Part shown: positions 1 through 33,409 of the stretch, in pieces
Position numbering within the stretch: the first letter of the stretch is position 1
How the letters are laid out: every line of letters starts with the position of its first letter
From: Candidatus Eiseniibacteriota bacterium
GTDB lineage: Bacteria > Joyebacterota > Joyebacteria > Joyebacterales > Joyebacteraceae
Assembly (NCBI GenBank): GCA_030622115.1
Contig: JAUXGN010000027.1
Location: 1 to 33,409, forward strand
DNA length: 33,409 nt
Reading direction: 5' to 3'
Position numbers and translations under genes: made by a program
The notes under the pieces: model-generated
Database searches by the model: none
What the model saw: the letters and a program-made list of their open reading frames with translations, nothing else
Told to the model about the DNA's origin: nothing

Positions 1-90
1 CAGGGTGGAGCCGGAGCGAGCGATTCCGAGACACCCGAATTCGTCGCCGCCTCAAACACCAAGATCGAGGATGATGACCTGCCGTTCTAG
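1..90 (+). CDS. ssb: single-stranded DNA-binding protein, C-terminal tail (partial)
   Basis: Only the last 29 codons and a TAG stop lie in the window; the start is to the left. The reading frame gives a Gly/Ser-rich, disordered stretch ending in KIEDDDLPF. A flexible linker closed by an acidic tip with terminal Pro-Phe (DDDIPF in E. coli) is the hallmark of bacterial SSB. That tip recruits replication and repair partners, while the OB fold that binds single-stranded DNA lies upstream, outside the window. The identification rests on the tail alone, but few other proteins end this way. tRNA-Lys starts 21 nt after the stop. Confidence 0.8.
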   Translation, partial: QGGAGASDSETPEFVAASNTKIEDDDLPF

Positions 91-111
91 ACGGTAGAGA
101 TGTGGCATAAC

Positions 112-188
<77 letters not shown>

Positions 189-193
189 ACGAG

Positions 194-221
194 GCGGGGC
201 CGGGGACCATTCCGGCCCCGC
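194..221 (+). terminator. hairpin after tRNA-Lys
   Basis: Perfect 10-bp GC stem (194-203 with 212-221) around an 8-nt loop, just after the tRNA. There is no clear T-run, so it may act as an intrinsic terminator or only as a 3' stabilising or processing hairpin. Confidence 0.6.
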
Positions 222-282
222 GCTTGCATGAATGACTCAGGATACGGCGAGGTAGCTGTGGTCGCCGACACAGGTGGCCGTA

Positions 283-311
283 TTGACAGTCAACAGAGCC
301 TCCCTTAGACT
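283..311 (+). promoter_or_regulatory. sigma70-type promoter of the polysaccharide operon
   Basis: TTGACA at 283-288, a 17-nt spacer and TAGACT at 306-311. The transcript would start near 318, which leaves only about 10 nt before the GTG at 329 but about 29 nt before the ATA at 347. This bears on which start codon the first gene uses. Confidence 0.75.
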
Positions 312-328
312 CACGATCAGGTGACAGA

Positions 329-1483
329 GTGCCTAGGAGGTCCCCCATAGCCGACAAGCCGCGAGTAATAGTGGTTGGGCCCTTTCCCCCGACGACGGGG
401 GGGGTCACCACTTTCATGCTCAACCTTATCGGTTCCTCCCTGAGGGAGGATTGGGAGTTCGTGCGTCACACGACGAGCCGGCCGGTGAGGAAGATCCCGT
501 ACAAGGGGCAGGTCTCTTACGCCGGCTTCCTTCAGGGTGGAATCGTCCGAGGTGTGAAAAGCCTCGTCGTTACGGCTTGGCACGTCATCTCGTATCCGAT
601 CGTCCTCTTGCGCTCGGGGGCACGGGTCGCCCAGATTCAGTCCTCCGACTACTTCGCCTTCTGGGAGGCGTCGCTCTACGTGGCCATGACGCGGGCCGTC
701 AGACGCGCCGCGGTTATCCGCTTCGGCGGGATCTTCAACACCTTCTACGAGGGGAGTTCGGCGCGCACGCAATCACTCATCAGGCGTGTACTGGATACGG
801 CCGACACCGTCATCGTGCAGTCAGAGCGCGCGCATGACTACTTCGCGAAGCTCACTGATCCGTCGAAGCTTCGGATCATCCCCAATGCCGTGCCATCACC
901 TCCTCCGCCACCGGAGCGGGACGAGACGGCAAGTCCCGTCACCGCCATCTTCATCTGCAACACGGAGCCGGCCGGCAAGGGCATTGAGGAGGTGCTCTCT
1001 ATCGCGCCAAGGCTTCGTGGACATGTCCGCATTCGATGCATCGCGACCGACGGGGAAACACGGCAGCGCATCATCGAACTCGGTCTAGACGACGTCATCG
1101 AACCGGTCGGGACTATCGATCGCGCTGCTCTTGATGTTGAGTACCGCCGGGCGGACATGTTTCTCATTCCCTCCCACGGTGAGGGTTTCCCGAATTCCAT
1201 GTTGGAGGCCATGGCGATGGCTCTGCCGGTCGTCGGCACGCCGGTAGGAGCGATCCCGGAGGTCATCGAGAACGGGGTGAATGGGCTTCTGATTCCGATA
1301 GCTGATCCAGATGCATTGCTCAAGGCTACTCTGACACTTGCGAATGATGCAGCTCTGCGTAGACGCATGGGAGTGGCGAATCGGCGAAAGGTAGCGGAGG
1401 AGTACGAGCGAGACCGCATCTTCGAGCGCTTCGGCGAAGTGTGGCGGGGCTGCCTGGCTCGCAATGAAAGGAAGGCCCAATGA
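329..1483 (+). CDS. glycosyltransferase family 4
   Basis: Retaining GT-B glycosyltransferase, probably adding a sugar to a polysaccharide precursor at the inner face of the membrane. The N-terminal strand and glycine-rich loop read VVGPFPPTTGG. The C-terminal donor-nucleotide domain carries GEGFPNSMLEAMA (the E-x7-E motif of GT4), followed by LPVVGTPVGAIPEV. About 384 residues from GTG 329 is normal for the family. The start is uncertain: GTG 329 has no good ribosome site and lies almost at the predicted transcript start. AGGAGG at 335-340 is 6 nt before an in-frame ATA at 347, which would give a 378-residue protein starting just before the first strand. It is the first gene of an operon, and its stop overlaps the next start (ATGA). 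The sugar and acceptor cannot be read from sequence. Confidence 0.9.
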   Translation: MPRRSPIADKPRVIVVGPFPPTTGGVTTFMLNLIGSSLREDWEFVRHTTSRPVRKIPYKGQVSYAGFLQGGIVRGVKSLVVTAWHVISYPIVLLRSGARVAQIQSSDYFAFWEASLYVAMTRAVRRAAVIRFGGIFNTFYEGSSARTQSLIRRVLDTADTVIVQSERAHDYFAKLTDPSKLRIIPNAVPSPPPPPERDETASPVTAIFICNTEPAGKGIEEVLSIAPRLRGHVRIRCIATDGETRQRIIELGLDDVIEPVGTIDRAALDVEYRRADMFLIPSHGEGFPNSMLEAMAMALPVVGTPVGAIPEVIENGVNGLLIPIADPDALLKATLTLANDAALRRRMGVANRRKVAEEYERDRIFERFGEVWRGCLARNERKAQ

Positions 1484-2940
1484 ACGCTCGAGTAGGTATC
1501 TTCCATGACAAGGCGGCGCGCTACAGCGACGTTGCTCCCTTTCATCCGCCCGAGTCCTTCCCCGAGATCGGCTTTGACGACAAGCAGGACCCGACCAATG
1601 GCGGCTATCGCGGGGTGCGTGAGTGCTTCCGACTCATGGGGCTGGATGCCAAGCGTTTCGGAACGGCCCAGTGGAACCCGCTCGGCGAAGTAGTCCGCCC
1701 GGGCGACACGGTGATGCTCAAGCCAAACCTGATAGCCGATTGTCAGGAGAAGAACGGAGCCTGGCACGGTCTCATCACCCACGGCTCGATCATCCGCGCC
1801 GTGGCCGACTACGTGATTCTGGCCCTTGAGGGGGAGGGGCGCATCATCCTGGCCGATGGTCCACAGGAGGACTCGTCGATGGACCGCATACGCGAGCGGC
1901 TGGGTGTCGATGAGCTGCAGGCGTTCTATCGGGATCGCTGCGGCATCGAACTCATCTTCATGGACCTACGCGATGCGCGGCGAATCAATCGCGACGGGAT
2001 CTATGTGGATACCGTGGACCTCGAGGGGGATCCGCGGGGCAACGCTCGCTGCGACCTGGCATCGGACAGCTACTTCGCCGAGCTGGGCGATCGGGGCGTT
2101 GAGTACTACGGCGCCTTCTACGACATCGACGAGACGAACCGCCATCACAGGGGTGGGCTTCACGAGTACATGATCTCGCGGACCGCGATCGAGGCCGATG
2201 TCTTTATCTGTTTGCCCAAGCTCAAGACGCACAAGAAGGTGGGAGTCACTCTCAGTATGAAGAACCTGGTTGGCATCAACGGCAAGAAGAACTGGCTGCC
2301 CCACTACATACTCGGCTCGCCGGAGGATGGCGGCGACCAGTTCGCGGGCGGCGGCGCCAGGACTGCGCTCGAGAACCAACTGGTGCTTCGCGCCAAGAAG
2401 TTGCTGCTCAAGCAGAACCGCTTCGCCATGGCGTTCTCCCGTAGGACCAAGGGACTTGCCTACCGGCTCTTCGGGACCACCGACAAGGTGGTTCGCAGCG
2501 GCAACTGGCACGGCAACGATACCTGTTGGCGCATGACCCTTGACCTGAACCGGATTCTGCTCTATGCCGACACGGATGGCGGCCTGGCCGACAAGCGCAA
2601 GCGCTACTTCTCGGTCATCGATGGCATCATAGGTATGGAGGGGGACGGGCCGGTTGCCGGGGACGAGATAACGAGCGGGATCGTTCTGGCAGGTTTCGAT
2701 CCGGCGGCCGTCGACGCTGCCGGGGCTGCGATCATGGGGTTTGACTGGAGACGTATTCCCATGCTTCGTCGCGCCTTCGACAGAGGTCCTCACCGCATCG
2801 CCGCGGCAGATCCGGAATCGGTGACGGTGCACTCAAACAGGACTGATTGGAGCGGTTCCCTGGAGCAGCTTGTACACGCTTCCCACTTGGACTTCCAACC
2901 ACACTTCGGCTGGGTCGGATCCATGGAGACGGGCGAGTGA
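1480..2940 (+). CDS. DUF362 domain-containing protein
   Basis: 486 residues. The family signature is clear: a KPN motif at residues 81-83 (MLKPNL), THGS at 100-103, an ADGP loop, and a basic segment at about 246-265 with KLKTHKKVGVTLSMKNLVG. DUF362 proteins have no settled function. Some carry ferredoxin domains, but this one shows no CxxCxxC cluster. Members recur in exopolysaccharide clusters next to glycosyltransferases, as here. Translation is probably coupled to the preceding GT4 through the ATGA overlap. The role in this operon is unknown; an enzyme acting on a polymer precursor is only an inference from context. Confidence 0.85.
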   Translation: MNARVGIFHDKAARYSDVAPFHPPESFPEIGFDDKQDPTNGGYRGVRECFRLMGLDAKRFGTAQWNPLGEVVRPGDTVMLKPNLIADCQEKNGAWHGLITHGSIIRAVADYVILALEGEGRIILADGPQEDSSMDRIRERLGVDELQAFYRDRCGIELIFMDLRDARRINRDGIYVDTVDLEGDPRGNARCDLASDSYFAELGDRGVEYYGAFYDIDETNRHHRGGLHEYMISRTAIEADVFICLPKLKTHKKVGVTLSMKNLVGINGKKNWLPHYILGSPEDGGDQFAGGGARTALENQLVLRAKKLLLKQNRFAMAFSRRTKGLAYRLFGTTDKVVRSGNWHGNDTCWRMTLDLNRILLYADTDGGLADKRKRYFSVIDGIIGMEGDGPVAGDEITSGIVLAGFDPAAVDAAGAAIMGFDWRRIPMLRRAFDRGPHRIAAADPESVTVHSNRTDWSGSLEQLVHASHLDFQPHFGWVGSMETGE

Positions 2941-2945
2941 ATCAC

Positions 2946-4175
2946 ATGAAGTGGGCGATAATCATCCCGAGGATCCTGTCGGAGAAGGATGGCGGGACAA
3001 AAGTGTATGTGGACCGCTTCGCGAGATCACTCGTGAAGAGGGGACACGAGGTTCACATATTCACGACCTCGCTTGATGCGTCGTTGCCGAAACACGAAGA
3101 AGCCGGCGGCATAACGATCCACCGCACGTTTGTTCGTTCGGGGACAGCTGGACCCCTGCGACTCTCGGTCGCATCGAGGGTCACGGCCGATTTCGATTCT
3201 GTGGACGAAAGCGTGGAGTTCGATGTGGTCAATCTCCACGCGTCGTGCATGCTTCGCTATGGCCGGTTGAGGCGCAAGCACCACATCCTTCATACAGCCC
3301 ATGCGGTTGTGACGTACGAGTACCTGTTCACGGTGAAGAAGATCCTCTCGTCGCTCGCTTTCTCCCGCGACAGCATGAAGGAGCTTCTGACGTTTCCGAT
3401 CAAGCTGCCGGTGAGCTATATCCGCGAGGCCGCCGCTCTCAGAAATGCAGACACCGTGATCGTGATGAGTGAGTATGTTAAGAGAACGATAGCGCGCTTC
3501 TTTCCGTGGGCGAGGAACATCGATGTCTTTGTAAGCAAGATCGGGATTGATGCGGACGCCTATGCACCGCGCGAAGACAAGAAAGAGACCCGACGGGCGC
3601 TCGGAATTCAAGATGATGAAATCATCCTGTTCACAGTCCGGCGGCTTGTCTCTCGCATGGGGCTCGAGAACCTCGTCGAAGGATTGGGAATGAGCATATC
3701 GAAGAACAGGAAGAGCAAGTTGCGGCTGTTCATTGCCGGCAAGGGGCCACTGCATGACAAGCTGGACAGGATGATTGCAGAGAAAAATATGTCCGACGCT
3801 ATCACTCTGCTTGGATTCGTTCCGGATGATCTATTGATGAAGTACTATCAGGCGGCCGATGTGTTTGTGCTGCCGACCGAGGAACTCGAGGGGTTTGGCA
3901 TTGTGTCGATTGAAGCACTGTCCAGCAATCTCCCGGTCATTGCCACACCAGCCGGGGCCAATCCCGAAGTGGTTGGGCCGCTGTGTCCGGAGCTCATGAC
4001 GAGGTCAACCGCCCCGACACACATCTCGGAGAAGATCGACTTCTTCATCCAGGAGAGAGATGCGTACAGGAGCAAGGACTACAGGGGGATCGTGAGGGAG
4101 AAGTACTGCTGGGACACTGTAGTCGGTGATATCGAGGCACTTGTGAACGAGGAACCAGCACCATGCGGCTCGTAG
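2946..4175 (+). CDS. glycosyltransferase family 4 (second)
   Basis: Second GT-B/GT4 transferase of the operon, 409 residues from ATG 2946. The N-terminus MKWAIIIPRILSEKDGGTK fits the first strand and the Gly-rich acceptor loop. The C-terminal half has FTVRRLVSRMGLENLVEG, then LEGFGIVSIEALSSNLPVIAT, the GT4 E-x7-E motif. The start could also be GTG 2937, which overlaps the previous stop (GTGA) and has GGAG 8 nt upstream; it would add three residues. Codon use and residue choice (more Lys and Ile) differ slightly from the first GT4. The two transferases probably act in sequence on one glycan, but no substrate can be read from sequence. Confidence 0.9.
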   Translation: MKWAIIIPRILSEKDGGTKVYVDRFARSLVKRGHEVHIFTTSLDASLPKHEEAGGITIHRTFVRSGTAGPLRLSVASRVTADFDSVDESVEFDVVNLHASCMLRYGRLRRKHHILHTAHAVVTYEYLFTVKKILSSLAFSRDSMKELLTFPIKLPVSYIREAAALRNADTVIVMSEYVKRTIARFFPWARNIDVFVSKIGIDADAYAPREDKKETRRALGIQDDEIILFTVRRLVSRMGLENLVEGLGMSISKNRKSKLRLFIAGKGPLHDKLDRMIAEKNMSDAITLLGFVPDDLLMKYYQAADVFVLPTEELEGFGIVSIEALSSNLPVIATPAGANPEVVGPLCPELMTRSTAPTHISEKIDFFIQERDAYRSKDYRGIVREKYCWDTVVGDIEALVNEEPAPCGS

Positions 4176-5569
4176 ATGCGGCAAGAGGATATTACTCCCG
4201 TGCGCCTTGGTGGGTGAGACGGCTGGTGGGACGTTCGCTGACCCTGGTGCCGCTTCGTGCCAGGCTGGGGCGGAGCTACTTCGACACGCTTGAGCTTGTC
4301 GAGCGCGGCAGCCGGGATCCTGATTTCGTGCGCGAGTATCGCCGGGATGCGCTCCGCGAGATCATCTCTTCGTGCAGTGCGAGCGCTCATTACTCGCGCG
4401 TGTTTGCGGCGACACCGGGAGGCGTCGATGCAGCGACTTTCGATGAGGGAGATCTGGCGCGCCTGCCGATTCTCCAGAAGTCGGATGTGAGAGGACACCT
4501 CGAGGACTTCGTCACGACCGACATCAAGAACCTGGACATGATCACCACGGGTGGGACCTCGGGTATCCCCACAGAGTTCTATCTCGACAGCGACAGAGGA
4601 CCCCGGGAGTGGGCATTCATCAATCACATCTGGTCGAAGGGCGGCTACCGACCTGGTGACAGGCGGGCGGTCCTTAGAGGAGTCTGGATTCGGGACGCGG
4701 CCACGCAGCCGTGGGAGTTTGATCCCGCTCTCAATGAACTGCGGTTATCGCCGTTCCACATGACCCCCGAGACGCTCGATCTCTATCTTTCACTCATTAC
4801 GAAGTTCTCCGTCCGGTTCATCCACGGCTACCCATCCGCCATCTCCATTCTGGCGAGCAGAGCCATAGCGACAGGGTGGGACCCTCCTGAGAGCCTCACC
4901 GGTGTGCTCCCCATATCCGAGTCAATGTTCGACCATCAAAGATGCCTGTGCAGGGAAGCGTTTCCAGGCGTGGGCATTCTTCCCTTCTATGGCCTGAGCG
5001 AGAAGGTGGCGATCGCGGGGGAGTCGAGGACGGAGGAGGGCGTGTGCGAGTTCGAACCCCTCTACGGAATCACTGAACTCGTTGACGACGAAGGAGTCTC
5101 GATACAGATGCCTGGCCTGCGTGGGCGTATCGTATCGACCGGTCTCATATCGAGGGGCATGCCGCTCATTCGCTACGACACAGATGACATGGGGACGCTC
5201 GTGAGTCCAGCCATGCACTCGAATGGGTACCGGCTCGCCGTGAAGGGGATCGTCTCCCGCTGGAACCAATCGTATCTCGTGGGCAAGCACGGAGAACTCA
5301 TCTCGATGGCCGCGATCAATATCCACTCGACAGCATCCGTGTCGGTCCAGGAGGTCCAGTTCTATCAGGATGTGGCCGGAGAGGTGACCATCTACATCGT
5401 CGCACGCTCGGACTACCGTGATGAGGATATCGAGGACTACGTCAGTGAGATCCAGAAGAAGGTGGGGACGGCCGTTGTCTTCAGGGCGGAGGTCGTTGAT
5501 GAGATCGCGACAACCTCTCGAGGAAAGAGGCGCCTGGTCGATCAGAGGCTCAGGATCGGTCCGGAATGA
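4163..5569 (+). CDS. CapK / phenylacetate-CoA ligase-like adenylate-forming enzyme
   Basis: 468 residues, overlapping the preceding GT4 by 13 nt. It belongs to the CapK/PaaK branch of AMP-forming enzymes. The phosphate-binding loop TTGGTSGIPTEFY lies at about residues 127-139. PFYGLSEKVAIAGES is the adenine-binding A5-like region, and MPLIRYDTDDMG carries the Asp that binds the ribose in this superfamily. CapK-like proteins are typical of capsule and exopolysaccharide clusters, where they are thought to activate or transfer an acyl or amino-acid group that decorates the glycan. The real substrate is unknown. It is the last gene of the operon. I see no strong terminator in the 62 nt before the next promoter. 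Confidence 0.88.
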   Translation: MRLVDAARGYYSRAPWWVRRLVGRSLTLVPLRARLGRSYFDTLELVERGSRDPDFVREYRRDALREIISSCSASAHYSRVFAATPGGVDAATFDEGDLARLPILQKSDVRGHLEDFVTTDIKNLDMITTGGTSGIPTEFYLDSDRGPREWAFINHIWSKGGYRPGDRRAVLRGVWIRDAATQPWEFDPALNELRLSPFHMTPETLDLYLSLITKFSVRFIHGYPSAISILASRAIATGWDPPESLTGVLPISESMFDHQRCLCREAFPGVGILPFYGLSEKVAIAGESRTEEGVCEFEPLYGITELVDDEGVSIQMPGLRGRIVSTGLISRGMPLIRYDTDDMGTLVSPAMHSNGYRLAVKGIVSRWNQSYLVGKHGELISMAAINIHSTASVSVQEVQFYQDVAGEVTIYIVARSDYRDEDIEDYVSEIQKKVGTAVVFRAEVVDEIATTSRGKRRLVDQRLRIGPE

Positions 5570-5631
5570 AGGCGTGACACGCGATGTGGGCAACGTCCGT
5601 CGTTGTGCGTAGATTCGCGTTCGCCGCGCTG

Positions 5632-5660
5632 TTGTGCAGAGATTGGTGGTCTGGTACGAT
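5632..5660 (+). promoter_or_regulatory. sigma70-type promoter of the polyferredoxin gene
   Basis: TTGTGC at 5632-5637, a 17-nt spacer and TACGAT at 5655-5660. The leader to the ATG at 5726 would be about 60 nt and contains the hairpin described next. Confidence 0.6.
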
Positions 5661-5705
5661 GAGCTGGTAGGTGACAAGGAACCAAGCAGGTAGATGGCTC
5701 CGGCC

Positions 5706-5723
5706 ATCCTCCAACCGGAGGAT
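5706..5723 (+). promoter_or_regulatory. hairpin covering the ribosome-binding site
   Basis: ATCCTCC (5706-5712) can pair with GGAGGAT (5717-5723) over the 4-nt loop AACC. The 3' arm contains the only Shine-Dalgarno sequence (GGAGGA, 5717-5722), 3 nt before the ATG at 5726. A second pairing, CTCCGG (5698-5703) with CCGGAG (5715-5720), excludes the first. Both would hide the ribosome site. Confidence 0.55.
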
Positions 5724-5725
5724 CA

Positions 5726-6505
5726 ATGCGAGTACTGCGGACGATCGTTCAAGCGCTGTTTCTGGCGGGTGTTGTCGCCATTCTGGTGCGGGGGGCCATG
5801 GGGCTGACCACGTCAACCTGCGAGACGTACTGCCCTTTCGCGGGGCTCGTGGCGCTCTATCCTCTTCTGCGTTACCACACCTACACCTGCGCCATGAATG
5901 AGCTTCACGTCGCGCTCTTCGTTTCGCTTGTGGCTCTGACGCTCATAACGAAGAAATCGTTCTGCTCGTGGGTCTGTCCGCTCGGGACGGTCCAGGAGTG
6001 GATAGGGAAGGCCAGCCGCAAGGTCTTCGGTCGCTACGTCCGTCCGCCGGTTGCCGTCGATCGCATTCTGCTCAATCTCAGGTACGTTGTCCTTGTCCTC
6101 GTGCTCGGTCTCACCTGGACCGTGTGGCAGGGTGATCTGGGCTTCAGGGCTTACGATCCGTTCTACATCATCTTCACCGGATTTCAGGGTCATGAAACTC
6201 TCTGGTTCAGCATATTCATAGGCATCGGTGTGCTGGTTGCCGCGTTCTTCGTTCCGATGGTGTGGTGCCGCTACCTCTGTCCGCTCAGTGCCGTCATGGA
6301 TCCCATGAGTCGCGCGGGGTTCCTGAGACTCAGGCGCAATCCCGGCCTCTGTACTGACTGCGGGATTTGCGATGAAGCGTGTCCCCACGGAATCCCGGTG
6401 GCGACCGCGGATGAGGTGAGCGCACGCAACTGCACGAACTGCCTGGAATGCGTAGAGGTGTGCCCCGAGAAGGGGGCGCTCGAACTCACACTGTTCGGCA
6501 AGTAG
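5726..6505 (+). CDS. NapH/YccM-like membrane polyferredoxin
   Basis: 259-residue membrane iron-sulfur protein with about four transmembrane helices (roughly residues 4-24, 60-76, 117-134, 158-180). Cys-x3-Cys-Pro motifs at C32/C36, C80/C84 and C181/C185 resemble those of the NapH/NosR/YccM/RdxA group. Two C-terminal [4Fe-4S] ferredoxin motifs follow: C209/C212/C215/C219 and C236/C239/C242/C246. Relatives pass electrons from quinol or cytosolic donors to periplasmic reductases or to membrane assembly systems. No reductase partner lies nearby, so the electron acceptor is unknown. The only close partner is the HMA-like gene 16 nt downstream. RdxA/CcoG relatives work with copper handling for cytochrome oxidase, and a metal-linked role here is an inference from that neighbour. 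Confidence 0.88.
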   Translation: MRVLRTIVQALFLAGVVAILVRGAMGLTTSTCETYCPFAGLVALYPLLRYHTYTCAMNELHVALFVSLVALTLITKKSFCSWVCPLGTVQEWIGKASRKVFGRYVRPPVAVDRILLNLRYVVLVLVLGLTWTVWQGDLGFRAYDPFYIIFTGFQGHETLWFSIFIGIGVLVAAFFVPMVWCRYLCPLSAVMDPMSRAGFLRLRRNPGLCTDCGICDEACPHGIPVATADEVSARNCTNCLECVEVCPEKGALELTLFGK

Positions 6506-6521
6506 AGGGGCGAGGTATCCC

Positions 6522-6881
6522 ATGAAGAAAGTCATCATCATCCCCGCAGCCGTACTTCTTCTCATACTCGTGGCCTTCGCTACCACCGGCGCATACCGGG
6601 TCCCTACGCTTGAAGTCGAGTTCGTCGAAGAGCGGCCTGCGGTCGTCAAGAGCGTGGAGTACACCGTTGATGGACTGACGTGTCGCGGCAAGTCAAGAGG
6701 CTTCGCAGGAATGATCAGCGGAGTCGAGGGCATTGTCAGTCTCACGACATACGCTCGGAGCAATACGGCGATCGTGGAATATGATCCCACTCTCACTGAT
6801 CCGGTTGAGATCGAGACGGCATTCGAGGGGCCGATCGCCCACGAGGACGAGGAAGACTTCCCGTTCAAGGCTAAGAAGTAG
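6522..6881 (+). CDS. small membrane-anchored HMA-like protein with a degenerate metal site
   Basis: 119 residues. An N-terminal hydrophobic helix (residues 4-22) would anchor or export it. Residues about 45-108 follow the beta-alpha-beta-beta-alpha-beta pattern of heavy-metal-associated (HMA/MerP/CopZ) domains: VEYTVDGLTCRGKSRGFAGM, then SGVEGIVSLTTYARSNTAIVEYDP. The usual GMTCxxC loop is GLTCRGK, so the first Cys is kept (C54) and the second is Lys (K57). The tail is acidic. It is probably co-transcribed with the polyferredoxin. With one Cys it could still bind Cu(I) weakly, pair with a partner Cys, or do something unrelated to metal. The fold assignment is fairly safe; the function is not. 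Confidence 0.75.
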   Translation: MKKVIIIPAAVLLLILVAFATTGAYRVPTLEVEFVEERPAVVKSVEYTVDGLTCRGKSRGFAGMISGVEGIVSLTTYARSNTAIVEYDPTLTDPVEIETAFEGPIAHEDEEDFPFKAKK

Positions 6882-6943
6882 CGGTCTCGCGCTCGGTGCG
6901 GGCAGGTGGCAGTGTCCACAGCTGTGTGGAGCAGGTGCGGTCA

Positions 6944-6972
6944 TTGACAGGATGCCCGAGAATGGGTAGATT
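6944..6972 (+). promoter_or_regulatory. promoter of ssrA
   Basis: Consensus TTGACA at 6944-6949, a 17-nt spacer and TAGATT at 6967-6972. Transcription would begin near 6979, leaving about 40 nt of 5' precursor before mature tmRNA, to be trimmed by RNase P. Confidence 0.8.
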
Positions 6973-7019
6973 GATAGTAGTGAGGCCTGATCAGGCCACG
7001 CTCATTGAAAGTCGAAGAT

Positions 7020-7378
7020 GGGGGCGATCTGGCTTCGACGGGGACGAGAGAAGCCCGGGTGGCATGCCGAGGTCCCGTTACCTCGTAAAACAGGCGGGAA
7101 CTTTTCAACTGCCGATTACACACCGGCATACGCCTGCTAAATAAGGCAGACGTCGTCCCACCCGGTCTTGCTCGTGGGGTCGGGATGGGGCGTCGCTCAC
7201 ACGAGCTGGCTTCCGAACTGTGTTGCTGGGTGAGGAAGCGAGATTCTACAGCGACTGGCCCGACTGGTATCCTGCCCTTTGGAGACCGGACGGGTGAGAT
7301 TCAAACAAAGGGACAAGCATGTAGAGATCCGAGTGGAGCCGTTTTCGGACGCGGGTTCGATTCCCGCCGCCTCCACCA
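7020..7378 (+). ncRNA. ssrA: transfer-messenger RNA (tmRNA)
   Basis: One-piece tmRNA of 359 nt, which rescues ribosomes stalled on broken mRNAs. The 5' end GGGGGCG pairs with CGCCTCC before the discriminator A and an encoded CCA (7376-7378). The 5' tRNA-like part has the expected GATCTGGCTTCGACGGGG, and the T-arm is GGACGCGGGTTCGATTCC. After CCTCGTAAAA, the likely resume codon is GCC at 7111. The tag frame 7111-7140 reads ADYTPAYAC and then TAA. The end differs from the usual ALAA-like degron. The gene has its own promoter and runs convergent to the secreted protein on the other strand. Confidence 0.96.
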
Positions 7379-7387
7379 AGCATGGAA

Positions 7388-7418
7388 AAGGCCCCAGCCG
7401 CCAAGCGGCTGGGGCCTT
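7388..7418. terminator. bidirectional terminator between ssrA and the minus-strand gene
   Basis: Perfect 14-bp stem (7388-7401 with 7405-7418) with the 3-nt loop CAA. On the minus strand the stem is followed by a short T-run (four A at 7386-7389 on the + strand). It sits between two convergent genes and probably ends both transcripts. Confidence 0.85.
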
Positions 7419-7448
7419 CTCACTGTACGTTCCGGCGAACTGCCGAGT

Positions 7449-7976
7449 CTAGCGATACAGGGACTTGATGGCACTCCAGGTCCGCTGCTCAACCGCTGTG
7501 ACGATGACGTCGATGTAGCCGGTCACGTAGTGGGGGTCGGCTCCATAGAGATCACCCCAGAGTTCCCACTGAATCTGCGTGCTCGTCATCACCGCGGGAA
7601 GAGTTACGTCGACCCATACGTCCGTGCCCTCGGTGCTGTAGATCTCGCCGTAGCCGCCATTGTTGTCGGCCCAGATGGCGGTCGGTACGGTGGGGGTCAC
7701 GGTCGTCGACCAACTGGGCCGTGTGTCGGTGATCATGGTGTAGCCCATTGTGGCCTGGTTAGCGAAGGTACCCGCGCCGAAGGGGAAGTGGATCTCAACG
7801 TTGGTGATCCACTCAGCGTCCGGTGATGCGTTCTGAACGAAGAACACAAACATGTAGGTGCCGCCGGGGCTCACGGTGGTCGGCGAAAGAAGCGTGACGG
7901 TTGCGTTGCCGATGTCGCGAGCAGCGACCGGAACTGCAAGCGCCAGAACGAGAAGAGCAATAGCTAGTATCTTCAT
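7449..7976 (-). CDS. secreted Ig-like protein with C-terminal WSAIKSLYR tag
   Basis: 175 residues from ATG at 7976, with AAGGGA 9 nt upstream. It opens with a signal peptide (MKILAIALLVLALAVPVAA). The mature part is rich in Thr, Val and aromatics in alternating pattern, for example SPTTVSPGGTYMFVFFVQN, as in extracellular beta-sandwich (CARDB/DUF11-like) domains. I do not recognise a named family. It ends VEQRTWSAIKSLYR, and the same tail ends four other secreted proteins at 20.2-24.5 kb whose bodies are unrelated to this one. The frame stays open upstream to a GTG at 8051, but that extension would add 25 residues before an obvious signal peptide. A promoter lies at 8133-8161, so the leader is about 150 nt. 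Confidence 0.85.
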   Translation of the reverse strand: MKILAIALLVLALAVPVAARDIGNATVTLLSPTTVSPGGTYMFVFFVQNASPDAEWITNVEIHFPFGAGTFANQATMGYTMITDTRPSWSTTVTPTVPTAIWADNNGGYGEIYSTEGTDVWVDVTLPAVMTSTQIQWELWGDLYGADPHYVTGYIDVIVTAVEQRTWSAIKSLYR

Positions 7977-8132
7977 CGTTTTCCGTCCCTTCTCTTGTGA
8001 GGGAAAAATCGTAGCGGCAGAACAATCTCTAGCTATGGTTCGAAGGGCCACCTCCCTTCAGGTAAACTCCGCTCCGGCGTCCGCAAGGAGAGTGTTGGAC
8101 GGACCGAGACGAGGCTTGTTCAGTACAAACCA

Positions 8133-8161
8133 ATACTACCACCAGACTACTACATCGTCAA
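8133..8161 (-). promoter_or_regulatory. promoter of the minus-strand secreted protein
   Basis: Read on the minus strand: TTGACG (8161-8156), a 17-nt spacer and TAGTAT (8138-8133). The leader to the ATG at 7976 is about 150 nt. It includes AAGGG/CCCTT arms that could pair around an AGGTGG sequence near 8045-8060. No leader peptide is evident. With the next promoter it forms a divergent pair. Confidence 0.7.
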
Positions 8162-8214
8162 GCCTGTTCTCAGTTGGACGAAGATGCAGCCACTTCGCCG
8201 GGGCGGGCGGTTCC

Positions 8215-8243
8215 TTGACCGGCGTGCATGTGCGTGATAGCAT
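8215..8243 (+). promoter_or_regulatory. promoter of the MBL-fold gene
   Basis: TTGACC at 8215-8220, a 17-nt spacer and TAGCAT at 8238-8243. It stands back to back with the minus-strand promoter, about 54 nt between their -35 boxes. The 5' leader of about 130 nt to GTG 8382 holds no feature I recognise. Confidence 0.7.
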
Positions 8244-8381
8244 CCGTATTGGTACTCTCACCCGTGCAGGAGCGGCTGGGCCGTTCGGGCGTGGCCGCGC
8301 CAATCGTAGACAGGTGTTGCTGTTAGCGACACGAGCAACTGCCCTGCGAAGGGGGGATGGGATTTCGTTCGGGAGGTTCAA

Positions 8382-9221
8382 GTGCGCCTCGGTGACATCA
8401 CGCTGACTGTGCTCGATGCTGAGACGTTTCTGTATGATGGGGGCGCGATGTTCGGCGTGGTGCCTCGTGTCATCTGGGACAGGCTTCTCAGGCCAGACGC
8501 TGAGAACAGGATCAAGCTCGCCGTCACGCCACTCCTCATCACTACCCCCGATTCAAAGATCCTGATCGATACCGGTTTCGGGACACGTCTAAGCAAGAAG
8601 GAGCGAAAGATCTTCGGACTTGGGGAAGGCAGAGACGTGGAGTCGGCGCTCAAGGCAGTTGGAGTTGAGCCCAAGGAGATAGATACGGTTGTCCTGACGC
8701 ACCTTCACATCGACCACGCGGGAGGGGCGACGAAGTGTGCGGGCGGCAATGTGATCCCGACGTTTCCGAACGCACGGTATCTCGTGCACGAACTTGAGTG
8801 GGAGGACGGTCTCGAACCGAACGTCATGAGCGCCGCTGCGTACCGGCGTGACGACTACGTGCCCCTCATGGAAGCCGGCGTCCTCGAGCTCATCGGGGAT
8901 GAACGAGACCTGGGCCACGGAGTGACAACTGTCCTGACAGGTGGGCACTGCCGCGGCCACATCATGGTCGTCGCAGAGACACCTTCGGGAACGGCCGTCT
9001 ACCCGGCTGATCTCATACCGAGCAGACATCATTTTCGCGCCGCGTACGTGGCCGGTGTGGATCTCTTCCCTCTGGATGTGGTTGAGCAAAAGATGCAGCT
9101 TCTGGAGGCGGCGGCACGTGAGGACTGGATCGTGATCCTCGACCACGATCCTGATGGAGCGGTCGGTCGTGTGGTTGAGGTGGAAGACGGGAGATACCGC
9201 TTCGAGGAACTGCCGGATTGA
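8382..9221 (+). CDS. MBL-fold metallo-hydrolase
   Basis: 279 residues from GTG 8382 (GGGAGG at 8371-8376). It is a metallo-beta-lactamase-fold hydrolase. The dinuclear metal motif is THLHIDHAGG at residues 106-115 (H107, H109, D111, H112). GGHCRGH supplies the next His, YPADL the bridging Asp, and ILDHDP the last His. The layout matches the large group of lactonase/glyoxalase-like MBL proteins, but the family name does not give the substrate. Butyrate kinase starts 54 nt downstream and is probably co-transcribed. Confidence 0.9.
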   Translation: MRLGDITLTVLDAETFLYDGGAMFGVVPRVIWDRLLRPDAENRIKLAVTPLLITTPDSKILIDTGFGTRLSKKERKIFGLGEGRDVESALKAVGVEPKEIDTVVLTHLHIDHAGGATKCAGGNVIPTFPNARYLVHELEWEDGLEPNVMSAAAYRRDDYVPLMEAGVLELIGDERDLGHGVTTVLTGGHCRGHIMVVAETPSGTAVYPADLIPSRHHFRAAYVAGVDLFPLDVVEQKMQLLEAAAREDWIVILDHDPDGAVGRVVEVEDGRYRFEELPD

Positions 9222-9275
9222 CGGCCGAGAAAGATTGACCGCCGCGCTCCATTTGGGCGATGGATAGGAGATGAC

Positions 9276-10355
9276 ATGTCAGCGAGCGAGAGAATCCTTG
9301 TTCTGAACCCCGGATCAACGACGACCAAGCTGGCGATCTTCGAAGGTGAGAAGTGTGTCCTCGAGGACACGATCAGACACAGCAAGGAAGATCTCGCACG
9401 GTTCGAGCATATCTCGGAGCAGCGAGACTACAGGGAATCGCTGATACTCGCGTTTCTCTCTGAGCATGGGATAGCCCTTGACTCACTCGACGGGACAGTG
9501 GGCAGAGGCGGCCTTATGCGGCCGATCAAGAGTGGGACCTATGCCGTGAACGATGCGATGCTCGAGGATCTGGAGAACTGTCACCTCGGCGAGCACGCGT
9601 CGAATCTTGGCGCAGTGCTGGCGTATGAGACTGCACGTGAGGCAGGTGTGCCTGCATTTGTCGTGGACCCTGTGGTCGTGGATGAGATGAACCCCATGGC
9701 GCGACTCTCAGGCGTGCCCGAGCTTCCGCGCTTGAGCATAGCCCATGCTCTCAACGTCAAGGCGATGGCCAGACGCGTCGCGCGTGAGATGAGGCGCGAG
9801 CTTTCCGAACTCAACCTTGTCGTCGCACATCTGGGAGGTGGTACGAGCGTCGTGGCGATTCGACAGGGGAAGATGACAGACGTCAGCGGCGCGATTTCGG
9901 CGGGTCCCTTCACGCCCGAGCGAGCAGGCAGCGTTCCTATCATGAAACTCGTTGATATGTGTTTCTCGGGTGACTTTGCCAAGGCTGAGGTGAAGAAAAG
10001 GCTCATGGGTGGCGGTGGTCTTGTCGCGTATCTGGGCACGAACGATGCGCGCGAGGTGGAGAACAGAATCCAGGCGGGCGACAAAGAGGCGGAACTCGTG
10101 ATGGACGCCATGATCTACCAGATAGCCAAGGAGATCGGGGCCATGGCGACGGTGCTCGAGGGCAAGGTCGACGCCGTGATCATGACCGGGGGACTTGCGA
10201 ACTCGGAGTACATCATGGACCGACTCGCCGTTCGTATCGGTTTCATCGGCAAGATCATCGTGGAACCGGGTGAGGACGAACTCGAAGCGTTGGCGCTTGG
10301 CTGTTTGCGTGTCCTGAGGGGCGAGGAAGAGGCGCTCGAGTATCCTGGGGGATGA
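9276..10355 (+). CDS. buk: butyrate kinase (or branched-chain fatty-acid kinase)
   Basis: 359 residues, normal for butyrate kinases of the ASKHA fold. The N-terminal [16 protein letters not shown] is the phosphate-1 loop. [21 protein letters not shown] and [13 protein letters not shown] are family signatures (HLGGG binds phosphate), and [10 protein letters not shown] is the adenosine motif. It interconverts an acyl phosphate and a carboxylate with ATP/ADP. The usual partner, phosphate butyryltransferase, is not next to it, so the acyl phosphate source is elsewhere or the real substrate is a branched-chain acid. GGAG is 5 nt before the ATG. tdk starts one base after the stop, so the two are an operon. 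Confidence 0.93.
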
Positions 10356-10356
10356 C

Positions 10357-10929
10357 ATGAGAGATCTTCACGACACGGGCTGGATCGAGGTTATCTGCGG
10401 CAGCATGTTCTCGGGCAAGAGTGAAGAACTCATTCGCCGCTTGAGGAGGGCGAAGATAGCCAAGCAGAAGGTCGTGACGTTCAAGCCCGCCATGGACGAT
10501 AGATATGATGAGGACGACATCGTATCTCATGACGATCGCCGGATTGAGTCGATTCGGGTGGAGACAGCCCTCGAGATACTCAATCACGTGGATGAGACCA
10601 CGGATGTCGTCGGCGTTGACGAGGGCCAGTTCATGGGAGCGGAACTTCCTGCCGTTTGTGAGCAGTTGGCGGACAGGGGCATCCGAGTCATCGTCGCGGG
10701 CCTCGATCAGGACTACCTCGGAAGGCCGTTCGAACCGATTCCACAGCTCCTCGCGGTAGCGGAGTACATAACGAAGACGCTCGCGGTCTGTATGAAATGC
10801 GGCAGACCCGCGAACCGGACGCAGAGGATCATCAGCAGCGATGAGCGCGTGATCGTTGGCGCCTCTGAAACGTATGAGGCTCGGTGCAGGGTCTGTTTCG
10901 ATCCGGGAGAGGCAGAGCCCGGGCGCTAG
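10357..10929 (+). CDS. tdk: thymidine kinase (type II)
   Basis: 190 residues. It phosphorylates thymidine to dTMP for salvage. The P-loop GSMFSGKS is at residues 15-22, and FKPAMDDRY follows. VGVDEGQF is the Walker B/catalytic Glu region. A structural zinc site is formed by CMKCG and CRVC near the C-terminus. It starts 1 nt after the buk stop. The terminator at 10961-10995 ends the unit. Confidence 0.95.
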
Positions 10930-10960
10930 TAGGGGGGATAAAGCCCCGGTTTGGGGTGTT

Positions 10961-10995
10961 GCCGCCGTGTCGCTTACGAGAGATGCGGCGGTTTT
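10961..10995 (+). terminator. terminator after tdk
   Basis: CCGCCG (10962-10967) pairs with CGGCGG (10986-10991), with a possible extra G-T pair outside, and TTTT follows at 10992-10995. It overlaps the neighbourhood of the next promoter. Confidence 0.6.
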
Positions 10996-10998
10996 GCG

Positions 10999-11027
10999 TT
11001 GCCCGGCGGTCACAAGCCGAATATACT
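10999..11027 (+). promoter_or_regulatory. promoter of yggS-yggT
   Basis: TTGCCC at 10999-11004, a 17-nt spacer and TATACT at 11022-11027. The leader to ATG 11075 is about 40 nt. Confidence 0.65.
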
Positions 11028-11074
11028 ATACGGTTCTACGATTCGAGATCGGGGTCGCTCAAAAGGCTGGAATC

Positions 11075-11758
11075 ATGGCGGTACGCGACAACATTCGTGA
11101 TGTGATGGAACGCATCGAACGAGCCGCGGATCGGGTTCTCAAGGATCCCGGGGATATCAAGCTCGTGGCCGTCACAAAGACGGTCGAGGTTTCCCTCATC
11201 GTGGAGGCCATTGAAGCCGGGATCAGCTGCGTCGGCGAGAACCGCATCCAGGAAGCAGCGCGCAAGTTTCCGGAGCTGCCTCCGGTCGAGAAGCACCTCG
11301 TGGGGCACCTGCAGACGAACAAGGTCAAGACCGCGATTGAGCTCTTCGATATCATCGAGTCGGTCGACAGTGTGCGTCTTGCCAGGGAGATATCGACTCG
11401 CTGTACCGCTGCCGGGGTGGAGGCGGATGTGCTCGTTGAGGTAAACACCTCCGGTGAGGAGTCGAAGTTTGGATTCGATCCGAGCGAAGTGATACAAGCG
11501 CTCGATGATATGTCCACGCTGCCGGGGCTCAAGGTGGTGGGACTTATGACCGTGGGGGCCTTCCTCCCGGACCCCGAGGATGTCAGACCCTGTTTCAGGA
11601 TGCTCAGGGCAATCCGGGATGAGATCGAGGAACGCGTGATCCCCGGCATAGCCATGGATCACCTCTCGATGGGCATGACGAATGACTTCGAGGTGGCGAT
11701 AGAAGAGGGCGCCACGATCGTGAGAGTCGGAAGAGCCATTTTCGGAGAGCGAGGATAG
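11075..11758 (+). CDS. yggS: YggS-family PLP homeostasis protein
   Basis: 227 residues, the usual size of YggS/ProSC/PLPBP. It is a TIM-barrel protein that binds pyridoxal phosphate and buffers its supply; no enzyme reaction is known. The PLP lysine lies in LVAVTKTVEV. Further signatures are GENRIQEA, HLVGHLQTNKVK, SVDS, LVEVNTSGEESKFGF and LSMGMTNDFEVAIEEGATIVRVGRAIFG. An upstream extension to 10856 would run through tdk and its terminator, so ATG 11075 is chosen; it follows a clear promoter. yggT begins 4 nt after the stop, a conserved pairing in many bacteria. Confidence 0.95.
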   Translation: MAVRDNIRDVMERIERAADRVLKDPGDIKLVAVTKTVEVSLIVEAIEAGISCVGENRIQEAARKFPELPPVEKHLVGHLQTNKVKTAIELFDIIESVDSVRLAREISTRCTAAGVEADVLVEVNTSGEESKFGFDPSEVIQALDDMSTLPGLKVVGLMTVGAFLPDPEDVRPCFRMLRAIRDEIEERVIPGIAMDHLSMGMTNDFEVAIEEGATIVRVGRAIFGERG

Positions 11759-11762
11759 ACGC

Positions 11763-12065
11763 GTGTTCGTTGCCGGTAATTTCCTGGAGGCGGTCGCTGC
11801 GGTCCTGAATATGGTACTCAGGGTCTATTCGTACTGTGTGCTCGCGGCTGTGATAATCTCCTGGGTGGCGCCGCGATCGGCGCATCCCGCCGTGATGTTC
11901 CTGAGAAGCATAACGGAACCACTCTTCTACCGCATACGCCGCGCGGTTCCGTTTCTGTATCAGTCGGGCATCGATTTCACTCCTCTTGTCGTCTTCTTCG
12001 GGATCGGACTCGTCAGAATGTTCGTCGTGTCGACGCTCTACCAGGCGGCAGCTCGACTCCAGTAA
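11763..12065 (+). CDS. yggT: YggT-family membrane protein
   Basis: 100 residues from GTG 11763. Two hydrophobic segments (about residues 10-36 and 70-93) surround a loop with FLRSITEPLFYRIRRAVP, the YggT signature in which TEP-hydrophobic-RR is conserved. It is an inner-membrane protein with a loosely defined role in osmotic response and cell-envelope or division processes. The yggS-yggT order is conserved and supports the call. Confidence 0.92.
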   Translation: MFVAGNFLEAVAAVLNMVLRVYSYCVLAAVIISWVAPRSAHPAVMFLRSITEPLFYRIRRAVPFLYQSGIDFTPLVVFFGIGLVRMFVVSTLYQAAARLQ

Positions 12066-12144
12066 GCAGGAGAACTGAGAACACTAGTCGACAGCGAGAG
12101 GCCCCCGCATTTCAGCGGAAGACCCAGACATCGGAGGAAGCATC

Positions 12145-12975
12145 ATGGCACGGGAACTTACACTCACCGCGAAGATCGAGAAGGCCGTTGGCTACATAAG
12201 GAAGAAGAGCGAGATCAAACCGCAGGTGGCAGTCGTTCTTGGGAGCGGCCTCGGGAAGCTCACCAATCTGATGACCGTTGATTCCGTGATCCCGTTCGAC
12301 AAGATCCCGTACTTCCCGAAGTCGGGGGTCGAAGGACACGCCGGCGAACTCGTACTCGGCAAGATCGGTCGTAAGCGTGTCGCCCTGATGAACGGCCGTG
12401 TTCACTACTACGAGGGCTACACCATGCAAGAGGTCACCTTCCCGATCCGGGTGCTGCGAGCGCTCGGAGCGAAGAAGCTGATTCTCACCTGCGCGGGTGG
12501 CGGCATGAATCCCCTTCAGGAGAAGGGTGACATCATCGCCATCGTCGACCAGATTAACCTGACGGGCGACAACCCACTGATCGGCCCGAACGACGATTCG
12601 CTGGGGACGCGTTTCCCGGATATGTCGCAGCCGTACGACAGAGAATACGTCAAACTCGCTGAGGAGATCGCTCTTGAGGAGCAGATCCCACTCAAGAAGG
12701 GTGTGTTTGTCGGCGTGGCCGGTCCGTGTCTTGAGACAGCGGCCGAGTATCGCTTTCTCAGTATGATCGGCGGAGATATCGTGAGCATGTCGATGGTTGC
12801 CGAGAACATCGTCGCCATCCACGGGAAGATGAGAGTGGTGGGGCTCGCCGTCGTTACGGACATATGTCTTCCGGACGCGCTGGAACCGGCAAGTCACAAG
12901 GAGATTCTCAAGGTCGCGCGAGCGACCGAGCCAAAGCTGACGCAGCTCGTATTCAGGCTTATTGAGAAGATGTAG
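12145..12975 (+). CDS. purine nucleoside phosphorylase (PNP/MTAP family)
   Basis: 276 residues. It cleaves purine nucleosides with phosphate to base plus (deoxy)ribose 1-phosphate. Visible sites are VVLGSGLGKL (phosphate), GHAGEL, MNGRVHYYEGY, LILTCAGGGMNP, GPNDDSLGTRFPDMS and AGPCLETAAEYR. The base-binding part differs from human PNP: the GMSTVPE motif is SMSMVAE, and the position matching human Asn243 is Asp (VVTDICLPD, about D239). In human PNP an Asn-to-Asp change there lets the enzyme accept 6-amino purines, so a broader or adenosine-type specificity is possible. The start has GGAGGA upstream. Confidence 0.92.
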   Translation: MARELTLTAKIEKAVGYIRKKSEIKPQVAVVLGSGLGKLTNLMTVDSVIPFDKIPYFPKSGVEGHAGELVLGKIGRKRVALMNGRVHYYEGYTMQEVTFPIRVLRALGAKKLILTCAGGGMNPLQEKGDIIAIVDQINLTGDNPLIGPNDDSLGTRFPDMSQPYDREYVKLAEEIALEEQIPLKKGVFVGVAGPCLETAAEYRFLSMIGGDIVSMSMVAENIVAIHGKMRVVGLAVVTDICLPDALEPASHKEILKVARATEPKLTQLVFRLIEKM

Positions 12976-13034
12976 AGGCCCCGCGCGGTTGTGCCGGGTC
13001 ATCCTGGACGAACCGCCGGGGGCAAGGGACACAT

Positions 13035-16000
13035 ATGGCGTTCAGAGAATTTCCAAAAGGCATGACGGCTCCAGAGATCGAGCACGAGGTGCTTGAGTTC
13101 TGGGACAGCGATCATACGTTTGAGCAAAGTGTGAGCGCTCGCGAGGGCGCCGAACGTTTCGTCTTCTTCGAGGGTCCTCCTACCGCCAACGGGCATCCGG
13201 GAGTTCATCACGTGCTCGCCCGGACCATCAAGGACATAGTCTGTCGCTACAAGACAATGTCCGGCTATCAGGTCGAGCGAAAGGCCGGTTGGGACACGCA
13301 CGGTCTGCCCGTGGAGATCGCGGTGGAGAAGCAACTCAACCTCAAGAGCAAGGAAGACATTGAGAAACTCGGCGTGGCCGAGTTCGCGAAGCAGTGCCAC
13401 AAGAGTGTATTCACCTACAAGGAAGAGTGGGAAGAACTCACAGGACGAATGGCGTACTGGGTCGACCTGAGCGATCCGTACATCACGTGCTCGAACGACT
13501 ACATCGAGTCCATCTGGCACATCCTGAAGCTGATGTGGGATCGCGATCTCATCTACCAGGGGCACAACATACTCCCGTATTGTCCTCGGTGCGGAACACC
13601 GCTGTCGAGCCACGAGGTGGCACAGGGCTACGCGGACACGGAGGACCCCTCGATCTTCATCAAGATGAAGATCAAGGGCGAGAAGGCGACCTCGTTCCTG
13701 ATCTGGACGACCACACCCTGGACGCTCATTTCAAACGTGGCCATCGCTGTCGCGCCTGACGAGACCTATGTTGTGGTTGATAACGGTGAGGAGAAACTGA
13801 TCCTCGCCGAGGCGCTCTTGTCTACGGTGCTGGGCAGCAACAGCTCCAGTGGGGATGAAGGGGACAACGACGACGGATCCGCCGGCGAATGTACCACATG
13901 GAATATCGTGGAGAGGAAGAAGGGTGCGGATCTCCTGGGGACCGAGTACGAGCCGCTCTTTAGCTTCGTCCCGTTCGATGAACGAGGCCACTACGTGATC
14001 GCAGGCGACTTCGTCACGCTTGATGACGGGACCGGCATCGTGCACATCGCTCCGGCATTCGGTGAGGATGACAGTCGTGCCGGGAAGGAGAACGCTCTGC
14101 CGTTCCTCCAGCCGGTAGATGGCGCCGGGAAGTTCACTGATGAGATAACGCCGTGGGCGGGCATGTTCATCAAGGATGCCGATCCTCTCATCATGAGTGA
14201 TCTTGAAGCGCGAGGACTCATGTACAAGCGAAGCACCGTCGTTCACACGTATCCGTTCTGCTGGCGGTGTGATTCCCCTCTCGTCTACTACGCCCGGAAC
14301 TCGTGGTACTTGAGGACGACACAGTTCAAGGACGCGATGATAGAGAACAACCGCACGATCAACTGGCACCCGAAGGAGATAGGCTTAAACCGTCTCGGTA
14401 ACTGGCTTGAGAACAACGTGGACTGGGCCATCTCGCGCGACAGGTACTGGGGCACGCCTCTCAACATCTGGATCTGTGACGAGTGCGGAGCGATGGACTC
14501 CATGGGCAGCATCGCGGAACTCAAGGAGAGGGCCGTGGAGCTACCGGAAGCGGAGATCGATCTTCACAAGCCGATGATCGACAGTGTGCGTCTCAAGTGT
14601 CTGAAGTGCTCTGGCTCAATGACCAGGACACCCGAGGTGATCGACTGCTGGTTTGACACAGGCAGCATGCCGTACGCGCAGTGGCACTGGCCGTTCGAGA
14701 ACGCGGAGGAATTCAACAGGAACTTCCCCGCTGACTTCATCGCCGAGGGAGTCGATCAAACGAGAGGCTGGTTCTACTCGCTGTTGGCGATCTCCACGAT
14801 CGTCTCCGGTACTGCGTCTTTCAAACGCTGTGTCGTGAACGACATGGTGCTCGACAAAAACGGCAAGAAGATGAGCAAGCGTGTCGGCAACATCGTCGAT
14901 TCGATGGAGATAATGGAGAAGTATGGAGCCGACGCTCTCAGATGGTACCTGATGGCGACCAGTCCGCCATGGATTCCGACGCGATTCGATTCTACCGGTG
15001 TGACCGAGACGGCGAGCAAGGTGATAGGGACGCTCCGCAACACCTACGGCTTCTTCTCCCTCTATGCGAACATCGACGGATTCGATGCCGTCGAGCACGA
15101 CGTCCCGCTCTCCGAGCGCCCGATGACGGACCGATGGATCATGTCCCGTCTTCACTCGACCGTGTCGGAAGTCACGCGCGCCATGGAAAACTACGACATC
15201 ACGAGGGCCGTCCGGAGGCTGCAGCACTTCGTACTTGAGGACGTATCCAACTGGTACGTGCGACTCTCCAGAGCGAGGTTCTGGAAGGGAGAGATGGATG
15301 AGGACAAGCGCGCGGCATTCGCGACGCTATTCGACGTTCTCCTGACGACGGCGAAAACAATGGCTCCCTTCGCTCCACTCATCTCGGAAGCCATCTACCG
15401 GAGTCTCCGAGAAGGAGCAAGCGCTGAGGCCACGGAGCACAGCGTGCATCTGAGTGTGTTTCCATCCGTGTCCGATGGCGTCATAGATGAGGGGCTTGAG
15501 GCCAATATGGGGCTCGCGAGATCTATTGTTGTTCTCGGGCGCGCCGCGAGGAATGTCTCAGGCATCAAGGTGCGGCAACCGCTTTCCAAGATCCTCGTCT
15601 CGGGTGTCCACGAGGCATCCAGGTCCGGCGCTGAGGAGCTCAAGGAGCTGATTCTGGCAGAGCTCAATGTGAAGAGCCTGGAGTGGGCGGAAGTAGGCAC
15701 ATTGGCCGTGCTCAGGGCATCGCCGATCTTCCCGGTTCTGGGACCGAAGCATGGGAAGAACGTGAACCAGGTGGCTGAGGTCATCCGGGCGCTCGCGGAG
15801 GAGGATGCCGGCGTTCTTGCGGGAGGCGGGAATGTCAGCGTGGCACTCGGCGAGGAGACGGTCGTTGTTGAGCCCGGCGATGTGGAGATAGAGACCGAAC
15901 CGCGGCCCGGACTGGCCGTGCAGACGGAAGGCACGCTGACGGTGGGGCTCGACCTCGAGCTCACGGTTGAACTCGAGGATGAGGGGTTTGCGCGGGAGAT

Positions 16001-16250
16001 GGTCAACAAGATACAGTTCATGAGGAAGGAGGCCGGCTTCGAAGTGGTGGACAGGATCAACGTCTACTACGAGGCTGGTCCGCGTCTGAGAAAGGCAGTG
16101 GAGCACTTCGCTTCCAGGATAGCAGGTGAGACCTTGGCAGAGCGTCTTACCGAGGGAAGGGAAGCAGGCGAGCTCGGACGGGAGTGGGATGTCAACGGCG
16201 AGGAAGCTTGGATCGCAGTCGAACGAGTGAAGAAAGCTCAGTCGGCGTGA
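13035..16250 (+). CDS. ileS: isoleucyl-tRNA synthetase (type 2-like)
   Basis: 1071 residues; charges tRNA-Ile. The class I HIGH motif has the variant form HPGVHH at residues 54-59, within GPPTANGHPGVHHVLARTIK, as in many type-2-like IleS enzymes of Bacteroidetes and relatives. WDTHGLPVE follows. The editing (CP1) domain includes IWTTTPWTLISN and GTGIVHIAPAFGEDD. KMSKR lies at 612-616. CxxC pairs (CPRCG, CDECG, CLKCS) suggest zinc binding. The anticodon-binding domain and a long C-terminal extension complete it. Type-2 enzymes often tolerate mupirocin; this is a family trend, not shown here. Confidence 0.97.
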   Translation: MAFREFPKGMTAPEIEHEVLEFWDSDHTFEQSVSAREGAERFVFFEGPPTANGHPGVHHVLARTIKDIVCRYKTMSGYQVERKAGWDTHGLPVEIAVEKQLNLKSKEDIEKLGVAEFAKQCHKSVFTYKEEWEELTGRMAYWVDLSDPYITCSNDYIESIWHILKLMWDRDLIYQGHNILPYCPRCGTPLSSHEVAQGYADTEDPSIFIKMKIKGEKATSFLIWTTTPWTLISNVAIAVAPDETYVVVDNGEEKLILAEALLSTVLGSNSSSGDEGDNDDGSAGECTTWNIVERKKGADLLGTEYEPLFSFVPFDERGHYVIAGDFVTLDDGTGIVHIAPAFGEDDSRAGKENALPFLQPVDGAGKFTDEITPWAGMFIKDADPLIMSDLEARGLMYKRSTVVHTYPFCWRCDSPLVYYARNSWYLRTTQFKDAMIENNRTINWHPKEIGLNRLGNWLENNVDWAISRDRYWGTPLNIWICDECGAMDSMGSIAELKERAVELPEAEIDLHKPMIDSVRLKCLKCSGSMTRTPEVIDCWFDTGSMPYAQWHWPFENAEEFNRNFPADFIAEGVDQTRGWFYSLLAISTIVSGTASFKRCVVNDMVLDKNGKKMSKRVGNIVDSMEIMEKYGADALRWYLMATSPPWIPTRFDSTGVTETASKVIGTLRNTYGFFSLYANIDGFDAVEHDVPLSERPMTDRWIMSRLHSTVSEVTRAMENYDITRAVRRLQHFVLEDVSNWYVRLSRARFWKGEMDEDKRAAFATLFDVLLTTAKTMAPFAPLISEAIYRSLREGASAEATEHSVHLSVFPSVSDGVIDEGLEANMGLARSIVVLGRAARNVSGIKVRQPLSKILVSGVHEASRSGAEELKELILAELNVKSLEWAEVGTLAVLRASPIFPVLGPKHGKNVNQVAEVIRALAEEDAGVLAGGGNVSVALGEETVVVEPGDVEIETEPRPGLAVQTEGTLTVGLDLELTVELEDEGFAREMVNKIQFMRKEAGFEVVDRINVYYEAGPRLRKAVEHFASRIAGETLAERLTEGREAGELGREWDVNGEEAWIAVERVKKAQSA

Positions 16251-16280
16251 TCCTGGGGCTCGCACGGTGGAGGTGATGAG

Positions 16281-16673
16281 TTGAACAAGAAGGACAGCAC
16301 ACACTTCCGGGATAGGCTCATCGAAGAGCGAATGAAGCTCCTGAAGGAGCTGGGGTACTTCGAAGACAAGATCTTCAGTGACTCCCAGCGCAAGGCAGCG
16401 GGTGATCTGTCGGCCTACTCGGTTCACATGGCCGACCAAGCCAGCGACGCACAGGAGCGTGAGCAGGCCTACCAGATGGCGTCAACAGAGGGACGTTTGC
16501 TCTATCATATCGATGAGGCTCTGACTCGTGTCACCGATGGGTCGTACGGCAAGTGCATGGCGTGTGGAAAGGCGATAAACAAGCCGCGGCTCGAGGTTGT
16601 TCCGCACGCTCGTCTCTGTATCAATTGCAAGAAGGCTGAGGAGAACGGTGACCTCAATCACGACGACGAGTAG
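16281..16673 (+). CDS. TraR/DksA-family zinc-finger protein
   Basis: 130 residues from TTG 16281, with GGAGGTGA at 16269-16276; the ATG at 16276 is out of frame and closes at once. A coiled-coil N-terminal half contains DLSAYSVHMADQASDAQEREQ, then a C4 zinc finger CMACG...CINC closes the protein. The DxxD/A tip typical of DksA is present as ADQASDA. Members bind the RNA polymerase secondary channel, often with ppGpp. In many bacteria a short DksA-like gene precedes lspA, as here, and the call follows this synteny. Whether it is the true DksA or a paralogue cannot be decided. Confidence 0.9.
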   Translation: MNKKDSTHFRDRLIEERMKLLKELGYFEDKIFSDSQRKAAGDLSAYSVHMADQASDAQEREQAYQMASTEGRLLYHIDEALTRVTDGSYGKCMACGKAINKPRLEVVPHARLCINCKKAEENGDLNHDDE

Positions 16674-16728
16674 ATCCGCCGAAGGTCAGACGGGTTCACT
16701 GATCGTCGACGAGGGGGGGCGGCTCATA

Positions 16729-17247
16729 GTGGACGGGGCAGGCAGGCAGGCGGGGCGCACGTGGGTCATGTTCCTGATCGCCGGCGTCATCGTCGTGCTC
16801 GATCAGATCGTCAAGGCGATCGTTGTCCACTCCATGCGTATGGGGTCTTCCATCGACATCCTGGGCTCGATCGTGCGTCTCACGAGGACGCAGAATTCAG
16901 GAGCCGCCTTCGGGCTCTTCAAGGACGGGCGTGTCGCCTTCATTATCGTCTCAGCCGCGGCTTCAATTGCCATCATCGTCCTGAGGCGCGAGATCGCAAG
17001 AATGCGGTCTTGGGAACGGATGTCGTTCGGTCTTGTTCTTGGAGGCGCGATAGGTAACCTGATCGACCGCGTTCGCGTCGGCGCAGTCGTGGACTTCCTT
17101 GACATCGGCGTCGGTTCGGTCCGCTGGCCGGCTTTCAATGTCGCCGACAGCGCGATAACGGTCGGCGTTTCGATTCTCGCCTTCTACCTCATCTTTCGTG
17201 CGGATTCACACCCCGCATCAGCACCGGAGGATAACCGGGAGCGCTGA
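16729..17247 (+). CDS. lspA: lipoprotein signal peptidase
   Basis: 172 residues from GTG 16729. It cleaves lipoprotein signal peptides before the lipid-modified Cys, in the inner membrane. Four transmembrane segments are present. Catalytic and conserved blocks are VVLDQIVK, TQNSGAAFGLF, GGAIGNLIDRVRVGAVVDFLD and FNVADSAITVG; the Asp residues in the last two form the aspartyl site. The start is not certain. GTG 16729 has a purine-rich GAGGGGGG upstream; ATG 16768 would give the usual short N-terminus but has a weak ribosome site. Its product would process the lipoprotein encoded at 25394. The stop overlaps the next ATG by 1 nt. Confidence 0.92.
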   Translation: MDGAGRQAGRTWVMFLIAGVIVVLDQIVKAIVVHSMRMGSSIDILGSIVRLTRTQNSGAAFGLFKDGRVAFIIVSAAASIAIIVLRREIARMRSWERMSFGLVLGGAIGNLIDRVRVGAVVDFLDIGVGSVRWPAFNVADSAITVGVSILAFYLIFRADSHPASAPEDNRER

Positions 17248-18638
17248 TGAAGAGACGGATTGCGCTGATCGTTCCGGATGACGCTCCTTCTGACAGGTTG
17301 GATCACTACCTTGGCGTGCACGCCAAGGACCTGTCACGGACGAGGGCGAAGGAGATCATAGTATCCGGACTCGTGACTCTGAACGGCGAGAGAGTGAAGC
17401 CGTCGCACATCGTCTTCCCCGGAGATCGGATAGAGGCCGACGTCCCCGAACTCGACCATCTCTCCGCCAAGCCCGAGAATATCCCACTAGACATCTGCTA
17501 TGAGGACGAGCACCTGCTTGTCGTCAACAAGTGCGCGGGTATGGTCGTTCATCCCGCTCCCGGCTCCTACTCCGGCACACTCGTGAACGCGCTCGTCGGG
17601 CGCGGCGGCGAGCTGTCCTCGTTGGGAGGAAGCCTTCGCCCAGGTATCGTTCACCGTCTCGACCGCGGCACGTCAGGTCTCATTATCGTGGCGAAGACGA
17701 ACGAGGCACATCGGAGGCTATCGGCCATGTTCGAGGCTCGGGAGGTACGGAAGACCTACCTTGCGCTCGTCTGGGGCGTGTTTGATGAAGCTGCGGGGAC
17801 GATCGAGGCTCCGATCGGGAGGCGTCGATCAGACAGGAAACGGATGGGTGTCGTGCCGGACGGTCGCGCGGCAACGACCGGATGGCGCGTGCGCGAACAG
17901 TTCCCCTACGCCGCGTTCCTGGAAGTCGATCTCAAGACCGGCCGGACGCATCAGATCCGGGTTCACATGTCGCACATCCATCGTGCGGTCATAGGAGACG
18001 CGGACTACGGAGGTGTTCGCCCGTCATTCGGTGACGTCCCGCCACACTACCGTCGTCAGGCAGAGAGGGTGAACGGGCAAGCGACTCATCAGGCTCTCTT
18101 TGCGTGCCGCATCGCATTCACACATCCCGTGACTGGAGCTCCCGTCGAACTCGCGACACCGATGCCCGGCGACTTCGCGGATCTCCTTGCTCTTGTCCGC
18201 TACCCCGGGGGTGAGACCGGCCGCGTGGTCGGCATAGACCCGGGAGAGGCACGGATAGGGGTCGCTCTCAGCGATGAGGGGAGATACCTCGCGTCGTCAC
18301 TCGAGACGCTCGAGGGGCTCGACGACTCCGCGGCTGCGAAGCGCATATCGGAGATCGCGAGCGAACACGGTGCTGACACGATCGTCGTGGGCGATCCCAT
18401 CCGCATGGATGGGAGCATCGGGCATCGCGCTCTTAGATCCCGAGAACTGGTGGTGGAACTGGAGGATGCCTCTCGATGCCGTGTGGTGCTTTATGATGAA
18501 CGTCTATCGAGTGCGTTGGCTGAACGTGTTATGAAAGAGAAGGGGGAACGGAAACGGGGGAGGAAGGGCAGGGTCGATCAGATCGCGGCGTCAATAATCC
18601 TTCAGGGCTATCTCGATGCGCAAACGATACAGAGGTGA
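17247..18638 (+). CDS. fusion: RluD-type pseudouridine synthase + RuvX/YqgF nuclease domain
   Basis: 463 residues in one frame with no stop between two normally separate proteins. Residues 1-65 are an S4 RNA-binding domain. Residues 80-320 are an RluA/RluD catalytic domain with HRLDRGTSGL (catalytic Asp139) and LKTGRTHQIRVH; RluD makes pseudouridine in 23S rRNA. Residues 325-463 are a complete YqgF/RuvX RNase H-like domain with GIDPGEARIG (D331), VGDPIRMDGS, YDERLSS (E418) and RVDQIAAS (D444), linked to Holliday junction resolution or 16S rRNA 5' end processing. GTG 18225, after GGGGGTGAG, could act as an internal start giving RuvX alone. lspA upstream (rluD side) and mltG downstream (yqgF side) are the usual neighbours of each half. 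Confidence 0.92.
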   Translation: MKRRIALIVPDDAPSDRLDHYLGVHAKDLSRTRAKEIIVSGLVTLNGERVKPSHIVFPGDRIEADVPELDHLSAKPENIPLDICYEDEHLLVVNKCAGMVVHPAPGSYSGTLVNALVGRGGELSSLGGSLRPGIVHRLDRGTSGLIIVAKTNEAHRRLSAMFEAREVRKTYLALVWGVFDEAAGTIEAPIGRRRSDRKRMGVVPDGRAATTGWRVREQFPYAAFLEVDLKTGRTHQIRVHMSHIHRAVIGDADYGGVRPSFGDVPPHYRRQAERVNGQATHQALFACRIAFTHPVTGAPVELATPMPGDFADLLALVRYPGGETGRVVGIDPGEARIGVALSDEGRYLASSLETLEGLDDSAAAKRISEIASEHGADTIVVGDPIRMDGSIGHRALRSRELVVELEDASRCRVVLYDERLSSALAERVMKEKGERKRGRKGRVDQIAASIILQGYLDAQTIQR

Positions 18639-19701
18639 CAAGCCACGCCTGCCGCGGCGCAGCCGCGCATGGTTCATCCGCGAGTTCATTCTCGTAGTTG
18701 TTCTCGGTGCCTTTCTCCTTTATGCACTTGGCCACGTTGTCGCATTCAGGTCGACACGTGAGATCGAGCACCGAGTCGTCGTGGAGATCCCGGAAGGCGC
18801 GAGTGTCGGGACCATAGCGGCGATGCTGGCGGGCGAGGGGCTCACGGTTGCGCCGCGCAGATTCGTTCTGGCCGCGAGAATCCTTGGCCACGAAGAGAGC
18901 CTCCAGGCTGGATCGTATGAGTTCGGTCCGCGGTTCTCCGAGATGGATGTCCTCGTGGCACTGAGTCGTGGGGAGGTGGCGGTTCGAACAGTGACGGTTC
19001 CCGAGGGATTCCGGGCCGAGCAGATAGCGAGGCTCTTTGATGCGGCCGTCGGCATGGATCCTGAGGAGTTTGTGAGGCTCGTGCACGATCCCACCGCTGT
19101 TGCCAGGCTCGGATTCCATGCGCCATCACTCGAAGGCTATCTCATGCCGGACACCTACCGTGTCGAACTCGACATGACTGTCGGCGAGGCGATCGAGATG
19201 ATGACCTGGGGGACGAGGCGGGTCATGGAGCGCTATTCATCCAGAGCAGAATCGCTCTCCATGACGATGCATGAGATTCTCACACTTGCCTCCATAGTCG
19301 AGTCGGAGGCAGTATTCAATAGCGAACGAGGCAGGATCTCCGCCGTGTATCACAATCGTCTCAGAAACTCCTGGAGACTTGAGGCGGATCCCACGGTGCG
19401 CTACGCGAAGGGCGTCTACCACCGGAAGCTCTACTACAGTGATCTGAGAGACAAGTCCCCCTACAACACCTATCGCAACAAGGGTCTTCCACCGGGGCCG
19501 ATATGCAGCCCCGGGACGGCATCGATCGTCGCTGCTCTCCGCCCGCAGGAGGGAATCGATGACTATTTCTTTGTCGCCAACGGAGATGGTACGCACACCT
19601 TCACCCGCACATTTCGTGAACATGCTGCAGCGAAACAACGGATCGCGCGCGAGCGTGAGGAGCGAGCTCAATTTTCGCTTGACGCTGTCCCCGAGCAGTG
19701 A
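18616..19701 (+). CDS. mltG: endolytic murein transglycosylase MltG
   Basis: 361 residues, overlapping the fusion gene by 23 nt. An Arg-rich cytosolic tail and one transmembrane helix (about residues 22-42) are followed by a periplasmic LysM-like and YceG domain. It cuts nascent glycan strands and is thought to end their growth. The catalytic region ASIVESEA contains E229/E231, followed by VYHNRL, LEADPTVRYA, YNTYRNKGLPPGPICSPG and YFFVANGDGTHTFTRTFREH, all MltG hallmarks. The yqgF-mltG order is widely conserved. Confidence 0.95.
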   Translation: MRKRYRGDKPRLPRRSRAWFIREFILVVVLGAFLLYALGHVVAFRSTREIEHRVVVEIPEGASVGTIAAMLAGEGLTVAPRRFVLAARILGHEESLQAGSYEFGPRFSEMDVLVALSRGEVAVRTVTVPEGFRAEQIARLFDAAVGMDPEEFVRLVHDPTAVARLGFHAPSLEGYLMPDTYRVELDMTVGEAIEMMTWGTRRVMERYSSRAESLSMTMHEILTLASIVESEAVFNSERGRISAVYHNRLRNSWRLEADPTVRYAKGVYHRKLYYSDLRDKSPYNTYRNKGLPPGPICSPGTASIVAALRPQEGIDDYFFVANGDGTHTFTRTFREHAAAKQRIAREREERAQFSLDAVPEQ

Positions 19702-19724
19702 TAGCGTGCAGCGTCAGGCAGGGT

Positions 19725-19746
19725 CGTTCGACCACGTGGTCGAACG
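19725..19746. promoter_or_regulatory. 22-nt perfect palindrome
   Basis: Positions 19725-19735 are the exact reverse complement of 19736-19746, centred on CCACGTGG. It lies 23 nt after mltG and 46 nt before the small membrane gene. There is no T-run, so a regulator operator is as likely as a terminator or RNA hairpin. Confidence 0.55.
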
Positions 19747-19791
19747 CGTGTGTCGTTCTTAGCTGATGCTGCTACCGGGAGGGAATGTCCT

Positions 19792-19983
19792 GTGACCGTG
19801 AGAACCGTGGCCATCTTCAGTGTTGCGACCGTCATGATCGCAATGGGCTTCTGGTGGCTCTCGCGCGGGTCGCTCACCCTGGCTCCAGTACTGCTCGTCG
19901 GCGGCTACTGCGTTGCGATTCCGGTAGCCATCATGGCGGGCGGCGAAGGACCCGGTGATCGATCCGAAGGTAGCGACAAGTAA
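19792..19983 (+). CDS. small two-helix membrane protein
   Basis: 63 residues from GTG 19792, with GGGAGGG at 19777-19783 (8-nt spacing). An earlier ATG at 19750 is in frame but lacks a ribosome site and adds only polar residues. Two hydrophobic segments (about residues 5-20 and 24-46) carry FWWLSRGSLTLAPVLLVGGYCVAIPVAIM, and the tail is short and charged. I recognise no domain with a known role. The Pro/Gly-containing second helix and the good ribosome site argue it is real. It ends 1 nt before tRNA-Val. Confidence 0.7.
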   Translation: MTVRTVAIFSVATVMIAMGFWWLSRGSLTLAPVLLVGGYCVAIPVAIMAGGEGPGDRSEGSDK

Positions 19984-19984
19984 A

Positions 19985-20061
19985 GGGCGAATAGCTCAGT
20001 TGGTTAGAGCACCTGCCTTACACGCAGGGGGCCACAGGTTCGAGTCCTGTTTCGCCCACCA
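19985..20061 (+). tRNA. tRNA-Val (TAC anticodon)
   Basis: Acceptor GGGCGAA/TTCGCCC. Anticodon stem CCTGC/GCAGG around CTTACAC gives anticodon TAC. T-loop GGTTCGAGTCC, discriminator A20058, CCA encoded at 20059-20061. It starts directly after the stop of the small membrane gene, so the two may share a transcript. Confidence 0.97.
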
Positions 20062-20180
20062 GCACGATTATGAATCCGGACACCCCCACGGGAATCTGAG
20101 GTAATGAGCTGATCGCTCGGGGACTAGGAGGTGAGGCAGAGTAGATTGATAGATTCTGGATACTACTCTCGGACTTGTGA

Positions 20181-20200
20181 ACCGACCGAGAACGGTCGGT
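20181..20200 (+). promoter_or_regulatory. hairpin in the leader of the first secreted paralogue
   Basis: ACCGACCG (20181-20188) pairs perfectly with CGGTCGGT (20193-20200) over the loop AGAA. It ends 6 nt before the GGAGGG ribosome site of the gene at 20220. It may shape translation or be a regulator site. Confidence 0.5.
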
Positions 20201-20219
20201 GTGACTGGAGGGAAGCAAG

Positions 20220-20816
20220 ATGAGATACATTGTGGCAGTGCTCCTGGTTGTCGTCTTGACCGTAGCGCCGGCGGTGGCTGGTATGAACCCGGAATGCAAG
20301 TTCTTCGTTACGTTCGCCGATACAAGCTCGGTGACCTACCAGAACTTGGCGGACGGGGCCCGCGTGGACCCGGTCATGTACACGGCCTTCGATGCGCATT
20401 TCGGCATTCTTGACTACGGTTGCTTCACGACCATTTCGTTCATGATCGAGAACACGCCCGGCATGTCGTCACCGGTTGCCTATGACAATCTTCTGCCGGG
20501 CAACCTGGCGATCGGTGCGTACGAGACCGGCGTGACGCTGGCTTCGACCATTCAGCTTGACAGCTCAGTGCAAGGCCCCTTCTACTTCTTTGCCACCGGC
20601 CACTACTTCTATCTCAACGTGCCGGGAGAGATCAAGATAGTGGACCATCCCGAATTCCCGCGTTGGGTCGTCAGCTGCAATGATGAAGTCGACTACTACT
20701 GTGTCTGGCAGAATGGTGGAGTTGCCATGGACGCGGTCGTCGTTGAGGCCGAGTGCTACGGTGACGTGCCGGTCGAGTCCTCCAGTTGGGGCGCGATCAA
20801 GTCTCTGTACAGGTAG
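20220..20816 (+). CDS. secreted family protein, member 1, with C-terminal WGAIKSLYR tag
   Basis: 198 residues with a signal peptide (about residues 1-20, ending in AVA) and GGAGGG 7 nt before the ATG. The mature domain, about 150 residues, has the family pattern: MYTAFDAHFG, FTTISFMIENTPGM, YDNLLPGNLAIGAYETGVTLAS, GHYFYLNVPGEIKIVDHPEFPRWVVSCND, DYYCVWQNGGV. This reads as an all-beta extracellular domain with a conserved Cys pair; a distant resemblance to cohesin-like sandwiches is a guess. It is the most divergent of the four tagged members. It ends VESSSWGAIKSLYR. No clear promoter is visible in the 158 nt after tRNA-Val, so it may be read from upstream. Confidence 0.88.
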   Translation: MRYIVAVLLVVVLTVAPAVAGMNPECKFFVTFADTSSVTYQNLADGARVDPVMYTAFDAHFGILDYGCFTTISFMIENTPGMSSPVAYDNLLPGNLAIGAYETGVTLASTIQLDSSVQGPFYFFATGHYFYLNVPGEIKIVDHPEFPRWVVSCNDEVDYYCVWQNGGVAMDAVVVEAECYGDVPVESSSWGAIKSLYR

Positions 20817-20845
20817 GGTGTTCAAGACATCGGCCACTATTTGAC

Positions 20846-20874
20846 TTGCATGAGCCTGCATCAAGTGATAGCAT
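20846..20874 (+). promoter_or_regulatory. promoter-like site directly before a hairpin
   Basis: TTGCAT at 20846-20851, a 17-nt spacer and TAGCAT at 20869-20874. A transcript would begin near 20881 and run at once into the hairpin at 20889-20922, so it could give a very short RNA. Confidence 0.45.
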
Positions 20875-20888
20875 GAATATGATCTGAT

Positions 20889-20922
20889 GAATCGGGCCCG
20901 CCCCCCGTGGCGTGCCCGATTC
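20889..20922 (+). terminator. hairpin after secreted member 1
   Basis: GAATCGGGC (20889-20897) pairs with GCCCGATTC (20914-20922), with further CGCC/GGCG pairing inside. The T-rich tail is weak. It is likely the terminator of the gene ending at 20816. Confidence 0.6.
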
Positions 20923-21112
20923 TGCTGTCACCATGCTGTGGCAGTCCGATTGAAGGTGGTTTCTGACAGTGCAAAGGCGCACCTGCGGGCTTGGTTCTTG
21001 CTCCGTATGTGAATAGAATGGGTGCTATTGCGTCAAAACACGTACACCGAGCGGAAAACAAGTCTAGAGGTGCTTCCAGAGTGTGAACAGGCTGACGCTT
21101 GGCAATTCGTGC
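20923..21112. other. non-coding spacer
   Basis: Part of a 490-nt stretch without a gene between 20817 and 21306. Apart from the promoter-like site and hairpin before it, and the promoter and leader after it, I see no ORF, repeat or structure I can support here. Confidence 0.5.
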
Positions 21113-21141
21113 TTGCAAAGAAGTCCAAGCTGTGCTAACAT
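21113..21141 (+). promoter_or_regulatory. promoter of the dockerin-like gene
   Basis: TTGCAA at 21113-21118, a 17-nt spacer and TAACAT at 21136-21141. It gives a leader of about 160 nt before ATG 21307. Confidence 0.7.
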
Positions 21142-21187
21142 CTACAATGATTAGTATTGGTGGCAGAACAGGTTATCAACGAAGGGG

Positions 21188-21235
21188 GGACTATAGTCCG
21201 AAAGGAGGGCGGAAGCGCCAAGTTGGCGATCTTTT
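21188..21235 (+). promoter_or_regulatory. leader structures: 12-nt palindrome and attenuator-like hairpin
   Basis: GGACTATAGTCC (21188-21199) is a perfect palindrome. Behind it CGCC (21216-21219) can pair with GGCG (21225-21228), followed by ATCTTTTT to 21235. The stem is short, so an attenuator is possible but weak. Confidence 0.35.
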
Positions 21236-21306
21236 TGGGTCCAGATATAGGGCTCGGAAGTGCGTGCAATCCCAGCACGAATCGTGTCCTAAAGGAGGTA
21301 GAGAGA

Positions 21307-21945
21307 ATGTCAAGAATACTGGCGGGTGTGTTGGCTGGCTGCCTGATCCTCGCCGTAGCCGGCGTTGCCGGTGCCGGCATCCCTGATCCCGATCTTTCGC
21401 AGATCACTCTGCAGCCGGTGCAGACCAATTCTGGTCTGATGACTTGCTGGCAGGGAGATGCTCCGGGTTTCGAGATGCTCCAGGTCGAGGCTAAGAGAAC
21501 CGATGCGACAGCGATCGAGGGGATTCCCTCCACGAGTTTCTTCTTCACGATCACCGGTGGTGCTGACGTGACGATTACTTGTGAGAGCGTTCCGCCCGAG
21601 ACGGATGCGACCGGCCTAATCCAGTTCTCGGTCGTCGCAAACGAGGCCATCGCGCATCCGCTCGCAAGCGGCGGCGGTTCTGGTCTTACTGACGGCGTGG
21701 CGATCGGTATCGACGTGCAGATCTACACGGTTGCTCTGACGAACGGTGTGTCACTCACATGCAACACGGTTGACTACACTCTGAGTGGCGACGTCAATCC
21801 TGTCGACTTCGGTAAGTTCGCTGTTGATTTCGGTACCGATGTTGGCGTGGATCCGTATCGCGAGCGAAGCGATTTTGACTGGAGCGGTGGAATCATCGGT
21901 CCTGTCGATTTCGGCAAGTTCGCTGCTCACTTTGGAGCGCACTAG
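21307..21945 (+). CDS. secreted protein with a C-terminal dockerin-like repeat
   Basis: 212 residues from ATG 21307, with the strong ribosome site AAAGGAGGT 7 nt upstream. A signal peptide covers about residues 1-24 (LAVAGVAGAG). The middle is a Thr/Ser-rich beta domain of unknown type. The last ~50 residues hold a twofold repeat, GDVNPVDFGKFAVDFG and GPVDFGKFAAHFGAH. The second copy is preceded by the EF-hand-like loop DFDWSGG. Paired Asp-rich loops with a following helix are the pattern of type I dockerins, which bind cohesin domains through calcium. The first loop is poor, so calcium binding is not certain. It has no WxxIKxLYR tail. The neighbours are family members whose fold might act as partner; that is speculation. 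Confidence 0.8.
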   Translation: MSRILAGVLAGCLILAVAGVAGAGIPDPDLSQITLQPVQTNSGLMTCWQGDAPGFEMLQVEAKRTDATAIEGIPSTSFFFTITGGADVTITCESVPPETDATGLIQFSVVANEAIAHPLASGGGSGLTDGVAIGIDVQIYTVALTNGVSLTCNTVDYTLSGDVNPVDFGKFAVDFGTDVGVDPYRERSDFDWSGGIIGPVDFGKFAAHFGAH

Positions 21946-22155
21946 TCGTAGATGGTAGGGGCAATATCTTGCACGGGTGAGGTGATGGGTGGGCGGATGC
22001 ATTGAGGCTTTCGTTCTATTTCCCGACTCAGGAACCAGAACGCACCATCAATGTGGTACCGCATCAGTGGGGTGGTGCCCGAGCTAATCATCATGGACTG
22101 ACCGAGGTTGTCTGCGATGCTGTCGAAGACACCTCTGTTGGGAGGAGATCAAATA

Positions 22156-22701
22156 ATGCGTACACTTCTTGCTTTCTTGCTGGTCGTTGCGATCGCCGTT
22201 CCGGCGTTTGCCGGCGACAACCCTGCTATTCAGATGTACGTGGACTTCGAGGACGGTGGCTACGTTCACAGAGCCGATCCTGCGATGTACACGGCGTTCG
22301 ATGCTTTCTTCATGGTTGACACGTTTGTTGGCTTCACGACCATTTCGTTCATGGTTGGGAACACGCCCGGCATGTCGACACTGGTTGCCTACGACAACCT
22401 CCTGCCAGGTAACCTGGCAATTGGCGCGTACGAGACCGGCATCACGCTTGCCTCGACCGAGTGCATGACGGTTGCACCGCTGGCCGTTGCTGTTGGTCAC
22501 TACTTCTATCTCAACGTGCCCGGCGACATTCAGATCCTCGACCACCCCGAGTTCCCGCGGTGGGTTGTTGACTGCAACGACCAGGTCGATTACTACTGCG
22601 TCCTGATCAATGGTGGCGTCCACCAGGATCCGATCGAGGGCGACTGTGGCAGCCCGGTCGAGAACAGCTCCTGGGGCGGTATCAAGGCTCTGTACAGGTA
22701 G
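22156..22701 (+). CDS. secreted family protein, member 2, with C-terminal WGGIKALYR tag
   Basis: 181 residues from ATG 22156 (GGAGGA at 22141-22146). The signal peptide is MRTLLAFLLVVAIAVPAFAG. The mature part is almost identical to members 3 and 4: IQMYVDFEDGGYVHRADPAM, FVGFTTISFMVGNTPGM, ILDHPEFPRWVVDCNDQVD, YYCVLINGGV. Two Cys (VVDC, YYC) are conserved and could form a disulfide. It ends VENSSWGGIKALYR. DNA identity to member 3 is very high from just after the signal-peptide codons, yet the signal peptide and leader differ. I see no good promoter in the 210 nt after the dockerin-like gene. Confidence 0.9.
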   Translation: MRTLLAFLLVVAIAVPAFAGDNPAIQMYVDFEDGGYVHRADPAMYTAFDAFFMVDTFVGFTTISFMVGNTPGMSTLVAYDNLLPGNLAIGAYETGITLASTECMTVAPLAVAVGHYFYLNVPGDIQILDHPEFPRWVVDCNDQVDYYCVLINGGVHQDPIEGDCGSPVENSSWGGIKALYR

Positions 22702-22736
22702 TTCTAGTCCCAATGCAGTATGATTACCGAGGATTG

Positions 22737-22764
22737 GACGGGTGGCGGATTCATGCCACCCGTC
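22737..22764 (+). terminator. terminator after member 2
   Basis: Perfect 10-bp stem GACGGGTGGC/GCCACCCGTC (22737-22746 with 22755-22764), followed by a T-rich TCCTTTT. The same core (CGGGTGGC) recurs after members 3 and 4. Confidence 0.85.
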
Positions 22765-22818
22765 TCCTTTTGTGTCGTAGGACCCCTAGGAGGTCCGTCT
22801 AGTACGGTGGAATTGTGG

Positions 22819-22847
22819 TTGCAGACCGTAGCTTGATATGATACAAT
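22819..22847 (+). promoter_or_regulatory. promoter of member 3
   Basis: TTGCAG at 22819-22824, a 17-nt spacer and TACAAT at 22842-22847. Identical boxes and spacing stand before member 4. The leader to ATG 23036 is about 180 nt. Confidence 0.8.
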
Positions 22848-22892
22848 GGTTGTGTGGTAGTGAAGTGCAAAGGTGGATTGAGTGTTGGCAAG

Positions 22893-22942
22893 CGGCCCCG
22901 TCGCCCCCTGGGCCGGAAGACTAGGCGGCGCGGAAGGTGGTC
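22893..22942 (+). ncRNA. candidate structured leader of member 3
   Basis: CGGCCC (22893-22898) pairs with GGGCCG (22910-22915), then GACTA (22919-22923) with TGGTC (22938-22942). In the second copy the GACTA arm is GACCA, so C-G becomes U-G and pairing is kept. It matches no riboswitch class I know; common descent by duplication may explain the conservation. Confidence 0.4.
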
Positions 22943-23035
22943 GCAAGACTTGTTGAGATAATGGTCAGTGTATCCGGCATGCGGACAGAGGAGTCGGATG
23001 ATTGGCCGTTCATGTCTCAGAGGGAGGAAACACAA

Positions 23036-23584
23036 ATGAAGAGCTTGCTTGTTGCTGCTCTGGTTCTCGTAGTTGCTATTCCGGCGTTCGCCGGCAACAA
23101 CCCTGCTATTCAGATGTACGTGGACTTCGAGAACGGTGGCTACGTTCACAGAGCCGATCCTGCGATGTACACGGCGTTCGATGCTTTCTTCATGGTTGAC
23201 ACGTTTGTTGGCTTCACGACCATTTCATTCATGGTTGGGAACACGCCCGGCATGTCGACACTGGTTGCCTACGACAACCTCCTGCCAGGTAACCTGGCAA
23301 TTGGTGCGTACGAGACCGGCATCACGCTTGCCGCGACCGAGTGCATGATAGATGTGCCTCTGGCCGTTGCTGTTGGTCACTACTTCTATCTCAACGTGCC
23401 CGGCGACATCCAGATCCTCGATCACCCGGAGTTCCCGCGGTGGGTTGTTGACTGCAACGACCAGGTCGATTACTACTGCGTCCTGATCAATGGTGGTGTC
23501 TGCCAGGATCCGCTTGAGGGCGACTGCCCCATCGTTCCGGTTGAGGAAGGCTCCTGGGGTTCGATCAAGGCCCTGTACAGGTAG
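23036..23584 (+). CDS. secreted family protein, member 3, with C-terminal WGSIKALYR tag
   Basis: 182 residues from ATG 23036 (GGAGG 7-8 nt upstream, in GGGAGGAAACACAA). The frame is open back to 22937, but that extension has no ribosome site and would precede a clear signal peptide (MKSLLVAALVLVVAIPAFAG). The mature domain matches member 2 nearly base for base over its first ~220 nt. Differences gather after TECM (TECMIDVPLAVAV) and in the variable stretch before the tail (CQDPLEGDCPIVP). It ends VEEGSWGSIKALYR. The long leader and its own promoter and terminator make it a single-gene unit. Function unknown; secretion is the only safe statement. Confidence 0.9.
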   Translation: MKSLLVAALVLVVAIPAFAGNNPAIQMYVDFENGGYVHRADPAMYTAFDAFFMVDTFVGFTTISFMVGNTPGMSTLVAYDNLLPGNLAIGAYETGITLAATECMIDVPLAVAVGHYFYLNVPGDIQILDHPEFPRWVVDCNDQVDYYCVLINGGVCQDPLEGDCPIVPVEEGSWGSIKALYR

Positions 23585-23615
23585 ATTTCTCAGCACGCGA
23601 AATAGTGGTTAGAGA

Positions 23616-23642
23616 ACGGGTGGCGCTTCCGGCGCCACCCGT
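23616..23642 (+). terminator. terminator after member 3
   Basis: Perfect 11-bp stem ACGGGTGGCGC/GCGCCACCCGT (23616-23626 with 23632-23642), loop TTCCG, followed by CTTCTTTG. Its sequence is identical to the one after member 4. Confidence 0.88.
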
Positions 23643-23695
23643 CTTCTTTGTGTACAGAACGAGCGTATCGTGGATCCGTCTTGTACGGATTGTCA

Positions 23696-23724
23696 TTGCA
23701 GGCCGTGGCTTGATATGGTACAAT
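23696..23724 (+). promoter_or_regulatory. promoter of member 4
   Basis: TTGCAG at 23696-23701, a 17-nt spacer and TACAAT at 23719-23724. Both boxes are identical to those of member 3. Confidence 0.8.
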
Positions 23725-23769
23725 ACTGGTGCAATTGAGAAGTGCAAAGATGGATTGAGCGTTGGTAGG

Positions 23770-23816
23770 CGGCCCCGTCGCTCCTTGGGCCGGAAGACCA
23801 GGCAGCAAATGTGGTC
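23770..23816 (+). ncRNA. candidate structured leader of member 4
   Basis: CGGCCC (23770-23775) with GGGCCG (23787-23792), then GACCA (23796-23800) with TGGTC (23812-23816). Same two hairpins as in the member 3 leader, while the loops differ in sequence and length. Confidence 0.4.
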
Positions 23817-23906
23817 GTGACGGTTGTTGAGGTGAGAGTCAGTGTATCCGGCATGCCGACAGAGGAATCGGGTACCTGACGTCCATGTTGACGGGAGGAA
23901 ACACAA

Positions 23907-24452
23907 CTGAAGAGCTTGCTCGTTGCTGCTCTCGTGCTTGCAGTAGCCATTCCGGCGTTTGCCGGCGACAATGTTGGCATTCAGATGTACGTGGACTTCA
24001 CGGACGGTGGCTATGTGCACAGAGCCGATCCTGCGATGTACACGGCGTTCGACGCTTTCTTCATGGTTGACAACTTCGTTGGTTTCACGACCATTTCGTT
24101 CATGATTGGGAACACACCCGGCATGTCGACACTGGTTGCCTACGACAACCTCCTGCCTGGTAACCTGGCAATTGGCGCGTACGAGACCGGCATCACGCTT
24201 GCCGCGACCGAGTGCATGACGGTTGCACCGCTGGCCGTTGCTGTTGGTCACTACTTTTATCTCAACGTGCCCGGCGACATCATGATCCTCGATCACCCCG
24301 AGTTCCCGCGGTGGGTTGTTGACTGCAACGACCAGGTCGATGACTACTGCGTCCTGATCAATGGTGGCGTTTGCAAGGATCCGCTCCCGGGCGATCCTTG
24401 GTGTCCGGTTGAGAACAGCTCCTGGAGTAACATCAAGGCCATGTACAGGTAG
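23907..24452 (+). CDS. secreted family protein, member 4, CTG start, C-terminal WSNIKAMYR tag
   Basis: 181 residues if read from CTG 23907. The alignment with member 3 is exact around the start (GGAGGAAACACAA then ATG there, CTG here), so the ATG has mutated to CTG while ribosome site, spacing and signal peptide (LKSLLVAALVLAVAIPAFAG) are intact. TTG 23916 is the next possible start but would cut three residues and lengthen the spacing. The rest of the frame is intact and closely matches members 2 and 3, so this is not a decayed gene. It ends VENSSWSNIKAMYR, the most divergent form of the tag. Expression may be lower than that of member 3. Confidence 0.85.
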   Translation: MKSLLVAALVLAVAIPAFAGDNVGIQMYVDFTDGGYVHRADPAMYTAFDAFFMVDNFVGFTTISFMIGNTPGMSTLVAYDNLLPGNLAIGAYETGITLAATECMTVAPLAVAVGHYFYLNVPGDIMILDHPEFPRWVVDCNDQVDDYCVLINGGVCKDPLPGDPWCPVENSSWSNIKAMYR

Positions 24453-24483
24453 GTTTCTCAGCAGGCGAGGTTGATATACGACA

Positions 24484-24510
24484 ACGGGTGGCGCTTCCGG
24501 CGCCACCCGT
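24484..24510 (+). terminator. terminator after member 4
   Basis: Perfect 11-bp stem (24484-24494 with 24500-24510), loop TTCCG, followed by TCTTCTTG. Same stem as after member 3. Confidence 0.88.
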
Positions 24511-24683
24511 TCTTCTTGTCGGCCCGGCTGCTAAGCGCTATCGTTTCTGCTGGCGGACGGCTATGATTGTGCTCCGGCGAATCACCCATTGAAGGACCGG
24601 CAGGTGACCTTCGTCAGATTGCCGGCGGAGGTAGCGCGAGCGGTCACGCACCGCGGTTCGCATTCCGGAAGGAGCGCAGATTG

Positions 24684-25265
24684 ATGACAAGATCCATTGT
24701 GTTGGCTTGCTGTGCATCGCTGCTTCTCGCAGTGGTCCCCGCGTCGGGTCATGACGCTCCGATCGAGTGGATCGCCGCTGAGGGAGACAGCAGTTCCCCC
24801 ATACGCCTGTACATCGACTTCGATCCGCCCAATCGGGTACACACCATCAGCCCGGATGTGAATGACGAGGTCGACGCCTATGTGATGGTTGACTGCATAA
24901 ACCCGGGGAATCTGCCTGGAGGTCTGAGGACTATCTCCTTCCGGCTCGCGGTGGACGCAGATGTGTCGGCAAGGCCGTGGTTCGAGAGTCTTCTGCCTGG
25001 GGAGATGCGAGTTGGGAATTGGAGGGATGGGATCACAATGGCATCGGCTCCGTGCACGGGAGAGAGTCCGGTTGCCATAGGCGTTCTGCACCTCAGGTAT
25101 CTGGGGAAGCCGGGGGTGGTCAGGATTCTGGACCATCCGCAGTTCCCGCGCTGGATCGTGAACTGCGAGTCCGGCACGACCAGGTACTGTGTGGCGTCGG
25201 ACGGCGGTATCGGGATGAGCGCGCCCGTGAGGAACAATGGCTGCGAGTGTCTCTCGATCGAGTAG
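24684..25265 (+). CDS. divergent secreted family protein, member 5, without the C-terminal tag
   Basis: 193 residues from ATG 24684 (GGAAGGAG 9 nt upstream). A signal peptide MTRSIVLACCASLLLAVVPASG opens it. The mature part keeps the family outline at low identity: IRLYIDFDPPNRVHTISPDV, GLRTISFRLAVD, ESLLPGEMRVGNWRDGITMAS, VVRILDHPQFPRWIVNCES, RYCVASDGGIG. The Cys pair is kept. Unlike members 1-4 it stops soon after the domain with NNGCECLSIE and has no WxxIKxLYR tail. It may therefore be released, or be handled differently from its relatives. No promoter stands out upstream. Confidence 0.85.
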   Translation: MTRSIVLACCASLLLAVVPASGHDAPIEWIAAEGDSSSPIRLYIDFDPPNRVHTISPDVNDEVDAYVMVDCINPGNLPGGLRTISFRLAVDADVSARPWFESLLPGEMRVGNWRDGITMASAPCTGESPVAIGVLHLRYLGKPGVVRILDHPQFPRWIVNCESGTTRYCVASDGGIGMSAPVRNNGCECLSIE

Positions 25266-25294
25266 GAGCGTCGCTATGGGCCGAGGGCTTGAAC

Positions 25295-25323
25295 TTGCAC
25301 CCCTACGTAGACCATGCTAGAAT
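25295..25323 (+). promoter_or_regulatory. promoter of the selenoprotein gene
   Basis: TTGCAC at 25295-25300, a 17-nt spacer and TAGAAT at 25318-25323. The leader carries a CGGTCC/GGACCG hairpin (about 25353-25367). Confidence 0.75.
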
Positions 25324-25393
25324 CTAAAGTTATGCAAGAGATGGGCTACACGCGGTCCTTTGGACCGTGCGGGGTGAGAACGAGGAGGATGAG

Positions 25394-26773
25394 TTGTTCA
25401 AACGCGGCATTCCGCTCCTTGTGCTTCTTCTAATGGTCTTGGCGGCAGGCTGCGCCGTTCAGGAGAAGCCTGCGACGCCAAGCGGGCCGTTCGAGATCGC
25501 GGTGCTTGCGACTACGGACACGCGTGGCGAGATCGAGCCCTGTGGCTGACACGGTGGCCAGAAGGGCGGGCTGGTCCGGAGGGCCGGCTACATCAATCAG
25601 ATTGCAAACGAGTCACAGTACCACCTGATTCTTGACGGGGGCAGCTCGCTTTCGCGCAAGAGCTTCGAGCGTGTGATGGTCGACAACGTGAACCTGCGCG
25701 GTATGGCACAGACCGGTTGCGATGCCACGACGATCGGAGTGCTCGATCTATACATGGGTGCGGCATACTATGTCGACCGCATCGCCGAGGCAGGACTCAC
25801 GGCCGTATCGGCGAATGTGCTGGACGAATCCACCGGCGATCTGCTTGTGCCGCCGTATGTGATCGTTGAAAGGGGTGGGGTCAAGTTTGGCATCACGGGT
25901 GTTCTGAACCCGGATTTCAAGATCAGAACGGACAATGATATAGAAAGCCATGGCGCTGTGGTAAGCGATCCTGTGGAGGCTCTCAGAAAGTACATCCCGG
26001 AGATCAGGAGACGGGTCGATCTCGTAGTCGTTCTGAGCCACTCCGGCCTGACTCGCTCGAAGGACATCGCCGGCGAGGTCGAGGGCATAGACATCATGGT
26101 CGTAGGCAATCACAATGCGCACGCCGCGCAGCCCTATGAGGTCGGAGAGACACTCATGATGCAGCCCGGCTACAGGGGCCAGGCCATATGCGACTACCGG
26201 CTGGGTTTCGACGCGGACGGCACGTACAAGTCGTATTCGGGCAAGACAGTTGTGCTGGACAACAAGGTACCCGCTGACGCGGCGATGGCCTTGGTGCTCA
26301 AGGAGCATAAGCTGATGGTCGAAGCGGCGTCGAAGCAGCGGGTGGCGGATCAGGCTACCGAGAGACGGCTCAGGCGAGAGGCCAGAAACGCCGCGGCTGC
26401 GGAGCGCTACAAGGAAGACTGCATTGGTGTCAACGGGTCGTGTAAGCGTTGCCACCAGGACGAGTACGACCAGTGGCAGACGACCGCGCACGCGTCTGCC
26501 TTCGAGACACTCGAGAAGAGCCTTCAGTCCACGAATCCCGAGTGCTTGAGTTGTCACACGACCGGCCAGAGAGATCTCCCCGGTGACGGATCGGTGACGG
26601 TTCCGGCGGACCTTCGCGGCGTTCAGTGCGAGGCGTGCCACGGTCTCGGTGCGGAGCACAGTCGAGACGGTTCGTACGGCCGAACAACGGTCGCAACGTG
26701 CATCGGTTGCCACGATTCAGACAATAGCCCGGACTTCAACTTCCCACAGTATCTGGCGAAGGTGACGCACTAG
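25394..26773 (+). CDS. UshA-like selenoprotein with four c-type heme sites (lipoprotein)
   Basis: One frame runs from TTG 25394 to TAG 26773, interrupted only by TGA at 25547-25549; reading it as selenocysteine gives 459 residues with Sec at 52. AGGAGG lies 5 nt before the TTG. MFKRGIPLLVLLLMVLAAGC is a lipoprotein signal with the lipid Cys at 20. The motif is TTDTRGEIEPCGU; Cys-type relatives of UshA-like proteins have EPCGC here, followed by a GGLxRRA stretch (GGLVRRA). The metallophosphatase-like domain continues to about residue 320. Four CXXCH motifs (Cys 350, 384, 412, 436) then bind c-type heme, so it lies outside the inner membrane. NHE and DxGD metal ligands of true 5'-nucleotidases are missing, which favours a redox role. 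A simple nonsense mutation is the alternative, but the frame shows no other damage. Confidence 0.85.
25547..25549 (+). other. in-frame TGA, probable selenocysteine codon
   Basis: TGA follows the codons for Pro-Cys-Gly at the position where Cys is usual in the family. The frame is open for 51 codons before and 407 after. Confidence 0.85.
25570..25588 (+). promoter_or_regulatory. candidate bacterial SECIS hairpin
   Basis: GCTGGTCC (25570-25577) pairs with GGGCCGGC (25581-25588), including two G-U pairs, over the loop GGA. The loop lies 28-30 nt after the TGA and begins with G, as bacterial SECIS elements do. It would bind SelB. Confidence 0.65.
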
Positions 26774-26779
26774 CGGAGC

Positions 26780-26795
26780 CCGAGCGAAAGCTCGG
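26780..26795 (+). terminator. small GNRA hairpin after the selenoprotein gene
   Basis: CCGAGC/GCTCGG with the stable tetraloop GAAA, followed by ATTTC. The stem is short; it may only slow or partly end transcription into the peptidase gene. Confidence 0.4.
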
Positions 26796-26843
26796 ATTTC
26801 GATCTGGACGCGAGGGGCCGGGTACGGTGAGGGGGTGCGCAGC

Positions 26844-29800
26844 ATGTCGCGGACGGTTTCCTCGGCTGTGTTCCTGGCAGTCCTGTTGGCCACAACGCTT
26901 ATCACGGTCACTGGCCGTGCGAACGAAGTCCGGGTTCTCGAGGAGAGCAACACGGAGATTGTGATCGAACTTGCCACCAACGACTACACCTTTGAGGATG
27001 TGGTCCATGGTGGCGAGACGTTTGTCAGGGTGATGGCACGCGATCTCGAGCACACGACCGAACCGGGGCTTCCCGCTCTTCCCATGCGGGGTATTCTGGT
27101 TGGTGTTCCTTTCGGCGCCAACGTATCGCTCGACGTTCTCTCGTTTGAGAGCGAGGAGCTTGGCGTTCTCCAGATCGAGCCCGCGCCGACCGGGCGATTC
27201 GTGGAGCGAGACGATTTCACCTTCGCTGTTGAGGACTATGAGATCGACCAGGACTACCATCGAGGTGGTCGGACGCATCCTTCTGGCGTAGCGAGCCAGG
27301 GGTTCGATACCACGCTGAGGCACCAGAGAGTTATTCAGGTTCTTCTTCATCCATTCCAGCACTCACCCTCGACCGGTCGGCTCACTCTTCACAGGAGCAT
27401 CACGGTTCGGTTGAAGTTCAGCGGCCGTGGCCGTCCCGCTGGGCTGACGGATGTTCACGCGTACGAACCCGAGTGGGAGCAGCTCTACGCCGGCACCGTT
27501 CTCAACTATGAGGGGGCACGGGAGTGGCGGCTTCGTCCGGAACCCGCGCGGACCTGGAAGCGTGCTGAGATGCGCCAGGATCACGAGGTCTATAAGCTGA
27601 CCATCATGGATTCCGGCATCACCAGATTGAGCTTCTCCGATCTGTCGGCGGAGGGACTGTCCGGAACCCTGGGGACGGATGAAATAGCGATCTACCAGCG
27701 TTCCTACGACGAGAATGCGGAGAACCCGTTTGTTGAGACCGCGACGCCCATCCTCGTCTTCGATGAGAACGAGAACGGATTTTTCGACGGCTCGGATTAT
27801 CTTCTCTTCTACGCGCAGAGCTTCGAACAGCAACACATGCCTGTCGGCTATGAGGACCGCTACACTGATGAGAACATCTACTGGTTCGGTTGGGGTGAAG
27901 AGCTGGCCGAACGCATGGGCACGCGCACTGCATGGCACGACTGGACGGGACTGACGCCGCCTGCGAGCTTCAGCGAGACGGTAAGATTCGAGGAGGATGC
28001 TCTCTTCACGCGTGCTCCGGCAAGCGATGTGGTGGACCTGTGCCTGTGGACCGACTACTCCTCGTCCGGTGACGACCACGAACTTCCGTTCCATATCTAC
28101 GATGTGAACTACTCCGAGGATGCCCGAGTACGTGCACGCTACCAGGGAATATCGAGTAGCGGGCACGACGTCACGATCTCGATCATCGACGGCAATTCTG
28201 TAGAGCATTCGGTTGGCGCCTACCTGTTCTATGGCCTCGCCGCGACAATGGAGGAGCATATCTTCGATGTAGCGTCCGTTCCGGCCACCTATTTCACCGA
28301 CGGAGAGAACACGTTCCGAACGCAAGGCACTGTTGGACCGTCAACAGCTTACCTCGACTGGTTCGAGATCACATACGGGCGCAGGTACGTTGCACACGGG
28401 GGACGCCTGGGGTTCACAAGCGGGGGGGAGACCGGCGATATCCAGCTCGAGGTGACCGAGTTGTCGAGCAGTGATATCCGCCTGTTCGACGTCACCGACC
28501 CTTGGGATCCTGTCGTGTTCACGCTCTCTCCTGAGAACACCGTCGATGCCGGTGGCAGCTACACGCTTGTTCTTCAGGATGAGGTCGCCGAGCTTGCGCG
28601 CTATGAGCTTGTGGAAAATGGGAGCTACCGCACGCCCGAGGGGGTCGAGAGGCGTGAGCCCGCGAATCTCTTTGAGCAGGAAGCCGATCTCATTGTTGTG
28701 TCCTATGAGGGATTCTCATCAGGCGTAGAGCCTCTGATCGCTCATCGCGAGTCCGAGGGTCACGTCGTCACTCACGCCCTGCTCCACGACGTATATGACG
28801 AGTTCTTCGGAGGTCTCGTCGACCCGCAAGCCCTCAAGAACTACTTCAAGTACGCGTTCTATAAGTGGACCCGTCAACCGCAGTTCGCGCTGCTCGTGGG
28901 GGATGCCAGCGAGGATGCCCGGGGGGTCACGTCGACGAGTGCCCCTAACTACATGCCCACGTACATCACATCGCTTGCGGCCAGCAGTGAGCTCATCGGC
29001 AGTGATGAGTGGATGGTCACGTTCGTTGATGAGACACCCTACCTTCCTCAGATGTACATCGGAAGGCTCCCGGTCGGCTCGAGTGGACAACTGAGCAGCC
29101 TCGTCTCCAGGATCCTCACCTACGAGAATGCCTCATCGGCCGGCGCAGACTGGCGCAACAGGATTCTCTTTGTGGCAGATGATGCCTGGTCGTACGGCGA
29201 TGACTTCAACGAGTACACGAAAAAGGAGTCGAGCGAGGGCAAGTTCACAACTGAATCGATCGTGATGGCGGAGACGGTGGCTGCGTCGCCCGCCGGGATG
29301 GACACCGTCATGTTCATGCTCAGGCGATACACGGATCCGTTCCACGGAGATCTCACGGAGGACGATTTCTACAACAGCATGGTATTTGTGGAATCCGAAG
29401 CTGCGCCTGCGCTGCTGGAGATGCTGACGGCCAGTGCGCTGGTCGTCAATTTCCAGGGACACGCGAACAAGCATGTTCTAACTCACGAACGACTGCTCGT
29501 GGACAAGCACCAAGGCGACGATTTCGATTCGATGGGGAACACCGACAAGCCGTTCATATTCTTCGGCTTCGCCTGCAGCATCGCCAGGTTCTTCGATTGC
29601 TACGAAGGCTACACGGGTTACGATTGCTTTGCGGAGCAGCTCCTGTTTCTTGATGAGGGGCGGGGAGCTGTCGCCTCGTTTGCGAGCACGGGGCTCGAGT
29701 ACCTGACCCCGAACATCAGATACAATAAGAAGATATTCGAGGCCATGTTCGCCGACCCGACACCGACCGATCCGCCGGAGGAGTATTTCGAGCCGAGGTG

Positions 29801-30557
29801 GTCGTTGGGCGGAATTCTGGGAAAAGCTGCCGTGGAGTACGTGACTTCGGGAGGGTCGGGTATCGCCGCAATGCGCTTCGTGCTCTTGGGAGATCCTCTC
29901 CTTCACTTTGAGGCGTCTCCACCGGTCTTTCAGGTTACCGTCGACGGAGTTCCGCACGTCAGCGGGGACTACCTGGAATCAAGCGCTGGTGAAGTGGTTC
30001 AGATCGTTGCCGACATCATCGATGAGGTTGAGATCAATCCTGCGACGATCTCCGTGGTCGAGAGCGATCTTGGAGAGATAGACCCGGAGCTCTATCTTGT
30101 AGAGTCCGTCACCGACACCGGAGCCCAGCAGAGTCGCTGGTATCGCCTGACCTACAACACGGAGATCCGCGACTGGACATACGACATCAGGATATCCGCA
30201 ACTGATGTGAACGGGCAGAGAACGACATTCACGCTTCACGTGGCGGAGGGGAATAGGATCCTGATAAGGGATGTCGCGAATCACCCAAATCCGTTCGATC
30301 GCACGACGAGCATCATCTACCTTCTGAATCAGAGTGGTGCAGAGGTCGAAGTAAAGATCTACACGGTCGGAGGGCGTCTGATCGAGGTCTTAGAAGACGC
30401 GCCGAACGATCTCAACTACAACGCTCTGGTGTGGGATGGGAAGGACAGAGATGGCGACACAGTAGCCAACGGTGTCTATCTCTTCACTATCGAGGCGAGG
30501 GGAGAAGACGGGTCCAGCGCGATGACGCCCGTTGGGCGAATGGTGAAGATGCGGTGA
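26844..30557 (+). CDS. C25 (gingipain-type) peptidase with FlgD-like C-terminal domain, PorU-like
   Basis: 1237 residues from ATG 26844 (GAGGGGG 8 nt upstream; the in-frame GTG 26835 overlaps that site). Signal peptide about residues 1-26. A long beta-rich N-terminal part (to about 630) precedes the C25 catalytic domain, with LIVVSYEGF, FALLVGDASED, RNRILFVADDAW, VVNFQGHANKH (catalytic His873) and FIFFGFACSIARFFD (catalytic Cys911). An Ig-like segment follows, then a C-terminal FlgD/T9SS-type domain: NHPNPFDRTTSIIY, VEVKIYTVGGRLI, WDGKDRDGDTVANGVYLF. Size and the ACSIARFFD motif recall PorU, the type IX secretion sortase, but stand-alone surface peptidases share this plan. No other Por gene lies in the window. 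Its TGA overlaps the next ATG. Confidence 0.9.
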   Translation: MSRTVSSAVFLAVLLATTLITVTGRANEVRVLEESNTEIVIELATNDYTFEDVVHGGETFVRVMARDLEHTTEPGLPALPMRGILVGVPFGANVSLDVLSFESEELGVLQIEPAPTGRFVERDDFTFAVEDYEIDQDYHRGGRTHPSGVASQGFDTTLRHQRVIQVLLHPFQHSPSTGRLTLHRSITVRLKFSGRGRPAGLTDVHAYEPEWEQLYAGTVLNYEGAREWRLRPEPARTWKRAEMRQDHEVYKLTIMDSGITRLSFSDLSAEGLSGTLGTDEIAIYQRSYDENAENPFVETATPILVFDENENGFFDGSDYLLFYAQSFEQQHMPVGYEDRYTDENIYWFGWGEELAERMGTRTAWHDWTGLTPPASFSETVRFEEDALFTRAPASDVVDLCLWTDYSSSGDDHELPFHIYDVNYSEDARVRARYQGISSSGHDVTISIIDGNSVEHSVGAYLFYGLAATMEEHIFDVASVPATYFTDGENTFRTQGTVGPSTAYLDWFEITYGRRYVAHGGRLGFTSGGETGDIQLEVTELSSSDIRLFDVTDPWDPVVFTLSPENTVDAGGSYTLVLQDEVAELARYELVENGSYRTPEGVERREPANLFEQEADLIVVSYEGFSSGVEPLIAHRESEGHVVTHALLHDVYDEFFGGLVDPQALKNYFKYAFYKWTRQPQFALLVGDASEDARGVTSTSAPNYMPTYITSLAASSELIGSDEWMVTFVDETPYLPQMYIGRLPVGSSGQLSSLVSRILTYENASSAGADWRNRILFVADDAWSYGDDFNEYTKKESSEGKFTTESIVMAETVAASPAGMDTVMFMLRRYTDPFHGDLTEDDFYNSMVFVESEAAPALLEMLTASALVVNFQGHANKHVLTHERLLVDKHQGDDFDSMGNTDKPFIFFGFACSIARFFDCYEGYTGYDCFAEQLLFLDEGRGAVASFASTGLEYLTPNIRYNKKIFEAMFADPTPTDPPEEYFEPRWSLGGILGKAAVEYVTSGGSGIAAMRFVLLGDPLLHFEASPPVFQVTVDGVPHVSGDYLESSAGEVVQIVADIIDEVEINPATISVVESDLGEIDPELYLVESVTDTGAQQSRWYRLTYNTEIRDWTYDIRISATDVNGQRTTFTLHVAEGNRILIRDVANHPNPFDRTTSIIYLLNQSGAEVEVKIYTVGGRLIEVLEDAPNDLNYNALVWDGKDRDGDTVANGVYLFTIEARGEDGSSAMTPVGRMVKMR

Positions 30558-31378
30558 TGCGCGAGAGACTCAGAGAACTTGGAATAGACATCGAGAACAG
30601 AACGGGCAGGGCCGTGGCTCTGCCCGAAAGCACGCAGGCCGTCGCCGCTATCGTGCGAGAGGCTGGGGAGCGCGGGCTCGTAGTGGCGCCCCATTGGCTT
30701 CTTGATGACGACCTCCCCGCCAAGACGGCATCGGACTCGGGTGACGGCCTTCCGATCGGGAACGCATCCGATCCGGGGAGAGGTGGCGCGATCCACATCT
30801 CGCGCGAACGCATGCACGCCATGAAAGACGTGGTTCCCGAGGATCTGATGGCGACGGTTGAGGTCGGCGTCCGCATCGGCGAGCTGGCGTCATCCCTTGG
30901 AGAGCGAGGTCTCTTCTGGCCGGCAGCGGAGTTCGCCGGAGGAGACGAGATGCTCGGAGATGTCATCGAGCGGGCTCCCGGCAACCACACACGCCTCGGC
31001 AACACCGTCCGCCGTTACATTCTCATGGTCGAGGCGGTTCTGCCCGATGGGACAGAGATGCGCGCTGGAGCCAAGACAGTCAAGTGCGTGACGGGCTACG
31101 ATCTCAAGCAGCTCTTCATTGGATCCTGGCAGACGCTCGGCGTGTTGACCGAAGCAACGCTGAGGCTCGAGGCTGAGGCGAACCACGACGCTGTCACGAG
31201 CAGGCTTGAACGGGATTTCGCCCCGCTGGAAGCGATGCGAAGAGAGGACGGGGCCTCGACCCGTGAGGCAGAGGGCGCGGTCGACACAGCTTGGTCGGAG
31301 TTCCTACTGCGCCTCAAGAAGGAGATCGATCCCACGGGCGTGTTTCCGCCGATCAGGACCATCGGCGTTGGGATCTAG
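30557..31378 (+). CDS. GlcE-like FAD-binding oxidoreductase subunit
   Basis: 273 residues from ATG 30557, which overlaps the peptidase stop (TGATG). It is a PCMH-type FAD domain like GlcE of glycolate oxidase: GRAVALPESTQAVAAIVREA at the N-terminus, HISRERMHAMKDVVPEDLMATVEVGVRIGEL, a second FAD segment GNTVRRYILMVEAVLPDG, AKTVKCVTGYDLKQLFIGSWQTLGVLTEATLRL, and a short end LKKEIDPTGVFPP. GlcE is normally about 350 residues, so this is a compact form. With the GlcF-like protein it would oxidise a 2-hydroxy acid and pass electrons to the membrane. The FAD-bearing large subunit GlcD is not in the window, so the substrate is uncertain. Confidence 0.85.
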   Translation: MRERLRELGIDIENRTGRAVALPESTQAVAAIVREAGERGLVVAPHWLLDDDLPAKTASDSGDGLPIGNASDPGRGGAIHISRERMHAMKDVVPEDLMATVEVGVRIGELASSLGERGLFWPAAEFAGGDEMLGDVIERAPGNHTRLGNTVRRYILMVEAVLPDGTEMRAGAKTVKCVTGYDLKQLFIGSWQTLGVLTEATLRLEAEANHDAVTSRLERDFAPLEAMRREDGASTREAEGAVDTAWSEFLLRLKKEIDPTGVFPPIRTIGVGI

Positions 31379-31414
31379 CGCGCTCGCGCGGAGTATCTCG
31401 GAGGCCCGAGTACG

Positions 31415-32896
31415 ATGGGACCCGGAAGAGAACTTGAACTGAGGCGAGACCTCGCCGCGAAATGCCGCGCGTGCGGCACCTGCCGTTCCGTATGTCCCAT
31501 CTTCGCTGAGATAGGAGTTGAAGGAGCCGTCGCCAGGGGCAAGGTTGCCCTTATCAGGGCTGTGCTCGACGGTGAGCTTGACCTGACGAACCTCTTCGAC
31601 GAGAGGATCCAGCTCTGTCTCAACTGTAAGGCATGCATCGCGAGCTGCCCGAACGACGTTCGCGTCGATGATCTCATTCTCGCTGCACGGAGCGGTCTTG
31701 TCGAAGCGGGGCGCCTGCCTCTTCTGAAGCGCGTCATCTTCCGCTTCCTTCTCAGACGCGGATGGCTTCTACCGCCGTTCGGCAGGTTCGCATCGTTCAC
31801 GCAGCGGTTCATCCTCCGCGGTCTTCCCGAGAACAGCGTCTACCGAAAGCTCCTGCCGATCGTAGGAATGAACAGAGACCGGATCTTCCCGGAGTTTGCA
31901 CCTCGCTCGCTCATCCGGTCGGTGCCGGAGGCTATTCCCGCAGAGGTTGTTCCCTCTGCCGTGGTTCCCGCTCATGAGCAGGCGGGCGGCACACTGGAAG
32001 AGTCCGGCACGCGCGCTAAGTCGGGTGGCGGCAATGGCCATTCTGCCAGTGATGATCGCGCCGACGATCGCACACGCATCGCCCGAGATGCTCGCCGCGT
32101 AGGGTACTTCGTTGGCTGCGCCACGAATCTCATCTATCCCGAGACGGGGAAGGCCATCATTGCCTCGCTGGCTCGGAGTGGTGTGGATGTGGTCATTCCG
32201 CGGAGGCAGGGTTGCTGTGGCACGCCGGCATTCAACTCCGGGGACTACGTGACCGGCCGGGAGCTGGCAAGAACGAACATCGAAGCCTTCCGGCTGGCGG
32301 AAGTCGACGCGGTTGTGACTGGATGCGCGTCGGGAGGACTTGCACTCAAGCGGGAGTACGAAGAAACACTCGGGATCGATGGGGGATTCGGCATTCCCGT
32401 GTTCGATTTCACCGAGTTCCTTGCGTTGCGGGGGTGGGCGGACGCCGGTGCAACTACCTCGCATGACGCGCTCGTTGTCGGCGCGGTGGCCACGAATGAG
32501 AGGAGCGCCACCCGGACGGGCACAAGCTCTGGTCTGGTCCGCGTAACCTACCACGAGCCCTGTCACCTCTCGCGAGGGCAAGGGATCACCGAGGAGCCGC
32601 GAACGATCATCCGCTCGCTTCCCTGGGTCGAGTTCGTGGAGATGCAGGATTCGGACCGCTGCTGCGGGGGAGGTGGGTCCTTCAATCTGACGCACTACGA
32701 CCTTGCGGCGGCGATCGGCGAGCACAAGGTCGAGGCAATCAGAGAGGCGGGAGTGGACGTGGTCGTGACCGAGTGTCCCGCATGTGTCATGCAGCTGAGG
32801 GACATGGTCGTCCGCTACGGCTTGGATGTCGAGGTCTTGTCTATTGCGGACTTGCTTGCCCTGGGCGACGCCCGGACGCTCGTTGACGTGCGGTAG
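31415..32896 (+). CDS. GlcF-like iron-sulfur protein with two CCG domains
   Basis: 493 residues (GGAGG 10 nt before the ATG). Two N-terminal [4Fe-4S] ferredoxin motifs, CRACGTCRSVCP and CLNCKACIASCP, are followed by two cysteine-rich CCG domains: VGCATN with GCCGTPAFNSGD, and YHEPCHL with RCCGGGGSFNL and ECPACVMQL. This is the GlcF/LutA/HdrB-type plan of glycolate and lactate oxidases. Between them lie two insertions of low complexity (about residues 190-227 and 355-370) that I would expect to be loops. It follows the GlcE-like gene by 36 nt and should form a complex with it at the inner membrane. Confidence 0.9.
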   Translation: MGPGRELELRRDLAAKCRACGTCRSVCPIFAEIGVEGAVARGKVALIRAVLDGELDLTNLFDERIQLCLNCKACIASCPNDVRVDDLILAARSGLVEAGRLPLLKRVIFRFLLRRGWLLPPFGRFASFTQRFILRGLPENSVYRKLLPIVGMNRDRIFPEFAPRSLIRSVPEAIPAEVVPSAVVPAHEQAGGTLEESGTRAKSGGGNGHSASDDRADDRTRIARDARRVGYFVGCATNLIYPETGKAIIASLARSGVDVVIPRRQGCCGTPAFNSGDYVTGRELARTNIEAFRLAEVDAVVTGCASGGLALKREYEETLGIDGGFGIPVFDFTEFLALRGWADAGATTSHDALVVGAVATNERSATRTGTSSGLVRVTYHEPCHLSRGQGITEEPRTIIRSLPWVEFVEMQDSDRCCGGGGSFNLTHYDLAAAIGEHKVEAIREAGVDVVVTECPACVMQLRDMVVRYGLDVEVLSIADLLALGDARTLVDVR

Positions 32897-32948
32897 CTGG
32901 TGGTGTCCGACCCGTTCCGCAGGGCGGCATTTGAGGCCCCAAATCGGT

Positions 32949-32976
32949 TTGACAAGGCAACTGAACGTGCTAGAAT
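32949..32976 (+). promoter_or_regulatory. promoter of tRNA-Asn
   Basis: TTGACA at 32949-32954, a 16-nt spacer and TAGAAT at 32971-32976, about 55 nt before the tRNA. Confidence 0.75.
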
Positions 32977-33030
32977 ATAGGTTTGGAGATAGCCACGGGC
33001 TGGCTTAGTCGGCCCGTGCTTGGGATACGC

Positions 33031-33105
33031 TCCTCGGTAGCTCAATGGTAGAGCATCCGGCTGTTAACCGGAGGGTTGCAGGTTCAAGTCCTGCCCGAGG
33101 AGCCA
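33031..33105 (+). tRNA. tRNA-Asn (GTT anticodon)
   Basis: Acceptor TCCTCGG/CCGAGGA, discriminator G33102, CCA encoded at 33103-33105. Anticodon stem TCCGG/CCGGA around CTGTTAA gives GTT. T-loop GGTTCAAGTCC. Confidence 0.97.
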
Positions 33106-33111
33106 GCACCG

Positions 33112-33143
33112 AGAGGCCCCAGTCTGTCAAGATTGGGGCCTCT
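33112..33143 (+). terminator. terminator after tRNA-Asn
   Basis: 14-bp stem (33112-33125 with 33130-33143, one G-T pair) with the loop GTCA, 6 nt after the tRNA. The T-run is weak. Confidence 0.75.
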
Positions 33144-33409
33144 GCGTGTCCATCCGAAGTGTGCTGGTAGACTGTCCATCCAGACTTCGCTTCTCGGCTT
33201 CGAGCTGCCCGATACGCGCGTTCAGATCTTAGACTTCCTGCGTGCAGGTCTCGGACCTCGTTCAGAGGAACCACGCGAGCATCCCATGGGAGCGGCTGCG
33301 CAACGCGGCGGCACGACGATAGGCCGCTGCCAAGATCGTCCATCGCCGCCCGCGGCAGGATCTGTGGCAGCACAGGCTCACGATGACAGGGCGGCGGTGG
33401 CATGATACG
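33144..33409. other. region without a supported gene
   Basis: No frame on either strand gives a recognisable protein. A minus-strand frame contains a coiled-coil-like LNARIGQLEAEKRSL (about 33175-33225) but has stops on both sides. It may be the decayed end of a gene lying to the right, or non-coding. Confidence 0.4.

Follow-up and report, generated by a model that had tools for sequence, protein, structure and literature searches.

A short C-terminal tail on secreted proteins of Candidatus Eiseniibacteriota is a probable, hitherto undescribed sorting signal for type IX export or display

Introduction

PEP-CTERM, LPXTG, GlyGly-CTERM and Myxo-CTERM form one class of sorting signals, in which a short conserved C-terminal motif is carried by many unrelated protein bodies. 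The signals described for the type IX secretion system (T9SS) are C-terminal domains (CTDs). Those of type A (TIGR04183, Por_Secre_tail PF18962, FlgD_ig PF13860) are terminal on Sec-exported, mostly beta-rich proteins. Type B CTDs, 150-235 residues long and often adjoined by shuttle genes, are described as a second signal class of a genome, with PorP/SprF-like shuttles (PMC12618676). For Prevotella intermedia, 48 short and 32 long T9SS CTDs are reported, the short ones, of 40-55 residues, being predicted to form a three-stranded sheet and retaining motifs B, D and E (PMC11969387). The CTDs of F. johnsoniae have been proposed to carry both secretion and targeting signals (PMC12618676). PorD is reported to be part of the extended translocon (PMC10994853; PMC8754138) and to be dispensable in F. 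johnsoniae (PMC10994853). A 2025 paper restricts the T9SS to Bacteroidota (PMC12618676). Here, we describe a tail of about 15 residues, [ST]-P-V-E-x-[ST]-[ST]-W-G-x-I-K-[AS]-[LM]-Y-R preceded by a variable linker, for which we found no description among the papers listed in literature searches, those retrieved with motif strings being unrelated.

Results

Five tails in one stretch of DNA

The window, i.e. the whole stretch of 33,409 nucleotides that was analysed, contains the five tails claimed in a preliminary description, all directly 5' of a TAG stop (Table 1). Four of the tagged bodies proved to be paralogues, as claimed there, with 59-65% identity to the first. By BLAST, the body of the minus-strand protein is indeed unrelated to them and falls in a separate cluster (L026, L118, L151 twice, and L178). 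The family of the four paralogues has a fifth member without a tail, which shows 46% identity across 138 aa with a tagged relative. AlphaFold modelled one paralogue (23036..23584) as a beta-sandwich body (pLDDT mostly >90), followed by a low-confidence linker and a short helix over the tag; the model of the minus-strand protein, of low confidence (mean pLDDT 50), was used solely for noting a terminal helix. In these models, the minus-strand protein included, the tail is predicted as a short low-confidence helix, with no beta-strand or sandwich. Family scans of the window's five tagged proteins gave no match to the models of the Ig-like domain of 70-100 residues that defines type A. In the window and in L064, several of the genes with a tail are arranged in tandem.

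Table 1. Features of the window.
Feature	Sequence	Coordinates	Strand	Remark
C-terminal tag	VEQRTWSAIKSLYR	7452..7493	minus	flush with TAG
C-terminal tag	VESSSWGAIKSLYR	20772..20813	plus	flush with TAG
C-terminal tag	VENSSWGGIKALYR	22657..22698	plus	flush with TAG
C-terminal tag	VEEGSWGSIKALYR	23540..23581	plus	flush with TAG
C-terminal tag	VENSSWSNIKAMYR	24408..24449	plus	flush with TAG
Secreted protein with tag, 175 aa	signal peptide MKILAIALLVLALAVPVAAR	7449..7976	minus	body unrelated to the other four (BLAST)
Tagged secreted protein, family with motif DHPEFPRW		20220..20816	plus	predicted fold of its paralogue is cohesin-like
Tagged secreted protein, paralogue of 20220..20816		22156..22701	plus	
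Tagged secreted protein, AlphaFold-modelled		23036..23584	plus	cohesins are the best PDB matches
Fourth tagged paralogue, secreted, with a TTG start codon		23916..24452	plus	
Untagged paralogue, same family, signal peptide present		24684..25265	plus	internal contrast
C25 peptidase, similar to PorU (T9SS sortase)		26835..30557	plus	C-terminus: FlgD_ig/T9SS type A-like domain, no tag

A terminal and portable tail

Genome-wide, the host has 30 tails at a stop by a strict pattern (W[GS]xIKx[LMFVI]YR-stop) and 47 by a relaxed one, against none for the reversed pattern used as control in either case. When the stop requirement was lifted, the strict pattern gave 36 matches, of which 30 are flush with the stop, five end 2-12 residues upstream and one is internal. 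The tail is therefore almost always terminal (35/36 matches at most 12 residues from a stop, which may be TAG, TGA or TAA). One of the 30 strict matches (L004) and one of the five near-stop matches (a 58-aa ORF in L219) are without a convincing secreted body. Synonymous codons differ among the 30 strict tails.

For a wider view we collected 205 relaxed tails, no two of which have the same last 40 residues; 31 lie in frames that are open 5'. The listing of contig stretches covered 80 of 112, and single matches in other genomes are those among the matches listed. Positions that the search pattern does not force are conserved too (P in 127, V in 139 and E in 142 of the 205 at -15 to -13; S/T at -10 in 191), while the x positions vary. 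The logo of the 205 tails ends at the stop, with no hydrophobic helix and basic tail after the motif as sortase, exosortase or rhombosortase CTERM signals would have.

After 19 ORFs with a trimmed body of less than 60 aa had been excluded, the remaining 186 bodies fell into 59 BLAST clusters, the host genome contributing 42 bodies in 17 clusters. A signal peptide was predicted for 163 tagged proteins, of which 148 entered the family scans; the other 15, near-duplicate or with a doubtful start, were set aside by eye. The scanned bodies match beta-helix, FG-GAP, CBM, lamin-tail and NHL families as well as MAM, cohesin, thioester and choice-of-anchor J families, and some match rhombosortase- and myxosortase-dependent M36 families. 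Among the models seen in these scans, no Pfam or NCBIfam model covers the tail itself. The tail is thus portable and common to dozens of otherwise unrelated secreted proteins. Signal-peptide-like starts, called with a simple hydrophobicity rule rather than a SignalP-type prediction, were found in 88 of 99 tagged ORFs of at least 150 codons, as compared to 133 of 508 ORFs that neighbour them in these loci, and most tagged ORFs thus carry the N-terminal Sec signal peptide expected of T9SS substrates. By eye, three tagged proteins look like lipoproteins (L111, ...VGGC; L133, ...LVGC; L128, ...LPGC).

The preliminary description had read the motif as resembling a sorting signal that lacks a hydrophobic helix. 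This reading stands: the tail is terminal, sits on signal-peptide proteins and spans the 59 body clusters, being neither confined to one family nor often internal or cytosolic. The search beyond the window that was proposed there found it in 20 of 20 genomes sampled from the phylum.

Interchange with type A-like domains

We examined 21 tail-less homologues of tagged bodies; in six of them, the C-terminus is formed by a FlgD_ig/T9SS type A-like domain (four recognised by regular expression, two by eye). The body of a small secreted protein that is single-copy in 11 SprA-encoding genomes (see below) matches four more ORFs that end in such a domain. Only one ORF among the loci sampled has both FlgD_ig and the tail (L215), the FlgD_ig match ending before the end of the domain and the tail coming next. 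Type A CTD models are absent among the families listed for the 148 tagged proteins (25 of 33 from Pfam, 25 of 26 from NCBIfam). On homologous bodies, the tail thus interchanges with T9SS type A-like domains.

The tail and the T9SS machinery

The host genome encodes SprA (TIGR04189, 547 bits, cut-off 200) and, in L224, a PorU (NF033707, 534 bits, cut-off 420) that has a PorV-family gene (243 bits, cut-off 90) beside it. This PorU is fuller than the PorU-like peptidase of the window (Peptidase_C25, 6.1e-57; FlgD_ig, 2e-06), which scores 269 bits with NF033707, below the cut-off. The PorV family (NF033709) was matched in 21 of 21 strict-tag genomes examined, with 16 matches in the host. A PorV-like carrier and a PorU-like sortase are both present, PorU having been examined in the host genome.

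Co-occurrence was studied in 386 genomes, 366 outside the window's family and 20 inside it. Outside the family, SprA was found in all 16 genomes with at least three relaxed tails. At least one tail occurred in 47 of 94 SprA+ genomes (reversed control, 18) and in 35 of 272 SprA- genomes (reversed control, 37). Some of the 16 are weak cases: G346 (one convincing tail of three, two control matches), G122 (three tails, two control matches) and G161 (three candidate tails, weak SprA match). G121 has a tail-like contig end and no SprA match. Inside the family, SprA was found in 17 of 20 genomes, the three others being 78, 73 and 57% complete. The SprA/Sov translocon is thus encoded by the host and by the tail-rich genomes, and the tail is, as far as these counts reach, restricted to SprA-encoding genomes. 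SprA alone is not sufficient: outside the family, half of the genomes that encode it (47 of 94) are without a tail. Because the T9SS lineages are related, the co-occurrence is confounded by ancestry. Five SprA+ genomes taken as a tag-free contrast (G085, G255, G383, G296 and G044) gave 13, 22, 65, 2 and 20 tails with the relaxed pattern; this contrast, based on the strict pattern, and the PorV paralogue comparison were therefore dropped, and the PorV-family listing was used solely for PorV positions in the host. The preliminary description had also proposed to look for a gene that accompanies the tag across genomes; in these counts, the tag co-occurs with the export machine of which SprA is part.

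Genomic neighbourhood

Eleven SprA+ genomes were chosen, among the matches listed, by the form WG[SA]IKA[LMI]FR, and in each of them the tail terminates a small secreted protein that is orthologous across all 11. In three of these single-copy loci, a PorD (DUF4835) gene lies next to the tagged gene or one gene further; in the other eight, no T9SS gene was recognised among the neighbours scanned. A dedicated neighbour gene was also considered and rejected: beyond PorD, no family is common to the single-copy loci, except for neighbour pairs common to two loci each (L271/L272 among them), and no tail-specific enzyme was found next to the 11 genes. By eye the protein had been read as FnIII-like, a reading abandoned as Pfam fn3 gave no match at E up to 1 in the nine of 11 scanned. 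In the host, 3 of the 47 tagged genes lie within 5 kb of a PorV-family gene against about 2.9 expected (hand count); there is no enrichment and, judged by these matches, nothing like the adjacency of type B substrates and their shuttle genes.

Discussion

The data make it probable that this short, portable tail acts as a C-terminal sorting signal, read by the type IX secretion machinery, that brings cargo to the surface. In such a scheme, the Sec signal peptide would take the cargo across the inner membrane; in the periplasm, the tail would be recognised by the T9SS, i.e. the SprA translocon with a PorV-like carrier; and the T9SS would move the cargo to the surface, where it might be retained or released. 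The tail may be cleaved or attached on the way. It would thus do the job of a T9SS CTD without being such a domain. Among outer-membrane passage, anchoring and maturation, its role is one that we can only infer.

Of the alternatives, the one that survives best, and that we nevertheless hold unlikely, is that the tail acts after or beside export in T9SS-bearing organisms, as a maturation or anchoring handle and not as an export signal: cleavage might exchange it for a sugar or lipid of the surface, or a receptor in the outer membrane or at the surface might bind it. The PorU-like C25 peptidases are compatible with this, as are the lipoprotein-like tagged proteins and the combined secretion and targeting role proposed for F. 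johnsoniae CTDs (PMC12618676). These lipoprotein-like proteins also mean that anchoring alone may not be the purpose of the tail. What argues against a mere handle is that the type A-like domain is replaced on homologous bodies, not supplemented, suggesting that the tail supplies the export function too, and that no tail-specific neighbour enzyme was seen in the 11 single-copy loci. It is considerably less probable that the tail serves another, uncharacterised outer-membrane route and that the SprA link reflects shared ancestry only. The interchange with type A-like domains, the nearby PorD in 3/11 loci and the absence of any excess over the control in 272 SprA- genomes all oppose this, even if the tail is without CTD features and the SprA+ lineages are related. 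Finally, that the tails are no signal at all and go back to a 3' gene end copied by way of a recombination cassette or by gene conversion is scarcely credible despite the tandem clusters, given the differing synonymous codons, the variable x positions beside conserved unforced P, V, E and S/T, the 17 body clusters in one genome and the presence in all 20 sampled members of the phylum.

Under the preferred reading, a signal addressed to the T9SS, it is tempting to go further. We tentatively propose, as one joint claim that we rate slightly short of evenly balanced, a new class of T9SS signal in which a 15-residue, probably helical peptide replaces the whole CTD; it may have begun on the small porD-neighbouring secreted protein in many SprA lineages and from there have come to mark dozens of surface proteins in the lineages that bear the labels Eisenbacteria, Effluviviaceae and Krumholzibacteriota, and it would have its own receptor. 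If the tail is indeed a T9SS signal, T9SS export would extend well beyond Bacteroidota, and a peptide much shorter than the signals we found described in the literature would be enough to address it. With the tail as a guide, surface proteomes could then be read in several uncultured phyla, the tailed proteins being listed as surface or exported proteins. A portable signal of 15 residues would also make recognition by SprA and PorV directly testable and might serve as a small display tag.

How does the tail compare with known signals? Like the type A CTD, it is terminal on Sec-exported, mostly beta-rich proteins and its last residue is basic after two hydrophobic ones (of the 92 type A-like domains considered in the loci sampled, 82 end in R/K). 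It differs in size, about 15 residues against roughly 100 (PMC12618676), in the lack of a predicted Ig-like fold, the tag model having a linker and a short low-confidence helix instead, and in the shorter ORFs that bear it (median stop-to-stop length of 284 codons vs 530 for type A-like). With type B CTDs it would share the position of a second signal class in a genome, unlike them in length and in its gene neighbourhood. It resembles the CTERM/LPXTG class as a short motif on unrelated bodies, some of which even belong to families named after such anchors. By eye and by model, the tail shows neither motifs B, D and E nor the three-stranded sheet of the short CTDs of P. intermedia; like them, it would be a reduced T9SS signal alongside long ones in one organism, type A-like domains being present in the same genomes (at least 102 FlgD_ig matches in the host).

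A portable C-terminal tail on secreted proteins

The preliminary description had proposed that five secreted proteins of the window, four of them paralogues and one an unrelated minus-strand protein, share a C-terminal tail directly before the stop. All five tails were found in place, each flush with TAG, and BLAST grouped four of the bodies as paralogues while relating the minus-strand body to none of them (see table). A further paralogue has a signal peptide and lacks the tail. The host genome measures 2.63 Mb in 98 contigs, one of which (C95) is the entire window. Searched in it as a DNA pattern, the strict form W[GS]xIKx[LMFVI]YR-stop occurs at 30 places and the relaxed form (W-x-x-[IVM]-K-x-hydrophobic-[YF]-basic or polar-stop) at 47, vs 0 for the reversed control in each case. 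That the tail is mostly terminal was borne out when the stop was not required: the strict pattern then has 36 host matches, 30 flush with the stop, 5 ending 2-12 residues short of it and 1 internal. With 35 of the 36 flush with the stop or within those 2-12 residues of it, the motif marks C-termini and is only rarely followed by a short extension. The sole internal copy sits inside a MAM-like ORF, and the segment around it looks inserted, which may be real or an assembly error.

Positions of the tails and of other features discussed in the text (window coordinates unless a genome and contig are given)
Feature	Position	Strand
Tail, unrelated body	7452-7493	minus
Cohesin-fold genes	20220-25265	
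Tail, paralogue	20772-20813	plus
Secreted dockerin-like protein	21307-21945	plus
Tail, paralogue	22657-22698	plus
Tail, paralogue	23540-23581	plus
Tail, paralogue	24408-24449	plus
Untagged paralogue	24684-25265	plus
Phosphatase/haem-motif ORF	25673-26773	plus
Weaker PorU-like C25 peptidase	26835-30557	
Internal strict copy, host genome (L218:291)	G000:C42:291-316	
Tail after FlgD_ig match, host genome (L215)	G000:C16:567-592	

The suggestion that unrelated bodies carry the tail holds far more widely: 205 distinct tagged ORFs were gathered from 188 loci, and their 186 bodies of at least 60 aa fall into 59 BLAST clusters (17 for the 42 tagged bodies of the host alone). The logo of the 205 tails reads [ST]-P-V-E-x-[ST]-[ST]-W-G-x-I-K-[AS]-[LM]-Y-R; its W, I, K, Y and R are largely imposed by the search pattern, and the positions free of the pattern yet conserved are P (127/205), V (139/205), E (142/205) and S/T at -10 (191/205). 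As had been supposed, tagged proteins begin like secreted ones: by a simple hydrophobicity rule, a signal-peptide-like start is present in 88 of 99 tagged stop-to-stop ORFs of at least 150 codons vs 133 of 508 other ORFs in the same loci. Of the 163 tagged proteins for which a signal peptide was predicted, 148 went into family scans; among the matches listed are beta-helix (20), Chlam_PMP (10) and choice-of-anchor J (8) families, and also FG-GAP, CBM_20, lamin-tail, NHL, MAM, Cleaved_Adhesin, cohesin and thioester. The families listed for these 148 proteins (25 of 33 Pfam, 25 of 26 NCBIfam) include no model of a sorting-signal domain. At three loci (L111, L128 and L133) tagged proteins have, by eye, lipobox-like signal peptides and would be tagged lipoproteins.

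One tagged window protein was modelled from a 15-row alignment with a mean pLDDT of 84.8: its body is a beta-sandwich predicted with confidence, the linker scores low and the tag forms a short helix, with the last two blocks at 54 and 46. In the PDB the model most resembles cohesin modules (E ~1e-4, TM ~0.5). The minus-strand protein, poorly modelled (mean pLDDT 50), also ends in a helix. Neither prediction makes the tail a beta-sandwich C-terminal domain (CTD). Among the cohesin-fold genes, the secreted dockerin-like protein ends, by eye, in two repeats (NPVDFGKFAVDFG / GPVDFGKFAAHFG) for which Pfam gave no match at E up to 1. Because these repeats adjoin proteins whose predicted fold matches cohesin, the neighbourhood could encode a surface cohesin-dockerin system. 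Another window ORF fuses, by eye, a metallophosphatase/5'-nucleotidase-like part to several CxxCH haem motifs.

Association with the type IX secretion system (T9SS)

Within the window's phylum, strict tails occur in 20 of 20 genomes examined, which span eight genera of one family, at 7-45 per genome and with 0 for the reversed control. Elsewhere, the matches listed include Eisenbacteria, Krumholzibacteriota, Latescibacterota, Effluviviaceae, Coatesbacteria, Cloacimonadota, Gemmatimonadota, UBP1 and plain 'bacterium'. A match labelled Erysipelotrichaceae (L134) is probably chance, since it contributes no tagged protein to the 205-ORF collection. The main text of the paper on Candidatus Effluviviacota, as far as consulted, nowhere mentions T9SS, cohesin or dockerin (PMC11323493).

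The host encodes core T9SS parts above NCBI cut-offs: SprA (TIGR04189, 547 bits, cut-off 200; L221), PorU (NF033707, 534 bits, cut-off 420; L224) and, directly adjoining PorU, a PorV-family gene (NF033709, 243, cut-off 90; the narrower PorV model gives 179, below its cut-off of 250). It has 16 PorV-family and at least 102 FlgD_ig matches. At least two PorU-like C25 peptidases are present, the full PorU and the weaker one in the window.

SprA_N (PF14349) and the relaxed tail were searched for in the same 386 genomes around the window. SprA_N matched in 111, the host among them (105 over cut-off), although the T9SS has recently been described as restricted to Bacteroidota (PMC12618676). Outside the window's family (366 genomes, 94 with SprA), SprA is present in 16 of 16 genomes with at least three tails, a set whose weak cases are G346 (one convincing tail of three), G122 (three tails and two control matches) and G161 (three tails by pattern match, a weak SprA match). 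At least one tail occurs in 47 of the 94 SprA-positive genomes (reversed pattern 18/94), and half (47/94) have none; in SprA-negative genomes the tail count is background (35/272 vs 37/272 reversed). Within the family SprA is found in 17 of 20 genomes, the remaining three being 78, 73 and 57% complete. The co-occurrence is strong but confounded by ancestry.

Two further lines of evidence depend on more than shared ancestry: interchange with type A-like domains, and gene context. Among 21 homologues of tagged bodies that BLAST recovered without the tag, six carry a FlgD_ig/T9SS type A-like domain at the C-terminus (L065, L069, L096 (two), L075 and L207; a regular expression picked out four, inspection by eye the other two). 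Of the remainder, roughly half either have the tail in a variant or slightly longer form or run off the contig, and a few, including the window's untagged paralogue, have neither signal. In a short host ORF (L215), a FlgD_ig match stops short of the domain end and is followed by the tail TTWGRIKALYRPCERPTAN. In the collected loci, type A-like domains end like [RK]K[MVL]VLL[RK], and the final residue is R or K in 82 of 92; in both signals, then, hydrophobic residues are followed by a basic terminus.

Eleven SprA-positive genomes (L265-L275) were chosen, among the matches listed, for the form WG[SA]IKA[LMI]FR; in 11 of 11 it forms the C-terminus of one and the same small secreted protein, the only tail match in nine, with additional unconvincing ones in G026 and G346. 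By eye this protein is FnIII-like, but Pfam scans of nine of the 11 gave no match; its body matches ORFs with a terminal type A-like domain (L197, L085, L237 and L141; E 2e-8 to 0.003). A PorD/DUF4835 gene, called on Pfam scores above the gathering cut-off and NCBIfam scores below the equivalog cut-off, lies nearby in 3 of 11, directly upstream at L267 and L269 and one gene off at L274; at L269 a PorV/PorQ-family gene (42 bits, below the cut-off of 90) stands on PorD's other side. Published work places PorD in the extended T9SS translocon (PMC10994853) and describes its binding to PorW (PMC8754138); without PorD, secretion becomes less efficient in P. gingivalis but shows no detectable change in F. 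johnsoniae (PMC10994853, PMC8754138).

Proposed function and relation to known signals

The tail is most likely recognised in the periplasm by SprA together with a PorV-like carrier, where it would stand in for a CTD. Type A CTDs are described as binding within SprA against PorV loops, mostly via hydrophobic regions and one conserved lysine (PMC10994853, in part); by analogy, similar contacts might be made by a short amphipathic peptide that offers W, I, L/M, Y and a pair of basic residues. Against this stand the absence of sequence or fold similarity to CTDs, the lack of shuttle gene neighbours and the confounded co-occurrence profile. The main rival is that the tail serves anchoring or maturation after export.

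In keeping with the earlier impression that the tail matches no nameable sorting signal, literature searches and the Pfam and NCBIfam libraries gave no description of it. The tail falls outside the T9SS type A family, since it lacks a defining feature of that family, and to the extent examined its length and gene linkage also set it apart from type B. NCBI also has a further 'type C' CTD class. P. intermedia CTDs of 40-55 residues are the shortest T9SS signals in the literature examined, and in Hbp35 solely the last 22 residues were absolutely required, in a study cited there (PMC11969387, in part). In its mode of working, the tail would resemble the CTDs of the T9SS or sorting signals of the CTERM kind.

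What the first reader, a model, noticed from the sequence alone, without database searches (positions are those of the whole stretch)
25394..26773. Selenocysteine-containing lipoprotein that a standard gene caller splits in two
The TGA at 25547 sits in an intact frame, in the PCGU position where relatives have PCGC. A lipoprotein signal lies before it, a conserved domain after it, and a hairpin with a G-first loop 28-30 nt downstream fits a bacterial SECIS. An automatic caller would give a 60-residue orphan and an N-truncated cytochrome. To my recollection Sec forms of UshA-like proteins are known, so the novelty is the combination with four hemes.
Basis: partly seen in the sequence, partly recalled or inferred. 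Interest (0 to 1): 0.75.

Follow-up and report, generated by a model that had tools for sequence, protein, structure and literature searches.

The report
Selenocysteine four-heme lipoprotein, known family
The in-frame TGA really does encode selenocysteine in a lipoprotein that carries four hemes, but this protein family, tetraheme tail included, is already catalogued (NCBIfam NF041198), so the main new points are that its "UshA" phosphatase site has decayed and that its recoding hairpin is strictly conserved.

Summary
The TGA at 25547-25549 interrupts one 459-codon frame (signal peptide with lipobox-like LAAGC, UshA/SoxB-like domain, four CxxCH). The same TGA occurs in all 18 family members recovered. 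Just downstream, eight codons forming a 9-bp hairpin with a GGA loop are identical in all 18; of 51 comparable degenerate codons elsewhere in the gene, 1 is. The genome has tRNA-Sec(UCA), SelA, SelB and a SelD that is itself interrupted by TGA. Across 52 relatives the column is Sec in 34 and Cys in 18; strong SECIS-like hairpins go with Sec. Sec is near certain, though no peptide was measured.

The claimed novelty does not hold. The protein scores 300.6 bits (cut-off 275) to NCBIfam NF041198 "UshA-like (seleno)protein", whose model already spans the heme tail (positions 347-518). Of the 52 relatives, 43 have hemes. UshA-like CxU selenoproteins have been published since 2008.

What is added: the metal and catalytic ligands of the UshA phosphoesterase site are not conserved, while C-x-(U/C) is invariant. 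The likely role is a membrane-anchored selenol/thiol oxidoreductase wired to a tetraheme domain, not a nucleotidase; substrate unknown.

The parts
25394..26773 (+). Complete selenoprotein gene (459 codons plus TAG; TTG start after a GAGGAGG Shine-Dalgarno-like stretch)
   Evidence: One open frame when TGA is read as Sec; full-length match in all 17 other family members, each with one TGA
25394..25453 (+). Signal peptide ending in lipobox-like LAAGC (lipidated Cys at residue 20, predicted)
   Evidence: Sequence; VAGC/IAGC/AAGC at this place in family members
25487..26308 (+). UshA/SoxB-like (COG0737-type) domain with degenerate metal site
   Evidence: NF041198 positions 6-260 match residues 15-265; PDB 5'-nucleotidases and SoxB are among the best N-domain hits; ligand loss
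25541..25549 (+). C-G-U motif: Cys50, Gly51, Sec52 (TGA 25547-25549)
   Evidence: Cys50 and Cys/Sec52 invariant in all 52 relatives
25569..25589 (+). SECIS-like hairpin: 9-bp stem, GGA loop at 25578-25580
   Evidence: Folding; codon-level invariance; equivalent G-first hairpins in the other Sec members
26423..26770 (+). Tetraheme cytochrome c554-like domain (CxxCH at 26441, 26543, 26627, 26699)
   Evidence: PF13435 2.7e-16; motif positions
26835..30557 (+). Neighbour: secreted C25 (gingipain-type) peptidase, next to the selenoprotein gene in every family member checked
   Evidence: Pfam PF01364 6.1e-57; synteny

Best explanation
A real selenoprotein of the known UshA-like PCGU family, tetraheme form. 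SelB, bound to a SECIS-like hairpin 28 nt after the UGA, delivers Sec-tRNA(UCA) so that the UGA is read as Sec52 (inferred from conservation and the machinery). The product is exported, lipid-anchored and loaded with four c-type hemes (inferred from signal and motifs). The UshA-fold domain has lost its dimetal phosphoesterase site and keeps an invariant Cys-x-Sec/Cys pair in the loop just after the former metal-binding DxH motif (shown by alignment). The pair most likely cycles between selenol/thiol and selenenylsulfide, or acts as a selenolate nucleophile, on an unknown extracytoplasmic substrate, with electrons passing through the four hemes to or from the respiratory chain (inferred). The confidence given is for the Sec and family assignment; the redox mechanism on its own I put at about 0.6.
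For: Same TGA in 18 of 18 family members from eight genera, frame otherwise intact. Hairpin codons nucleotide-invariant. Complete Sec machinery with a Sec-type SelD next to tRNA-Sec. Column always Cys or Sec in 52 relatives. Best G-first hairpin has median -14.8 kcal/mol after Sec codons and -4.3 after Cys codons. NF041198 above its cut-off over both domains. UshA metal and catalytic ligands lost: here His43>Arg, Asn116>Val, His117>Leu, Asp120>Tyr, His252>Asn, His/Gln254>Asn; the genome's own UshA-like proteins keep most of them.
Against: No peptide or selenium measurement. Eighteen of the 34 Sec members are one bacterial family with an identical hairpin, so the Sec/Cys hairpin contrast is partly one lineage. 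No covariation inside that family because its stem never varies. Structure prediction failed (pLDDT 33), so the distance of Sec52 to the old active site and to the hemes is unknown. No pathway operon outside this lineage points to a substrate. Some Sec and Cys members have no hemes, so the hemes are not essential to the motif.
Confidence: 0.9

Rival explanations
1. The TGA is a true stop (pseudogene, sequencing error or programmed truncation) and the downstream part is a separate truncated cytochrome.
For: A caller without recoding gives a 366-aa ORF from GTG 25673.
Against: The TGA and the frame around it are kept in 18 of 18 family genomes and in unrelated families; the codons between the TGA and GTG 25673 encode conserved residues; Sec machinery is present.
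Confidence: 0.02
2. Sec is inserted, but the protein is still a metal-dependent nucleotidase/phosphoesterase (or SoxB-like hydrolase) whose Sec is a metal ligand or accessory residue.
For: Sequence homology to 5'-nucleotidases and SoxB; Asp41 kept in 36 and His217 in 22 of 52.
Against: Asn116, His117 and His252/254 are not conserved, neither in Sec nor in Cys members; the only fully invariant reactive side chains in the domain are the two Cys/Sec.
Confidence: 0.15
3. UGA is reassigned or read through by an ordinary tRNA (for example Trp or Gly) rather than as Sec.
For: None found.
Against: A Sec-type tRNA with UCA anticodon is present; TGA ends genes normally in the same genome, for example several of the tagged ORFs; homologues have Cys, not Trp or Gly, in the column.
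Confidence: 0.01

Closest known systems
NCBIfam NF041198 UshA_like_PCGU, 'UshA-like (seleno)protein' (equivalog); listed as selenoprotein 'UshA-like', CxU, in PMC2398784, PMC9312934 and PMC13188914
   Same: Score 300.6 against cut-off 275; PCG(U/C) motif; UshA-like domain followed by a tetraheme tail inside the same model
   Different: Nothing at family level; this lineage has its own SECIS-like hairpin (GGA loop, 28-nt spacer) instead of the GGUCU loop common in other members, and a fixed C25-peptidase neighbour
UshA 5'-nucleotidases and SoxB thiosulfohydrolase
   Same: Sequence homology over the N domain
   Different: Metal and catalytic residues lost, Cys-x-Sec gained, hemes fused
NF049981 UshA_like_Sel_2 ('UshA-like selenoprotein family 2', CxxU)
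   Same: UshA-like with Sec; weak match of 43.6 bits
   Different: Below its cut-off of 140; different Sec motif (PMC13188914)
NF040886 ExtKL multiheme c-type cytochrome selenoprotein
   Same: Selenoprotein with cytochrome c554-like hemes
   Different: Only 18 bits against a cut-off of 250

Membership tests
NF041198 UshA-like PCGU (seleno)protein | Whole-protein score above the curated cut-off | tested here: met
   300.6 against 275 bits
NF041198 UshA-like PCGU (seleno)protein | PCGU/PCGC motif after the first strand | tested here: met
   E-P-C-G-U at residues 48-52; column Cys or Sec in 52 of 52
NF041198 UshA-like PCGU (seleno)protein | C-terminal multiheme part covered by the model | tested here: met
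   Residues 278-450 match model positions 347-518 with 142.9 bits
Bacterial selenoprotein | In-frame UGA, selA/B/C/D in the genome, Cys homologues | tested here: met
Bacterial selenoprotein | bSECIS: stem-loop with G at the start of the loop, about 16-37 nt after UGA (range from memory) | tested here: met
   9-bp stem, GGA loop, 28-nt spacer; no dedicated bSECIS predictor was available and Rfam has no match
Bacterial selenoprotein | Sec chemically present in the protein | not testable with these tools
   Needs mass spectrometry or selenium labelling
UshA-type 5'-nucleotidase | Dimetal and catalytic residues DxH, D, NH, H, HxH | tested here: not met
   Most ligands replaced here and unconserved across 52 relatives

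The most novel reading that the evidence does not exclude
The PCG(U/C) family is a phosphoesterase fold turned into a redox enzyme: the dimetal site has been replaced by a Cys-x-Sec/Cys pair that exchanges electrons with a fused tetraheme chain, an oxidoreductase type not yet characterised and misleadingly named after UshA.
Probability: 0.4. Interest if true: 0.6.

Novelty: new member of a known kind. Interest (0 to 1): 0.3.

Why it matters
It documents Sec use in this lineage of Candidatus Eisenbacteria-like genomes (the library search found no paper joining the two terms) and gives a clean SECIS conservation case. More broadly, the family is named after a nucleotidase whose active site it lacks; the invariant feature is a Cys-x-Sec/Cys pair fused to hemes, which makes a redox function testable.

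Tried and rejected
AlphaFold2 on a four-sequence alignment gave pLDDT 33 and was discarded; no fold search was run on it. The broader relatives came from the genome search, and such loci are not on the list accepted for structure jobs, so a deeper alignment was not submitted. Rfam search of the SECIS stretch found nothing. Gene neighbours in other lineages (dnaN/recF-like, tsaD, integrase, sugar epimerase, S41 peptidase) gave no common pathway. Single-sequence folding energy (z = -1.45) is not evidence for the hairpin by itself. RNAalifold within the family cannot show covariation because the stem is invariant. A true stop, reassigned UGA and sequencing error were considered and rejected (see rivals).

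Full report
OBSERVATION. Reading 25394-26773 with TGA as Sec gives one 459-residue frame with a single recoded codon, TGA 25547-25549. It starts LFKRGIPLLVLLLMVLAAGC, a signal peptide with a lipobox-like end, and contains EPCGU, a UshA/SoxB-like domain and four CxxCH motifs. A standard caller reports only a 366-aa ORF from GTG 25673.

SEC MACHINERY. The genome (2.63 Mb, 98 contigs, 100% complete) holds a tRNA-Sec above the Rfam cut-off (70.9 bits) that ARAGORN calls tRNA-SeC with anticodon TCA, SelB (353.5 bits with its neighbours in the frame, cut-off 242), SelA (520.6 bits) and SelD (368 bits) interrupted by one TGA in a VRCSGU context, encoded directly upstream of tRNA-Sec.

CONSERVATION. 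All 18 members of the window's bacterial family in which the gene was found have the same TGA in the same place, with four CxxCH. Three of them correspond to public MAGs, two labelled Candidatus Eisenbacteria. Codons 58-65 of the gene (from the sixth codon after the TGA), GGC GGG CTG GTC CGG AGG GCC GGC, are identical at every base in the 18 sequences. Of 51 other columns with an invariant residue of the highly degenerate kinds only one is codon-invariant; over all invariant residues it is 8 of 8 against 7 of 93, Fisher p = 3.2e-8. These codons form the 9-bp stem with GGA loop, 28 nt after the UGA. The rows are phylogenetically related, so the p-value is a guide, but the contrast is within the same genes.

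SEC AND CYS RELATIVES. In 52 relatives the column is Sec 34 times and Cys 18 times; hemes (three or more CxxCH) occur in 31 Sec and 12 Cys forms, and are absent in 3 Sec and 6 Cys forms. Relatives were picked with a pattern that asks for C-x-[C/U] followed by GG-like residues, so rows without any such motif (four loci, and L047) were not counted. A tree of the UshA-like domain needs about 4 Sec/Cys changes (bootstrap 3-5), although well-supported branches force only one and several rows have long branches. A simple scan for stem-loops with G in the first two loop positions gave median -14.8 kcal/mol after Sec codons and -4.3 after Cys codons; 33 of 34 Sec members and 8 of 18 Cys members are in the best tenth of windows of their own gene. 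Many Sec members outside the window's family have a GGUCU loop 19-20 nt downstream, the loop sequence known from E. coli fdhF (from memory).

KNOWN FAMILY. The protein passes NCBIfam NF041198, UshA_like_PCGU (300.6 bits, cut-off 275). The heme half alone matches positions 347-518 of that 519-position model with 142.9 bits, so the fusion is part of the described family. Of 386 genomes sampled, 33 had a match over the cut-off. Reviews list 'UshA-like', CxU (PMC13188914 with this accession; PMC9312934); the family was already in the 2008 GOS survey (PMC2398784).

FUNCTION. Compared with the genome's own UshA-like proteins, the selenoprotein lacks most metal and catalytic residues (E. coli UshA numbering, from memory): His43>Arg, Asp84>Ser by this alignment, Asn116>Val, His117>Leu, Asp120>Tyr, His252>Asn, His/Gln254>Asn; across 52 relatives these columns are scattered, while Cys50, Cys/Sec52, Gly58 and Gly83 are invariant (the first two partly by the selection pattern). 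A phosphoesterase role is therefore unlikely, and a selenol/thiol redox role coupled to the hemes is the best inference. The GOS paper noted UshA-like as one of the few major families lacking a conserved Cys-based redox motif; here the C-x-(U/C) pair is constant. The substrate is unknown. Outside this lineage the neighbours are unrelated housekeeping genes. Inside it the order secreted-protein array, selenoprotein, C25 peptidase, glcE-like, glcF-like is conserved wherever the contigs reach.

VERDICT. A correct and well-supported Sec call for a new member of a known selenoprotein family; the heme combination is not new.

Noticed in passing
window 7449-8051 (-), 20220-20816, 22108-22701, 22937-23584, 23916-24452 (+); genome-wide: Predicted secreted proteins end in W-x-x-I-K-x-[hydrophobic]-Y-R-stop. 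The DNA pattern hits 36 places in this genome (0 in the reversed control), 13-58 places in each of the 20 genomes of the family and almost none elsewhere (4 of 78 genomes, 1-3 each): probably an undescribed lineage-specific C-terminal sorting or processing tag.
   Followed up: partly
window 20220-25265: Tandem array of paralogous secreted proteins (at least five copies), kept next to the selenoprotein gene in relatives.
   Followed up: partly
window 26835-30557: Gingipain-type C25 peptidase with propeptide and C-terminal FlgD-Ig-like domain, next to the selenoprotein gene throughout the family.
   Followed up: partly
L020 1501-2427 and L004 1501-1599 (G000:C66): SelD is itself a selenoprotein (in-frame TGA) and lies directly upstream of the tRNA-Sec gene.
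   Followed up: partly
L104 (G215:C229): Two adjacent Sec-containing copies of the family in one distant genome, next to dnaN and recF-like genes.
   Followed up: no
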